Origin: Sphingobium sp.
GTDB lineage: Bacteria > Pseudomonadota > Alphaproteobacteria > Sphingomonadales > Sphingomonadaceae
Assembly (NCBI GenBank): GCA_017984895.1
Contig: JAGNYO010000011.1
Location: 1 to 53,591, forward strand
DNA length: 53,591 nucleotides
Direction: 5' to 3'
In this document: in pieces, positions 1 to 53,591 of the stretch
Layout of the letters: every line of letters begins with the position of its first letter
Numbering within the stretch: position 1 is the stretch's first letter
Made by a program: the position numbers and the translations under genes
The notes under the pieces: model-generated
The model's database searches: none
What the model was told of the DNA's origin: nothing
Seen by the model: only the letters and a program-made list of their open reading frames with translations

Positions 1-1043
1 GCAAACCCAAGGCTACAGAAACGCCGCCGCAATATTTCCCGCGTGTGCAAACGGTGCAGGAACTGGCCGAGGTGCTATTGACCCGGCGCACGCCTACGCC
101 AGGTATTGTTGTAGGGCCGCTCTATCATACTGGTCCGCTCGGCATGGCCCGGAATCTGTTCGCTGGGCAGGCGTTGATCATCGTTGAACATTTCGACGCG
201 GAGCAGGCGTTGGCCGACATTGAGAAATACAAAGTGGCCGGCTCGGTCATGGTCCCGACCCATTTTCAGCGTATGCTCGCGCTTCCAGAAGCGGTGCGTC
301 GCCAATATGATGTTTCAAGCATGCAACGCCTCGCTCATACCGGGGCGGCATGCCCGCGTCATGTGAAGCAGGCTATGATCGACTGGTTTGGGCCGGTGCT
401 GGTCGAAGCCTATGGCGGCACGGAGGCTGGCTCAACCACATTTATCACTTCGCCCGAATGGCTTGAGCGGCCTGGCTCCGTGGGCAAATCAGCGCCTCCC
501 TTCGAAACGGTCATTATCGGAGAGGACGGCGAACCTGTCGGCCCCAACCAAGAGGGACGGGTTTATTTCCGTGATACTAGCGGGCGCGGCATCATCTATG
601 AGGGAGATCCCGACAAGACTGCGGCGGCCCATATCGAGCCGGGCGTATTCACTTTGGGCGAGGTTGGTTACGTCGATGAGGAGGGCTATCTCTTCATTAC
701 GGATCGTGTGTCAGACATGATCGTCAGCGGCGGGGTAAATATCTATCCAGCAGAAGCGGAACATGTGCTGATCCGTCATCCTGGCGTGGCTGATGTCGCG
801 GTGCTTGGTGCGCCCAATTCGGACATGGGGGAGGAGGTGAAAGCGCTCATCATCGCTGCTGATCCCGATAGTCCTCCGTCTGCTGAGGAACTCAACGCCT
901 ATTGCCGCGAGCATCTCGCAGGATTCAAATGCCCACGATCCTATGATTTTGTCGATGACATTGGCCGCACCGTGATGGGCAAGGTCAACAAAAAGGCATT
1001 ACGTGCCCGTTACTGGCCCTCAGACAGGACGATAGGAGGATGA
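1..1043 (+). CDS. Acyl-CoA synthetase (AMP-binding), 5' truncated by window edge
   Basis: The frame is open from the first bases of the window, which encode KPKAT, the tail of the ATP-binding signature TSGTTGKPKAT. The N-terminal half of this ANL-superfamily ligase therefore lies outside. Visible motifs are YGGTEAG (adenylate binding), GEVGYVDEEGYLF followed by TDRVSDMIVSGG (hinge to the C-terminal subdomain), and a terminal GKVNKKALR with the lysine that normally catalyses adenylation. The enzyme should activate a carboxylic acid to its CoA thioester with ATP in the cytoplasm. Its stop codon overlaps the next start by four bases (ATGA), so it is co-translated with the PQQ dehydrogenase. This places acid activation in the same operon as alcohol oxidation and beta-oxidation. 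The acyl substrate cannot be read from the sequence. Confidence 0.93.
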   Translation, partial: KPKATETPPQYFPRVQTVQELAEVLLTRRTPTPGIVVGPLYHTGPLGMARNLFAGQALIIVEHFDAEQALADIEKYKVAGSVMVPTHFQRMLALPEAVRRQYDVSSMQRLAHTGAACPRHVKQAMIDWFGPVLVEAYGGTEAGSTTFITSPEWLERPGSVGKSAPPFETVIIGEDGEPVGPNQEGRVYFRDTSGRGIIYEGDPDKTAAAHIEPGVFTLGEVGYVDEEGYLFITDRVSDMIVSGGVNIYPAEAEHVLIRHPGVADVAVLGAPNSDMGEEVKALIIAADPDSPPSAEELNAYCREHLAGFKCPRSYDFVDDIGRTVMGKVNKKALRARYWPSDRTIGG

Positions 1044-3172
1044 CGATAATCCGTGGGTCGTTTCTGTCTGCTGCATGGGCCGGTATGGCTGCGGTGGCGC
1101 TGGGTGGTTGCTCGTCGGATGCGAGCCGCGACAGTGGAGGCATGAGTGCCCTGTCCGATGTTCCCGCTGACGAGGCGAGCGGCGTCAACTGGACCGATTA
1201 TGATGGACCTGGCGCGGCTCATTACAGTCCACTAAAAGAGATCAACACCAGCAATGTCGCGAGGCTCGGGCTGGAGAGCTATTATGACATTGATGTGCCG
1301 GGCAACAGCCTGACCACGCCGGTTGCGGTTGATGGTGTGCTTTATTTTGCGGCGGGGCAGGCGGTGGTTCATGCCGTTGATGCGGTGACCGGCAGGCTGC
1401 TCTGGCAATATGACCCCGAAGTGGCACAGGTAGCCGGGGATAAGATGCGTGTCGGCTGGGGCAGCAGGGGGATCGCCTATTCGAACGGCAGCCTCTTTGT
1501 CGGCACTATGGATGGCCGGCTGATCGCGATCGATGCCAAGACCGGCAAGCCGCAATGGAGTCTGCTGACTACGCAGCCGGGAGACGGGCGCTATATTACC
1601 GGCGCGCCCTGGGTGTTCAACGGCAAGGTGGCAATCGGCCATGGCGGGGCGGATTTCTCTCCCACACGCGGTTATGTCACGGTTTACGACCAAAAAACCG
1701 GCAGACAGGTATGGCGTTTCTACACTGTGCCAGGCGACCCTTCCAAGGGGTTTGAAAACAAGGCCATGGAGATGGCCGCCAAAACCTGGAAGGGGGAATG
1801 GTGGAAGTTCGGCGGCGGTGCGACCGTCTGGAATGCGATGGCCTATGATCCCAAATTTAACCGGCTTTATATTGGCACGGGCAACGGCATGCCGTGGAAC
1901 CAGAAAATTCGCAGCCCTGGTGGGGGCGACAATCTTTTCCTGTGTTCGATCATCGCTCTTGATGCCGACACGGGCGAATATATCTGGCATTATCAGACCA
2001 ATCCCGGTGAGACATGGGATTATAACTCGGATATGGATATCGAGCTGGCCGACATGACGATTGGTGGCGAGATGCGCTCGGTGATCCTGCATGCACCGAA
2101 AAACGGCTTTTTTTACGTGATCGACCGCAAAACCGGCAAGCTCCTCTCTGCGAAGAATCATGTGCCTGTAAACTGGGCGAAAGGCATCGACATCAAGACC
2201 GGGCGACCGGTGGAGAACCCCGAGGCGCGCTACCCCGGCGGCAAGGCAGCGGTCGTTTACCCCTCGCCTTTTGGTGCGCACAATATCGAGGCGATGTCGT
2301 TTAGCCCCGGCACCGGGCTGGTTTACATCCCGGCGATGGACCAAGGGCGGACCTACAACGATCCGGATAATGTAAAAAACTTTCATATGATAGGCCATCC
2401 CGTCATCTCCAACAATGGAGTGGGCACGCCGCCTGCCCACGTGAAGCCCAAGGCTCCGACGAGCTACCTCATTGCGTGGGACCCAATAGCGCAAAAAGAG
2501 GCGTGGCGCGTGCGCTATCCGTTCAATCGCGGCGGCGGTGGCACGGTTGCAACAGCAGGAGGACTCGTCTTTCAGGGTCAGGCTGGCGGCACGTTTAACG
2601 CACATGACGCGAAGAGTGGCAAGCTGCTCTGGTCTTTCGCGGCGCAGACGGCGGTGATGGCCAATCCGATTAGCTTCAGCGTCAAGGGCAAGCAATATAT
2701 CAGCGTGGTTGCAGGGTCGCGTTTCCCGACCGCCCTCGGTCGCAAGGAAGGCGAATGGGACTATCGCACCCAGCAGCGGCGTCTGCTCACCTTCGCGATC
2801 GACGGCAGCAAAAAACTGCCCCCAGCCACCATTTCCAGCACGCCTTTCGTCGATGATACTAATCTTAGAATCGACGCAGCCCAGGCGGCTAAGGGAGCAA
2901 GCCTGTATCATCAGTCCTGCGTTCTCTGTCATGGTGCCAATGCCGCATCGGGTGGAGCCGCGCCAGACTTGCGTCGCTCTCCTGCGGTAGCAGACCGGGC
3001 GACCTTTTCTTCCATTGTGCGGGACGGCATCCTGGTGAGCCGCAATATGCCGCGCTTCGGCGAGCTCTCTTCCGCTGACGCCGAAGCAATTCGCCTATAT
3101 CTTCTTAGCCGCGCAAGGGAATCCGCTGCCTCCCAGAAACCACGAAATGGAATGCAAGATGCAGGTCAATGA
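1040..3172 (+). CDS. PQQ-dependent quinohemoprotein alcohol dehydrogenase, lipoprotein
   Basis: 710 residues. The N-terminus has a hydrophobic stretch ending in LGGC, a lipobox with Cys24, so the protein is predicted to be an outer-membrane or periplasmic lipoprotein. The body is an eight-bladed PQQ propeller with repeated Trp-docking motifs, the calcium/PQQ ligand region IGTGNGMPWN and the catalytic-Asp motif ETWDY. A C-terminal cytochrome c domain carries CVLCH at 627-631 and a likely axial Met670. The family oxidises primary or secondary alcohols and passes electrons to the respiratory chain. The adjacent cysteine pair that forms the vicinal disulfide near PQQ is missing; the matching stretch reads VGWGSRGIA. 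The start overlaps the ligase stop. It is a clear paralogue of the gene at 7694. Long antisense frames here are shadows. Confidence 0.94.
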   Translation: MTIIRGSFLSAAWAGMAAVALGGCSSDASRDSGGMSALSDVPADEASGVNWTDYDGPGAAHYSPLKEINTSNVARLGLESYYDIDVPGNSLTTPVAVDGVLYFAAGQAVVHAVDAVTGRLLWQYDPEVAQVAGDKMRVGWGSRGIAYSNGSLFVGTMDGRLIAIDAKTGKPQWSLLTTQPGDGRYITGAPWVFNGKVAIGHGGADFSPTRGYVTVYDQKTGRQVWRFYTVPGDPSKGFENKAMEMAAKTWKGEWWKFGGGATVWNAMAYDPKFNRLYIGTGNGMPWNQKIRSPGGGDNLFLCSIIALDADTGEYIWHYQTNPGETWDYNSDMDIELADMTIGGEMRSVILHAPKNGFFYVIDRKTGKLLSAKNHVPVNWAKGIDIKTGRPVENPEARYPGGKAAVVYPSPFGAHNIEAMSFSPGTGLVYIPAMDQGRTYNDPDNVKNFHMIGHPVISNNGVGTPPAHVKPKAPTSYLIAWDPIAQKEAWRVRYPFNRGGGGTVATAGGLVFQGQAGGTFNAHDAKSGKLLWSFAAQTAVMANPISFSVKGKQYISVVAGSRFPTALGRKEGEWDYRTQQRRLLTFAIDGSKKLPPATISSTPFVDDTNLRIDAAQAAKGASLYHQSCVLCHGANAASGGAAPDLRRSPAVADRATFSSIVRDGILVSRNMPRFGELSSADAEAIRLYLLSRARESAASQKPRNGMQDAGQ

Positions 3173-5234
3173 AGGTACACGCTATGAAACAGACGGTGCT
3201 GTCGCCATCATCACGGTCAACGCGCCACCGGTAAATGCGTTCTCCGCCATGGTGCGCCAAGGCATTGCCAGCGCGTTGGAGATGGCCGACAAAGATGATG
3301 CGGTCGGCGTGGTAGTGCTGATTTGCGAGGGCAAGACTTTCTTTGCCGGCGCCGACATTACCGAGTTCGGCAAGCCGGTAATCGAACCAAGCCTGCGCAA
3401 TATGCAGGCGATCATCGAGAACTTTCCGAAGCCGGTCGTCGCAGCCATTCATGGAACTGCGCTGGGTGGCGGCCTCGAAACTGCTCTGGTTTGTCATTAT
3501 CGGATCGCAGTGCCGTCCGCTCGCATGGGGTTGCCGGAGGTCAATCTCGGTCTGTTGCCCGGCGCGGGGGGAACGCAGCGCCTGCCACGGATCATCGGTG
3601 TCGAAGCGGCGCTGGATCTGATGACGAGCGGCAAGCAGATTGGCGCGAAGGCGGCGCTCGGGCTTGCTCTGATCGACCGTCTTGCTGCGGAATCCAGCCT
3701 GCGCGCGGACGCATGCGCTTTTGCGCGGACAATGTTGGAGGAGAAGCGCTCGCTGATGAAGGTGCGCGACATGAACGAGAAACTTGACGAGGCGCGTGCG
3801 CGGCCATCGCTGTTCGAGGATTTTCGCAAGGCTCATGCGCGGCAGTTTCGCGGGTTCAAAGCACCGGAAAACATCATACGCTCGGTCGAAAACACGCTGA
3901 AAATGTCTTTCGATGAGGGCATGGCTCAGGAACGGGTGCTGTTCAATGAGCTGATGGAGGACAGCCAGTCCGTAGCACTGAGACATGTGTTCTTTGCCGA
4001 ACGTCAGGCCGCCAAGGTCGAGGATATTGGCAAGGACGTTGCCATGGCTCCTGTCGAGAAGGTTGGTGTCATAGGTGCGGGCACCATGGGTGGTGGCATA
4101 GCGATGAACTTTCTCACTGTGGGTATTCCCGTCACTATCGTGGAAACCAGCGAGGATGCCCTGAAACGGGGAATGGGGATCATTCGCAAGAATTACGAAA
4201 CGACGGCATCCAAGGGCAAGATTAAGCCGGAAGATGTCGAGAAATGCATGCAGTTGCTGACCGGCGTAACCACTCTGGAGGCGCTGGGCGATTCGGATCT
4301 CATCATTGAAGCCGTGTTCGAGAATATGGCTGTCAAGCGCGACATCTTTGCCAGACTCGACAAGATTGCAAAGGCGGATGCCATTCTGGCGACTAACACA
4401 AGTTATCTTGATATCGACGAGATTGCGGCGGCTACCCAGCGTCCGCAGAATGTTATCGGCCTGCATTTCTTCTCACCTGCAAATGTGATGAAGTTGCTGG
4501 AAATCGTCAGGACCAAAGATACGGCTAAGCCGGCGGTTGCAACCGCGGGCAAGCTTGCCAAAACCATCGGCAAGATCGGCGTCACCGTGGGTAACGGTTT
4601 CGGCTTTGTCGGCAATCGAATTCTCGCCGCGCGCAACACACAGTCGGACCAGCTTGTGCTGGAGGGCGCGACGCCGGAGCAGGTCGACAAGGTGCTCTAC
4701 GACTTTGGGTTCCCGATGGGCCATTTCCAGATGCGCGATCTTGTTGGTCTTGATGTGGGCTGGAACCGCGAAACAACCTCGTCCTCCACAGTTCGGGAAA
4801 TATTGAACGAAATGGGGCGCCACGGGCAAAAGACCAGTAGCGGTTATTATGACTATGACAGCAAACGAAATCATACCCCTTCCCAGGTAGCCTTGAAGGT
4901 GATCGAGGAATTCGCAGCCAAGCAGGGAATCGCCCGCCGCACGGTGACGGAGGAGGAAATTCTTGACCGGATTCTCTATGCGATGGTGAACGAAGGCGCG
5001 CGTATCCTCGATGAACGGATCGCGTCGCGGGCATCCGACATAGATATCATCTGGGTGACTGGTTATGGATGGCCCAAATATCGCGGTGGACCCATGTTCT
5101 GGGCTGATCTTCAGGGTATACCCCAAGTGCTTGAAAAGCTGAAAACTTTACGAGGCCGGCATGGAGACGCGTTTGCGCCCTCGCCCTTAATCGAGCGGGC
5201 GGTAGCCGAGGGCAAAAGTTTCAAAGATATATGA
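3147..5234 (+). CDS. Bifunctional enoyl-CoA hydratase / 3-hydroxyacyl-CoA dehydrogenase
   Basis: 695 residues with a crotonase domain (about 1-190) fused to an NAD-binding 3-hydroxyacyl-CoA dehydrogenase and its C-terminal domain (about 300-695), the FadJ/FadB alpha-subunit architecture. The crotonase part shows [10 protein letters not shown] (oxyanion hole) and [18 protein letters not shown] with the catalytic Glu. The dehydrogenase part shows [11 protein letters not shown] (Rossmann loop, about 306-316) and GLHFFSP with the catalytic His near 440. It hydrates 2-enoyl-CoA and oxidises the 3-hydroxyacyl-CoA to a 3-ketoacyl-CoA. It begins inside the end of the PQQ dehydrogenase gene; an ATG 12 bases downstream (3159) is an equally possible start. 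The next gene begins 10 bases after its stop, so it sits in the middle of the operon. Confidence 0.94.
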
Positions 5235-5244
5235 GGACTGGACA

Positions 5245-6393
5245 ATGATGAAAGGTAACAGGATCGCCATCACTGGCGTGGGTGAGACGCCCTTCCTGCG
5301 CAAGGGAACCGAACCCCTGATGCCGATGATGGCGCGGGCCAGCCTCGCTGCCATCGCGGATGCAGGGCTCAAGCCCGCCGATATCGACGGGTATATCGGT
5401 AACCGGATGACGCCTGGGTCCGACGATCTTGGTCCGGCGATAGGGATGAAGGATCGTGCGTTTTCAGCGGTGTGCGATGTCGCGGGAGGCACGGCTTCGG
5501 CCGGGCAGGCGCTCATTCTCGCACAGTTGGCTATTGAAGCGGGGCTGGCTACCCATATCCTGGTGCCCTATGGCATTCAGTCAACCAAGCCTGGCGGGGT
5601 ATACGGCTTTCACGCCAAGGAACCGCTGAAGGCGGCGATGGAAATGCCGGTCGGTTTCTTTGGCCAGCCTACCTATTTCGCATCGATGGCCAATCGATAT
5701 GCCCATGACCATGGAATGACGGAAGAAGAGCTTGCTTCCATTGCGATCACTTATCGCAAATGGGCAAGCATCACGCCAAGTGCGCAGCGGCGCGAGCCAA
5801 TGGGGCTGGAAGAATATCGTCAGTCCCAGATGATCTCCACGCCGTTGCGTACTGCGGATTGCTGCCTCACTACCGATGCGGCGTGCGCCTATGTCGTGAG
5901 CGCGGTCGAGCGGGCGAGGGACATGCCGCATCCGATAGTGCAGCTTTCGGGCGTCGGCATCGGCACCAACAACTTCCCGCATGGTGTCCTGTTCACGCAG
6001 AATCCCTGCACCTATGAATATCCGGGCGAGGCATCGGCGAAGAAGGCTTATGCCATGGCGGGCGTAAGGCCGGAGCATCTCGATCTTGCGCAGGTCTATG
6101 ATGGCTTTTCCATTTCGGCACTGGTGCAGACCGAGATGCTCGGCCTGTGCGACCGGGGGGAAGGCGCCCGATTTTATCATGCGGGCCATGCCGCACCGGG
6201 TGGCAGGATGCCGGTCAACACAAGTGGCGGACATATGTCGGGCGGCTATGTGCCAGGCATTAACCTGCTGATCGAGGGCGTGCGCCAGCTAAGGGGCAAG
6301 GAAGGTGAACGGCAGGTGCCTGATGCGCGGGTTTGCGCCGTCGCCGGGCTAGGCGGCAACAGCCATTCCACCGCCATTTTGACACGCGACTGA
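5245..6393 (+). CDS. Thiolase-like protein, SCP2/Ltp2 type (possible retro-aldolase)
   Basis: 382 residues of thiolase fold in the SCP2-thiolase / lipid-transfer-protein branch. The usual nucleophile motif CASG is not present; the matching segment reads AVCDVAGGTASAG around residues 74-86, as in non-thiolytic Ltp2-like proteins. Conserved late motifs VYDGFS and NTSGGHMSGGYVPG are present. The next gene, 16 bases downstream, is a DUF35 protein. In steroid side-chain degradation, Ltp2-type proteins pair with DUF35 partners and cleave beta-hydroxyacyl-CoA by a retro-aldol reaction. By analogy this pair probably releases a short acyl-CoA from a branched hydroxyacyl-CoA. Ordinary thiolysis is less likely because of the missing Cys motif. 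A second ATG at 5248 is an alternative start. Confidence 0.88.
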   Translation: MMKGNRIAITGVGETPFLRKGTEPLMPMMARASLAAIADAGLKPADIDGYIGNRMTPGSDDLGPAIGMKDRAFSAVCDVAGGTASAGQALILAQLAIEAGLATHILVPYGIQSTKPGGVYGFHAKEPLKAAMEMPVGFFGQPTYFASMANRYAHDHGMTEEELASIAITYRKWASITPSAQRREPMGLEEYRQSQMISTPLRTADCCLTTDAACAYVVSAVERARDMPHPIVQLSGVGIGTNNFPHGVLFTQNPCTYEYPGEASAKKAYAMAGVRPEHLDLAQVYDGFSISALVQTEMLGLCDRGEGARFYHAGHAAPGGRMPVNTSGGHMSGGYVPGINLLIEGVRQLRGKEGERQVPDARVCAVAGLGGNSHSTAILTRD

Positions 6394-6409
6394 AGCGGAG
6401 ACTGACATC

Positions 6410-6823
6410 ATGGGCATTCCCAATTATCCGATCCATCTCGATGATCCGCAGCTCCAGGGCTTCTATGATGGCCTCGCCGCTGGCGAACTGCGCCTGACTG
6501 CCGACCCTGATACGGGCGAATGGGTGTGGTATCCGCCCGAAGTCGTGCCGGGGAAGCCGGACACCCGACTGGAGTGGCGTGCTGTCTCGCCCGAGGGGTC
6601 CGCCTATACGTTTACGACTGTGATGCGCAGCTTGCTGCCCGGTGACCACAAGGACGAGGTGCCCTTCACCGTCGTGTTGTTTGAAAGCGACGATGCGCCG
6701 GGCTGCCGTGTGCCTGGTGTGTTGGTTGAGGCGGAAGGGGTTGAGCCTCGCTGCGGCATGCGCCTGCGCTTCAGGCCTGTGCTGGTCGGCGATCACATCA
6801 TCGCCGGGTTTCGGCCAGCCTGA
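6410..6823 (+). CDS. DUF35 OB-fold protein, partner of the thiolase-like protein
   Basis: 137 residues. It starts with the family's N-terminal helix (FYDGLAAGELRL), followed by the segment that normally carries a four-cysteine zinc ribbon, then an OB-fold region (GSAYTFTTVMRSLLPG, PFTVVLFE). The zinc ribbon here has no cysteines at all (TADPDTGEWVWYPPEVVPG), so the metal site is lost although the fold signature remains. A GGAG ribosome site lies 9 bases before the ATG. DUF35 proteins form complexes with thiolase-like or Ltp2 proteins and supply part of the acyl-CoA binding surface. Position directly after the thiolase-like gene and at the operon end supports that role. Confidence 0.85.
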   Translation: MGIPNYPIHLDDPQLQGFYDGLAAGELRLTADPDTGEWVWYPPEVVPGKPDTRLEWRAVSPEGSAYTFTTVMRSLLPGDHKDEVPFTVVLFESDDAPGCRVPGVLVEAEGVEPRCGMRLRFRPVLVGDHIIAGFRPA

Positions 6824-6843
6824 AAACTCCTGCTCAGTATTTG

Positions 6844-6870
6844 CCCCGGCCCGAGCAAGTCCGGCCGGGG
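6844..6870. terminator. Hairpin between convergent genes
   Basis: CCCCGGCC (6844-6851) and GGCCGGGG (6863-6870) form a perfect 8-bp GC stem with an 11-base loop. It sits in the 57-base gap between the convergent DUF35 and SnoaL-like genes, as expected for a shared terminator. No strong T-run follows on either strand, so function is inferred from position and stem strength. Confidence 0.5.
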
Positions 6871-6880
6871 GGCGTCTGTC

Positions 6881-7498
6881 CTATCCTGCCCTGAAGGCTT
6901 TCAGCATCATGTAATATGCATCGTTGCCGTTGCGCACGGTATGTCCGGCGGGCCACTCTGCATAAGGCGTGGCTGCTGGGGTAGGTGGCGAAGTATAATC
7001 CGAGATTCCATGGCGCCGGATGATTTTCCATACACCGTTGCGCCGTTCGAATATATCGAGATAGCGCCCTTCCATGAATACGTCCTCCTCGCCACCAGTT
7101 TTCGCATTACGGCGATGATGGGCGAGATAATAAGATTCTGAAAATGCGCGATTTCCTTCAACCTGAATGGAAATGTTGGAAATATGGTGCGCGCAATAAT
7201 GCAAAGTGCTCAGAATTTTCATCGCAAAACCCACAAAGTCCTGTGACTTGCCTTCAAAGCGACCATGCTTGTGCTCAGATTCCGGCCAGAAGCAATTGCG
7301 GAGCATTTCTTCGTCCTGGAGGTCGCTCGAACGGGAATACGACAGCAGCAACTCCTGAATCGCCCAATGTGAGAGCAGCCTGTCGATCTCTGCTGTTTGG
7401 CTGACGCGAGGAGTTTTTGCAGTAGCGACTCCTGCCGCGCCCGTTACGCTCGCTGCTAACAGTGCACCAAGAGCTGTCCTTCTGCTATTGTCGCTCAT
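6881..7498 (-). CDS. SnoaL/NTF2-like protein with Tat-type signal
   Basis: 205 residues. The N-terminus has twin arginines (Arg6-Arg7, RRTALG) followed by a hydrophobic Ala-rich stretch ending near ATA, which fits a Tat signal peptide. The rest matches the SnoaL-like cone fold: a first helix with LLSHWAIQELLLSYSRSSD, the His-rich HYCAHHISNISIQVEG strand, and the C-terminal FERRNGVWKIIRRHG. Family members include dehydratases, isomerases and proteins without known activity. It is transcribed divergently from the second PQQ dehydrogenase, and both products are predicted to leave the cytoplasm, so a link to periplasmic substrate handling is plausible but inferred. Confidence 0.82.
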   Translation of the reverse strand: MSDNSRRTALGALLAASVTGAAGVATAKTPRVSQTAEIDRLLSHWAIQELLLSYSRSSDLQDEEMLRNCFWPESEHKHGRFEGKSQDFVGFAMKILSTLHYCAHHISNISIQVEGNRAFSESYYLAHHRRNAKTGGEEDVFMEGRYLDIFERRNGVWKIIRRHGISDYTSPPTPAATPYAEWPAGHTVRNGNDAYYMMLKAFRAG

Positions 7499-7519
7499 TC
7501 GCTTCTCTCCTTGTTTCTG

Positions 7520-7533
7520 CCTTCATATGAAGG
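7520..7533. promoter_or_regulatory. Perfect 14-bp palindrome upstream of the SnoaL-like gene
   Basis: CCTTCATATGAAGG is fully self-complementary. It lies 22 bases before the SnoaL-like start codon, overlapping where its 5' leader would be. It could be an operator or an mRNA leader element. No regulator can be assigned. Confidence 0.35.
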
Positions 7534-7631
7534 AAAATCTTGGGGTTCTTTCGTTCGCCACTAGAGGAAAATCGCTGCCTCTGGCTGAAATGCGTCCCCG
7601 ATCCTGCTTGATGCTTGACACCAATTGAAAT

Positions 7632-7647
7632 CTGCACCACGGTGCAG
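7632..7647. promoter_or_regulatory. Inverted repeat CTGCACC-AC-GGTGCAG, candidate operator
   Basis: Two perfect 7-base arms separated by AC lie 47 bases before the predicted start of the second PQQ dehydrogenase, in the divergent 195-base promoter region. The arm begins TGCAC and keeps some spacing of the cluster motif found at 16818 and elsewhere (G at position 10, CA at 13-14), so it may be a looser version of that site. Function is inferred. Confidence 0.4.
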
Positions 7648-7693
7648 CTATGCGCCGTTGACAGCATGCAATCAAGTAAAATGCGAGGACAGG

Positions 7694-9760
7694 ATGATAC
7701 TGAAATCCCATGGCCGTTCCATGCTCCTTGGGGCTGCGATTCTGCTGGCTGCGGGGGGCGTGGCGAGCGGCGCGATCCCCATTCCGTCAGGGATCGGGGT
7801 TGGAGACGACTGGATCAGCTATGGCGGCGACAGCAACGAGCTGCACTATAGCCCCCTCAGCCAGATCAGTGCTGTCACTATTAAAGACCTGAGGCTTGCC
7901 TGGTATTATGATATTGATGCCCATGACGCCTATACCACTCCGCTGGAGGTGGGAGGCGTCCTTTATTTCGCGGCGGGGATGAACGTGCTGCACGCGCTGG
8001 ACGCCACAACTGGGGCGGAGCTGTGGACTTATGATCCCGATGTTGCCTCCCAGCCCGAGGCGAAAGTGCGGGTGCGCGCGGGATGGGCGGTGCGTGGCAT
8101 CGCCCATGCTGACGGTAAAATCTTCATGGCGACGCGCGAAGGACGGCTGATCGCGGTCGACGCCAAGACCGGCAAACCCGTATGGAGCGTTCAAACGCTC
8201 GATCAGGCGCCTAACGGCTATATAACCGGCATGCCCTTTGTGGCAGGCGAGAATGTCGTGATCGGTTTTGGCGGTGCGGATTATGATGCGACCCGTGGTT
8301 ATGTCACTGCCTATAATATCCGGACTGGCAAGAAGGCGTGGCGATTCTTCACCGTTCCCGGCAACCCGGCCGACGGGTTCGAGGACGGCGCAATGAAAAT
8401 GGCGGCAAAAACCTGGACCGGTGAATGGTGGAAATTTGGTGGAGGGGGCACCGTCTACAATGCAATGGCCTATGACGCGAAATACGGCCGCGTCTATATC
8501 GGCACTGGCAATGGTCTGCCATGGAACGACAAGATCCGCAGCCCCCAGGGCGGTGACAATCTGTTCTTAAGTTCCGTTGTCGCGCTGGATGCCAAGACCG
8601 GGAAATATAAATGGCATTACCAGACCAACCCGGCGAACAGCTGGGATTTCAACAACGCGATGGACATTGAGCTTACCCAGCTCGCTATCAATGGTAAGAA
8701 GCGCGATGTGCTGCTGCACGCTCCGAAGAACGGCTTTTATTATGTGATCGATCGCCGGAACGGAAAGCTGATCTCGGCGGAAAAGTTCGGACCAGTCAAT
8801 TGGGCGGACAAGATCGACACCAAGACAGGACGTCCCGCAGAGAACCCCGAGGCGCGCTATCCCGGCGGCAAGCCATTCCTGCTCTATCCTTTCCCTTATG
8901 GGGCGCATGGCGTTCAGGCGATGTCACACAGCCTGCAAACAGGTTTGACCTATATTCCCGTTATGGAAGGCGGCCGTTGGCACGTCGACCCTGCCAATAT
9001 CGGCGCATGGAAAATGAATCCGGGCATGATGATAAACGCCGGCCTCGGGCCGGTTCCTGCCGACCTCAAAACACCGCCTGCAAAGGGCAAGATCATCGCC
9101 TGGAATCCGGTGACGCAGAAGGAGGTCTGGTCGCAGCCTGAACCGGACATGTTTGGCGGCGGTATTCTGAGCACCGGCGGTAATCTGGTGTTCCAGGGCC
9201 AGGTTTCCGGAGAATTCGTGGCCTATACGGCTGATAAAGGTCAGAAAATATGGGCTTTTGACGCTCAGAACGGTATATTGGGGGCGCCCATCTCTTATAT
9301 GGTCGGCAACACTCAATATGTGACCGTGATTGCCAGCTTCCGCTCCAGTTACCCCAGCAATCCCAAGTGGGATTATCGGCAGCAACGCAGAAGGGTGCTG
9401 ACTTTCGCGCTGGGCGGCAAAGCTACGCTCCCGCCCGCAGAGGTCATTGCCGGTGAAATCGTGGATGATCCGGACTTTAAGATCGACGATGCCAAGGCTG
9501 CGATCGGTGGGCGCGTCTACAACAGTAGCTGCATCGTATGCCACGGCGCGGGCATGATGGCTGGCGGAGCTGCGCCCGACCTGCGCGAGTCGACCGTCCC
9601 GCTCGACCGCGACAGTTTCAGGGCGGTTGTGCATGAAGGGGCGCTGTTGTCTCGCGGTATGGGTGCCTTTGGCAACCTCAGCGATGAGGAGCTGGAAGGC
9701 CTTCGTCATTATATCCGCCAGCGCGCGCGGGCGACAATGCCCGGCAAAGCAGCGAAATAG
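7694..9760 (+). CDS. PQQ-dependent quinohemoprotein alcohol dehydrogenase (second paralogue)
   Basis: 688 residues from the ATG at 7694. This start is preferred over upstream in-frame codons because GAGG precedes it at 5 bases and it is followed at once by a signal peptide (MLLGAAILLAAGGVASGA). Unlike its paralogue at 1040 it has no lipobox and should be a soluble periplasmic enzyme. It shows the PQQ/calcium motif IGTGNGLPWN, the catalytic-Asp motif SWDF, and a C-terminal heme domain with CIVCH at 613-617 and likely ligand Met656. The vicinal cysteine pair is again absent (AGWAVRGIA). It oxidises an alcohol in the periplasm. The aldehyde dehydrogenase and MFS transporter downstream fit the next steps of uptake and oxidation. 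Confidence 0.93.
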   Translation: MILKSHGRSMLLGAAILLAAGGVASGAIPIPSGIGVGDDWISYGGDSNELHYSPLSQISAVTIKDLRLAWYYDIDAHDAYTTPLEVGGVLYFAAGMNVLHALDATTGAELWTYDPDVASQPEAKVRVRAGWAVRGIAHADGKIFMATREGRLIAVDAKTGKPVWSVQTLDQAPNGYITGMPFVAGENVVIGFGGADYDATRGYVTAYNIRTGKKAWRFFTVPGNPADGFEDGAMKMAAKTWTGEWWKFGGGGTVYNAMAYDAKYGRVYIGTGNGLPWNDKIRSPQGGDNLFLSSVVALDAKTGKYKWHYQTNPANSWDFNNAMDIELTQLAINGKKRDVLLHAPKNGFYYVIDRRNGKLISAEKFGPVNWADKIDTKTGRPAENPEARYPGGKPFLLYPFPYGAHGVQAMSHSLQTGLTYIPVMEGGRWHVDPANIGAWKMNPGMMINAGLGPVPADLKTPPAKGKIIAWNPVTQKEVWSQPEPDMFGGGILSTGGNLVFQGQVSGEFVAYTADKGQKIWAFDAQNGILGAPISYMVGNTQYVTVIASFRSSYPSNPKWDYRQQRRRVLTFALGGKATLPPAEVIAGEIVDDPDFKIDDAKAAIGGRVYNSSCIVCHGAGMMAGGAAPDLRESTVPLDRDSFRAVVHEGALLSRGMGAFGNLSDEELEGLRHYIRQRARATMPGKAAK

Positions 9761-9851
9761 GTCATAGTGGAACTGACGTTGCCAAAAGCGATGAAGGCAG
9801 ACCCACAAATCGACTCCTGATAACCTCTATAGTGTAAGGACGGCCGATCTC

Positions 9852-11189
9852 ATGACTGCTCAAAGCGTGGCCGCCAAGGAGCATTACCCGTCACCGTTCA
9901 TGCAATGGCTGACGGTTGGTGTGCTGTTCATCCTCTATATCCGCTCGCTCGCTGATCGTTACCTGATCGCGCTGCTGGTAGAGCCTATCAAGGCGGATAC
10001 CGGCATGAGTGATTTCCAGATCAGCTTGTTGCAGGGAGGCGCATTTGCCGTGCTCTACTGCGTGTGCGCGATCCCGGTCGGCTTGGCACTGGACAGGTTT
10101 AGCCGTCGTTGGGTGCTGTTTGCCTGCGTCGCGCTGTGGAGCCTCGGTGCGGCGGGGTGCGGCCTCGTCGGCAGTTTTGCGACGCTGGCGGTGATGCGCT
10201 CTTTGGTGGGGGCAGGGGAGGCGGGCTTCTCTACTGGCGCCTACTCCATTGTGGGAGACAGCTTTCCATTGCAGCGTGTATCCTTTGCAATGTCGATCTT
10301 CGTCATGGGCGGCGTGATGGGCGCAGGTATCGTGTTCCTGCTCGGAGGTCCGCTCGTCAATATCATCTTGAACGGCGGGGTGTCCCACTGGCCCGGCATG
10401 GGCGGGTTCGCGCCCTGGCAGCAAGCCTTCATAGTCACCGGCGTGCCGGGTGTGTTGATGGCATTTCTCGTATTCCTCTTTAGGGAGCCGCCGCGCCGCC
10501 GCGCAGCCTCTCCAAGCAGGCAGGGCGCGGGCTATGGCGAGGCGTTGCGCTTCATCCATCAGCACTGGAAGGTCTATACCTCGATTTTTATGGGCTTTGG
10601 CCTGGCTTATACCTCGACAATCGGCCTGCAATTGTGGCTGCCCGCTTTCTTTTCCCGCACCCACGGCTGGGCGCCGAAGGAGATCGGCTTTTTCCTCGGC
10701 ATTGCGCAGATTGTCGCAGCACTGTCGCTGCCAGTGCATGGGTGGGTGGTTGATGCGCTCTACAAGCGCGGCCGACATGATGCGCACCTGCTCTGGTGCA
10801 TGGTGACGGTGTGCCTGGCTATACCTTTCGGCGTAGCGATAGTGCTTGTGTCTAATCCATGGATCGCCGTGGTCTGCTTCGGCCTTTATATGACCTGTAT
10901 TCTTTCCACCGCGTCCATGGGGCCGGCGGCAACGCAAATAGTAACCCCTCAGGAACTGAGAGGGCGTGCCTCGGCCATCTATGTGCTGTTTACGGGCCTT
11001 ATTGGCATGACGGTTGGCCCAGGAATGGTGGGATGGATCACGGATTCAATCCTTGGTGATCCTAGCAAGATCGGGGTATCCCTGTTGATTCTTGTGGTTT
11101 CGATATTGTCCTTGGTGGTCTTTATATTTGCTTTTGGTCGGGCACAGATGCGTCATCTTATGCAGATGAGCCAGACTGCGCCTGCGTGA
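9852..11189 (+). CDS. MFS transporter, spinster-like
   Basis: 445 residues with about twelve hydrophobic segments. It has the family features VEPIKADTGMSDFQ between helices 1 and 2, the cytoplasmic loop motif GLALDRFSRRW (the A-like motif), and VGAGEAGFSTGAYS. Such sphingomonad transporters are common in catabolic clusters and are usually taken to import carboxylates or hydrophobic substrates, but the cargo is not readable. It lies 91 bases after the PQQ dehydrogenase and 24 bases before the aldehyde dehydrogenase start, so it is probably in one transcription unit with both. It is paralogous to the transporter at 18682. Confidence 0.9.
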   Translation: MTAQSVAAKEHYPSPFMQWLTVGVLFILYIRSLADRYLIALLVEPIKADTGMSDFQISLLQGGAFAVLYCVCAIPVGLALDRFSRRWVLFACVALWSLGAAGCGLVGSFATLAVMRSLVGAGEAGFSTGAYSIVGDSFPLQRVSFAMSIFVMGGVMGAGIVFLLGGPLVNIILNGGVSHWPGMGGFAPWQQAFIVTGVPGVLMAFLVFLFREPPRRRAASPSRQGAGYGEALRFIHQHWKVYTSIFMGFGLAYTSTIGLQLWLPAFFSRTHGWAPKEIGFFLGIAQIVAALSLPVHGWVVDALYKRGRHDAHLLWCMVTVCLAIPFGVAIVLVSNPWIAVVCFGLYMTCILSTASMGPAATQIVTPQELRGRASAIYVLFTGLIGMTVGPGMVGWITDSILGDPSKIGVSLLILVVSILSLVVFIFAFGRAQMRHLMQMSQTAPA

Positions 11190-11213
11190 AAATATCTTGT
11201 GAGAGAGTATTCC

Positions 11214-12689
11214 ATGTCTCAGTCTCTGCCTGCCTATCTTGATGGCAAACCGAAATTGCTGCTGATCGACGGCAAGCATGTGCCGTCGGTTTCCGGTAAA
11301 ACCTTCACCACGCGCAATCCTGCAACCGGCGAGGTGTTGGCCGAGGTTGCTATGGGTTGCGCCGAGGATGTGGACATTGCCGTCCGTTCTTCCCGTGCTG
11401 CATTCGAGGGAGGGTGGAGTAAATTCACACCTGCTGAACGCCAGGCAGTGCTCCTCAAACTGGCCGATCTTATCGATCGGGAATGGGAGGAGCTGGCGCT
11501 CATGGATACGCTGGAGATGGGGCGGCCTATCACTCCATCACGCTCGATCCGTTCGATGGTGTTGCGGCTGATCCGCTATTTCACGGGTGCCGCGACCGCG
11601 ATCACCGGGGAAACCTATGCCAACAGCTTCCCGATTGAACTTCAGGCATATAGTCTGCGTGAGCCTGTAGGGGTGGTAGGCTCCATTTCCCCATGGAACG
11701 GCCCGATTTTTACGGCCGCCTGGAAGAGCGTTCCAGGGCTTGCGGTAGGCTGCACCGTGGTGCTCAAGCCTTCGGAACTGGGAACGATCTCTCCGTTGCG
11801 GTTCGCTGAATTGTGCCTGGAGGCAGGGATACCGCCTGGTGTCGTGAATGTGGTGAGCGGTTTCGGCGATGTGGGTGCTGCTCTTGCCGCGCACTCCGAT
11901 GTCGACAAACTGACATTCACAGGCTCCTGTGCAACAGGGCAGGCGATAATCCGGGAGTCGGCTGCGACAGTAAAAAAAGTGACGATGGAACTGGGCGGCA
12001 AGTCCCCCAATATCGTGTTTGCCGACGCTGATTTCGATATTGCGGTGCCGTTTTCTGCGATGGGTGTGTTCAACAACAGCGGGCAGGTGTGCAGCGCCGG
12101 CACACGCCTGTTCGTTGAGCGGCCAATATATGAGGAGTTCGTTGCCCGAATCGCGGAATATGGCCAAGGCATGAAGGTGGGAAATCCGCTCGACCCCGCG
12201 ACCCAGATCGGTCCGATCGTGTCCGAAAAGCAGATGAACCGGGTGCTCGATTATATTCGGATCGGCCAGCAGGAAGGCGCGCGCCTTGTATGTGGCGGAG
12301 AGCGGCTGACAGGCGACGACTATGACAAGGGTTGGTATATCGGGCCGACGGTCTTTGCCGATGTTCAAAACACCATGCGTATCGCGCGGGAAGAGATTTT
12401 CGGCCCGGTCGTTTGCGCTATCCCCTTCGATAGTTTCGACGAGGTGATCGCCATGGCCAATGATACGACCTTCGGCCTCGCGGCAGGCGTATGGACACAG
12501 GATATCACCAAGGCCCAGCGCGCAATCAAGCGGCTGAAGGCAGGAACCATATGGGTGAACCACTATCAGGCGATGGACCCGGCTGTTCCCTTCGGAGGAT
12601 ATAAGCAGAGTGGCATTGGTCGGGAAGGCAGCTTCGCCCAGGTTGAGGCTTATCTCCAGACCAAGGCAGTCTGGATACGCAACGGCTAG
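11214..12689 (+). CDS. NAD(P)-dependent aldehyde dehydrogenase
   Basis: 491 residues from the ATG at 11214 (GAGAG lies about 7 bases upstream; a GTG at 11199 is also in frame). It shows the ALDH motifs SPWNGP, MELGGKSPNIVF with the general-base Glu, GQVCSAGTRLF with the nucleophilic Cys, EIFGPVV and PFGGYKQSG. It converts an aldehyde to a carboxylic acid. Placed after a PQQ alcohol dehydrogenase and a transporter, it likely oxidises the aldehyde product of that enzyme to the acid that the ligase at the left edge activates. Confidence 0.95.
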   Translation: MSQSLPAYLDGKPKLLLIDGKHVPSVSGKTFTTRNPATGEVLAEVAMGCAEDVDIAVRSSRAAFEGGWSKFTPAERQAVLLKLADLIDREWEELALMDTLEMGRPITPSRSIRSMVLRLIRYFTGAATAITGETYANSFPIELQAYSLREPVGVVGSISPWNGPIFTAAWKSVPGLAVGCTVVLKPSELGTISPLRFAELCLEAGIPPGVVNVVSGFGDVGAALAAHSDVDKLTFTGSCATGQAIIRESAATVKKVTMELGGKSPNIVFADADFDIAVPFSAMGVFNNSGQVCSAGTRLFVERPIYEEFVARIAEYGQGMKVGNPLDPATQIGPIVSEKQMNRVLDYIRIGQQEGARLVCGGERLTGDDYDKGWYIGPTVFADVQNTMRIAREEIFGPVVCAIPFDSFDEVIAMANDTTFGLAAGVWTQDITKAQRAIKRLKAGTIWVNHYQAMDPAVPFGGYKQSGIGREGSFAQVEAYLQTKAVWIRNG

Positions 12690-12706
12690 ACAGAAGGAGC
12701 GCGCAT

Positions 12707-12736
12707 TACCGGCCGGATACTTTGGTCAAGCCGGTA
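12707..12736. terminator. Possible hairpin between convergent genes
   Basis: TACCGGC (12707-12713) and GCCGGTA (12730-12736) are perfect complements with a 16-base loop, located between the convergent aldehyde dehydrogenase and TetR genes. The loop is long and no T-run follows, so support is modest. Confidence 0.3.
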
Positions 12737-12742
12737 TCTGGA

Positions 12743-13453
12743 TCAGGAGATCGCCCCCTTCTCGCCCGTAATGAATGGATTAGCCTCAAGGGTAGACAGA
12801 CGGCTCTCAATTTCCTTGCGCGCTTGCCCGCGCGATGCGCCTGCCACGAACAGCAGCACTCCGCGAATGAGGCTGAGGATGAATTCCTCGTTCGAGATCT
12901 GGCCCTCGGCCCATGAGAACGCGAGGGAGTAACGGAAAGCCACGATCGAGCGGACCAATTCGTCGGCATTGATCCAAGGCTGGAGCTGGCGCTTGCGCTG
13001 AAGCTGGCGAATCCATGGTTCATGAGAGGCCGCGGCGATGTCATAGATTGCCCGCTGGATCTCCGGGTCGACCTCATGGGTATAATAGATATTCATTAGA
13101 GCGCGGGTATAATTGCGGATCCTGAGATTGCGGCGTGCGACGATCGCCATGCGCTCGATAATACGATCGACCGTGGCTTCTTCCGTTTCGAATGTGAGAC
13201 GGGTCGCATATTCATCAAAATATTGCTGGATAGAGGCTGCTATCAGCCGTTCCTTGCTTTGAAACGCATTATAGATGGTGCGCTTGGCGACACCAGCCCG
13301 GTTCGCGACATCTTCCATGGCAACCGAGGCGATACCCTGATCACTGATAATCTTGCGAGTCTCTGTCAGAATACGGTGGCGTCGTGCCTTGATAAGGGGA
13401 CTAGCATATCCCGAACGTCCCTTTGATATCTCTGCGGCTTTGCTTTGGGACAT
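12743..13453 (-). CDS. TetR-family regulator 1
   Basis: 236 residues. The N-terminal HTH region reads ILTETRKIISDQGIASVAMEDVANRAGVAKRTIYNAF, a typical TetR DNA-binding domain. The C-terminal ligand domain contains RQLQPWI and a helix-rich tail. It is clearly paralogous to the regulator at 20822 (shared VAK-T-Y-AF-SK, R-LQPWI and acidic EEY/DEY positions). It is flanked by the aldehyde dehydrogenase (convergent) and the SDR/acyl-CoA dehydrogenase operon, with 128 bases of free DNA upstream. It probably represses part of this cluster in response to a pathway metabolite such as an acyl-CoA. Confidence 0.9.
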   Translation of the reverse strand: MSQSKAAEISKGRSGYASPLIKARRHRILTETRKIISDQGIASVAMEDVANRAGVAKRTIYNAFQSKERLIAASIQQYFDEYATRLTFETEEATVDRIIERMAIVARRNLRIRNYTRALMNIYYTHEVDPEIQRAIYDIAAASHEPWIRQLQRKRQLQPWINADELVRSIVAFRYSLAFSWAEGQISNEEFILSLIRGVLLFVAGASRGQARKEIESRLSTLEANPFITGEKGAIS

Positions 13454-13581
13454 AGAATTAGAGAGGCTCCCCAGATTGCATGATTTTCCTTTATACGCGC
13501 AACAGGCTCATTCTATGAAAGAAAAATTGCATTGGGGTGCTTAATGTTGCGAACCAAAGGGTTATCCGCACTTGGCAGGCT

Positions 13582-14364
13582 TCAGCGGGGCGGCATACGT
13601 ATCGCGCCATCCAGGCGTATGTCCTCGCCATTCACATAGGCGTTGCGAATCAGGGCCAGAACCATGTCCGCGTATTCTTCTGGACGGCCGAACCGTTTCG
13701 GGAAGGGGACGGAGGCGGCCAGCGCCTCTTTTATATTGTCCGGCGCACGGCTCATCAGTGGCGTATCGAAAATACCAGGCAGGATCGTGTTGACCCGGAT
13801 ACCGTCGTTCATCAGATCGCGCGCGATAGGCAGCGTCATGCCGACGATACCGGCCTTCGAAGCGGAGTAGCCTGCCTGACCGATCTGCCCATCCTCTGCT
13901 GCGGCGCTGGCGGTGTTGATGATGCAGCCGCGCTCGCCTTCTTCCATAGTGTCGAGTGTCAGCATACCAGCAGCCGACTTGGCGACGCAGCGAAATGTGC
14001 CGATGAGGTTGATCTGGATCAGCTGTTCGAACAGGTCTAGGGGGTAATGCCTGATTTCTCCCGTGGCGCGATCACGGGCAGCCGTCTTGACCGATCGCCC
14101 GGTTCCGGCACAATTGATGAGGAGTCGTTCCTGGCCGTGCCCTTTTCGGGCTTTGGCAAAACCGGCATCGACCTCTTCATCCGATGTAACATTTACCTTG
14201 CAGAAGATCCCGCCAATTTCGTGCGCGATTGCTTCACCGCGCTCGCTGTTCATATCGAACAGGGCTACTTTGACGCCCTGCGCGGCGAGGGCGCGGGCGC
14301 TGGCCTCGCCAAGGCCGGAAGCGCCGCCGGTGACGACGGCCGCAATGCTAGAGTCGAGGTGCAT
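13582..14364 (-). CDS. Short-chain dehydrogenase, 3-hydroxyacyl-CoA dehydrogenase type 2-like
   Basis: 260 residues from the ATG at 14364, chosen because it begins directly before the Rossmann motif VVTGGASGLGEA, has GGGAG upstream, and sits 19 bases after the preceding stop. The frame extends further upstream. Catalytic residues are seen in INTASAA (Ser) and YSASKAG (Tyr, Lys); VNTILPGIFDTPLM follows. The overall pattern is like HSD17B10/HSD10-type enzymes that oxidise 3-hydroxyacyl-CoA with NAD. As the last gene of an operon with two acyl-CoA dehydrogenases it would act on a hydroxyacyl-CoA intermediate. Confidence 0.9.
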   Translation of the reverse strand: MHLDSSIAAVVTGGASGLGEASARALAAQGVKVALFDMNSERGEAIAHEIGGIFCKVNVTSDEEVDAGFAKARKGHGQERLLINCAGTGRSVKTAARDRATGEIRHYPLDLFEQLIQINLIGTFRCVAKSAAGMLTLDTMEEGERGCIINTASAAAEDGQIGQAGYSASKAGIVGMTLPIARDLMNDGIRVNTILPGIFDTPLMSRAPDNIKEALAASVPFPKRFGRPEEYADMVLALIRNAYVNGEDIRLDGAIRMPPR

Positions 14365-14383
14365 AGGGGGACTCCCGTTTGTC

Positions 14384-15493
14384 TCAGATATTAAGAAACT
14401 GCGCGTAGCGTTCACGATGGAAAGCAGCATTGCCCATCGTCAGATCACAGGTATGGGCGCGCTTGAGATAGAGGCCCGCATCATGCTCGTCGGTCATGCC
14501 GATGCCGCCATGCATCTGGATCATCTCTCTTGCCATACGCCGAAAACTGTCGCCCGCTATCCCCTTGGCAAGTGACGCCAGCATCGGAACCTCTTCACTG
14601 TTCTCGTCGATTGCCGTGAGAGCTGCGTAGACCGCCGAGCGTGCCAGTTCGATCTCGCCGAGCATATCCGCCATGCGATGTTGCAATGCCTGAAAAGAAC
14701 CGATCGGGTGGTCAAACTGTACCCTAGTCTTGAGGTAATCCAGCGTGGTATCGAACGCCTGCTGAGTTCCGCCCAGCATTTCTGCGGCCAACGCCGCGCG
14801 TGTCCAATCCAGCACGCGATCAACATAAGCCTGTCCTCGCCCCAGAAGGGCGGTTGATGAGAGCTGGACGGCGTTGAAACGCACATCGGCCGCCCCCCGT
14901 GAATCAATGCGGTTCAGGGGCACTCTTTCTATGCCGGGAGTGCGCGCAGGGCAGGCAAAGAGCGCAATCCCGTCGTCGGTCTGTGCCGAAACGATCAGCA
15001 GGTCCGCCGATACAGCCTCCGCGACTCCGCGCTTCATGCCCTCCAGAACCCAAGTATCGCCGCTTATGCGCGCTGTTGTGTGAACAACGTCAGGGCGATG
15101 ATGGTTGCCTTCGTCTATTGCCAGTGCGGCGATAAGGCTACCGGACGCGATAGCGGGAAGCAGCTCCTGCTTCTGCTTAGTGTTGACCCCCGACGAAATG
15201 GCCGAAACCGCTGCGACGGCGGTGGAGATAAGCGGGGAAGCGACGAGATTCCGCCCCAGTTCCTCGGCAATCACCCCGAAGCTGACCAAACCCATGTCGA
15301 CGCCACCCAAGGCTCCCTCCACAAGGATGCCGCACCATCCCATTTCAGCCATGTTCTGGTATAACGCCGGGTCCATCCCCTGCTCAGCATAGGTGGTGCG
15401 CACGGCGCGCAGCGCGGATATGGGCGCCCGATCCTCTACCCAGGATCGAGCCATGTCGCGCAGCATGATCTGTTCATCGGACAGGACGATCAT
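14384..15493 (-). CDS. Acyl-CoA dehydrogenase, probable partner subunit
   Basis: 369 residues from the ATG at 15493, which gives the usual N-terminus IVLSDEQIMLRDMARSW and has GGAG nine bases upstream; an earlier in-frame start at 15517 would overlap the preceding gene by 8 bases. It has the acyl-CoA dehydrogenase three-domain pattern, with RVQFDHPIGSFQALQHRMADM in the C-terminal helical domain and MHGGIGMTDEHDAGLYLKRA near the end. It follows another acyl-CoA dehydrogenase with a 16-base gap. Adjacent pairs of this kind form alpha2-beta2 heterotetramers in steroid degradation, in which the two chains share the FAD and active sites. Heteromer formation here is inferred from adjacency. Confidence 0.9.
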   Translation of the reverse strand: MIVLSDEQIMLRDMARSWVEDRAPISALRAVRTTYAEQGMDPALYQNMAEMGWCGILVEGALGGVDMGLVSFGVIAEELGRNLVASPLISTAVAAVSAISSGVNTKQKQELLPAIASGSLIAALAIDEGNHHRPDVVHTTARISGDTWVLEGMKRGVAEAVSADLLIVSAQTDDGIALFACPARTPGIERVPLNRIDSRGAADVRFNAVQLSSTALLGRGQAYVDRVLDWTRAALAAEMLGGTQQAFDTTLDYLKTRVQFDHPIGSFQALQHRMADMLGEIELARSAVYAALTAIDENSEEVPMLASLAKGIAGDSFRRMAREMIQMHGGIGMTDEHDAGLYLKRAHTCDLTMGNAAFHRERYAQFLNI

Positions 15494-15509
15494 CAGAAAA
15501 TCTCCGCCA

Positions 15510-16703
15510 TCAGGCATCTGGCAGCGCGAGGACGCGCTTTGCCGTTATGTTGTTTTGGATCTCGTGGCTGCCGCCATATATGGAAAAGCATTTGCTGTAG
15601 AGCCACCCGCTCGTCAGCTCCAGCTCCTCCTCGTTGAAGCCCGGTCCTTCCCAGCCCAAACCTGCGGCACCGAGTATCTCAAGGGCCAGTTCATTGAGAT
15701 CCTGAGCGATACAGGCCCCCAGGTTTTTGAGGACCGACATTGGCGCCGATCCCTCAAGTCCGGCCTCGATCTCGGCATTGCGATGTTTCAGCGTCATACG
15801 ATAGGCATTCTGGCGCATCATGTGGCTGACAAGCCGCGCGCGCATATCGGCATCCGCAATCCGCCCGCCCGCGTCCGTGCCGACATAATGCCGGGCCAGT
15901 TCAGGCAAGCCCCGCTCGACATTGGCGACATTGCGCTGGGAAGAAAGACCATTGCGCTCGTGCTGTAACAGGCGTTTGGCGATGGCCCAGCCGCCATTTA
16001 CTTCACCGAGCAGATTTTCCTTCGGAACCTTGACGTCCGTGAAAAAAGTCTCGCAGAAGTGCGAAACGCCGTTGATGAGACTGATGGGCCGAGGCTCTAC
16101 GCCTTCCGAACGCATGTCGATCAGCAAAAAGCTGATACCGCCCTGCTTGCGGCTGGTGTCTGTGCGCACCAGGCAGAAGCACCAGTCGGCAATATGGGCA
16201 AAGGAGGTCCATATCTTCTGGCCGTTGACCAGGAAATGATCACGCCTGTCCTCGCATCGCATACGCAAGGAGGCGAGATCAGAACCGGCTCCGGGTTCGG
16301 AAAAACCTTGGCACCACTCCAATTCCCCACGCGCGATAGGGGGGATATGCTGCAACTTCTGTTCTTCGGTGCCGAATTCCAGCACCGTTGGCCCCAGCAT
16401 CATAACCCCAAGGCCGCCGATCGGGTTGAAGGCCTCGATTTGTGCCATTTCCTCGCCGAGTATCTCAGCCTCGCGGCTGGTCAGGCCACCGCCGCCATAG
16501 CGCGCGGGCCACAGGGGAACGCCCCAGCCTTTGTCGGCCATGCGCTTCCTCCAGACATAATATTCGGGAGCTGCCTGTTCGTCCTGCGCATGGCGAAGAA
16601 AATATTTCCCGCCCTTGAGGGATGGGGGGAAATTCTCTGCCAGCCACTGGCGGGTCGATGCCCTGAATTCTTCTTCCGTCTGCGGTGCCGCCCTTTGGTC
16701 CAC
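15510..16703 (-). CDS. Acyl-CoA dehydrogenase
   Basis: 397 residues. A GTG start at 16703 is imposed by an in-frame stop two codons upstream. Motifs include WCQGFSEPGAGSDLASL (FAD and substrate loop), FLVNGQKIWTSFAHIADWCF, and the C-terminal YGGSHEIQNNITAKRVLALP. It catalyses FAD-dependent alpha,beta-desaturation of an acyl-CoA. It is first of an operon with a second acyl-CoA dehydrogenase and an SDR. Upstream, 210 bases separate it from a divergent enoyl-CoA hydratase gene; this gap holds one copy of the recurring cluster motif at 16818. Confidence 0.92.
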   Translation of the reverse strand: MDQRAAPQTEEEFRASTRQWLAENFPPSLKGGKYFLRHAQDEQAAPEYYVWRKRMADKGWGVPLWPARYGGGGLTSREAEILGEEMAQIEAFNPIGGLGVMMLGPTVLEFGTEEQKLQHIPPIARGELEWCQGFSEPGAGSDLASLRMRCEDRRDHFLVNGQKIWTSFAHIADWCFCLVRTDTSRKQGGISFLLIDMRSEGVEPRPISLINGVSHFCETFFTDVKVPKENLLGEVNGGWAIAKRLLQHERNGLSSQRNVANVERGLPELARHYVGTDAGGRIADADMRARLVSHMMRQNAYRMTLKHRNAEIEAGLEGSAPMSVLKNLGACIAQDLNELALEILGAAGLGWEGPGFNEEELELTSGWLYSKCFSIYGGSHEIQNNITAKRVLALPDA

Positions 16704-16817
16704 AGCCTTTCAACCCTTCTTCCCATTCATGCCGCAGGCCGCCTGTTTGCGACCTTGCAGTTGCTCCTACAACATCTGAAACGAATAGAACGGGGATGGC
16801 ATGAGTCAATTAAAAAT

Positions 16818-16839
16818 TGCACTTATGGGTAATATTTTA
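16818..16839 (+). promoter_or_regulatory. Cluster motif copy a (TGCACTTATGGGTA)
   Basis: TGCACTTATGGGTA followed by an A/T-rich tail lies between the divergent acyl-CoA dehydrogenase (start 16703) and enoyl-CoA hydratase (start 16914). It matches five other copies in this cluster at TGCA-Y, G at position 10 and A at 14. Candidate operator of a local regulon. Confidence 0.55.
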
Positions 16840-16913
16840 TAGGGTGGACTGTAGAGTTGACGGGCTGTAGCAGCCAGGCCAACATGTTAAAAAAGGCAAG
16901 GGATGAGCCAAAT

Positions 16914-17789
16914 ATGAGCGATTCAAACACACCCGAGGCAGTGAACCCGAGATTCGTGAGCTACCGCGTAATGGATGGGGTGGCGTGGATAATGCTGAAC
17001 CGGCCGGAAGTTTCAAACTCCCAGAATTACCGGATGCTCAACGAGCTGGACGACCAATTTCGTCGCGCTGTCGATGACGACGCGGTGAAGTGCATTGTGC
17101 TCGGCGGGGAAGGTAAGCATTTCTCCGCCGGGCATGACCTTGGCTCGCCGGAGAAGGACAAGCATATGGAGCGAGAGCGGAAATTGCTGTGGCCCAGCCA
17201 TCTCGGGCGGCAGGGCGCGGAGGGGCAGTATATTCTCGAGCAGGACGCCTATCTTGGTCTGTGCCGCCGTTGGCAGGAGATCCCCAAGCCGATGATCGCC
17301 ATGGTGCAGGGCGCTTGCATCGCGGGCGGCCTGATGCTGGCTTGGGTTTGCGATCTGATCATTGCCGCAGACAATGCCTTCTTCCAGGACCCGGTGGTGC
17401 GTATGGGAGTTCCGGGGGTGGAGTATTTCGCGCACGCATTCGAACTACCCCCGCGCGTGGCCCGTGAGCTGCTGCTGCTGGGAGAACGTATGCCGGCCGA
17501 GCGTGCCTATCAGCTGGGCATGGTCAACCGCATCGTGCCCCACGGCGAATTGCGGCAGGAAGTAGAGCGCATCGCCAAGGACCTGGGCAGCCGTCCTGCT
17601 TTTGGTATCACCCTGACGAAGCAGGCGATCAATCATGTCGAGGAACTGCGCGGCAAGCGCGCGGCGATGGACAGCGTCTTCCACATGCATCATCTCGCCC
17701 ACGCGCATAACCAGCTTGTCAGTGGCAATCTGGTGGCGGGGCTGGATGCCAAGGCGATGGCCAAGGCTAACAAGGGAGAAGCCGGGTAA
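16914..17789 (+). CDS. Enoyl-CoA hydratase/isomerase family protein
   Basis: 291 residues from the ATG at 16914, chosen because AAGGGATG precedes it and homologous N-termini begin shortly before the first strand; the frame runs open to a TTG at 16857. The crotonase fold is shown by FSAGHDLGS (oxyanion hole) and GACIAGGLMLAWVCDLIIAAD. A 40-residue insertion (KDKHMERERKLLWP to LGLCRRWQ) follows the first motif. The region that usually carries the catalytic Glu (PE-LG) reads DPVVRMGVPGVEYF, so the first Glu is not conserved and the reaction may be something other than simple hydration. It is transcribed alone, divergent from the acyl-CoA dehydrogenase operon. Confidence 0.88.
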   Translation: MSDSNTPEAVNPRFVSYRVMDGVAWIMLNRPEVSNSQNYRMLNELDDQFRRAVDDDAVKCIVLGGEGKHFSAGHDLGSPEKDKHMERERKLLWPSHLGRQGAEGQYILEQDAYLGLCRRWQEIPKPMIAMVQGACIAGGLMLAWVCDLIIAADNAFFQDPVVRMGVPGVEYFAHAFELPPRVARELLLLGERMPAERAYQLGMVNRIVPHGELRQEVERIAKDLGSRPAFGITLTKQAINHVEELRGKRAAMDSVFHMHHLAHAHNQLVSGNLVAGLDAKAMAKANKGEAG

Positions 17790-17863
17790 AAATGACCGGC
17801 GGGGGAGGGGCGATCCCATGGATAGGCCCTCCGCCCACCATAAGACTCCGTGGCATCGGCCCT

Positions 17864-18556
17864 TCAGGGTAAAGCGAGCGGCGGTTCGTTCAAATAGTCC
17901 TCATCATGCGGAGCGTCGATGATGGCACTCGCTGTCAGCGCGATATGACGCAGGGTTTCTGGCGAAGGCCATGTGGAGTGGCTACGGGTGGTATCTGACA
18001 GGGCTGTCTGGCGCAGCGCCAGCATCATGGCGATATAGCCGCCGACAAACATCAGCCGTTGGTTCTTGATGGAGGGTGGCATGGGGGGCATTAGTCTGCG
18101 CAGGTGAGACAGGCAGCGCTGATAACCGCGGTTCCACTGGTTGCCGATTGCGCTGGTGAACAATTCTCTGTGCGTCATGTTGATGACTACCGTGAAGCGC
18201 AGATAGCAGTCGTCCTCATCATCATCGAACAGGGCCAGTGAGGGATAGACCATCACCTCCAGAATTTGCCGGACACTCTGCGGGCCGCCCTCCGCCTCTA
18301 TATGGTCGAGTATCTTCTGACGGCGCTCGTCGATAATGCGCGCGCCATCCACGACGATCTCCCGGACAAGGGCTTCCTTGGTGCCGAAATGATAGCCAAC
18401 CGCGCCGTGGTTTTTCTGGCCTGCCGCTTTGGCTATGTCCCGCACAGTCACGCCATCAATGCCCCGTTCGGCAAAAAGCCGCAGGGCAATGTGTTTGATG
18501 TGTTCCGACGAGGGGGAGCGAATGAGGGGTGCGTTCATATTCGATGATTTTGCCAC
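17864..18556 (-). CDS. TetR-family regulator 2
   Basis: 230 residues. The HTH reads IALRLFAERGIDGVTVRDIAKAAGQKNHGAVGYHFGTKEALV, a TetR domain of the type with an NHGAVGYHF recognition segment. The internal ATG at 18538 (MNAPLIRS) is an alternative start. The C-terminal part is unrelated to regulators 1 and 3. It is divergent from the MFS transporter at 18682; the 125-base gap contains the palindrome ACTGA-TT-TCAGT, a likely operator. It probably controls the transporter and itself. Confidence 0.9.
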   Translation of the reverse strand: MAKSSNMNAPLIRSPSSEHIKHIALRLFAERGIDGVTVRDIAKAAGQKNHGAVGYHFGTKEALVREIVVDGARIIDERRQKILDHIEAEGGPQSVRQILEVMVYPSLALFDDDEDDCYLRFTVVINMTHRELFTSAIGNQWNRGYQRCLSHLRRLMPPMPPSIKNQRLMFVGGYIAMMLALRQTALSDTTRSHSTWPSPETLRHIALTASAIIDAPHDEDYLNEPPLALP

Positions 18557-18575
18557 ATATGGTTTTTCGATTGCA

Positions 18576-18587
18576 ACTGATTTCAGT
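18576..18587. promoter_or_regulatory. Palindrome ACTGA-TT-TCAGT, candidate TetR 2 operator
   Basis: A perfect 12-base palindrome located 20 bases before the TetR 2 start and 95 before the MFS start. It is preceded by GATTGCAACT, a string also present at 21679-21688 before the fused CoA-transferase. Divergent regulator-transporter pairs are usually controlled by such a site. Confidence 0.4.
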
Positions 18588-18681
18588 CAACTATATTATC
18601 CAAATGAATTAACGCCTGAGATTATGGACTCGGTCGTGCCGGCAAAACGCAAAGCATCCGGTAAAATCATAGGAGAATCGG

Positions 18682-20073
18682 ATGACGGACAAGGCCAGCA
18701 GTGTCCCGAATAGCAAGGCACCCCTAGCTCAAATCTCTGCGCCTGGCATGTCCATTGGCATGGCCTGGTATATGATCGGTGCGCTTTTCCTCATTTATGT
18801 GCTTGCGTGGCTCGATCGGCTTATCATCAGCATGATGGTGGAGCCTGTGAAGGCGACGCTGCACCTGAGCGACTTTCAGATGAGTCTGGTGCTTGGGCCG
18901 GCCTTTGCCATTTCTTACGCGATTTTCGGCATTCCCCTCGGGTGGGCGACAGATCTGTTTTCACGCCGTCTGGTGATATTCTTCGGGGTAATCGTCTGGA
19001 GCGTTGCTACCTTGGGCTGCGCCTTCGCCACCTCCTTTCACTTTCTCATCCTGTGCCGAATTTTTGTGGGGGTCGGAGAAGCCTCGCTTCTGCCGGCGGC
19101 TTATTCCCTTATCGCCGACGCCTTCCCGCGGGACAAGGTGACATTCGCCACATCGGTTTTCCAGACGGCGGGGAAACTGGGTTCCGCCGTAGCATTTGGC
19201 CTGGGCGGGTTGCTTATCGCGCTTTCGCGTTCACTTGAAGGTGTATCATGGCCTCTGCACGGGCATGCCAGCGACTGGCAGATCACCTTTGCGATGATAG
19301 CGCTGCCCGGATTCGCGCTGGCCTTGCTGGTTTTCACCTTTCCCGATCCCGGTCGTCAGGGTCGCCGCGATACTGGGGCGGCAGCCGCTGCGCCTGACGA
19401 GGCGCTGCTACCTTTCCTGCGTCGGCAGGCACGCCTTTTATCTCTCATGGCGGTGGCCTTCACGGCGCTGGCGGTTGTCGGATATTCGATGACATCCTGG
19501 GTGCCCACATTCATCTCACGCCGCTTTGGCTGGACTCCGGAATATTACGGTCCGGCGCTCAGCATCATGAACATATTTGGCGCGGCCTCTCTGGTGGCTT
19601 TAGGCAAGTCTGTCGATGTGCTGTTCGGTCGTGGGATGCGGGATGCCCATCTGCGCTTTTACAGTTGGGTGATCCTGGCCCTGTCTCCGGCAATAATAGC
19701 CGCATTCTTTGTATCGAACGTGTTCCTGTTTCTCGTTCTTTATGCACTTATCCAACTGATTACCGTGCCCTATATCGTCTATTGTTCGGCGCTCATCGCG
19801 ATGCTTGCGCCAAGTGGCTTACGCGGACGACTGCTCGGTCTATTCATGTTTATCACCAACATTGTCGGCTTCGGCCTCGGGCCGGCGATTGTCGGGGCCT
19901 TGACCGATTTCCTGTTTCAGGATGAAGCCGCGATCGGTTCTTCCCTCGCCGTGGTGGTGATCATCGGATCCTCTATCGCGCTTGTGGCGCTGCGCCTGGC
20001 TCTATCCCCGCTGCGCTCTGCGATGGACAGTCTGCACGGCCACAAGACTCTGGCAGCAGATGCGTCCTCCTAA
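18682..20073 (+). CDS. MFS transporter, spinster-like (second paralogue)
   Basis: 463 residues, about twelve membrane segments. Motifs match the transporter at 9852: VEPVKATLHLSDFQMSLV, the A-like loop GWATDLFSRRL, and VGVGEASLLPAAYSLIADAFPRDK. GGAG lies 6 bases before the ATG. Divergent from TetR 2. Probably imports a pathway substrate or intermediate; cargo unknown. The first membrane helix has the usual LAWLDR motif, whereas the 9852 paralogue reads RSLADR there. Confidence 0.9.
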   Translation: MTDKASSVPNSKAPLAQISAPGMSIGMAWYMIGALFLIYVLAWLDRLIISMMVEPVKATLHLSDFQMSLVLGPAFAISYAIFGIPLGWATDLFSRRLVIFFGVIVWSVATLGCAFATSFHFLILCRIFVGVGEASLLPAAYSLIADAFPRDKVTFATSVFQTAGKLGSAVAFGLGGLLIALSRSLEGVSWPLHGHASDWQITFAMIALPGFALALLVFTFPDPGRQGRRDTGAAAAAPDEALLPFLRRQARLLSLMAVAFTALAVVGYSMTSWVPTFISRRFGWTPEYYGPALSIMNIFGAASLVALGKSVDVLFGRGMRDAHLRFYSWVILALSPAIIAAFFVSNVFLFLVLYALIQLITVPYIVYCSALIAMLAPSGLRGRLLGLFMFITNIVGFGLGPAIVGALTDFLFQDEAAIGSSLAVVVIIGSSIALVALRLALSPLRSAMDSLHGHKTLAADASS

Positions 20074-20088
20074 GAGACTTTCAGTCTC
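20074..20088. terminator. Small hairpin at a convergent gene end
   Basis: GAGACT-TTC-AGTCTC forms a perfect 6-bp stem with a 3-base loop, immediately after the MFS stop and overlapping the DUF2889 stop codon. It is in the right place for a convergent terminator but short. Confidence 0.35.
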
Positions 20089-20818
20089 CTGATAGCCAGT
20101 TCTGATCCTCAGCGGAGACGGTGATGGGGCTTATGCCCTCCCTGACCTGCGTGACTATCCGCAGTGCTGATAGCGCGCGGTGCGGCTGCATGACATAGCA
20201 GCTACTGCGTGGCATTGCGGTCACCTGCTCATTAAGCTCTTTCAGCCGTGCCCGTCCGCGTGCAACGAAATGGGCGCGCCTTAACACCAGTGCCGCTTCG
20301 GCCATGTTCTCATCAGTCAGTTTGGCAGCCCATGCCGTGAAACCATGATTGACATTAATGCCGCCAAAGTCCTCAGGCGCGCGAATAACGTCGCTTTCGA
20401 TGTGCCATTGCAGTGAAAACCCATCGTCCCGCATCAAATTTGCGGAGCAGAGGTCATGGACGGGATCGGTCACGAACAGATCATAACGACGAGATTGCCT
20501 CCGCGCGGTGGCGGCAATGGCCAGTGCGGCGAGGTCAAATTGATGGGTGCATTGCTGACGAGCGTCGAGACTGGCGCTGATATCGAACACGCGTCGCGTG
20601 AGCGGCAACCCAACCATTGCTCCAAGCATGTTTGCTGCCTGAGGGCACAGGCTGTAGGGATAGCGGACTGCCTCAGCCGAAATATGCTTCACCCTCTCCC
20701 CATCATGGATCAGTTCTATTTTGAAATGGTGAAAATCATCCTGCAACAGAACGCGAGTCTGGCCCTCCCTCACGGATAGAATTATGGTGCGATGCAGACC
20801 GCTTTCTCGATCCGTCAC
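20081..20818 (-). CDS. DUF2889 domain protein
   Basis: 245 residues from a GTG, three bases after the TetR 3 stop, so the two genes are one unit. The sequence has the DUF2889 pattern: LHRTIILSVREG, DDFHHFKIELIHDGERV, RYPYSLCPQAANMLGAMVGLPL, then a Gln/His-rich helix DARQQCTHQFDLAALAIAA. The biochemical role of this family is not known. Co-transcription with a TetR regulator inside a CoA-catabolic cluster suggests a pathway function, but nothing in the sequence identifies a reaction. Confidence 0.82.
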   Translation of the reverse strand: MTDRESGLHRTIILSVREGQTRVLLQDDFHHFKIELIHDGERVKHISAEAVRYPYSLCPQAANMLGAMVGLPLTRRVFDISASLDARQQCTHQFDLAALAIAATARRQSRRYDLFVTDPVHDLCSANLMRDDGFSLQWHIESDVIRAPEDFGGINVNHGFTAWAAKLTDENMAEAALVLRRAHFVARGRARLKELNEQVTAMPRSSCYVMQPHRALSALRIVTQVREGISPITVSAEDQNWLSGD

Positions 20819-20821
20819 TCT

Positions 20822-21574
20822 TCAGGCCACTCCCTTATTTTGCCCCGGTTCTCCGCCATGCAAATCGTTGTCGGACGCAGTGGTGGGTAGTCTGTCGACA
20901 TAAGCAAGAGCGCCTGTCTTCGAGATTTCTCCTAGCGTAGCCTCGATTTTGCGGCGTGCGGCGCCCTTTACCGATCCCAACAGATAAGTGAGATGACCAA
21001 GCACCATGCGGTCTATCATATCCTCATCGCTGATTCTGCTGTGTATCCAATCATTCGACACGCTCAGCCTTTGCCCGTCCAGCGCGTCTATCAGTTGCTG
21101 CGGGTCGATCCATGGCTGAAGCTGGCGTTGCCTGGCGAGCGCTTCCACATAGGGCCGCTGCGGCAGCGTGATGATGTCGTGCAGCGTTGCCCATAGCTCC
21201 GGGCTGGCGGCGCTGCCATAATAGAATGTGACGATGGCAGCGACATAATGGCGGATGTGCAGATTGCGCTGGCTGATAGCGACAATCCGTTCGATCATCC
21301 GCTCCAGCGTGCCGGAAGGGCTGTGATAGGGGATGGCGCGCTCATATTCCTCGAAAAAATCTCGGATGGCCGAAGCGATCAGCAAGTTCTTGCTGCCAAA
21401 CGCGTAATACAGCGTCTGCTTCGCGACATCCGCCCGCCGGCACAGGTCCATCATTCTGAACCCGTCAATCCCCTGCTCCGCAATAAGGGCGCGCGTTTCC
21501 TCGAGAATGCGCTGCCGCCTTGCCTGCATCGCGGGGCTTGAATAGCTGTCCTGATCACGCTGCATGGTCGTCAT
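20822..21574 (-). CDS. TetR-family regulator 3
   Basis: 250 residues. HTH: ILEETRALIAEQGIDGFRMMDLCRRADVAKQTLYYAFGSKNLL. It is a paralogue of regulator 1 at 12743, sharing the helix after the HTH (IRDFFEEY versus IQQYFDEY), the RNL-IR-Y segment and RQRQLQPWI. It is divergent from the fused CoA-transferase; the 188-base gap holds a copy of the cluster motif at 21630-21651. It probably binds there and controls both directions, together with the downstream DUF2889 gene. Confidence 0.9.
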   Translation of the reverse strand: MTTMQRDQDSYSSPAMQARRQRILEETRALIAEQGIDGFRMMDLCRRADVAKQTLYYAFGSKNLLIASAIRDFFEEYERAIPYHSPSGTLERMIERIVAISQRNLHIRHYVAAIVTFYYGSAASPELWATLHDIITLPQRPYVEALARQRQLQPWIDPQQLIDALDGQRLSVSNDWIHSRISDEDMIDRMVLGHLTYLLGSVKGAARRKIEATLGEISKTGALAYVDRLPTTASDNDLHGGEPGQNKGVA

Positions 21575-21629
21575 GTGCCTTTCATGCCCGCGCGCAGGGC
21601 GAGGGACAAGAGCTGATTTTTACCATGGC

Positions 21630-21651
21630 ATGAAAACTAACCTATGATGCA
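21630..21651 (-). promoter_or_regulatory. Cluster motif copy f (TGCATCATAGGTTA, minus strand)
   Basis: Read on the minus strand from 21651: TGCATCATAGGTTA then GTTTTC. It matches copies a-e at TGCA-Y, G10, G11 and A14. It lies 55 bases before the TetR 3 start and 112 before the fused CoA-transferase start, suggesting autoregulation. Confidence 0.55.
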
Positions 21652-21762
21652 AAAAAATTAGTCCTTCGGTACGAAATTGATTGCAACTATTTAGGAAGCG
21701 ATGGCATAGATGGCGGAGCGAAATATCCTGCAAAAAAGCAGGGTTCAGGATGGAGAGTTGTC

Positions 21763-24156
21763 ATGGCCGGTCCCCTCGAGCATTTGATCGTAATCGAGGC
21801 GGCGACTGTCATGCCCGGCGGCATGGCGGCAATGTTGCTTGCAGATCATGGCGCCGAGGTCATCAAGGTGGAACCCAGGGGCGGCGCCTTCTATGCCTAT
21901 GATCTTACCCGCAAGGGCTGGGACCGGGGCAAAAAGAGCGTCGAGCTGGATATTCATGATGCCACCGATCGGAATCAGCTGCGCGCGCTGCTCAAAACGG
22001 CGGACATCTTCATCCATTCGCTTGAGGAGGAAGAGGCGGCAAGGCTCGGGCTTGATGCCGCGAGCCTGGAGCGCGATTTTCCTGCACTCGTCTCCTGCGC
22101 ATTGACGGCGTATGGCAAGGACTCGCCCTTTTACGGTCGGCCCTATGGCGAATCTCTTGCCGCCGCGCGGCTGGGCACGATGGTCGACAAGGGCAGTTCA
22201 CACCGGCCGGGGCCGATGTATTTGGGCCACCCCGCCCTGCATTATGGACAAGCGTTTCTCGCGGTCATCAGCAGCCTGTCTGCGGTGCGGGCAAGGCGGC
22301 TGATTGGCTGTGGCCAACAGGTCGAGGCCTCCCTACTCGATGCGATGTTCGCTCAGTCCTGTATGAACCATTGGTGGCAGGAAGATGGGCTGTCCTACAT
22401 CAAGAAGGGCGATAGCGGCGCGTTAGACCGGTTTGGGAAGGTGCGGCTGGTGACGGGCATGTTCGAATGTGCCGACCATCTTTTCCTACAGATCCATACC
22501 GGCTCGGGCGGGTTCAAGCCAGCAATGGACATCCTTGGGTTTGGTGAGCGGGTGCGCAAGGTTGACGGGCCGGAAATGGCCGTGCCGCTCGATGACGATG
22601 AGTATCAGTGCGCGCGCGTCGAAATTGTCGATGCATTCAGGGCAAAGCCGCGCGCCGAATGGATCAGCCTGTTTACCGAGGCTGATGTCGCGGCGTTGCC
22701 TGTATTGGAACCCGCTGAAATATTGCTGGATGAGCAGGTGGAATATGTTGGCCTGCGCATCGCGCTCGATGATCCGGACTTTGGCACCATCTATCAGGCC
22801 GGACCTGCCGTGATTTTCTCTGATACCCAGGTTTCCGTGCCCGCGCCTGCCCCTGCCATAGGCGCGAATAATGATGATTTGCCTGTCCTCGTAGCGCGTC
22901 CGGCGCGCGTCGCTGCCACAGCAGAAAAGGCGATCAACCGGCCGCTTGAGGGCATGCGCATAGTCGATTTTTCATCGTTCTTTGCAGTCGGCTATGGTGG
23001 GCGCATCCTTAATGACCTGGGGGCTGATGTCATCAAGGTGGAAACGCCTGGCGGAGATCAAATGCGGCCCCTGCCGGACGTGTTTGATGCTGCCCAGCGG
23101 GGCAAGCGCGATATCGTGCTCGACCTCAAGACGCCAGAGGGGCTGGAGGCGGCATGTCGGCTCGTCGCGACAGCGGATGTGCTCACCCATAATCTGCGCC
23201 CCGGCAAGGCAGGAAAACTGGGCATAGGCTATGATGCCATGAAGGCGATCAACCCAAAGCTCATCTATACCTATTTGCCCGGCTATGGTTCGAAAGGGCC
23301 AAAATCGCTCAACAAGAGCTTCGCGCCGCTGGTCAGCGGGTGGACCGGGCTGCTCTATGAGGGTGGCGGCGAAGGTAACACGCCCAATCGGTCCGTGTTC
23401 GGCAACGAGGATTACAACAATGGTTTCCTCGGTGCGGCCGCCATCCTGATGGCGCTGGAAAATCGGGCAGAAAAAGGCGGCGTTGGCGAATATATCGAAT
23501 GCCCACAGCTTCACTCGAGCCTCTGGACGACCTCCGAGCATTTTTTGGATGCGGCCATGAATCCGGTCTATGGTCTGCGGCTAGACAAGGATCAGCAGGG
23601 GTTCAATGCCCTCGACCGTATTTACCAGACGATGGACGGCTGGGTCTGCATCTGCTGCCGTAGCGATGACCGCTTTGCGCGGCTGGCAGCGGCGATTGGC
23701 CAGCCGGACTTGCCGGACGATCCCCGCTTTGCCACGCCAAGGTTGCGCACCCATAATGACGAGGCGCTGCGGGATATACTTACTGCCTTCTTCTCGGGCA
23801 GGACAAAAGAAGATGCGTTCGCTCTTCTTGATGCGGCGGGTGCGCCTGCGGAAATCGTATGCGAAACCGCCTGGATCGACGACGCGTTGTGGGAGGATTG
23901 GGCAGTCCAGTCCGGCCGGGTTATCGATGAGCGCCATTCCATGTATGGCCATGTGCGTGAGATCGGGCTGTTCAACTGGCTCAGCAAAACCCCTGGGCTG
24001 GCGAAGGGATCCGCGCCGCGGCTGGGCGAGCATAGCGTATCGATTCTGACCGAGATCGGCTACGGACAGGAAGAAATAGCCGATCTTCTTGCGCGCAAGA
24101 TCGCCTTGCAGCCCGACGACGTAACCGGGCGTATCGCCCACCGCCTCAAGGCCTGA
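21763..24156 (+). CDS. Fused tandem family III CoA-transferase (CaiB/BaiF)
   Basis: 797 residues made of two CaiB-like units. The first (about 1-385) begins HLIVIEAATVMPGGMAAMLLADHGAEVIKVEP; the second (about 390-797) begins GMRIVDFSSFFAVGYGGRILNDLGADVIKVET. Family III transferases move CoA between acids through an aspartyl-CoA anhydride. The Asp position in D-x-x-x-G-x-x-A reads ALHYGQAFLA in the first half, so the Asp is lost there, but EDYNNGFLGAA in the second half, where it is kept. The fusion may act as a pseudo-dimer with one active site. It is divergent from TetR 3 and followed after 35 bases by the luciferase-like monooxygenase. Confidence 0.92.
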   Translation: MAGPLEHLIVIEAATVMPGGMAAMLLADHGAEVIKVEPRGGAFYAYDLTRKGWDRGKKSVELDIHDATDRNQLRALLKTADIFIHSLEEEEAARLGLDAASLERDFPALVSCALTAYGKDSPFYGRPYGESLAAARLGTMVDKGSSHRPGPMYLGHPALHYGQAFLAVISSLSAVRARRLIGCGQQVEASLLDAMFAQSCMNHWWQEDGLSYIKKGDSGALDRFGKVRLVTGMFECADHLFLQIHTGSGGFKPAMDILGFGERVRKVDGPEMAVPLDDDEYQCARVEIVDAFRAKPRAEWISLFTEADVAALPVLEPAEILLDEQVEYVGLRIALDDPDFGTIYQAGPAVIFSDTQVSVPAPAPAIGANNDDLPVLVARPARVAATAEKAINRPLEGMRIVDFSSFFAVGYGGRILNDLGADVIKVETPGGDQMRPLPDVFDAAQRGKRDIVLDLKTPEGLEAACRLVATADVLTHNLRPGKAGKLGIGYDAMKAINPKLIYTYLPGYGSKGPKSLNKSFAPLVSGWTGLLYEGGGEGNTPNRSVFGNEDYNNGFLGAAAILMALENRAEKGGVGEYIECPQLHSSLWTTSEHFLDAAMNPVYGLRLDKDQQGFNALDRIYQTMDGWVCICCRSDDRFARLAAAIGQPDLPDDPRFATPRLRTHNDEALRDILTAFFSGRTKEDAFALLDAAGAPAEIVCETAWIDDALWEDWAVQSGRVIDERHSMYGHVREIGLFNWLSKTPGLAKGSAPRLGEHSVSILTEIGYGQEEIADLLARKIALQPDDVTGRIAHRLKA

Positions 24157-24191
24157 ACGGCCGGACGACCCAATTTTCAGGAGAGAACCCG

Positions 24192-25193
24192 ATGCAGCTC
24201 AACCTTCGCTATGACATGAACAGCCCCGAATTCGGCACTCCTCATCCGTTGCTTTATCGCACCGCAATCGAGCAGTCGGCATGGGCGGACAAGCTGGGTT
24301 TCAATCAGGTGTTTCTGGCGGAGCATCACGGCGCGGAGCATGGCTACTGCCCGTCATCGATGATTCAGGCCGCTTCCATCGTCGGGGCTACAGAGAAGAT
24401 CATTGTGCATCTCTCCGCGCTTGTCGTAACCATGCATCATCCACTGCGTCTGGCCGAGGATCTTGCCGTACTCGATAACATATCCAACGGCCGCATCTGG
24501 CTTACGGCGGGCATGGGCTACAGGCCGCATGAGTTCGAGATGTTCGGGCTGGACATCAAGAAGCGCCTGGCGATCATGAACCATGCGCTCGATACCTGCA
24601 AAAAGGCGTGGACCGGCGAGCCGTTCGAGTTTGAGGGGCGGATGGTGCGTGTGACGCCGAAACCCGTGCAGGAGGGTGGTCCCAAAATTTATATGGGCGG
24701 ATCGACCGACAAATCCGCGATCCGTGCGGGCAAGGGCGGCTACCAATATTTTCCGGGCCACCCGGACTTATTCAAGATTTATGAGGAAGAGAGAGCCAAA
24801 GCAGGCTTTCCGCCGCCGGAGCCGCAGATGAAACCGGCGGCGAGCTTCCTCTATGTCACCGACGATCCTGACCGGGACTGGCCCCTGATCGCGCCCAACA
24901 TTGCCTTTGCGACCAATACTTACGCGCAATGGGCGGCAGAACGCGGTGTGGGCGACACCCGTTACAAGCTGGCCGAGACAATTGACGCGCTCAAGGAGAT
25001 GCCCAACATCAAGGTGCTGACCCCCTCACAATGTTATGACTATCTCAGCGCCCTGCCAGACGACAGCGCCGTGACATTCCACGCGCTGCTTGGTGGACTC
25101 GACCCAAAATTGTCCTGGAAGAGCCTGCTGCTGTTTGAAAAGGAAGTGCTGCCCCGGCTGATTGACGATGGACGGATCAGGCTGAACCAGTAG
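24192..25193 (+). CDS. LLM-class flavin-dependent monooxygenase (luciferase-like)
   Basis: 333 residues with the bacterial luciferase TIM-barrel pattern: GFNQVFLAEHHG, LSALVVTMHHPLRLAEDLAVLDNISNGR, GMGYRPHEFEMFG and KIYMGGSTDKSAIRAGKGG. Such enzymes use reduced FMN supplied by a separate reductase and carry out Baeyer-Villiger or other oxygenations. A flavin reductase homologue is encoded at 28629 in the same cluster and may be the partner. GGAGAG lies 8-9 bases before the ATG. The substrate is unknown. It is probably co-transcribed with the CoA-transferase before it and the reductase after it. Confidence 0.9.
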   Translation: MQLNLRYDMNSPEFGTPHPLLYRTAIEQSAWADKLGFNQVFLAEHHGAEHGYCPSSMIQAASIVGATEKIIVHLSALVVTMHHPLRLAEDLAVLDNISNGRIWLTAGMGYRPHEFEMFGLDIKKRLAIMNHALDTCKKAWTGEPFEFEGRMVRVTPKPVQEGGPKIYMGGSTDKSAIRAGKGGYQYFPGHPDLFKIYEEERAKAGFPPPEPQMKPAASFLYVTDDPDRDWPLIAPNIAFATNTYAQWAAERGVGDTRYKLAETIDALKEMPNIKVLTPSQCYDYLSALPDDSAVTFHALLGGLDPKLSWKSLLLFEKEVLPRLIDDGRIRLNQ

Positions 25194-25249
25194 GGCCCAG
25201 TGTCGTTGCCTGGGCCGCGGGCCCCGAAAACCAGTGAAGGACTGGCGCG

Positions 25250-26227
25250 ATGAAAGCCTTGTTGTGCGAACATTACGGGGAACCGGAAGAGCTTCAACTG
25301 CGCGATGTGCCGCTGCCTGAGCCGGGTAGTGGTCAGGTGCGGCTCCGCGTCGCGGCGACCGGCGTCAATTTCCCCGACGGGCTTATCGTCCGTAATCTAT
25401 ACCAAATTCAGCCACAGCTACCGTTCAGCCCCGGCGGCGAGGTTTCGGGCACGATTGATGCGCTGGGGGAAGGAGTGACGGATTGGGCAGTGGGCGATAG
25501 GGTTGCCGCGATGACTTTGCATGGTGGCATGGCTGAGGGGGTGCTGGTAGAGGCAAAACGTCTTGTCGCGCTGCCTGATACCATGCCTTTCGACATCGCA
25601 GCTGTTTTTATCATGGCCTATGCCACCGCGCTCCATGCTCTGAAACAACGTGCCATGCTGCAACCGGGGGAGACTCTGCTCGTGCTGGGCGCCGCAGGGG
25701 GTGTGGGTCTTGCTGCCGTGGAAGTCGGCAAGGCCATGGGAGCGCGCGTCATTGCGGCTGCGTCATCCGCAGACAAGCTGGATTTGGCCAAAGCACATGG
25801 CGCGGACGCATGTATTAATTATGCAGAGGAAAATCTGCGTGATGCTGTGCGGGCCTTGACCGGCGGAGACGGCCCCAACGTCATTTATGATCCAGTAGGC
25901 GGCGACCTTGCCGAGCCTGCCTTCCGCTCGATCGCGCCCGATGGCCGCTATCTCGTTGTGGGCTTTGCTGGCGGTGCCATCCCGTCACTGCCTTTCAATA
26001 TACCGCTGTTAAAGAGCGCATCGATCGTCGGGGTATTCTGGGGGGCGTTCACAACACGCGAACCCGCGGCGCAGCGGGACAATATGGCCCAGCTTTTCCG
26101 CTGGTATGGCGAAGGGCGGCTGCGCCCGGCCATAGACCGCCGTTTTCCCCTGACCGAGGGCGGTGCCGCCATCCGCTATCTGATGGACCGCAAGGCGCGG
26201 GGCAAGGTCGTGGTTGAGGTAAGCTAA
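25250..26227 (+). CDS. NADPH:quinone oxidoreductase-type enzyme (MDR superfamily)
   Basis: 325 residues of the zinc-free QOR branch of medium-chain dehydrogenases. It shows the N-terminal catalytic domain (ATGVNFPDGLIV, LPFSPGGEVSG) and the nucleotide-binding motif VLGAAGGVGLAAVEVGKAMGA. It lacks the zinc-ligand cysteines of alcohol dehydrogenases. Members reduce quinones, enones or 2-enoyl thioesters with NADPH. It is last of the plus-strand run starting at 21763 and converges on the ferredoxin gene. Confidence 0.9.
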   Translation: MKALLCEHYGEPEELQLRDVPLPEPGSGQVRLRVAATGVNFPDGLIVRNLYQIQPQLPFSPGGEVSGTIDALGEGVTDWAVGDRVAAMTLHGGMAEGVLVEAKRLVALPDTMPFDIAAVFIMAYATALHALKQRAMLQPGETLLVLGAAGGVGLAAVEVGKAMGARVIAAASSADKLDLAKAHGADACINYAEENLRDAVRALTGGDGPNVIYDPVGGDLAEPAFRSIAPDGRYLVVGFAGGAIPSLPFNIPLLKSASIVGVFWGAFTTREPAAQRDNMAQLFRWYGEGRLRPAIDRRFPLTEGGAAIRYLMDRKARGKVVVEVS

Positions 26228-26231
26228 GAGG

Positions 26232-26246
26232 AGGCCCGGCGGGCCT
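26232..26246. terminator. Hairpin between convergent quinone reductase and ferredoxin genes
   Basis: AGGCCC-GGC-GGGCCT is a perfect 6-bp GC-rich stem with a 3-base loop, in the 17-base gap and reaching the ferredoxin stop codon. GAGGA and TCCTC flank it and could extend the stem imperfectly. Likely bidirectional terminator. Confidence 0.5.
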
Positions 26247-26436
26247 ATTCCTCCAGACTGAGGGCGCGTTCCGGGCATGACCGCACAGCCCTGCGGGCGT
26301 TCGTCTCTTCGCCCTCGGGCACATTGATATCGCCGGGATCGAGATAGCCTTCGTCATTGAGCTGGAACAGATTGGGCGCCCAAGACCAGCACCGTGCATG
26401 CCCCTGACATTTACCGGCATCCACTTTCACGCGCAT
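26245..26436 (-). CDS. 3Fe-4S ferredoxin, P450 redox partner
   Basis: 63 residues. The start is the ATG at 26436, which overlaps the P450 stop codon as TGATG; a longer open frame upstream is not needed. Cluster ligands are Cys10, Cys16 and Cys54 in CQGHARC and RSCPERA, with His13 in the place of the fourth cysteine. The CxxHxxC-CP pattern belongs to the single-cluster 3Fe-4S type ferredoxins that feed cytochrome P450s in actinobacteria and some proteobacteria. It should pass electrons to the P450 encoded immediately upstream. No ferredoxin reductase gene is seen in the window. Confidence 0.93.
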   Translation of the reverse strand: MRVKVDAGKCQGHARCWSWAPNLFQLNDEGYLDPGDINVPEGEETNARRAVRSCPERALSLEE

Positions 26437-27674
26437 CAGACCTGCTCCCCGTCTGCCCAGTCGATCATCAAGTTCTCGACGCCAAAAACGAACCCGCCAT
26501 GCGTGGTCGGGCTGGTTCCGTTCTTGATCCTGAATTCCGGGATGCGGGCCAGCCATTCTTCCAGCCCGATCACAATTTCCCGCCGCGCCAGATGCGAACC
26601 GAGGCAGCGATGCGGGCCATAGGCGAACGCGACATGGCGATTGTCCTCCCGGTCGAGTATGATGGCATCGGGCTGCGCAAATTCGTGCGGGTCGCGATTG
26701 GCGGTCATCGAGGGACAGGCAATCAGATCACCCTTACGGATCATCACTCCGCATAGTTCGACATCGCGGGTCGCGCGCCGCACAGGAGTGATTGTAGGAA
26801 AAGCGCGCAGCATCTCTTCGACGGCAAGCTGAATCCGTTCGGGTTGTGCGCGCAGCTGAGCCTGCTGCTCCCTGTGCTGGGCCAGATAATAGAGATCGAA
26901 ACCGATCGCGGCGGCGACAGTATCCAAGCCGGCAATGAAGAGCAAAACCGCCATGCCCCGCACCTCCAGATCGGTAAGCTTGCGGCCCTCGATTTCCGCC
27001 TGAGTGACGAAGGTCATGAAATCGTCAGTCGGCTCTTTCCGGCGCAGATCACGCAATTCATCGAGAAAAACGACAACTGTGCGTGCGGCGGCGGTGCGCT
27101 GTTGCGGCGCCCCGTGCAACAGGGCGTTCGCCCACTCGACAAACTCATCGAGCCGATCTGAACTGATACCAAGAAACTGTAGGAAGATACTGACCGCAAA
27201 TGGAAAACAGAAATCATCCATTACATCGCAACTTGTGCCGCGGGCTTTAATGTCCTCGATCAGGTCAATAGCACGCTGGCGCACGATCGGCTCCATATGC
27301 ATGACGCGGCGAGGCGAAAGCAGCTGGTTGAGCAGCGAGCGCCAGTGACCATGGGCTGGAGGGTCGATCTCCAGCGGAATCATCGGCCAGTCCTCGCCCA
27401 GCGCCGAGGAAAAGATGTTCCGGTTGCTGGAGAAGGTTACGCCATCTTGCAGCACCTGGCGCTGGTCCTCGGCCTTCACCACGACCCAGGTGCCTTCGCC
27501 ATTACGGGTGTTGCCCGGAGCGAAAAATAGTGGTGGGCCGGAATGCAGCACGCTGATCGCGGCATGGGGATCGCCCATAGGTGTGGGCTGCATGCCTGGC
27601 CCGGTGAACAGATTGAACTGCCCAATCAGTTCCACGGGAACATGATCGGGCACAGGCTGTGCCGCGGCGCGCAT
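26436..27674 (-). CDS. Cytochrome P450, P450cam-like
   Basis: 412 residues, soluble bacterial class. I-helix oxygen-activation motif AGLDTVAAAIG, ExxR motif in EEMLRAF, and heme-binding FAYGPHRCLG with Cys357 as the iron ligand. The stretch LGSHLARREIVIGLEEWLARIPEF and the C-terminal FVFGVENLMIDW resemble the P450cam (CYP101) family, whose members hydroxylate monoterpenoids; I recognise this by eye and cannot give an identity. It probably makes a hydroxylated intermediate for the PQQ dehydrogenases. Translation is coupled to the ferredoxin through TGATG. A copy of the cluster motif lies 23 bases before its start. Confidence 0.93.
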   Translation of the reverse strand: MRAAAQPVPDHVPVELIGQFNLFTGPGMQPTPMGDPHAAISVLHSGPPLFFAPGNTRNGEGTWVVVKAEDQRQVLQDGVTFSSNRNIFSSALGEDWPMIPLEIDPPAHGHWRSLLNQLLSPRRVMHMEPIVRQRAIDLIEDIKARGTSCDVMDDFCFPFAVSIFLQFLGISSDRLDEFVEWANALLHGAPQQRTAAARTVVVFLDELRDLRRKEPTDDFMTFVTQAEIEGRKLTDLEVRGMAVLLFIAGLDTVAAAIGFDLYYLAQHREQQAQLRAQPERIQLAVEEMLRAFPTITPVRRATRDVELCGVMIRKGDLIACPSMTANRDPHEFAQPDAIILDREDNRHVAFAYGPHRCLGSHLARREIVIGLEEWLARIPEFRIKNGTSPTTHGGFVFGVENLMIDWADGEQV

Positions 27675-27696
27675 CGCGGAATTCCTCTCTCAATAT

Positions 27697-27718
27697 TGCA
27701 TTTAGGTATAAAATATGA
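27697..27718 (+). promoter_or_regulatory. Cluster motif copy b (TGCATTTAGGTATA)
   Basis: TGCATTTAGGTATA followed by AAATATG lies just before the P450 start at 27674. It fits the other copies if one base is missing after TTTA. At this distance a bound repressor would block the promoter or early transcript of the P450 gene. Confidence 0.5.
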
Positions 27719-27813
27719 GGATGAAGAAAAGAGTCAATCACTTCCTTGACGCGCGAGGAGATGCCCGCTCATTTTTAATAGAAATAACGATTGCCGGTTT
27801 CGCTATGGCGTGT

Positions 27814-28632
27814 TTAGCGGCCGGTGAAAGAGGGTGCGCGGCGTTCGCGGAATGCGGAGACGCCCTCGCTATAATCTTCCGTGAAACCGAGCCGCTGCTG
27901 CGTATCGCGCTCCATGTCGAGTTGATCGCTGAAACTATTGCGCCATGCCGCGCGCATCCCTTGGCGTATAGCGGCAAGCGAACCCGGTGCCTTGGCCGCC
28001 AGGCCTTGCGCGAAGGCAAGAGCTGCCGGCATGAGTTGCTCCTCCTCCACGCATTTCCAGATCATGCCCCACTGCGCAGCCTGGGGTGCGGTAATCGCCT
28101 CACCGGAAAGGGCAAAGGCGAGCGCGCGCTGCGGCCCCAGCAACCGAGGCAGGAGCCATGTCGCGCCACAATCGGGAGACAGGCCAATATTGACAAAGGA
28201 GAGAATGAACCGCGCGTGCTCAGCCGCGAAGCACACGTCAGATGCGAGAGCGAGGCTGACGCCGGCGCCTGCTGCTACGCCGTTTACCGCGCACACAACC
28301 GGCTTTTGCAAGGCATCGAGCTTGCGAAGGAGCGGGTTATACTCCCTGTCCAATGTCAGGCTGAGGTCATGCTTCTCGCCATTGTTCAGAGGCTTGCGCT
28401 CTCCCAGATCCTGCCCCGCGCAAAAGCCACGTCCCGCGCCGGTAACGAGCAGGCAGCGGACTTCAGCATCCGCCACGGCGTCATCGATCGCTTCGTTTAG
28501 CTCCCTGCGCATCACCGCATTGACCGAGTTGAGGTGATCGGGACGTTCGAGGGTTATGATCGCCACACGCTGTTCCACCGAATAGCGGATGGTTTCCTTG
28601 CTTTCAGTCATGGGATTGCGCCACTGCCTCAT
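27814..28632 (-). CDS. Enoyl-CoA hydratase/isomerase, PaaG-like
   Basis: 272 residues. The start at 28632 overlaps the flavin reductase stop (ATGA); the ATG at 28611 is an alternative. Crotonase motifs are RGFCAGQDLGER and NGVAAGAGVSLALASDVCFAA. The catalytic region FVNIGLSPDCGATWLLPRLLG has an Asp where hydratases have Glu, which is the pattern of the isomerase PaaG (ring-1,2-epoxyphenylacetyl-CoA isomerase) and related delta-3,delta-2 enoyl-CoA isomerases. A double-bond or epoxide isomerisation on a CoA ester is therefore more likely than hydration. Third in an operon with another PaaG-like protein and a flavin reductase. Confidence 0.9.
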   Translation of the reverse strand: MRQWRNPMTESKETIRYSVEQRVAIITLERPDHLNSVNAVMRRELNEAIDDAVADAEVRCLLVTGAGRGFCAGQDLGERKPLNNGEKHDLSLTLDREYNPLLRKLDALQKPVVCAVNGVAAGAGVSLALASDVCFAAEHARFILSFVNIGLSPDCGATWLLPRLLGPQRALAFALSGEAITAPQAAQWGMIWKCVEEEQLMPAALAFAQGLAAKAPGSLAAIRQGMRAAWRNSFSDQLDMERDTQQRLGFTEDYSEGVSAFRERRAPSFTGR

Positions 28633-29273
28633 TCCTGCCCAGCATTTTTCCAGTCCGGATCATATGCTGGCCGCTCCATCTGAAACTGGTCCGTTCCACG
28701 CGCATACCATCCGCTGCCATGCGTGCGGCCTATGAGGTGCATTGCGGGCGTATCGAGATAGAGCTTGTCGGGATTGGAGATGAATTCGTCCGCGATGTGC
28801 GCCACCAGGATTTCGCCGATTACGATAGTCTGCGACGCACCTATATCGCACGCCATCACCTTGCGACATTCGAAGCTGACCGGGCTTGTGGCGATACGCG
28901 GCGGTGCGACAGCAACCGAGGCAGCCGTCTCCAGGCTCGCATAGTCAATTTCGCTGACATCCGCAGGAGCATCGACGCTGGAGAGGTTCATCGCCTCCGC
29001 ATCCTGCTCGCGCACTAGATTGACGACGAATTCTCCGGTCCTGACAATGTTTGCCGCCGTGTTCTTGAGCATCCGCGTGCGTGGCTCCTTCAGCATGCAA
29101 ATCATCACCATTGGTGGTTCGATGCCCGCAACATTGAAGAAGCTGTAGGGTGCGGCGTTGACGATGCCCTGTTCCGACTGGCTGGTAATCCAGGCGATCG
29201 GGCGCGGGGTTACGGTGGAGTTGAGGATCTTGTAGCACGCTATCATCGGCATGGTTCGCAGGTCATACTGCAT
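28629..29273 (-). CDS. Flavin reductase-domain protein
   Basis: 214 residues from the ATG at 29273, which has AAGGAGCG upstream and follows the preceding stop by 14 bases; an open frame extending further upstream overlaps the neighbour and is rejected. The flavin reductase-like (split beta-barrel) pattern is visible: YKILNSTVTPRPIAWITS, NAAPYSFFNVAG, PPMVMICM, EFVVNLV. Such proteins supply reduced FMN to two-component monooxygenases. The luciferase-like enzyme at 24192 is the only obvious acceptor in the window. It is encoded between two PaaG-like isomerase genes with tight spacing. Confidence 0.88.
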   Translation of the reverse strand: MQYDLRTMPMIACYKILNSTVTPRPIAWITSQSEQGIVNAAPYSFFNVAGIEPPMVMICMLKEPRTRMLKNTAANIVRTGEFVVNLVREQDAEAMNLSSVDAPADVSEIDYASLETAASVAVAPPRIATSPVSFECRKVMACDIGASQTIVIGEILVAHIADEFISNPDKLYLDTPAMHLIGRTHGSGWYARGTDQFQMERPAYDPDWKNAGQE

Positions 29274-29287
29274 GGCGGAACGCTCCT

Positions 29288-30103
29288 TCAGTTCTGCTGC
29301 TCGGCGGCGGCCTTCTTCGCCGCGGCGCGCGCCAACACGGCCTCTCTGGCGGCTTTCACCTCTGGCCCGGCCTGCGCGGTGTGGCAATAGACCAACTCAA
29401 GCGAGTGACAACCGTGAAGATCTGAGCTTTCCGCCATATGCAGCAGGCGCTTGCTTAATTCAGCCGCATGCCGATTGACGAGTTGGCGGGCGAACGCGAG
29501 CGCTTCCTCGACAACTGAACCCGGTGGCAAGAGACGGCTGACTAACCCCAGTGTTTCGGCCTCGCATGCGTGGACTGTCCTGCCGGAGTAAATGATCTCA
29601 GCAGCTTTTTGCCGCCCTAGCCGCCGTCCGAGAAACCAGGCTGCGCCGCCATCAGGCACGAGGCCGTATGCTATGAAAGGAGCAGAAAACTGTGCATTAT
29701 CCGCGCAGTATACCAAGTCGCAAGCAAGCGCCAAGCTCCATGAAACGCCATGTGCACCGCCTTCCACAGCCGCGATAGTGGGGCAGGGGAGGGCGCGCAG
29801 GCGGGCAATGATCCGTTGGCCCATTTCCAACCGCGCGGCAAGTGCCAGAGCGCCTTCGCCACGGCTGGGCGGCATCTTAACATCGCCACCGTTGCTGAAA
29901 TGCCCTTGCGCACCGCACAGGATGACAGCACGCGGAGGTGTGCCACGTTCAATGGCATCCAGCGCTGCGGAAAATTCTTCCCACATGGTGAAGGAGACGG
30001 TGTTCTTGGCTTGGGGGCGGTTCATCGTCAGCAGAACGATGTCTCCTTCCACGTGCTCCAACAACAGTTCCGGCACCGATACGTCCATCATGCGTTCTCC
30101 CAT
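29288..30103 (-). CDS. Enoyl-CoA hydratase/isomerase, PaaG-like (second)
   Basis: 271 residues. Motifs: GHFSNGGDVKM (the usual SAG becomes SNG), VEGGAHGVSWSLALACDLVYCAD, and FSAPFIAYGLVPDGGAAWFLGRRLG with an Asp in the PaaG catalytic position. An Ala/Lys-rich tail (ARAAAKKAAAE) ends the protein. First gene of the three-gene minus-strand unit, divergent from the esterase; a copy of the cluster motif (30151) lies 48 bases upstream. It probably isomerises an unsaturated CoA ester. Confidence 0.9.
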   Translation of the reverse strand: MGERMMDVSVPELLLEHVEGDIVLLTMNRPQAKNTVSFTMWEEFSAALDAIERGTPPRAVILCGAQGHFSNGGDVKMPPSRGEGALALAARLEMGQRIIARLRALPCPTIAAVEGGAHGVSWSLALACDLVYCADNAQFSAPFIAYGLVPDGGAAWFLGRRLGRQKAAEIIYSGRTVHACEAETLGLVSRLLPPGSVVEEALAFARQLVNRHAAELSKRLLHMAESSDLHGCHSLELVYCHTAQAGPEVKAAREAVLARAAAKKAAAEQQN

Positions 30104-30150
30104 ATCATAAATGCTAATAGGTTCGGCCCTCGGGTCAAGGCAAGGAATTT

Positions 30151-30172
30151 TGCATTTAAGATCAATTTTTAT
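30151..30172 (+). promoter_or_regulatory. Cluster motif copy c (TGCATTTAAGATCA)
   Basis: TGCATTTAAGATCA followed by ATTTTTA lies between the divergent PaaG-like (start 30103) and esterase (start 30249) genes. Matches the other copies at TGCA-Y-TTAA, G10 and A14. Candidate shared operator. Confidence 0.55.
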
Positions 30173-30248
30173 TACTCATTTGTGGAGGAGTCGGCCTGCG
30201 TCATTATCAGGCAACGCGATCGTTCATACAGGTCGGGAAGGAGTGGCC

Positions 30249-31826
30249 GTGAGTCGAAAGGTCCGGGAAAAGTTTCTCCATTCGTGGGCAAGCGCTGCCT
30301 TATCGATATTATGGCTCGTGTTGGCGATTTTCTTTGTAGGCGGGCCGGCTTCTGCGAATAAACGGCAGGCTGATCCGAAGGGACCGGTCGTGTCCACCCA
30401 TGTTGGCAAGGTGCGCGGCGTGGCGATGGGTGCCGGGGCCGCTTGGCGTGGCATCCCGTTTGCCGCGCCGCCTGTGGGAGCCTTGCGGTGGCGTGAGGCG
30501 CGACCGGCGCAAGGCTGGCGTGGCGTGCGCGATGCGAGTGCGTTCGGCGCCGACTGCGTCCAGCCTCAACGCGATGGCAAGCCAACGGCGAGGCAAAGCG
30601 AGGATTGCCTTACCCTGAGCGTAATCACCCCTAACCGCGCAGCGCGCGGACTGTCGGTCTTGGTATCGGTGCACGGAGGTGCCTTTTTCGTTGGTTCGGG
30701 GCGGTATATTGCCGAACATGACCTGTCACCCATTGTGCAGCGCGGCGTAATCCTTGTTTCAGCCAATTACCGACTTGGGCGCTTAGGCTTTTTTGCTCAC
30801 CCGGCGCTTAGGGAAGAGGCGGGCAGGGGCACGGGCAATTTCTGGCTGAGCGATCAGATTGAAGCACTGCGCTGGGTCAGGATGAATATTCATGCATTCG
30901 GGGGCGATCCAGAGAAAGTCACGATACTGGGCTGTTCCGCAGGCGGTTCGAGCATCAATTCGCTGATGGCGTCCCCTGCGGCGCGGGGCTTGTTTGCGCG
31001 CGCGTCCGCCCATTCTGGCGGAGGGCTGTTCAATGCTTCGCGTCCCCTTGACCATGCGGAGCGCGAAGGAATAGCGTTCGCCGCGCGTCTGGGTGTTGAG
31101 GACAGGGGGCCCCATGGTCTGGCCGCCCTGCGACGCCTAGATTCCGCGATGATCCTGTATGGAGATCCAGGCCCTCCGAACTTTGGGGCGATCGAGGACG
31201 GCGCTTTGCTGCCCAAGGCCGTCTCCCTGATCTTTGCAGAGGGCAAGCAGGCGGCGGTGCCCTATATTGCGGGTTCCACCAGCAACGAGGCAAGCGTTTT
31301 TGGGCTGATGGGGTTTGACGCCGCCGTGATGAAGCAGCGTTTCGGGATTGACCTGGCAGAGCTGCGGCCCCTTTATGAAGCGCAGGGGCCATTACATGAG
31401 GCTGAGCTTTTACGTCGGGTGCAGACTGATTTTATCTTTACGTCCGCCTCAATGGGCATGACAGCGCTGGCCTCCCGTCATGCTCCCGCATGGTCCTATT
31501 ATTTCGATTATGTTCCCGCCGCCGAACGCGCGACCTCGCCCGGCGCGCCGCATTGTGCGGATATGGAATATTTGTTCGGCCTGCGTGATAGTCCGTCCGC
31601 CGCCCAGCATATTACAGCGCTCTGGCGCGATTACTGGACCAATTTCATTCGCGCCGGAGATCCTAATGGCCTAGGGCTGCCGGCCTGGCCGCACATGTCG
31701 GAGCATCATATTTCACCGCTCGTGATCCGTGATACGTTTGCCGCGCAGCCCGGTTTTCAAGAGGCTGTCATCCGCTACTGGCATGCGAAATGGCAAAAGG
31801 AAAGCGGTGCGCTTATCCTGCCCTGA
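30249..31826 (+). CDS. Type-B carboxylesterase, secreted
   Basis: 525 residues from the GTG at 30249, chosen because AGGAG precedes it by 5-6 bases and it is followed by a signal peptide (KVREKFLHSW then a hydrophobic run ending PASA). The frame continues upstream without a good start. Alpha/beta-hydrolase features: VHGGAFFVGSG (oxyanion hole), the nucleophile elbow GCSAGGSS where Cys replaces the common Glu, a Glu in STSNEASVFG, and the catalytic His in GAPHCADMEYLFG. It should hydrolyse an ester in the periplasm or outside, which fits as the entry step of the pathway. Divergent from the PaaG-like operon with the cluster motif between them. Confidence 0.92.
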   Translation: MSRKVREKFLHSWASAALSILWLVLAIFFVGGPASANKRQADPKGPVVSTHVGKVRGVAMGAGAAWRGIPFAAPPVGALRWREARPAQGWRGVRDASAFGADCVQPQRDGKPTARQSEDCLTLSVITPNRAARGLSVLVSVHGGAFFVGSGRYIAEHDLSPIVQRGVILVSANYRLGRLGFFAHPALREEAGRGTGNFWLSDQIEALRWVRMNIHAFGGDPEKVTILGCSAGGSSINSLMASPAARGLFARASAHSGGGLFNASRPLDHAEREGIAFAARLGVEDRGPHGLAALRRLDSAMILYGDPGPPNFGAIEDGALLPKAVSLIFAEGKQAAVPYIAGSTSNEASVFGLMGFDAAVMKQRFGIDLAELRPLYEAQGPLHEAELLRRVQTDFIFTSASMGMTALASRHAPAWSYYFDYVPAAERATSPGAPHCADMEYLFGLRDSPSAAQHITALWRDYWTNFIRAGDPNGLGLPAWPHMSEHHISPLVIRDTFAAQPGFQEAVIRYWHAKWQKESGALILP

Positions 31827-31891
31827 TAGCATGGCGCGACGAAAACGCCGGCTATCCCGTCGACAAAACGGCGCGGCTGGCGGGCTTGATC

Positions 31892-33580
31892 TTAGTTCGT
31901 CTCGTCCAGCAGCCTGCGGCCAATGACCTGTGCCTGAATTTCTCCGGCACCCTCGAAAATATTGAGGATGCGCGCGTCGGCCAGAAGCCGGCTCACCTCA
32001 TATTCGGTAGCAAAGCCATTGCCGCCGTGGATTTGCAGCGCATTGTCAGCCGCGGCCCAGGCGACACGGGCGCCCAGCAGCTTTGCCATGCCCGCCTCGA
32101 GATCGCTGCGCTTGTCCTGATCCTTCTGTCGTGCCGCGAAATAAGTGAGCTGCCGCGCGGCCATGATTTCGGCTGCCATCATCGCCAGCTTGTTGGCGAC
32201 CCGTGGAAATTCGATAATCGCCCGGCCGAACTGTTTGCGGTCAAGCGCATAACCAAGCCCCTTGTCCAGCGCCGCCTGCGCCACGCCAACGGCGCGTGCG
32301 GCAGTCTGGATGCGGGCGCTTTCAAACGTCGCCATCAATTGCTTAAAGCCCTGTCCTTCAACCCCGCCGAGCAGATTGGCAGCAGGCACGCGGAAATCGT
32401 CGAAGCCGATCTCATATTCCTTCATGCCGCGGTAGCCGATCACCTCAATCTCGCTGCCGCTCATCCCTGGCGTCGGGAAGGGGGCTGTCACGGTGCCCCG
32501 TTGCTTGGGCGCCAGCAGCATCGAAAGGCCGCTATAATTGGCGGTTGCCGGGTCGGTGCGGACCAGCAGCGCCATCACATCCGCGCGGGCGGCATGGGTG
32601 ATCCATGTCTTGTTGCCTTTGACCCGATATTCCTCATCGACCAGCACCGCACGCGTGCGCAACGAACCCAAGTCGGACCCGGTGTCAGGTTCTGTGAACA
32701 CAGCGGTCGGCAAAATCTCCGCCGAAGCGATTGCGGGAAGCCAGTGCGCCTTTTGCTCAGGAGTGCCGCCGTAAATAATCAGCTCAGCGGCGATTTCCGA
32801 TCGTGTGGCTAGGCTACCCACGCCGATCCACGCACGTGACAACTCTTCGGAAACCACGCACATTGCGGTCTTGCCCATACCAAGGCCGCCGAATTCTTCG
32901 GGGATGGTAAGGCCGAACACGCCCATGGCGCCGAGTTCATCGATGAGAGGCAGGGGGATCAGTTCGTCTTTGAGATGCCATTCATGTGCATAGGGTGCGA
33001 TCTTTTCATTGGCGAACGCAAAAAACTGGTCGCGGATAAGCTGCGTAGTGTCGTCCAGCCCGGCATTTTCGAGGATTGCCTGGCCGCGCTGGTCGGCCAG
33101 AAAAGCGGCAATCGCCGTCTTGACCGCCTGTGTCGCGCCCTTGCGGCGCACCAGCGACAATGCCTCTCTATCCAGCAGGGCGAGGTGTGCAGGGTCGTCA
33201 CTCAGGTCCGCCGGTCGGATGATCTCCCCCTGGTTCATCGGGATGCCGCCGGCCAGCTGGGCGCTATATTCGCCAAACAAAAGCTGGACGAGCAGTGCCT
33301 CGGTTTCACCGAACAGATCCTCCGAGGACAGACGCTCCGCCCATGCAGACACTTCCCGCAGCGCTGCCGCATAGGTGGCATACCAGCCCAGACCATGAAC
33401 GATATGTTGGTCGGCATCGGCAAGGTGCCGGTCTATCTTGCCATTTTGGTCGACAATACGCGCCTTTACCTTTGGTGTAACCGCGGCGACAAAGGCTTCG
33501 GCTTCACAAGCGGCACGCAAGAGCAGGGAAGGCAGGTCTGGCAAGAGAGCCGGGGTCATCACAGCGTTCATCGTCATCAT
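31892..33580 (-). CDS. Acyl-CoA dehydrogenase with N-terminal extension, methylsuccinyl-CoA dehydrogenase-like
   Basis: 562 residues. The acyl-CoA dehydrogenase core starts near 175 and ends with FEGAGEIQAQVIGRRLL containing the expected catalytic Glu region. An extra N-terminal domain of about 170 residues contains YSAQLAGGIPMNQGEIIRPADL. This long form with that motif is what I recognise from (2S)-methylsuccinyl-CoA dehydrogenase of the ethylmalonyl-CoA pathway. No crotonyl-CoA carboxylase/reductase is in the window, so the substrate here may be another branched or dicarboxylic acyl-CoA. It is last of a four-gene unit (dehydrogenase, thiolase, CoA-transferase, this gene). Confidence 0.9.
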   Translation of the reverse strand: MMTMNAVMTPALLPDLPSLLLRAACEAEAFVAAVTPKVKARIVDQNGKIDRHLADADQHIVHGLGWYATYAAALREVSAWAERLSSEDLFGETEALLVQLLFGEYSAQLAGGIPMNQGEIIRPADLSDDPAHLALLDREALSLVRRKGATQAVKTAIAAFLADQRGQAILENAGLDDTTQLIRDQFFAFANEKIAPYAHEWHLKDELIPLPLIDELGAMGVFGLTIPEEFGGLGMGKTAMCVVSEELSRAWIGVGSLATRSEIAAELIIYGGTPEQKAHWLPAIASAEILPTAVFTEPDTGSDLGSLRTRAVLVDEEYRVKGNKTWITHAARADVMALLVRTDPATANYSGLSMLLAPKQRGTVTAPFPTPGMSGSEIEVIGYRGMKEYEIGFDDFRVPAANLLGGVEGQGFKQLMATFESARIQTAARAVGVAQAALDKGLGYALDRKQFGRAIIEFPRVANKLAMMAAEIMAARQLTYFAARQKDQDKRSDLEAGMAKLLGARVAWAAADNALQIHGGNGFATEYEVSRLLADARILNIFEGAGEIQAQVIGRRLLDETN

Positions 33581-33631
33581 TCCATAAGATCAGGCGCAGC
33601 ATGCACAGGCTGCGGTTCTTGAAGGATTTTG

Positions 33632-34876
33632 TCAGGCAGGCGAATTGTTCTTCAGCTGGTTTATCGCCCCCATATTTTCCAGTTTGTCGAGTTCAGTCTC
33701 GTTGAGGCCGAGCCATTCCTTGGTCGCTTCGCGGCTATGCTCGCCGATCATGGGCGGACGATAGTCATAACGTGGTTCCATTTTCGACATTTTAGGCGGG
33801 AACGCGACGGTTGGCACCGTCACGCCATCTTCGCGCTGGAAATGATGGACGGCGCCGCGTGCCTCAACAAAAGGATCCTCGAATATTTCCTGAATCGAAT
33901 TGACTGGCCCGGTGGGCACGCCGCAAGCGACCAGCCGGTCGATAAGTTCGTCTCGCTTCAATCCGCGCACCAGATCCTGAATGATGGCTTCTATCTCGTC
34001 GCGATGGATCATGCGCTGGCGAGACGTAGTGAACTTCGGATCATCCGCCAGAGCTGCATTGCCAAGTTCGTAGCACAAAGCCCGGAACTGGCTGTCGTTG
34101 CCAACTGCGATAATCATGATGCCGTCCGCGACATCGAAGGTCTTGTAAGGCACGACAGTTGGGTGGCGGTTGCCGAGGCGGCCGGGCACGATACCGCCGA
34201 CCAGCCAGTTCATCGACTGGTTGGCAAGCATCGCAATTTGCGTGTCCAGCAGTGACACGTCCAGATATTGCCCTTCGCCGGTGCGTTCAGCATGGCGCAG
34301 CGCCGCCAGGATGCTGACGGTTGCATACATGCCTGTCGACAGATCCGCCATGGCGACCCCTGCGCGCAGCGGCTGGCCACCTGCCTCGCCGGTGATGCTC
34401 ATGAAGCCCCCCATGCCCTGCGCCACGAAATCATAGCCTCCACGGTCGGTATAGGGGCCGGTCTGCCCAAAACCGGTGATGGAACAATAGACGAGGCGCG
34501 GGTTGAGGGCGGACAGGCTTTCATAATCGAGCTGGTATTTCTTTAGCCCGCCCACCTTGAAGTTCTCGACAACAATGTCCGCCTTTTCGGCGAGTGCGCG
34601 GATCAGCGCGGCGCCTTCAGGGTTGGCAAGGTCAACCGCGACCGAGCGCTTATTGCGATTACAGCACAGATAATAGGCGCTCTCGCTCACTTCTTCGTTG
34701 CCATCGGCGTCGTGCAGAAAGGGCGGACCCCATGCCCGCGTATCATCGCCCTTGCCCGGCACCTCGATCTTGATGACATCCGCCCCGAGATCGGCCAGAA
34801 TCTGCGTGGACCATGGCCCTGCCAGCACGCGAGACAGATCCAGAACCTTAATGCCAGCCAGTGGTCTGTCGCTCAA
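33632..34876 (-). CDS. Family III CoA-transferase (CaiB/BaiF)
   Basis: 414 residues. N-terminal GIKVLDLSRVLAGPWSTQILADLGADVIKIE is the family signature. The catalytic Asp is present in MADLSTGMYATVSILAAL, and GEGQYLDVSLLD follows as usual. It exchanges CoA between an acid and a CoA donor such as succinyl-CoA. It lies 34 bases after the thiolase and 51 before the methylsuccinyl-CoA dehydrogenase-like gene. Together they could load and process a dicarboxylic or branched acid. Confidence 0.93.
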   Translation of the reverse strand: MSDRPLAGIKVLDLSRVLAGPWSTQILADLGADVIKIEVPGKGDDTRAWGPPFLHDADGNEEVSESAYYLCCNRNKRSVAVDLANPEGAALIRALAEKADIVVENFKVGGLKKYQLDYESLSALNPRLVYCSITGFGQTGPYTDRGGYDFVAQGMGGFMSITGEAGGQPLRAGVAMADLSTGMYATVSILAALRHAERTGEGQYLDVSLLDTQIAMLANQSMNWLVGGIVPGRLGNRHPTVVPYKTFDVADGIMIIAVGNDSQFRALCYELGNAALADDPKFTTSRQRMIHRDEIEAIIQDLVRGLKRDELIDRLVACGVPTGPVNSIQEIFEDPFVEARGAVHHFQREDGVTVPTVAFPPKMSKMEPRYDYRPPMIGEHSREATKEWLGLNETELDKLENMGAINQLKNNSPA

Positions 34877-34910
34877 TTTTTCCTCCGACTATGATCTTTG
34901 ACTCAGCGCG

Positions 34911-36122
34911 TCACGACGCGCGTTCGAAAATGGCGGCAAGGCCTTGTCCGCCGCCGATGCACATGGTTTCCAGACCATATCGGCCACCACGTCGCACGAG
35001 TTCGCGCGCAAGATTGGCGAGGATGCGTCCGCCAGTCGCTCCTATCGGATGCCCTAGCGAAATCCCCGAGCCGTTGACGTTCAATATCGCATTGCGGCTG
35101 TCATCCTCGCTCCAGCCCCAACCCTTGAGGCAAGCGAGCACCTGCGGCGCGAAGGCCTCATTCAGCTCAACGAGATCAATATCGTTCCAGCCCATGCCGG
35201 TGCGTGCAAACAGCCGCTCCAACGCCGGGACAGGGCCTATGCCCATGCGCGAGGGGTCACATCCCGCTGCGGCCCAACTGTGGAACCAGGCAATCGGTTC
35301 GAGATTGAGTTCGGCGAGCTTGTCCTCCGCCACAACCAGGCAGGCAGCGCCCGCATCGTTCTGCTGGCTCGCATTGCCCGGAGTGACGACGCCATCCTTC
35401 TCGATGACCTTGAGCTGTGCCAGCGATTCGGGCGTCGCATCAGCCCGAAAGCCCTCGTCTTGCGTGAAGAGAATAGGGTCGCCCTTGCGTTGCGGAATAG
35501 CCACTGGAACAAGTTCATCATCGAACTTGCCGTCGGCCCATGCGGCTGCGGCGCGCTGATGGCTGCGCGCGGCATAAATATCGCAGGCCTCGCGGCTGAT
35601 GTCGTAATCCCTGGCCAAGTTATTAGCGGTTTCGATCATGCCGGAAATGACGCCATAGCGCGCGATCGGCTGGGACATCACCCGGCCACGGGTCAGCCGG
35701 TCATGAAACTGGGTCGAGCCAGCGCGCGCGCCCCAGCGATGATCCATCGAATAATATTCGACATTCGACATGCTTTCGACACCGCCGGCAATAACGACAT
35801 CCGCCGCGCCTGTCTGGATGCGCATGGCCGCATCGATCACCGCCTGAAGGCCGGAACCGCAGCGACGATCAAGTTGCACGCCGGGTATGGATTCGGGGAG
35901 CCCAGCCGCCAGAGCGGACCACCGTCCTATGCAAGGCGCCTCGCCATTGCCATAGCCTTGGCTGAAAACAACATCGTCTATGCGCTCGGGGTCGATTTTC
36001 GTCCGCTCCACAAGTGCCTTGATGACGATAGCGCCAAGATCCCCGGCCGAAAACGACTTGAGCGAGCCGCCATATTTTCCGACAGCGGTGCGGATGGGGG
36101 CGACGATCGCGGCTCTACGCAT
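34911..36122 (-). CDS. Thiolase (acetyl-CoA C-acyltransferase)
   Basis: 403 residues of classic degradative thiolase. Nucleophile Cys88 in DRRCGSGLQAV, His358 in GHPIGATGG and Cys388 in CIGGGQG are all present. It should cleave a 3-ketoacyl-CoA with CoA, releasing acetyl- or propionyl-CoA. Unlike the thiolase-like protein at 5245 it is fully catalytic by motif, so the cluster has two different carbon-carbon cleavage routes. Second gene of its operon, 23 bases after the acyl-CoA dehydrogenase. Confidence 0.95.
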   Translation of the reverse strand: MRRAAIVAPIRTAVGKYGGSLKSFSAGDLGAIVIKALVERTKIDPERIDDVVFSQGYGNGEAPCIGRWSALAAGLPESIPGVQLDRRCGSGLQAVIDAAMRIQTGAADVVIAGGVESMSNVEYYSMDHRWGARAGSTQFHDRLTRGRVMSQPIARYGVISGMIETANNLARDYDISREACDIYAARSHQRAAAAWADGKFDDELVPVAIPQRKGDPILFTQDEGFRADATPESLAQLKVIEKDGVVTPGNASQQNDAGAACLVVAEDKLAELNLEPIAWFHSWAAAGCDPSRMGIGPVPALERLFARTGMGWNDIDLVELNEAFAPQVLACLKGWGWSEDDSRNAILNVNGSGISLGHPIGATGGRILANLARELVRRGGRYGLETMCIGGGQGLAAIFERAS

Positions 36123-36145
36123 GATTTTTCCTTGTCCTTGCCGGT

Positions 36146-37291
36146 TTACTGCGCGTTGCGGATCATGTTGCGCGCGATAATGGTCTGCTGAATCTGGGTC
36201 GTGCCTTCGTATATGCGGAGGAGGCGCACATCACGATAGAAGCGTTCGACCTTATACTCGGCCATGTAGCCTGCGCCGCCGTGAATCTGGACGGCGCGGT
36301 CCGCGATGCGGCCGACCGCCTCCGAAGCGTGAAGTTTGAGCGCGGAACATTCGAGGCTGACACTTTCCCCCGCGTCAAAACGCGCCGCGACCGAGCGCAT
36401 CAGTGCTTCTATCGTTAGCAGGTCGACCTTGGAGTCCGCCAGCATCGCCTGCACGAGCTGAAACTGCGCAATCGGCTGGCCGAACTGTTTGCGTTCGATC
36501 GCGTAGCGCAGCGACATGTCGAGCAAGCGATCCGCCATGCCGAGCGCCACGGCCGCTATATGGATACGGCCCCGATCAAGCACTTTCATGGCCGTCTTGA
36601 AGCCGCGCCCCGGCACACCGCCGATGATGTTGGCGGCAGGGACCACTACGTCATCCAGGATCACATCGCAGGTGACCGAGCCTTTCTGGCCCATTTTCTT
36701 GTCAGGCTTGCCAAAGCTGATCCCCGGTGTGTTTGCGGGCAGAATGAATGCTGAAATGCCTGCGGCACCCGGCACATCCGCCTCCGTACGCGCCATCAGC
36801 GTGAACATGCTCGCGCGCGGCGCGTTGGTAATATAGCGCTTGGTCCCGTTAATGCGATAGATAGTGCCTTCGCGGGTGGCGGTTGTGCGTAACGATCCCG
36901 CGTCGGATCCCGCTTCGGGTTCTGTCAGCGCAAAGCTGGCGATCGCCTCACCACTGGCAAACTTGGGGAGCCATTCCGATTTTTGCTCCGGAGTGCCATC
37001 CATCACGATGCCCTGGCTACCGATGCCTACCGTCGTCCCGATCAGCGAGCGATAGACGATGGAAGCGCGGCACAACTCCCGGATAATCGCGGATTCCTCG
37101 GACATGGTGCAACCAAGGCCGCCAAATTCTTCCGGTACGGAGAGGCCGAACAGGCCCATGGTACGGATCTCGCTGACAATATCGGCGGGAATGGCATCAG
37201 CCTCTTCTACCGCGTCCTCAGCCGGGATCAGGCGCTCGTTGACGAACCGACGCACCGTGTCGCGCAGCATGTCAAAAATATCAGCGTCCAT
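36146..37291 (-). CDS. Acyl-CoA dehydrogenase
   Basis: 381 residues from the ATG at 37291, preceded by AAGGAAG; the in-frame GTG at 37309 lies before that ribosome site and is unlikely. Motifs: FALTEPEAGSDAGSLRT, INGTKRYITNAPRASMF, the GQPIAQFQLVQAMLADS helix, and YEGTTQIQQTIIARNMI with the catalytic Glu. It desaturates an acyl-CoA with FAD. First gene of the four-gene unit down to 31892; a copy of the cluster motif lies 70 bases upstream, at the end of the preceding gene. Confidence 0.94.
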   Translation of the reverse strand: MDADIFDMLRDTVRRFVNERLIPAEDAVEEADAIPADIVSEIRTMGLFGLSVPEEFGGLGCTMSEESAIIRELCRASIVYRSLIGTTVGIGSQGIVMDGTPEQKSEWLPKFASGEAIASFALTEPEAGSDAGSLRTTATREGTIYRINGTKRYITNAPRASMFTLMARTEADVPGAAGISAFILPANTPGISFGKPDKKMGQKGSVTCDVILDDVVVPAANIIGGVPGRGFKTAMKVLDRGRIHIAAVALGMADRLLDMSLRYAIERKQFGQPIAQFQLVQAMLADSKVDLLTIEALMRSVAARFDAGESVSLECSALKLHASEAVGRIADRAVQIHGGAGYMAEYKVERFYRDVRLLRIYEGTTQIQQTIIARNMIRNAQ

Positions 37292-37360
37292 TTTCCACTT
37301 CCTTGCCACTTGATACTATCATCCGCGCATATGCGGCCCGTCGGGCGCCGTCAAGAATTA

Positions 37361-37382
37361 TGCACTTAAGGTCATATTTCAA
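37361..37382 (+). promoter_or_regulatory. Cluster motif copy d (TGCACTTAAGGTCA)
   Basis: TGCACTTAAGGTCA is the clearest copy and has partial dyad symmetry (TG-CTTAAG-CA). It lies upstream of the acyl-CoA dehydrogenase start at 37291 and overlaps the last codons of the MaoC-like gene. It marks a likely promoter inside the minus-strand run. Confidence 0.6.
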
Positions 37383-38202
37383 AATGGGCCGCAAATGCTT
37401 CCACGCCGTCACATCGAACCGCGCATACCTGGTTTTCTTCCCCGCCAGAGCGCAGGATGATGGGCTGTCCCGCAAACATGGGGGCCTGCGCGCGGAATGA
37501 GAAGCGGCGGAGCGGGCCGTAACGATTCTGTGCAAAGGCGAACAGGCGGGCAGCGGTGAAGGGGCCATGAACAACAAGGCCCGGATAACCCTCATCATGT
37601 TGTGCATAAGGCAGATCATAATGGATCCGGTGGCTATTGAAGGTCACTGCCGAAAAGCGGAACAGGTCGACCGGGCCGGGTTGCCACAATTGCTCTCCCG
37701 TAGCAGGAAAGAGGTGACGGTTCTCAATTGGGGCTGTCGGCGCGCTTGCATCGCGATAGACGAGTGTCTGCATCTCGCGGATGCAAAGCGCCCCCGCCTG
37801 CTCGATGCTGTGCTCGACTTCTACAAGGATCAGCGCGCCGCTGCGTCCGCTTTTGTGGGTTAGGCTGGCGACGCGGGATGTCTTGGTCGCGGAGTCTCCA
37901 GTCATCAGCGGAGCAAGAAACTGCATGTCACTCGCGGCGAACATGCGCCGGGGTAGTGAAATGGGCGGGAGGAAGCCGCCGCGCTTGGGGTGGCCGTCGG
38001 GGCCGAGTGCATCCGGCAGCACCGCTTCCAGAAAGAAGGCCCAGTGCGCCAGTGAAGGCATGGCACCTCTCTCGTCATAGGTTTCGCCCAGAGCTGCTGC
38101 ATAGCGCCGGAGAACCAGAGGCTCGATCCGTTCGGTGATCGCCTGGCTCTTGCCGACCCATTGCTGCCAGTGAGCGATTTCTTCCTCGTTCGGGCCGGTC
38201 AT
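37372..38202 (-). CDS. MaoC-like hydratase, HTD2 / mesaconyl-C4-CoA hydratase type
   Basis: 276 residues, a double hot-dog protein. The C-terminal half has the hydratase-like motif FRFSAVTFNSHRIHYDLPYA followed by GYPGLVVHGPFTAARLF, as in fungal and mitochondrial HTD2 dehydratases and the mesaconyl-C4-CoA hydratase of the 3-hydroxypropionate bicycle. It probably adds water to an enoyl-CoA. Its start overlaps the stop of the preceding CoA-transferase (ATGA). The presence of a methylsuccinyl-CoA dehydrogenase-like gene nearby makes a C5 branched dicarboxylyl-CoA substrate conceivable, though this is only inference. Confidence 0.9.
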   Translation of the reverse strand: MTGPNEEEIAHWQQWVGKSQAITERIEPLVLRRYAAALGETYDERGAMPSLAHWAFFLEAVLPDALGPDGHPKRGGFLPPISLPRRMFAASDMQFLAPLMTGDSATKTSRVASLTHKSGRSGALILVEVEHSIEQAGALCIREMQTLVYRDASAPTAPIENRHLFPATGEQLWQPGPVDLFRFSAVTFNSHRIHYDLPYAQHDEGYPGLVVHGPFTAARLFAFAQNRYGPLRRFSFRAQAPMFAGQPIILRSGGEENQVCAVRCDGVEAFAAHFEI

Positions 38203-39407
38203 GCGACTATTCCTCTATCATGGAGGTCGGCGATCTGGCCGCTGCTCATGCCGAGCACCGTAGCCAGGACTTCGTCGGTATGCGCGCCGAGCTTTGGCGC
38301 AGGCAGAATTGCCCCCCGTTGTTCTTGAGCCAGCGTCGCGGCGGGGCCAGCGGCAGGATAGCTGAGGCCGCTGGGATGGACTATGGTCTGGAACTGTGGG
38401 TTTTCGGTGAACAGCCGGGGATCGCCCTTAACTGCTTCGGCCATCCCCTGATACCGGCCCCAAGTGACGCCTGCTGCATCGAACGCGGCCTGAAGCTCCG
38501 CCGACCCGCGCTGGGAAAAGGCTGCTTCGACAACAGGAAAGAGCTTGTCCCTATGAACAAATCGTGCGCCTTCGTCGTGAACAAAGCGCACACCCAGTTC
38601 CTGCTCCAGGCTTTGCAAGGCCTCGGTGATGCCTAGCGCATCGACCAAGCCTTTCCATTGGTTGGGCGTGATCGCCACCACGATCAGCCTGGCACCATCC
38701 GCGCAGACAAAATCGCGACCGAAGGCGCCATAGAGATCATTGCCCATGCGGGGTCGATCTCCTTGCAACATCACCTCCGCCACATTGCCCAGATGGCCGA
38801 GGCTGGTCGCAGCGAGATCGGAGAGAGGGATGCGGATTTCAGCCCCTTGTCCGGTCATTTGTCGGCGCAGAAGGGCGGAAGTCATCGCGAAGGCGGCATA
38901 AGCGCCGCCGAGCAGATCCCATGCCGGAAGCACATGGTTGACCGGAGCAGGGTTGTCGGCTGGGCCGGTCATCATGGGAATTCCGGTCGCGGCGTTCACC
39001 GTATAATCGACCGCCGGCGAACCGTCCGCCCAGCCCATGATGCGGACGGTAATGATGTCCTTGCGCCTTGCCGCCAGCGCGTCGTGGGAGAGGAAACCTT
39101 TGACCGGATAGTTGGTGAGAAACAGGCCCGCTCGTTTACCCGGAGCGGTGGCGAGGGCAAGGGCAAGTTCCCGTCCCTCTGCCGAACGCAGGTCGATAGC
39201 AATGGATTTCTTGCCCTTGTTCAGACCCTCCCAATAGAGGCTGTCACCCTGGGGCGTGACCGGCCAGCGCCGATAATCCGGCCCGCCGCCGATGGCGTCA
39301 AAGCGGATGACCTCCGCCCCCATCTGGGCGAGGTACAACCCGCAGGAAGGGCCAGCAATGAAGGCCGCGCCCTCGATGACCCGCAAGCCTTGCAGCATCT
39401 GATACAT
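38199..39407 (-). CDS. Family III CoA-transferase (CaiB/BaiF)
   Basis: 402 residues. GLRVIEGAAFIAGPSCGLYLAQMGAEVIRFD is the N-terminal family signature and the catalytic Asp is seen in AWDLLGGAYAAFA. The C-terminal half is typical (LGAHTDEVLATVLG). It probably transfers CoA to a pathway acid. It starts 12 bases after the oxidoreductase stop and overlaps the MaoC-like start by four bases, so all three are one unit. It is the third transferase of this family in the cluster. Confidence 0.93.
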   Translation of the reverse strand: MYQMLQGLRVIEGAAFIAGPSCGLYLAQMGAEVIRFDAIGGGPDYRRWPVTPQGDSLYWEGLNKGKKSIAIDLRSAEGRELALALATAPGKRAGLFLTNYPVKGFLSHDALAARRKDIITVRIMGWADGSPAVDYTVNAATGIPMMTGPADNPAPVNHVLPAWDLLGGAYAAFAMTSALLRRQMTGQGAEIRIPLSDLAATSLGHLGNVAEVMLQGDRPRMGNDLYGAFGRDFVCADGARLIVVAITPNQWKGLVDALGITEALQSLEQELGVRFVHDEGARFVHRDKLFPVVEAAFSQRGSAELQAAFDAAGVTWGRYQGMAEAVKGDPRLFTENPQFQTIVHPSGLSYPAAGPAATLAQEQRGAILPAPKLGAHTDEVLATVLGMSSGQIADLHDRGIVA

Positions 39408-39419
39408 CGCCTTAGCCTC

Positions 39420-40436
39420 CTAGCTCAGCTTGACCAGCGCACGGCCGAGATTATCTCCGGTGAACAGCCCATAAAAGGCATCCAGCGCGTGGTCGATGCC
39501 ATGATGAACGGTTTCGGTGGAAGTGAGCAGGCCGGCTTTATACCAAGCGATTACGTCAGCCATGAAATGCTGCCATAGATGCATGTGATCCCGTACGATA
39601 AAACCCTCCATACGGATGCGCTTACCCATCATCAGCATCAGGTTGCGGGGGGCCATCGGCGCTTCCCCGCCCAAATTATACTGAGAGATCATCCCGCAGA
39701 TCGGGAAGCGGGCAAAGTCGTTCGCAAGGGCGATCGCGGCATGGAGATGCTCACCCCCGACATTGTCGAAATAGAGATCTATGCCTTTTTCGCCCACAGC
39801 TTTCAGCGCACGCGCCAGTGCCTTGGTGAGATTGGGTTCGGCCTTGTAATCGAAAGCGCTATCGAGCTTCAGCGTGTCGCGCAAAAAAGCGAGTTTGCGT
39901 TCGCCGCCCGCTGCGCCAATAACCGTGTGCCCCTTCAGTTTCGCGATTTGGCATACGAGCGATCCGACACCGCCCGAAGCCGCAGAAACGAATATTGTGT
40001 CTCCCGGCTTCAGGCCGCCGACGTGCAAAAGCCCGGCATAGGCAGTGAGGCCTGTCATCCCGGCAAAGCCGAGATAGGCTTGCGGGGGCAATGCCTGAGC
40101 GTCCCGATGCTCGAGCGCGGAAGCAGGCGCAGTGAACGCCTCCCGCCAGCCGAGCCGGGAAAATACAAGGTCGCCGGGTTGGAAATCCGGATGTTCGGAC
40201 AGCATAACCTCCCCTATGGCCGGACCCTCCATCGGCGCATCTAGCGCGAAGGGCGGCACATAGCTCTTCGCATCATACATGCGCCCCCGCATCGCCGGGT
40301 CAACTGCCATGTAAAGGTTGCGGACCTGCACCTCACCCGCCGCCGGCGGGGCAACATCCATAGTCACGGTGCGGAAATGGCGCGCTTCCGCCATGCCAGA
40401 GGGCCGCTCAACCAGTTGAATTTCTGTAGATTTCAT
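39420..40436 (-). CDS. NADP-dependent oxidoreductase, leukotriene B4 12-hydroxydehydrogenase family
   Basis: 338 residues of the medium-chain dehydrogenase superfamily, zinc-free. The nucleotide-binding region reads DTIFVSAASGGVGSLVCQIAKLKGHTVIGAAGG, preceded by LGFAGMTGLTAYAGLLHVG, both hallmarks of the CurA/YncB/LTB4DH group. These enzymes reduce alpha,beta-unsaturated ketones or thioesters with NADPH. First gene of the unit that continues with the CoA-transferase and MaoC-like hydratase. A copy of the cluster motif lies about 200 bases upstream. Confidence 0.93.
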   Translation of the reverse strand: MKSTEIQLVERPSGMAEARHFRTVTMDVAPPAAGEVQVRNLYMAVDPAMRGRMYDAKSYVPPFALDAPMEGPAIGEVMLSEHPDFQPGDLVFSRLGWREAFTAPASALEHRDAQALPPQAYLGFAGMTGLTAYAGLLHVGGLKPGDTIFVSAASGGVGSLVCQIAKLKGHTVIGAAGGERKLAFLRDTLKLDSAFDYKAEPNLTKALARALKAVGEKGIDLYFDNVGGEHLHAAIALANDFARFPICGMISQYNLGGEAPMAPRNLMLMMGKRIRMEGFIVRDHMHLWQHFMADVIAWYKAGLLTSTETVHHGIDHALDAFYGLFTGDNLGRALVKLS

Positions 40437-40640
40437 AACGCCGGTTCTCCATGCTCCGGTTGGAACCCTGTATTCATATTATTCCATCAGTATCGGACAC
40501 AGAGGCCGTCGATTGCTAACAGTTTCTTGCTGTATGGGAGCTGTCAGTGTCATTATCGCAACCTCCGACGGCGTTAACGAGCGCCCGCGATTCTCCCCAG
40601 ATGCGCATTGAAATAGTTGCAATCCGCCTGTGTCTCAATG

Positions 40641-40662
40641 CTAAAAACTAGCCTGTAGTGCA
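40641..40662 (-). promoter_or_regulatory. Cluster motif copy e (TGCACTACAGGCTA, minus strand)
   Basis: Read on the minus strand from 40662: TGCACTACAGGCTA then GTTTTTA. Shares TGCA-Y, G10, G11 and A14 with the other copies. It is the rightmost copy and marks the likely promoter of the 40436 to 37372 unit. Confidence 0.5.
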
Positions 40663-40838
40663 ATAATGCATGAAATCCAAGCCGCTCCTTCGGGAGGGGG
40701 CGACCGCGCCAGGGTATCACGACAATATGGCACTGCCTTCGAAAAGGCGGGGGTGGCAAGGCGAGCATAGCTAACGCCCACATTGTGGCGATGGTCAGCC
40801 ATCCAGCCAAGTTTATGCAGTCTCTACACGGTTGAATT

Positions 40839-41061
40839 CGCCTGTTCGAGGCCGGGACAGGCGAACAGACGGCCCGGTCCGTCGCCTATCAGGTTAAGCC
40901 CGCGCGGTTTTCGGCCTATCGCGATATCGCCAGCTTCGACTTTGCCAGTAACGAGAGCAATAAGGCGCTTCTTCTCCACCGTCGATCTGGTTAATGTGCT
41001 GGCGCCGGAACACCCATCATGGGCGGGGTGGGCTTATAGGTTATCTCAACCCTTATCTTTT
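40839..41061 (+). pseudogene. IS21-family istB remnant, internally deleted
   Basis: One frame from 40839 encodes TARSVAYQVKPARFSAYRDI and ASFDFASNE, matching the IstB stretch before the ATP-binding domain. After about 40960 a second frame encodes FFSTVDLVNVLAPEH and YRLSQPLSF, matching the IstB segment that follows the Walker A region. The whole ATP-binding loop between them is missing, and the frame changes at the junction. No istA or intact ends were found. It is an inactive trace of an insertion sequence. Confidence 0.7.
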
Positions 41062-41307
41062 TGATTACCGTGACTGACTGTCCAGTGCAGCGGCATAGGA
41101 TGGTATCCGGCATCAGAAATACCAGCAAAATCCCTATTTTCAGTATATTCTGACATCCGCTGGGAAGCGAATTTGGTGACCCCTACGAGTGTAGAACTTT
41201 TGTCTCAGGCAATGCCGGGATGTCCCTAACTACACTGTAAAATCAGCGATTTATCTTGTAAGATGTTCGTGGTCGGTCGCTTCGGTTTGCCTGAATTTGG
41301 CACAAAA

Positions 41308-41326
41308 TGTGGGAACGATTGTGGGA
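41308..41326 (+). repeat. Short direct repeat TGTGGGA x2 before the integrase
   Basis: TGTGGGA occurs at 41308-41314 and 41320-41326, 12 bases apart, some 30-50 bases before the integrase start. Closely spaced short repeats here could be arm-type binding sites for the integrase or part of the attachment site. Confidence 0.35.
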
Positions 41327-41358
41327 TCATTTCCTGACCGAAAGCAGGGACGCCCGCA

Positions 41359-42591
41359 ATGCCCAAATCAGGAATCGAACCGATGGCCCTTACAGTGTTG
41401 AAGGTGAAAAACGCGAAGCCTGGTCGTCATGTCGATGGCCGGGGGCTTTGCCTACTCGTCAAGGACAGTGGCGCAAAGACTTGGGTGCTGCGGATGCAGA
41501 AGGACGGCAGGCGACGAGATTATGGCCTGGGATCAGCACTCGACATATCTCTCGCCGAAGCCCGCGATGCAGCCGCAGCTTTGCGTCGTCAGGTCCGCGA
41601 GGGCATTGATCCAGTGGCCGAGCGGCGTAAGGCGCGTAAGGCCGTACCGAGCTTTGAAACGGTTGCGCGCGATTGTTATGAAGCGCTGAAAGAGGGCTGG
41701 AAGAACCGTCGCCATGCCAACTGGATTTCCAGCTTCGAGAACCATGTGTTCCCGGCGATTGGGACAAAGCCGGTGGATCAGGTCGACGGCGCCTGCGTGG
41801 TTGAGGTGCTGTCCCCAATATGGATGGATATACCCGACACGGCGCGACGCATATTGCAGCGCATCGGTGCCGTGCTGGACTTTGCCCATATCAAGGGCTG
41901 GCGCGAAGAGGAAACCTCGCTGCGCTCCGTTCGCAAGGGTTTACCACGTCAGATTGACAAGGGCGGGCATCTGGAAGCCATGCCTTATGCCGATGTCCCT
42001 GCGCTTATGGCGAAGCTGGCCACCGCGGCCCCGACAACGGGCCGGGATGCACTACGCTTCACAATCTACAACGCCGTTCGCTCCAATGAAACGCGCTTTG
42101 CTGTCTGGGCCGAGTTCGATCTGGACAGGGGCGTCTGGACTATACCGGGTGAACGGATGAAAGCTGGAGATACCCATGTCGTGCCACTTTCGTCATCGGC
42201 GGTGACGCTGCTTCGCAAACGCTGGAAGGAGAGGATTTGCGATACGGGCCTCGTTTTTTCCGCCGATGGTGAGAAACCGATCAGCGATATGACCATGACC
42301 AAGTTGCTACGCGACGACGGCATCACAGGGATTACCGTGCATGGTTTCCGTTCCGCTTTCACCGATTGGGCGGCGGAGCAAACCAGTTTCGCAAAAGAGG
42401 TGACCGACAAGGCATTGGCACATAAATTACCCAACAGGGTCGAGGCCGCCTACCGACGCACCGACTTTTTCGAGAAGCGGCGGGACCTTATGAAGCTCTG
42501 GGCGGAGTATCTGGATAAAGAAGGTAAGCAGATCAGGAAGGGTGACAATGCCACGGCTTCGGATCTCAACCCGCTTCGCGCTGCCGCATGA
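41359..42591 (+). CDS. Tyrosine-type site-specific integrase, P4 family
   Basis: 410 residues. N-terminal DUF4102-type arm-binding domain (VKNAKPGRHVDGRGLCLLV), core-binding domain, and catalytic domain with the first Arg in NAVRSNE, HGFRS (His-x-x-Arg) and AAYRRTD (nucleophile Tyr), so all key residues are kept. AGGGA lies 8 bases before the ATG at 41359; the ATG at 41383 (MALTVLKVKN) is an alternative matching many homologues. It should integrate and excise the element at a specific site, often a tRNA gene, though no tRNA is seen at this edge. Confidence 0.95.
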   Translation: MPKSGIEPMALTVLKVKNAKPGRHVDGRGLCLLVKDSGAKTWVLRMQKDGRRRDYGLGSALDISLAEARDAAAALRRQVREGIDPVAERRKARKAVPSFETVARDCYEALKEGWKNRRHANWISSFENHVFPAIGTKPVDQVDGACVVEVLSPIWMDIPDTARRILQRIGAVLDFAHIKGWREEETSLRSVRKGLPRQIDKGGHLEAMPYADVPALMAKLATAAPTTGRDALRFTIYNAVRSNETRFAVWAEFDLDRGVWTIPGERMKAGDTHVVPLSSSAVTLLRKRWKERICDTGLVFSADGEKPISDMTMTKLLRDDGITGITVHGFRSAFTDWAAEQTSFAKEVTDKALAHKLPNRVEAAYRRTDFFEKRRDLMKLWAEYLDKEGKQIRKGDNATASDLNPLRAAA

Positions 42592-42760
42592 TTAGCGCGT
42601 GCAAGCTGGCTGTGGTGACCCGCGTTGATTTGCCAAGCTTTATTGTTTCGATTTCTCCTGCCGCGATCAGTTCATAAAGCTTAGTGCGCCCTACGCCGAT
42701 CATATGGGCTGCGTCATTGACTCGGACGCAGATCGGCGAGGGTGCGGGAGCGGCGCTCAT
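42566..42760 (-). CDS. Excisionase-family HTH protein
   Basis: 64 residues. VNDAAHMIGVGRTKLYELIAAGEIETIKLGKSTRV is the winged HTH_17/excisionase pattern. The gene overlaps the AlpA-like stop by four bases (ATGA) and its 3' end overlaps the integrase 3' end by 26 bases on the opposite strand. It probably directs excision or regulates the element. Confidence 0.88.
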   Translation of the reverse strand: MSAAPAPSPICVRVNDAAHMIGVGRTKLYELIAAGEIETIKLGKSTRVTTASLHALIMRQREAG

Positions 42761-42972
42761 GAACCTGCCTGTAGGTTATCATATCGCCCGTAACGCACGG
42801 GATCAGCGATCCAGCGATTGATCTCCGATTCATACCATCCCGCACCATGGATACTGATCCGGACCTGACGCGGGAACGTGCCTTCGGCGATTTTGCGATA
42901 GAGGGTAGAGCGGGAGAGTCCGGTGCGGGCAAGGACGGTCGGCAAGCGAAGGATGCGATCGGTGGCATTCAT
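42757..42972 (-). CDS. AlpA-family HTH regulator
   Basis: 71 residues from the ATG at 42972, with AAGGAAAA upstream. RILRLPTVLARTGLSRSTLYRKIAEGTFPRQVRI is the AlpA DNA-binding motif, and WYESEINRWIADPVRYG follows. A longer open frame upstream is not supported. AlpA proteins activate prophage or element integrase genes and excision. It is translated together with the excisionase-type gene. Confidence 0.9.
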   Translation of the reverse strand: MNATDRILRLPTVLARTGLSRSTLYRKIAEGTFPRQVRISIHGAGWYESEINRWIADPVRYGRYDNLQAGS

Positions 42973-43378
42973 GGGGATGGTTTTCCTTTCGGTGACGGTC
43001 AATGGCTCCCCTTGAGCTGAATTGTGGCGATGCTTTCCCCTCAAGCAAGTGCCTTTAGGGTGCCGCGAAGCGCCAGTCGCGGCCACGGTAGCAAAGACAG
43101 GGAAACGGCGGCGAAAGGATAAGGATACGCAGACAAGCGTGCGGACGGTTGGGCTGGCGGAGAATCTACAATGACCGGAGCAACGGCTTTTCATGGAGTG
43201 TGTCCCGTTGGCTTCTGACATGCCGTGGGCGGCACCAACCCGCCGCCATTGTAGCTGACATCTGAGCCTGATTCGCATTCCATGACGGTTCCGCGTTCGT
43301 CTAGTCTGACCGCCTCTGTCAGCCTGCATAGGTCGACATGCTTGCTTCAAGGGGTGAGGCACTGATGTACCGGTTTCG
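42973..43378. other. Gene-free interval upstream of alpA-like gene
   Basis: About 400 bases between the AlpA-like start and the DUF6118 stop. A few CTGACAT strings recur (43216, 43257) but no clear operator, RNA or gene was recognised. It probably contains the alpA-excisionase promoter. Confidence 0.5.
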
Positions 43379-44119
43379 CTATTGAGGTGGCGCAGGCTCG
43401 ATCCTGATCGTGCATCGCACCGGCTGTCTGGCCTTGGTAGCCTTCCGTTCACAGGCGGTAATGCTGTCGCTGTTCTCACGCGCGATGTCGGCGGCACGGG
43501 TGATGCTATTCCATGCTTGCCGGTCACCGGCTTGCATCAAATGAACGCCCGCTTCCCATAATGTAGGCTCACGGACAGTGCGCGCGGCAATTCGCTCTGG
43601 TAGATGCCAGCTTTCTGGGAAGATGCGTGCCACCATACCGGGCAGCACCGCCCATATCAGCATTCCGGCGAGCAGCGCGCCGCCGCCCACCCAGGCAAGG
43701 CGGTGGCGCTGCTCGTCGGTGGTGCGGCCGGTTTTGACGATCTGGCGCAACTCGGCTGTGGCTCTATCGAGCCGGTCGCGCGCTTCGATTTGCGCAGCCT
43801 GATCGGTCCGTCGTGCCGACTGCGCGGCTGTATCAATCCGCTGCGCTAGCGTTTCCGGTGTAACCTGGAGTGCCGGGCTGGCTGCTATCTGCTGCATCTC
43901 CCCGCCGATCTCGCCAAGGGTGAGCGCGATCTTGCCCAGCGTGGCGCTATAGTCGGGCAGCACGATGTCGGCGCGTTCAGACGCCAATTGCTCGACTGCG
44001 CGGCGTAGCAGCGCGACCTCGCCCCTTAGCTGTGCAAAAGCCTGCGCCGCCGGATCATTAGGCTGCTGCGGTTCAACAAACGTCAGCAGGTCGATCTCCT
44101 TCTCATCTTTATTGTCCAT
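43379..44119 (-). CDS. DUF6118 family protein, single-pass membrane
   Basis: 246 residues. The N-terminal half is acidic and helical with a heptad-like region (LRGEVALLRRAVEQLASE) and a second helical stretch, followed by one membrane segment at about 142-163 (LAWVGGGALLAGMLIWAVLP). The C-terminal domain is outside or periplasmic with two cysteines. I recognise it as the DUF6118 type seen next to traA in sphingomonad elements. It begins 14 bases after the traA stop, so it is in the relaxase operon. Its role is unknown; an anchor or accessory transfer factor is possible. Confidence 0.8.
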   Translation of the reverse strand: MDNKDEKEIDLLTFVEPQQPNDPAAQAFAQLRGEVALLRRAVEQLASERADIVLPDYSATLGKIALTLGEIGGEMQQIAASPALQVTPETLAQRIDTAAQSARRTDQAAQIEARDRLDRATAELRQIVKTGRTTDEQRHRLAWVGGGALLAGMLIWAVLPGMVARIFPESWHLPERIAARTVREPTLWEAGVHLMQAGDRQAWNSITRAADIARENSDSITACERKATKARQPVRCTIRIEPAPPQ

Positions 44120-44133
44120 CTTCCGGTCTCCTT

Positions 44134-47091
44134 CTACCTACTCATGCCAAGGCTACGGCCGCGCTCCAGTCCAAGCGATTGGACGAGGTCATGCGATATG
44201 CTGCTACCCAGCTCGCGCATGGGCGGTAGCGACAGGTCCAGCTTGTGGGCGTGTTCGCGCAGCACCGATTCCATCTGGGGATCGCGCTCCAGACTTTTGG
44301 CCATGACCGCCATATGCTCACCGACCTTGCGCGCGCCCTTGCTGTCACCATCGCGCTGCAACCCCTCGCGGTGTTGCTTCAATTGCTGCCAGCCTTCGAC
44401 GAACCGATCAGCGCGCTGGAAGGGATCGCTGCGGATTTCAGCTTCCAACTGCATTGCCTGCATGGCGGCCTGGGTTCGTCCCCCTGCGGCCTCCTGGACA
44501 AGGTTGGGAGATTGTTTGAATGCGCTGACGAGGTCGGTAGCGGCATGAGGGCGAATAGCGTCCAGCCCCGCGCACGCCTTGTCCAGCGCCTCGCGCTGAT
44601 GCGGCAACACCGGCAAACCTTGACCTTTCATGCGCCCAATGTCGACAGCAGCGCGGGCGTAGCGTTCCACCGCACGGCGCGTATCGGGCGCGCGGGTCTG
44701 CTGCCGTTCACCTTCCGGCCTGTGGGACTGGGGACGGAAGTTCGCGAACATGCCCGCCGCACGTTCATGAGCCTGTTCCTTGGGCCGGAACCCGTCAAAC
44801 ATACCCCGCACCTTTTCCGGCACGATCTTATGCACGATTTCGGTGACACGCTCGCGGAACGTGATGCCGCGCCGTTCGGCGAAAGCTTGAGCTGGGTCGC
44901 GCCGCTCATAATCGCTGGCCATGTCCTTGCCGCGCTCGCGTGACAGGGTGCGGGTGAGTTTTCCAGCATCGGCGAAATCGTCCTTGCCGTAATGGACCTG
45001 TACCCCGTCGCGATGTCGGGACAGCCCGACATAGGCACTGTGGCTGTCCATTCCCGGTGTGACGAGGACATGGGCACGGTCGACCGTCATGCCTTGGGCT
45101 TTATGGATCGTGGCCGCATAGCCATGATCGAATCTGCTATAGTCCTTCAGATCAAAGCCAACGCTGCGGCCATCATCAAGGCGTACAGCAAGGGATTTGT
45201 CACTGACCTGTTCTATCGTTCCCAGCGTACCGTTCTTTACTCCAAGCCCGCGTTCGTTCTTCAGGAACATCACACGGTCATTCTCGGCAAAATTGCGGTC
45301 GCCGCGCTCGACTTTCAGATGAACATCGTTGCCCAGCTCGCCACTAGCGCGCAGCCTATCGCGCACGGCTTCGTTGAGCGCCTTTACCTCATCATTGGTG
45401 TGGGTGAGAATGATGCGCGTATCGGCTGGGGCTGCGATACGTTCGCGATCCCATCGTTCGACAAGAGCACCGCGCGCCGCTTCTCGGCTTTCAGCAACAT
45501 GGAGCATGCCCCGCTCGCGATATGCGCTTAACGCTTCGCCGGTTCTCCCTGTTGCGAGATGGCGGGTGGCATTGCGCTGCCAGTCCTCGCGCTGGCGGCG
45601 AATATCGGTGATCTCGACGCTGCCAACTCGTTCCCCAATCGAGCGGAACGCTGCACCGGCCTCAATCGCCTGCAACTGTTGCGGATCGCCGACCAGAACG
45701 ACCTTTGCGCCCGCGTCGGCGGCATGGGAGAGAACGCGCTCCATCTGGCGCGTGCCGACCATGCCCGCTTCATCGATCACCAGCACATCGCGTGAAGTCA
45801 GATGCTCACTATCCTTGCTCCACTGATGTTCAAGGCTGGCGATGGTGCGTGACGCTATGCCGGAACCGTTCTCCAGTCCCTCGGCTGCAATGCCAGACAG
45901 CGCCACGCCGCGAACATTATAGCCAGCACTCTCCCAGGCCTCGCGCGCAACGCCGAGCATTGCGCTTTTGCCGCTCCCGGCATAGCCGACGACAACGCTC
46001 AAACCTCGCGCGTCGGTCACATGTTCGAATGCCGCGCGCTGCTCGCCGGAGAGCGCCAGACCGCGTTCCGCCGCACGAGACAATGCGCTTGTTCGTTGCT
46101 TTTCGTCCACGCGATGGCGTTCGCGCTCCGCGATCATTTGCGCGGCTTGGCTTAATCGCTGTTCCGTCTCGATCATTTCGCGGCTGGTGAAGCGATCTTC
46201 GCCGTGCCCATCTTTACCCAGCACAATCAAATCCGGCGATGTCCGCACGGCGCTCAGCACCTGATCAAACTGCTCTTTCCCGTCCGAATGCCGATGCACA
46301 AACATCGCCAGATCACGATTGGTGAAGGTCGCCTGTTGTTTGGTGATTGCATCAAGCGCGATTTCGGGGTGAGCAATAATCCGTTCGCCGTTGGTGCGCG
46401 CAATTTCGCGGTGCAGATCGATGCGATCCGGCTCGAGGCCTTCGCGATCCATGCGATGGGCGGACGCGCCGACCTGGGTTTGCGCGACAAGGTCGATGCC
46501 TTGTTCGGCCAACGAGCGATGATCGATCCGCGCGTCGATATCGAGTTCAGCAAGGCGCTGATTGACATGCTCGGCCCAGCGTTCGCGCCAGTGCTCCACC
46601 ATCTCAGTGCGGTTCCAGTCACGCACCTTTGCACCGAACCCGTCTTCTCCGACTTCCCGCATGGTCAGCATGACATGGGCGTGCGGCTTAGCCATGCCGT
46701 CTGCACCAATATCCCAATGGACATTCAAATCCGCGATCATTCCGCGTGAGACGAACTCCGATTGTGCGAAGTCGCGGGCCAGCTCGATACCCTGTTGCTG
46801 AGTAAGCTCGCGCGGAATGGCAAACTCGACCTCGCGGGCAAGCTGCGCGTCTTTGCGCGCCTCTGCCGCTTCAACCGCGTTCCAAAGTTTTTCGCGGTCA
46901 GCAAACTCTTCGGGCGTGCCTTCTGGCAGCATAATCTCCGAATGAACGACGCCCGCCTTGTTGGTGAAGTCATGGTCGCGATCCAGTCGCTCGTCGTGCA
47001 GCCGCTCGGCTCCGCGATAGGCTGCTGCGGCCACGGCGCTGCGCCCGCTCGACCGGCTGATGACTTTGACGGAAAGATGGAAGATTGCCAT
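44134..47091 (-). CDS. traA: Ti-type relaxase-helicase TraA
   Basis: 985 residues from the ATG at 47091, the start that gives the standard N-terminus AIFHLSVKVISRSSGRSAVAAAAY. The MobA/MobL relaxase domain (about 1-240) has the probable nicking Tyr25 and the metal-binding histidines in KPHAHVML (137, 139). The RecD-like helicase domain has Walker A GYAGSGKS (369-376), DVLVIDEAGM and VVLVGDPQQLQAIEAG. The C-terminal part is Ti-TraA-like and helical. It nicks oriT, stays bound to the DNA and unwinds it. It is divergent from traC, with the likely oriT between them. Confidence 0.95.
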   Translation of the reverse strand: MAIFHLSVKVISRSSGRSAVAAAAYRGAERLHDERLDRDHDFTNKAGVVHSEIMLPEGTPEEFADREKLWNAVEAAEARKDAQLAREVEFAIPRELTQQQGIELARDFAQSEFVSRGMIADLNVHWDIGADGMAKPHAHVMLTMREVGEDGFGAKVRDWNRTEMVEHWRERWAEHVNQRLAELDIDARIDHRSLAEQGIDLVAQTQVGASAHRMDREGLEPDRIDLHREIARTNGERIIAHPEIALDAITKQQATFTNRDLAMFVHRHSDGKEQFDQVLSAVRTSPDLIVLGKDGHGEDRFTSREMIETEQRLSQAAQMIAERERHRVDEKQRTSALSRAAERGLALSGEQRAAFEHVTDARGLSVVVGYAGSGKSAMLGVAREAWESAGYNVRGVALSGIAAEGLENGSGIASRTIASLEHQWSKDSEHLTSRDVLVIDEAGMVGTRQMERVLSHAADAGAKVVLVGDPQQLQAIEAGAAFRSIGERVGSVEITDIRRQREDWQRNATRHLATGRTGEALSAYRERGMLHVAESREAARGALVERWDRERIAAPADTRIILTHTNDEVKALNEAVRDRLRASGELGNDVHLKVERGDRNFAENDRVMFLKNERGLGVKNGTLGTIEQVSDKSLAVRLDDGRSVGFDLKDYSRFDHGYAATIHKAQGMTVDRAHVLVTPGMDSHSAYVGLSRHRDGVQVHYGKDDFADAGKLTRTLSRERGKDMASDYERRDPAQAFAERRGITFRERVTEIVHKIVPEKVRGMFDGFRPKEQAHERAAGMFANFRPQSHRPEGERQQTRAPDTRRAVERYARAAVDIGRMKGQGLPVLPHQREALDKACAGLDAIRPHAATDLVSAFKQSPNLVQEAAGGRTQAAMQAMQLEAEIRSDPFQRADRFVEGWQQLKQHREGLQRDGDSKGARKVGEHMAVMAKSLERDPQMESVLREHAHKLDLSLPPMRELGSSISHDLVQSLGLERGRSLGMSR

Positions 47092-47120
47092 GACGGCAAT
47101 CCATCTACACGACAACGAGC

Positions 47121-47149
47121 ACGTCGGAACGACGTATAAGCGCGCCCTC
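47121..47149 (+). other. Origin of transfer (oriT), hairpin plus nic-like core
   Basis: In the divergent traA-traC gap. ACGTCG-GAA-CGACGT (47121-47135) is a perfect hairpin, immediately followed by ATAAGCGCGCCCTC. The segment CGACGTATAAGCGCGCCCT closely resembles the Ti-plasmid oriT core, and TAAGCGCG-CCCT resembles the RSF1010 nick region, where cleavage would fall after 47144. Both location and structure fit a TraA-type oriT. Confidence 0.75.
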
Positions 47150-47263
47150 ACCAGAATAAATCCTGCTCGGGACTATCCCGTATCAGGCCGTCTCGACGAC
47201 TCTAGAGCATTGGAAGCGGGACGATATTATCATGGGCGCATCATCTCTCAATGGAGAACTTCG

Positions 47264-47569
47264 ATGCGCAAACCCCGTGACTTTGATTCGGAACTGAAGA
47301 CGCTTGCTGACAAGGCCAAGCAATTGAAGGAACGCCGCGTGCAGCAGCTTGGCGAACTGGTGATCGCCACAGGAGCCGATGCGACCGATGCGGAAACCCT
47401 GGCCGGTGCGCTGCTCGTCATCGCGGATACCACTGACGCCGGAAAGAAGGAGGCGTGGCGCAAACGCGGGGCAGCCTTCTTTCAAAGCAAGGCGCGTAAT
47501 CGAACTACGGGAACTGATCGCGACAAGGGCAGCACTGCGCCGAATGACAGCGGCACGGCATCGGCTTGA
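47264..47569 (+). CDS. traC: Conjugal transfer protein TraC
   Basis: 101 residues from the ATG at 47264, which has GGAG upstream; a longer frame runs through the oriT and is rejected. The sequence starts RKPRDFDSELKTLADKAKQLKERRVQQLGELVIATGADATD, the charged coiled-coil plus short domain seen in small TraC proteins of Ti-type transfer regions, which are accessory relaxosome proteins. The C-terminus is Ala/Asp rich. Paired with traD, divergent from traA. Confidence 0.78.
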   Translation: MRKPRDFDSELKTLADKAKQLKERRVQQLGELVIATGADATDAETLAGALLVIADTTDAGKKEAWRKRGAAFFQSKARNRTTGTDRDKGSTAPNDSGTASA

Positions 47570-47816
47570 GGCACGAAAGGCGCGAACCGACATGCGCGAA
47601 TGGCAGGTCAAGCGGCGCGAACGCACGCGGCATATGATCGAGTTGGGTGGCCTCGTCGTGAAGGCAGGACTGGTCGAACTCACCGACGATGATCGCGCCA
47701 CCCTTTATGGTGCGTTCCTCACTGTTGCCGCCAAGCTGCGCGGCGACGAACGCGAACAGGCGCTTGTGCTGTGGAAGCGGAAAGGTAAACGAGCGTTCGA
47801 TGAGAAGTCGCTATAG
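47544..47816 (+). CDS. traD: Conjugal transfer protein TraD (small Ti-type)
   Basis: 90 residues if it starts at the ATG at 47544, overlapping traC by 26 bases; the ATG at 47592 gives a 74-residue version and neither has a strong ribosome site. The core IELGGLVVKAGLVELTDDDRATLYGAFL matches small TraD proteins. It is an accessory transfer protein, not the coupling ATPase of F plasmids. A TraG-type coupling protein, normally next, is absent. Confidence 0.75.
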   Translation: MTAARHRLEARKARTDMREWQVKRRERTRHMIELGGLVVKAGLVELTDDDRATLYGAFLTVAAKLRGDEREQALVLWKRKGKRAFDEKSL

Positions 47817-47865
47817 CATGTCCGATTAACTGCGTCCGCCACGCGCGTTGGTTAAGTATCCCAGA

Positions 47866-47879
47866 ATGATCTGCATCAC
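47866..47879. promoter_or_regulatory. FNR box upstream of nrdJ
   Basis: ATGAT-CTGC-ATCAC contains the core TGAT-N4-ATCA of the FNR/Anr consensus TTGAT-N4-ATCAA. It lies 55 bases before the nrdJ start, a position suited to activation. The FNR-type regulator encoded at 50203 has the matching E-x-x-S-R recognition helix. Confidence 0.65.
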
Positions 47880-47933
47880 TTCGCGATAGAGGATACCATA
47901 TATGGACATTTCACCGAAACTTTAGGGCCAAAT

Positions 47934-50168
47934 GTGGTGCATATGTTTGATACGAGTCTTGCAGAGGAAATCTGGACCAAGAAATATCGCTTCCATCCGA
48001 TCGAGGGTGGCGGGGATGATACTGTACAGGCAACATGGCTACGGGTAGCCCATGCTGTTGCGGCTAATGAAGCGCCGACCGAACGGGTACGCTTTGGTCA
48101 GGAGTTTCTGGATGCGTTGACCGACTTCCGTTTCATTCCAGCCGGACGCATTCTGGCGGGTGCGGGCACGGGGCGTAATGTAACCCTATTCAACTGTTTC
48201 GTAATGGGAGAAATTCCCGATGATCTGGACGGGATCTTCATGCACTTGCGGGAAGCCGCGCTGACAATGCAGCAGGGCGGCGGAGTGGGCATGGACTTTT
48301 CTTCGATCCGTCCAGAAGGAGCCGCAGTGCGAGGCGTGGGAGCCAAAGCATCAGGACCACTAAGCTTCATGGACAGCTGGAACGCAATGTGCGGAACAAT
48401 CATGGCGGCGGGTCAGCGGCGTGGCGCGATGATGGGATGTCTGCGTATCGGCCATCCCGATATCGAAGCCTTTATCGACGCCAAACGCGATCCTGCGCGT
48501 TTTCGTAATTTCAACCTGTCTGTACTGGTCAGCGACGATTTCATGAAGGCGCTTGCTAGCAATAGCGAATGGCCGCTAGCCTTTCGCGGGATCGTTCATC
48601 GCGCTGTCAGCGCGCGGGATCTGTGGCGGCGGCTGATGCAGGCCACATATGATGTCGCTGAGCCGGGTGTCATTTTCATTGATCGCGTGAATCAGCAGAA
48701 CAACCTTGCCTATTGTGAGGAAATCCTCGCCAGCAATCCATGCGGAGAACAAATGTTACCGCCTTACGGCGCTTGTCTGCTTGGCTCGATCAATCTCGCC
48801 AAACTGGTGCCGCAGCCTTTTTCTGCCGCCGCTATACTGGATGAAGATGAACTGGCGGCGCTGACTACCACGGCAGTACGTTTTCTCGACAACGTCATCG
48901 ACATATCACGTTACCCCTTACCGCAGCAGGAGGCAGAGGCTCGGGCAAAACGGCGCATCGGTCTGGGCGTGACCGGCCTTGCCGACGCATTGCTGTTCTG
49001 CAACGCGGCCTATGGATCGGGCCGGGCGATTGCGCTGACGCAACAATGGCTGGGCACTATCAAACGGGCATCTTACCACGCCAGCGCGCTGCTGGCAGCG
49101 GAAAAGGGTGCATTCCCGCTCTACGATCCTGTGATTCTTGATCGGCCGAACCTACGCTCGCTGAACGATGCCACGCGTGAGTTGATCGCCGAACATGGGC
49201 TACGCAACGGCTGCCTCACCTCGATCGCGCCGACAGGTACAACCTCTCTGCTCGCGGGCAATGTGTCGTCAGGAATCGAGCCGGTCTTTGCCTACAGCTA
49301 CACCCGCAAGGTGCGTGAGGCCGATGGCTCGATCCGCGAGGAAGCGGTGGAGGATCATGGCTATCGCATATGGAAGCAGATGAAGGGCGAGGAAGTACCT
49401 CCGGAAGATCTGTTTGTCAGCGCCCAGTCGCTCGACCCATCCGATCATCTCGCCATGCAGGCGCCCGCGCAGGCATTCATCGATAGTTCCATTTCCAAGA
49501 CGGTGAACTGCCCTGAGGACATCAGCTTCGATGCCTTCATGGACATCTATGCCGAGGCATATCACCTGGGCTGCAAGGGGCTGACGACCTATCGTCCCAA
49601 CGACACTACCGGTTCGGTGCTCAGTGTCGCGGCGCCACCGTCGGCGGTGCCCAACGACATGACTGAGTTACAGCCCCGCCCGGAATCACTCCATGGCACC
49701 ACCTATAAGATAAAATGGCCGGACAGTGCTCACGCAGTCTATGTTACCATCAACGACACCAACAGCGGCGGTACGCGCCGACCGTTCGAAATGTTTATCA
49801 ATTCGAAAAATATGGAGCATTATGCTTGGACGCTGGGGCTGACGCGCATGATTTCCGCCGTGCTGCGGCGCGGTGGTGATATTGCCTTTGTGGCGGAGGA
49901 GTTGAAAGCCGTATTCGATCCGCGCGGTGGCGCATGGATGGGGGGGCGCTACGTTCCATCCCTCCTTGCCGCCATCGGCGATCTTTTCGAGCGGCATCTG
50001 GAGGCGCTCGACCATAGTGAGGGACCGCGACCTGATCCTGTCGAAAGCGCTTCGGCGACGGCGCGGGCCATCGTTCCGAAAATCTGCCCGCAGTGTAGTG
50101 CGGTAGCCATGCAGCGTTCCGAGGGATGCGACAAATGTCTGGAATGCGGCTATTCCAAATGCGGGTAA
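47934..50168 (+). CDS. nrdJ: Adenosylcobalamin-dependent class II ribonucleotide reductase
   Basis: 744 residues from the GTG at 47934, which has AGGG about 6 bases upstream; an ATG at 47943 is also possible. Motifs: NCFVMGEI (active-site Cys), QQGGGVGMDFSSIRP, NPCGEQMLPPYGACLLGSINL (radical-transfer region), and the C-terminal CPQC then CDKCLECGYSKCG cysteine cluster typical of NrdJ. No ATP-cone is present at the N-terminus. It makes deoxyribonucleotides with vitamin B12 and without oxygen, so it supports DNA synthesis when class I enzymes fail. The FNR box in its promoter supports low-oxygen induction. Confidence 0.95.
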   Translation: MVHMFDTSLAEEIWTKKYRFHPIEGGGDDTVQATWLRVAHAVAANEAPTERVRFGQEFLDALTDFRFIPAGRILAGAGTGRNVTLFNCFVMGEIPDDLDGIFMHLREAALTMQQGGGVGMDFSSIRPEGAAVRGVGAKASGPLSFMDSWNAMCGTIMAAGQRRGAMMGCLRIGHPDIEAFIDAKRDPARFRNFNLSVLVSDDFMKALASNSEWPLAFRGIVHRAVSARDLWRRLMQATYDVAEPGVIFIDRVNQQNNLAYCEEILASNPCGEQMLPPYGACLLGSINLAKLVPQPFSAAAILDEDELAALTTTAVRFLDNVIDISRYPLPQQEAEARAKRRIGLGVTGLADALLFCNAAYGSGRAIALTQQWLGTIKRASYHASALLAAEKGAFPLYDPVILDRPNLRSLNDATRELIAEHGLRNGCLTSIAPTGTTSLLAGNVSSGIEPVFAYSYTRKVREADGSIREEAVEDHGYRIWKQMKGEEVPPEDLFVSAQSLDPSDHLAMQAPAQAFIDSSISKTVNCPEDISFDAFMDIYAEAYHLGCKGLTTYRPNDTTGSVLSVAAPPSAVPNDMTELQPRPESLHGTTYKIKWPDSAHAVYVTINDTNSGGTRRPFEMFINSKNMEHYAWTLGLTRMISAVLRRGGDIAFVAEELKAVFDPRGGAWMGGRYVPSLLAAIGDLFERHLEALDHSEGPRPDPVESASATARAIVPKICPQCSAVAMQRSEGCDKCLECGYSKCG

Positions 50169-50202
50169 TGGTCTCTGGTGTTCTGACTTTGCGACGTCTG
50201 AA

Positions 50203-50931
50203 TTATGCGGCAATACCGTAGGCAAGATTGTGCATCCGTTGCAGATCGAGGATTTCGACCAGCGCGGATGAACGCGGTTGGATGATCCGCGATGTCCGTA
50301 GACGGGTAAACTCCCTGCTTACCGTCTCTTTCGTCAGACCCAAATAGTCGGCTATATCGCTGCGGCTCATCGGCAAGGGCACCAATTTTGCGTCGTGGGC
50401 TTCACCCATGCCCGTTCGCCGGTGAATATCGGAAAGAAAACTCGCCAGCCGTTCAGCCGCCGTCTTACGTCCCAGCATGACGATCCTCTGATGTGCCATA
50501 GCCAATTCACTCGCTACGCGACGGTATCGTGCATCGGCGAGCGCAGGATAGCGGCTGGCAAAGCGCTCGAACCTGCCTTTGAGAAAGCGGCACAATTTTG
50601 CATTGCTCACGGCCTCGGCACTGAAGTCATGTCTTTCACCTGCTTCCAGGCCGAAAAAATCTCCCGGAAAAAGAAAGGCGATCACCTGCCTGCGCCCGTC
50701 CAGAAGGATAGAATTGAGCTTGATAACGCCACTGGTGAGGCTGAATACGCAATCCGCTAGGTCGCCCTGATGGAAAAGTGGTTCCCCGACTGCGAGATAC
50801 ACATTTCCGCCTTGATTGCGAAAATCTGACAAGGTTTCGATATCGAGCGCACAGCACAAGGTTTCAGTGCTGACGTTGCAGTCTCGGCATGGATGATCTT
50901 CCGGCAACATAGCGCGTTTGGGCATGATCAA
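50203..50931 (-). CDS. FNR-type oxygen-sensing transcriptional regulator
   Basis: 242 residues. The N-terminus has Cys15, Cys18 and Cys26 (CRDC and CC) and the effector domain has Cys114 (KLCRF), the usual four ligands of an oxygen-labile 4Fe-4S cluster. The Crp fold continues with PLFHQGDLADCVFSLTSGVIKL. The HTH SRSDIADYLGLTKETVSREFTRL contains Glu202-x-x-Ser205-Arg206, which reads TTGAT half-sites. It is the last gene of the ubiU-ubiV-PdxH-like unit and has its own FNR box about 70 bases upstream. It should act as the anaerobic switch for nrdJ and the ubi genes. Confidence 0.94.
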   Translation of the reverse strand: MIMPKRAMLPEDHPCRDCNVSTETLCCALDIETLSDFRNQGGNVYLAVGEPLFHQGDLADCVFSLTSGVIKLNSILLDGRRQVIAFLFPGDFFGLEAGERHDFSAEAVSNAKLCRFLKGRFERFASRYPALADARYRRVASELAMAHQRIVMLGRKTAAERLASFLSDIHRRTGMGEAHDAKLVPLPMSRSDIADYLGLTKETVSREFTRLRTSRIIQPRSSALVEILDLQRMHNLAYGIAA

Positions 50932-51000
50932 CCCCTATCGAATATACTGGTGCTCGTCGCGTAACGAGAGGGCGTCCGCAATTCGAAATGATGCAGCGGA

Positions 51001-51014
51001 ATGATGTAGATCAA
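51001..51014. promoter_or_regulatory. FNR box upstream of the FNR gene
   Basis: On the minus strand this reads TTGATCTACATCAT, very close to TTGAT-N4-ATCAA. It overlaps the last codon and stop of the PdxH-like gene and lies 70 bases before the FNR start, so it probably gives the FNR gene its own oxygen-responsive promoter (autoregulation). Confidence 0.7.
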
Positions 51015-51589
51015 GCCTCAATCATACTGGGATTAGGTGACGCGGTCGGATTGGAAAACATCTGCACGTCGCCGTCATCCCAGAAGCTGATTTCATCCGG
51101 AATGACGCGAAAACCCGACCAGAAGATCGGACATTTCAATTGCCCCGATGCTGCTATCACAGCAAAGCGCGCGAATCGACATAGAAGCACAAAACGGTTC
51201 GACAGTGGCCGCGACTGACGCGAGGCCCAGGCGCCGATCCGTGAATGGATGGGTCGACTGGCGAAATAGGCTTCGGCTTCGGCTGCATCGACCGGTTCAA
51301 CGTGCCCTGTAATATGCACTTCCCGGCCTAGCTCTGGCCAAGAGAATAACAGTGCGACACATCGGTTTTCAGCGATCTCACTTGCTTTGCGGCTACCCAG
51401 ATTGGTGTAGAAGGTGAATCCTCGATCATCGAACTGCTTGAGAAGAACCATGCGTACGGAAGGGCTGTCGGTTTTGCTAGCCGTAGCCAGCGCCATTGCG
51501 GACGGTTCGATTATTCCTGCAAGTTCTGCATCAGTCAGCCATTGACTGAATAGGGCTAGCGCCGTCGCCAAGTCGCTGGCGGCAGACAT
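51011..51589 (-). CDS. Pyridoxamine-5'-phosphate oxidase-like protein, C-terminally altered
   Basis: 192 residues, one base after the ubiV stop. The FMN-binding half is well kept (SVRMVLLKQFDDRGFTFYTNLGSRKASEIAENR, YFASRPIHSRIGAWASRQSRPLSN). The middle is divergent, and the end FWSGFRVIPDEISFWDDGDV is followed by an unrelated tail. PdxH normally continues here with RLHDR and an RL-P terminus, whose Arg and His bind the substrate; they are missing. It may have lost vitamin B6 oxidase activity and kept flavin binding for another role in the ubi/FNR unit. No frameshift was found that restores the end. Confidence 0.85.
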   Translation of the reverse strand: MSAASDLATALALFSQWLTDAELAGIIEPSAMALATASKTDSPSVRMVLLKQFDDRGFTFYTNLGSRKASEIAENRCVALLFSWPELGREVHITGHVEPVDAAEAEAYFASRPIHSRIGAWASRQSRPLSNRFVLLCRFARFAVIAASGQLKCPIFWSGFRVIPDEISFWDDGDVQMFSNPTASPNPSMIEA

Positions 51590-51590
51590 A

Positions 51591-52505
51591 TTAGGCGAAG
51601 CCAGAAGTGCTCAGATAACGGTGCCCTGCGATTCCGTGCCAGAATCCGTTGGAAAAAGGCGCACCAATATGCTTTACGCTGAGCAAAGCAGCCGCCTCCG
51701 CAGCATCGGTGTGTCCCGCTATCCGGTCCTTAAATATAGTGGCCACGGCCACTATGTCTGTGCTGTGCGGCATCAGACGGTAATGGCTTATGCCAAGCGT
51801 GCGCATGTCGTCGATTTCAGCGATGAGATTGACGTAGCTGTACGATAATGTTTGTATGCCGTTTATCGCCAGCATGTTATCCCCACCAAGCGTGCGCAAT
51901 GTCATGCCATCCGGGTCCTCCTTACACACAAACTGACATTCGTCTTTGGTGCGACGATGTGCGCGGGCATGATAACACCGCGCAGACAGCGCAAGAGAAG
52001 CGCGCCCGAATACCTGCACCTCTACCGTTACGCCCAAATCAACCGCAAATCTGGCCAATGCCTTCGCCGCCACTCTTGGCAACTCAACCGGCAAGGTAAA
52101 ATGAACAGCGCCATGACAGGCATGATGAGCCAGCGTCCGCTCATTATATACGTTCATCATTGGCCCCACATAATGCGGGTGTCCATCGACCTCCGATAGT
52201 CCGGCAGCATTGTTGATCTCTACCGGATAATCTGTCTGACCGCACAGGTCCGTCGTTACCCGCCGCTCGCGCGGCAGGACGACTTCAGAGAGAGTAGACA
52301 GCACGACGCGTTTTCCGCCCCGCTCCAGACGCTCGATCACTTCAGGATAGTGACGTTCAAAAAAAGGGCTACGTTTGGAGCAGATAACTTCGCCGAGATA
52401 AATCACCTCGACAGGCGCTTCGTCCGCGACGCGGGCATAAAAGTCCCGCTTCTTGTCAGCATCCCAGTGGAAAAGAATCGGCCCCAGGGTCAGATTCGCA
52501 GTCAT
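51591..52505 (-). CDS. ubiV: UbiV, oxygen-independent ubiquinone hydroxylation
   Basis: 304 residues from the ATG at 52505; an open frame extends further upstream into ubiU. It is a U32-peptidase-like protein that carries a 4Fe-4S cluster. The cluster ligands of E. coli UbiV match: a Cys in LGEVICSKRSPF and three in SARCYHARAHRR and KDECQFVC with spacing 13 and 4. With UbiU it hydroxylates the ubiquinone ring in the absence of oxygen, using a donor other than O2. The gap to ubiU is 4 bases and to the PdxH-like gene one base. Confidence 0.93.
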   Translation of the reverse strand: MTANLTLGPILFHWDADKKRDFYARVADEAPVEVIYLGEVICSKRSPFFERHYPEVIERLERGGKRVVLSTLSEVVLPRERRVTTDLCGQTDYPVEINNAAGLSEVDGHPHYVGPMMNVYNERTLAHHACHGAVHFTLPVELPRVAAKALARFAVDLGVTVEVQVFGRASLALSARCYHARAHRRTKDECQFVCKEDPDGMTLRTLGGDNMLAINGIQTLSYSYVNLIAEIDDMRTLGISHYRLMPHSTDIVAVATIFKDRIAGHTDAAEAAALLSVKHIGAPFSNGFWHGIAGHRYLSTSGFA

Positions 52506-52509
52506 GGGG

Positions 52510-53514
52510 CTACCGCCATTTCTTTGTCGCGAACGCACCCTGCGTCTGCTTCTGCCCTTCGGTCAAGGAAATCAGATCAGGAACTGACGGCATTGTTTTC
52601 CCCGCTAGCGATGCGCTTATGGCTGCACGAAATGCGCTGACGACCGCGCCTACATAAGCGCGAGAGCGTTGCCTCCCCTCAATCTTGAAGGCATCAACGC
52701 CCGCGCCGATGAGGTCAGGCAGCATATCCATCAGATTGAGACTGATCGGCTCCTCAAAAGCATAATAGGGATCGGGACGCGCTGAGGCGCAATATCGTCC
52801 CTTGCATATGGTTGGATACCCGGCCTGCTCATTCGGGGCGAACCGATCAATGACATGGCAGCCCAGCCGTGCAGTGACAGACCCCGAGCCATCACGTTCA
52901 AAATGTACCTCCGAAGCAGGAGAGCAGGCGCCATCCATGTTGGTCGAGCGGCCAACCGCATAATTGGTGAGGCTGCAACGTCCCTCTACCATCAGGCCGT
53001 GATTGCCGAATATGAAGGTTTCTATCTCGCAAGGAATTTCCGATTTCAATTGACGGATTTCGTGCACTGTCAATATTCGGGGCAGGACGACGCGTCGTAT
53101 GCCAAACTGTTCGCAGTAATAGCGGATGGCTTCCGGGGTGGATGCCGCAGCCTGCACGGACAGGTGCAACCTGCGGTCTGGATGATGGTCTGCCATATAG
53201 GCCGCCAGACCTATATCGGCGACAATGAACGCGTCGATGCCCAAGGCCGCGCCGATATCCGCTGCCTGCTTCCACAGGTCGAACTGACCCGCCGGAGGAA
53301 AGGTGTTCAGGGCGAGCAGCACCTTTGCTCCTGCTGTATGGGCATAGGCAATCGCAACGCCCATCTCATCTGGTGTGAAGTTCAGACCTGTGAAATTGCG
53401 TGCATTTGTGGCGTTCTGAAATCCGCAATAAACGGCGTCCGCTCCGGCATCCACGGCGGCGCGCAATGTCGCAGGTGTGCCCGCTGGGCAGATAAGCTCA
53501 GGAGCGTTCCTCAC
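52510..53514 (-). CDS. ubiU: UbiU, oxygen-independent ubiquinone hydroxylation
   Basis: 334 residues from the GTG at 53514. This start overlaps an upstream stop as GTGA; a TTG at 53520 is also in frame. ELICPAGTPATLRAAVDAGADAVYCG and GYPTICKGRYC are family hallmarks. Of the four cluster cysteines known in E. coli UbiU, three are found (in VEGRCSL, DGACSP and TICKGRY), but the first, in FG-x-x-C, is replaced (FGNHG: His-Gly). The cluster may use another ligand. Forms a heterodimer with UbiV. Co-transcribed with ubiV, the PdxH-like gene and FNR. Confidence 0.92.
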   Translation of the reverse strand: MRNAPELICPAGTPATLRAAVDAGADAVYCGFQNATNARNFTGLNFTPDEMGVAIAYAHTAGAKVLLALNTFPPAGQFDLWKQAADIGAALGIDAFIVADIGLAAYMADHHPDRRLHLSVQAAASTPEAIRYYCEQFGIRRVVLPRILTVHEIRQLKSEIPCEIETFIFGNHGLMVEGRCSLTNYAVGRSTNMDGACSPASEVHFERDGSGSVTARLGCHVIDRFAPNEQAGYPTICKGRYCASARPDPYYAFEEPISLNLMDMLPDLIGAGVDAFKIEGRQRSRAYVGAVVSAFRAAISASLAGKTMPSVPDLISLTEGQKQTQGAFATKKWR

Positions 53515-53591
53515 TGGCAACCATCTTTATCGCGTCGGGTAAGATGATGGCGTAGCAGTGTCCAAGCGGTCCGACTCGCTGGGCCCAGCGA
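53511..53591 (-). CDS. C-terminal end of an upstream gene, perhaps ubiT
   Basis: The final 26 codons of an open frame that ends in TGA overlapping the ubiU GTG. The residues (TAWTLLRHHLTRRDKDGCQ at the end) are not diagnostic. In alphaproteobacteria the SCP2-domain protein UbiT often precedes ubiU, and the overlap implies one operon, so ubiT is the first guess. The rest is outside the window. Confidence 0.45.
   Translation of the reverse strand, partial: SLGPASRTAWTLLRHHLTRRDKDGCQ

What the first reader, a model, noticed from the sequence alone, without database searches (positions are those of the whole stretch)
16818..40662. A 14-base motif recurs in six promoter regions of the catabolic cluster
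Copies at 16818(+), 21651(-), 27697(+), 30151(+), 37361(+) and 40662(-) share TGCA-Y, G at position 10 and A at 14, followed by an A/T-rich tail. A working consensus is TGCAYTTAAGGTYA; the 27697 copy needs a one-base gap. They lie before the P450, esterase/PaaG, acyl-CoA dehydrogenases, fused CoA-transferase/TetR 3 and reductase units, and nowhere obvious inside genes. Orientation varies, which fits an operator better than a core promoter. This suggests a single regulon, perhaps under TetR 1 or TetR 3.
Basis: partly seen in the sequence, partly recalled or inferred. Interest (0 to 1): 0.72.

Follow-up and report, generated by a model that had tools for sequence, protein, structure and literature searches.

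The report
Shared switch of a catabolic cluster
A short mirror-image DNA sequence sits before most operons of a bacterial catabolic gene cluster and is probably where one repressor protein, encoded in the same cluster, switches the pathway on and off, in a few relatives together with genes for the rare cofactor F420.

Summary
The six copies exist where stated. Relatives settle it: unseeded discovery on cluster promoters of five other genomes gives TTGCAC-N4-GTGCAA (log-likelihood 112.5, shuffles 33-37). A profile trained without the window finds 8 intergenic hits of at least 10 bits in 4,774 positions against 1 in 48,798 coding. The eight are the six reader sites plus 7630 (PQQ dehydrogenase) and 13525 (TetR 1 promoter). 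Window sites are dyads with one decayed half.

Best regulator: TetR 1 (12743-13453), a KstR/FadR-like TetR protein. Sites lie beside 9 of 12 closer TetR 1 homologues and 2 of 15 distant ones; TetR 2 loci lack them. Some promoters have the site over the promoter (repression); at others it lies near -50.

Unexpected: the strongest site in 284 kb sampled elsewhere in this genome precedes F420 biosynthesis genes, and TetR 1 co-occurs with cofE (10 of 12 genomes, 3 of 30 others); most relatives' cofE loci lack a site. Binding, ligand and substrate are untested.

The parts
7630..7649 (.).
   Evidence: 15.7 bits, held-out profile; same site in sister contig M0605 at 12320
13525..13544 (.).
   Evidence: 11.3 bits; TetR 1 promoters of the relatives carry stronger sites, e.g. 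ATTTGCACGTTCATGCAATT
16815..16834 (.). Operator (reader 16818), AATTGCACTTATGGGTAATA, between acyl-CoA dehydrogenase (15510-16703, -) and enoyl-CoA hydratase (16914-17789, +)
   Evidence: 18.4 bits; orthologous sites in M0605 21553 and Croceicoccus 6759
16782..16809 (-). Predicted promoter TTGACT-N16-TATTCG for the acyl-CoA dehydrogenase operon; operator centre 15 bp upstream of the -35
   Evidence: aligned in window, M0605 and Croceicoccus; inferred, no mapped start
21635..21654 (.). Operator (reader 21651), AACTAACCTATGATGCAAAA, between TetR 3 and the fused CoA-transferase
   Evidence: 17.6 bits; ten same-genus relatives and Croceicoccus have a site before the same gene
21657..21676 (.). Weak second copy about 22 bp further on, aligned with the relatives' single site
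   Evidence: 5.0 bits, below any threshold used; alignment
27694..27713 (.). Operator (reader 27697), TATTGCATTTAGGTATAAAA, 29 bp upstream of the P450
   Evidence: 19.4 bits, best in the window; sites at M0605 32631 and Croceicoccus 15944
27710..27737 (-). Predicted P450 promoter TTGACT-N16-TATTTT; the operator is centred near +1
   Evidence: aligned in window and M0605 only; inferred
30114..30143 (-). Predicted promoter TTGCCT-N18-TATTAG for the enoyl-CoA hydratase operon; operator centre 14 bp upstream of the -35
   Evidence: aligned in window, M0605, Croceicoccus; same spacing in other genera; inferred
30148..30167 (.). Operator (reader 30151), TTTTGCATTTAAGATCAATT, between enoyl-CoA hydratase (29288-30103, -) and carboxylesterase (about 30255-31826, +)
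   Evidence: 18.7 bits; identical core in M0605 and near-identical in Croceicoccus
37326..37354 (-). Predicted promoter TTGACG-N17-TATGCG for the acyl-CoA dehydrogenase operon; operator centre 13 bp upstream of the -35
   Evidence: aligned in window and M0605; inferred
37358..37377 (.). Operator (reader 37361), TTATGCACTTAAGGTCATAT, upstream of acyl-CoA dehydrogenase 36146-37309 (-)
   Evidence: 14.3 bits; M0605 42686, 12.0 bits
40646..40665 (.). Probable operator (reader 40662), AACTAGCCTGTAGTGCAATA, 219 bp upstream of the CurA-like reductase 39420-40436 (-)
   Evidence: 10.6 bits; could not be checked in a relative
12743..13453 (-). TetR 1, the proposed regulator
   Evidence: Pfam TetR_N 1.6e-12; distribution with the motif; model nearest KstR and FadR
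17864..18556 (-). TetR 2, not favoured
   Evidence: 26 TetR 2 homologue loci have 0 intergenic sites of at least 9 bits in 7,170 positions
20822..21574 (-). TetR 3, divergent paralogue of TetR 1 (38%)
   Evidence: assigned only in the window and M0605 clusters
21763..24156 (+). Fused two-domain family III CoA-transferase, used to find the relatives
   Evidence: Pfam CoA_transf_3
24192..25193 (+). Luciferase-like (LLM) oxidoreductase, candidate F420- or FMN-dependent enzyme
   Evidence: Pfam Bac_luciferase; best NCBIfam model F420_Rv2161c 91.6 bits, below its cut-off of 166.9

Best explanation
The sites are copies of a roughly 20-bp palindromic operator (A/T-rich, TTGCAY-N4-RTGCAA, A/T-rich) bound by a dimer of TetR 1, the TetR-family protein encoded at 12743-13453. 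TetR 1 most likely keeps its own gene and the catabolic operons off until a pathway intermediate, probably an acyl-CoA thioester, binds and releases it. At the P450, PQQ-dehydrogenase and TetR 1 promoters the operator lies over the promoter; at the acyl-CoA dehydrogenase, enoyl-CoA hydratase and CoA-transferase promoters it lies near -50, over the place of an upstream element. Shown: the dyad, its recurrence across promoters and genomes, its intergenic bias, and its association with TetR 1. Inferred: binding, repression, ligand, promoter positions.
For: Unseeded palindrome discovery without the window: 112.5 against 33.2-36.9 in three shuffles; with the window 128.4 against 40.9-43.3. Held-out scan of the window at 10 bits: 8 of 4,774 intergenic positions, 1 of 48,798 coding; Croceicoccus 4 of 1,180 and 1 of 21,228; G003 5 of 1,405 and 0 of 38,576; G022 5 of 2,573 and 1 of 37,408. 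Elsewhere in the window's genome (17 stretches, 284 kb) at 14 bits: 2 of 23,813 intergenic and 1 of 260,250 coding, against 6 of 4,774 and 0 of 48,798 in the window. Exact TTGCAYNNNNRTGCAA in ten cluster-bearing same-genus genomes: all 16 places lie in the cluster stretch. TetR 1: in all ten clusters and Croceicoccus; a site of at least 9.5 bits beside 9 of 12 homologues of 38% identity or more, 2 of 15 more distant ones; five of the seven of those genomes without a TetR 2 match still have it. Ten TetR 1 stretches in other genera at 12 bits: 15 of 14,049 intergenic, 3 of 172,624 coding; 26 TetR 2 loci: 0 of 7,170 and 2 of 83,767. Recognition helix VAKRT[IL]YNAFQ[ST] is kept in the TetR 1 proteins beside sites. 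Model nearest KstR with acyl-CoA ligands and Thermus FadR.
Against: Three of the 12 closer TetR 1 homologues have no site within 1.5 kb, one of them 73% identical (L083; a 15.2-bit site lies about 1.7 kb away) and one with the same helix (L093). Counting sites anywhere in the stretch, 7 of the 15 distant loci also reach 9.5 bits, mostly inside genes. Training clusters share orthologous promoters with the window, so the held-out test is not fully independent. The -50 position at several promoters is unusual for a plain repressor. The Foldseek model rests on five sequences (pLDDT 78.6).
Confidence: 0.7

Rival explanations
1. TetR 1 binds these sites but activates the operons whose operator lies near -50, while repressing its own gene, the P450 and the PQQ dehydrogenase: a position-dependent dual regulator.
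For: TTG lies 13-15 bp downstream of the operator centre in 32 of 99 site-gene pairs (other offsets mean 6.2, largest 14) and in 7 of 20 pairs from other genera (mean 1.3, largest 3); the -35 and -10 boxes there are weak.
Against: In the window alone 4 of 12 pairs, and another offset also reaches 4. Many pairs are orthologous and not independent. No transcription starts are mapped. The A/T run between operator and -35 could be an upstream element that a repressor covers.
Confidence: 0.2
2. TetR 3, beside the 21635 site, is the regulator, alone or shared with TetR 1.
For: TetR 3 is a paralogue of TetR 1 (38%) and diverges from the CoA-transferase across the 21635 site.
Against: Ten relatives and Croceicoccus carry the sites with no TetR 3 assigned in the fetched stretches. 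Recognition helix differs: VAKQTLYYAFGSKN against VAKRTIYNAFQSKE.
Confidence: 0.06
3. An AraC/XylS-type activator binds TGCA-N5-GGNTA as asymmetric, sometimes tandem, sites.
For: The window copies fit TGCA-N5-GGNTA; two copies about 22 bp apart precede the CoA-transferase. XylS sites TGCA-N6-GGNTA are recalled, from no call.
Against: The pattern is not enriched genome-wide (38 places, 40 for the reversed control); the four AraC-type domains of the genome lie on other contigs; relatives' sites are near-perfect palindromes.
Confidence: 0.03
4. Chance or shared A/T-rich promoter composition, with no common regulator.
Against: Discovery without the window 112.5 against 33-37; intergenic bias in held-out genomes; 0 of 500 shuffles reach the window's count.
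Confidence: 0.03

Closest known systems
EdcR of Caenibius tardaugens (TetR-family repressor of the estrogen edc cluster; PMC8700777, passages seen)
   Same: TetR-family regulator in a sphingomonad catabolic cluster with P450 and beta-oxidation genes; palindromic operator at several promoters, including a weaker one at its own gene.
   Different: Its proposed operator TnnCnnTACnAnTnGTAnnGnnA is a different sequence and overlaps the -10 box; effector is estrone. The edc cluster described has no F420 link in the passages seen.
KstR of Mycobacterium tuberculosis (TetR repressor of cholesterol catabolism)
   Same: Best Foldseek matches of the TetR 1 model are KstR entries, including complexes with CoA thioesters and with operator DNA; one operator controlling many catabolic genes (general knowledge).
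   Different: Far below the KstR equivalog cut-off (39.6 bits, cut-off 280); the KstR operator, recalled as AACnnGTT-based, differs.
FadR of Thermus thermophilus and the PsrA/FadP/LiuQ TetR regulons of Proteobacteria (PMC5343134, passages)
   Same: TetR proteins of acyl-CoA catabolism reconstructed by the same comparative method; FadR is among the nearest structures.
   Different: Local regulon of one cluster; PsrA model of NCBIfam only 21.1 bits against 300; those papers' motifs were not compared here.

Membership tests
TetR family of transcription regulators (TetR 1) | N-terminal TetR_N helix-turn-helix domain | tested here: met
   Pfam PF00440, 47.4 bits, cut-off 24; all-helical model
TetR family of transcription regulators (TetR 1) | Palindromic operator at its own promoter | tested here: met
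   13525 (11.3 bits) in the window; stronger sites at relatives' TetR 1 promoters. Binding itself not testable
KstR | NCBIfam equivalog NF033703 cut-off | tested here: not met
   39.6 bits against 280
EdcR | Operator TnnCnnTACnAnTnGTAnnGnnA | tested here: not met
   Discovered motif is TTGCAC-N4-GTGCAA; EdcR operator from passages; comparison by eye
AraC/XylS regulon | AraC-type regulator encoded with the cluster | tested here: not met
   Four PF12833 matches in the genome, all on other contigs
Acyl-CoA-responsive TetR repressors | Release from DNA by an acyl-CoA thioester | not testable with these tools
   Only structural likeness to KstR and FadR
F420-dependent LLM oxidoreductase (24192-25193) | Curated F420 subfamily cut-off | tested here: not met
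   TIGR03619 91.6 bits, cut-off 166.9; FMN-dependent models score 88.8 and 88.4

The most novel reading that the evidence does not exclude
TetR 1 defines a regulon of Sphingomonadaceae that couples a catabolic pathway to synthesis of the deazaflavin cofactor F420: the same operator controls catabolic operons and, in at least some genomes, cof genes, so that cofactor and pathway are induced together. This would give alphaproteobacterial F420 a concrete catabolic role. In favour: the 21.4-bit site before cofE-cofD-cofC in this genome and 12.6 bits at the same place in M0605; sites beside cofD in G006 and at the end of a cof run in G226, both next to TetR 1; cof genes at the end of the cluster in nine of ten relatives; TetR 1 with cofE in 10 of 12 genomes against 3 of 30. 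Against: no site within 1.5 kb of cofE in the other ten cluster-bearing relatives.
Probability: 0.35. Interest if true: 0.65.

Novelty: new member of a known kind. Interest (0 to 1): 0.45.

Why it matters
It names a regulator, an operator and at least eight target promoters for an undescribed sphingomonad catabolic pathway, which lets the regulon be tested directly and used to find missing pathway genes elsewhere in these genomes. If the F420 link holds, it points to an inducible use of F420 in Alphaproteobacteria, where a 2021 review (passages) reports only trace amounts in two species and marks several F420 enzymes with question marks.

Tried and rejected
TGCANNNNNGGNTA genome-wide: 38 places, reversed control 40; three on the window contig. 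AraC/XylS reading: considered because of TGCA-N5-GGNTA and tandem copies, dropped after the palindromes in relatives. TetR 2 as regulator: dropped; one reservation is an 11.3-bit hit at the TetR 2 start of G022, scored as coding. TetR 3: dropped. Own-genome scan with one mismatch to the perfect dyad: 7 places, control 2, none on the window contig, because this genome's sites are decayed. WTTGCAYNNNNGRKYAA in the own genome: 4 places, control 0; two in the window, one before cofE, one on C55 scoring only 8.3 bits.

F420 controls that went against the link: of 12 cluster-bearing genomes only G000 and G017 have a site of at least 9 bits within 1.5 kb of cofE, while 4 of the 18 other cofE loci also reach 9 bits (10.3, 11.2, 16.5, 9.2; the 16.5 one inside a gene). 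In 13 cofE loci newly fetched, two reach 9 bits (12.3 and 9.5). Plasmid search with the fused CoA-transferase: two hits under 60% identity, in Rhodococcus and Mycobacterium, not followed. Paper searches: none listed a paper on this operator or on F420 regulation in sphingomonads; one search matched 719 papers, of which 12 were listed, all unrelated by title, so it says little. Covariance model of the site was considered and not built, as too short to be informative.
Full report
Check of the observation. As written, the consensus is not significant: 9 hits with up to three mismatches against 6.6 expected, three of the nine inside genes. De novo palindrome discovery on the window's own intergenic DNA also stays within shuffles (31.0; eight shuffles 23.7 to 35.9). 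From the window alone the observation could not have been confirmed.

Relatives. The fused CoA-transferase (21763-24156) has full-length close orthologues in M0605 (G017) and nine same-genus genomes, a shorter one in G007, and one in Croceicoccus estronivorus MH-B5. Croceicoccus keeps the window's gene order without TetR 3 and the DUF2889 gene; the ten others share a rearranged cluster with TetR 1, enoyl-CoA hydratase, flavin reductase, CoA-transferase and LLM in a row. At other promoters the relatives have near-perfect dyads such as TTGCACGATGGTGCAA.

Motif. Unseeded EM on 43 intergenic regions of five clusters without the window converges on TTGCAC.at.GTGCAA (112.5; three shuffles 33.2 to 36.9); with the window included 128.4 against 40.9 to 43.3. 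A 20-bp palindromic profile trained on those five clusters, seeded with the dyad, was then applied to the window: at 10 bits, 8 hits in 4,774 intergenic and 1 in 48,798 coding positions. The eight are the six reader sites, 7630 and 13525; the coding hit is 15996 (11.0 bits). Shuffled intergenic DNA averages 0.86 hits at 10.5 bits and 0 of 500 shuffles reach eight. Held-out scans of Croceicoccus, G022 and G003 behave alike, as do seven clusters not used for training, which are however kin to the training ones: 36 of 12,582 intergenic and 3 of 271,425 coding at 12 bits. The window's own genome outside this contig, sampled in 17 stretches chosen partly because of pattern hits, has at 14 bits 2 of 23,813 intergenic and 1 of 260,250 coding positions, against 6 of 4,774 and 0 of 48,798 in the window. 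In ten cluster-bearing same-genus genomes the exact dyad occurs at 16 places, all in the cluster stretch; ten further genomes have 15 places whose setting I did not examine, and the reversed control gives 7 places in 61 genomes. G000 and G017 have none, as their sites have one degenerate half.

Regulator. TetR 1 is in all ten relatives' clusters and in Croceicoccus. TetR 2 is in nine of the ten stretches and Croceicoccus, not in the G007 stretch, which still has sites. TetR 3 was assigned only in the window and M0605. In 298 genomes of the family, TetR 1 matches occur in 22. Leaving out the window's two proteins and one locus that looks like the Croceicoccus used in training, 27 loci remain: 12 with at least 38% identity, of which 9 have a site of at least 9.5 bits in the DNA beside TetR 1, and 15 more distant, of which 2 do (judged from coordinates). 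Counting anywhere in the stretch the distant group reaches 7 of 15, mostly inside genes. Six of the twelve have the same neighbour (the enoyl-CoA hydratase), but L089, L092 and L094 do not and still have sites; L094 has it between TetR 1 and a P450. Seven of the twelve genomes have no TetR 2 match; five of these seven have the site. Ten longer TetR 1 stretches give 15 of 14,049 intergenic and 3 of 172,624 coding positions at 12 bits; 26 TetR 2 loci give 0 of 7,170 and 2 of 83,767. The recognition helix of TetR 1 is kept in the proteins beside sites and differs in TetR 3 and in L104, which has no site; L093 has the helix and no site.

Mechanism. TetR 1 has a TetR_N domain; its predicted structure (pLDDT 78.6, five sequences) is nearest to KstR, including complexes with CoA thioesters and operator DNA, and to Thermus FadR with acyl-CoA. 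By sequence the best solved chain is Mce3R (4.5e-10), then weak matches including KstR. This makes an acyl-CoA-released repressor the likeliest reading; it is inference. Promoter alignments suggest three placements: at relatives' TetR 1 genes the operator lies about 14 bp before a TATGAT-like -10; at the P450 it is centred near +1; at the acyl-CoA dehydrogenase, hydratase and CoA-transferase operons its centre lies 13-15 bp before a TTG -35, about -50. TTG at that spacing occurs in 32 of 99 site-gene pairs (other offsets mean 6.2, largest 14) and 7 of 20 in other genera; in the window alone 4 of 12, which another offset equals. Many pairs are orthologous. The constant spacing leaves open activation at those operons.

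F420. The strongest site of the own-genome sample, 21.4 bits at C38 about 23124, lies between a CitE-like lyase gene and cofE (245 bits, cut-off 180.65), with cofD- and cofC-like genes (227 and 103.5 bits, just below cut-offs, reading frames shortened by my gene caller), an NADPH-F420 reductase (216, cut-off 149.8) and CofGH following. M0605 has a 12.6-bit site at the same place. In G006, whose TetR 1 is 73% identical but which lacks the fused CoA-transferase, TetR 1 lies next to cofC and cofD and a 15.2-bit site lies between cofD and CitE. In G226 TetR 1 and TetR 2 precede CofGH, Fno, CofE and CofD, with sites of 12.6 and 22.3 bits. In nine of ten relatives F420 genes (CofGH in eight, Fno in G003) follow TetR 2 at the end of the cluster, and the M0605 contig begins with CofGH. 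CofE is in 12 of 12 genomes with the fused CoA-transferase and 18 of 49 others, 24 of which were not tested for the transferase; among those tested, 11 of 25. Across the family it is in 10 of 12 genomes with TetR 1 of at least 38% and 3 of 30 others chosen by list order. Against: in the other ten cluster-bearing genomes no site lies within 1.5 kb of cofE, and 4 of 18 other cofE loci have a hit of at least 9 bits by chance or otherwise. The LLM enzyme at 24192 does not reach any F420 subfamily cut-off.

Known systems. The nearest described system is EdcR of Caenibius tardaugens, with a different operator (PMC8700777, passages). A TetR palindrome proposed for a bile-salt cluster of that species also differs (PMC12882949, passages). 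PheR of Sphingobium is an IclR protein with motif GCAACG (PMC13273656, outline and abstract). The F420 review gives trace F420 in two Alphaproteobacteria (PMC8498797, passages). My paper searches listed nothing on this operator. The operator and regulon are, as far as these searches go, undescribed, but of a familiar kind.

Noticed in passing
L045:9995 (G000 contig C38, about 23124): Operator-like site of 21.4 bits between a CitE-like gene and F420 biosynthesis genes (cofE, cofD, cofC), on another contig of the same genome.
   Followed up: partly
R-stretches of G008, G012, G016, G018, G022, G027, G029, G030 (CofGH) and G003 (Fno); M0605 contig 1-747: F420 biosynthesis genes sit at the end of the catabolic cluster next to TetR 2 in nine of ten relatives; the catabolic pathway may use F420.
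   Followed up: partly
window 40437-47701: An integrase, an AlpA-like regulator and a MobA/MobL relaxase follow the cluster, suggesting a mobile island next to it; the 40646 site lies at this border.
   Followed up: no
window 45-1043: The AMP-binding gene is cut by the start of the window contig; the cof contig C38 also ends inside CofGH, so the two contigs may adjoin as in M0605.
   Followed up: no
window 21635-21676: Two operator-like copies about 22 bp apart before the CoA-transferase; only the weak proximal one aligns with the single site of the relatives, as if the site had shifted.
   Followed up: partly
L051:15712 (G000 contig C55): A 17.8-bit intergenic hit among sugar and lipid-like genes with no evident tie to the pathway.
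   Followed up: no
G007 CoA-transferase: The match covers only residues 1-597 of 797 in a 612-residue open frame, so this copy looks shortened.
   Followed up: no
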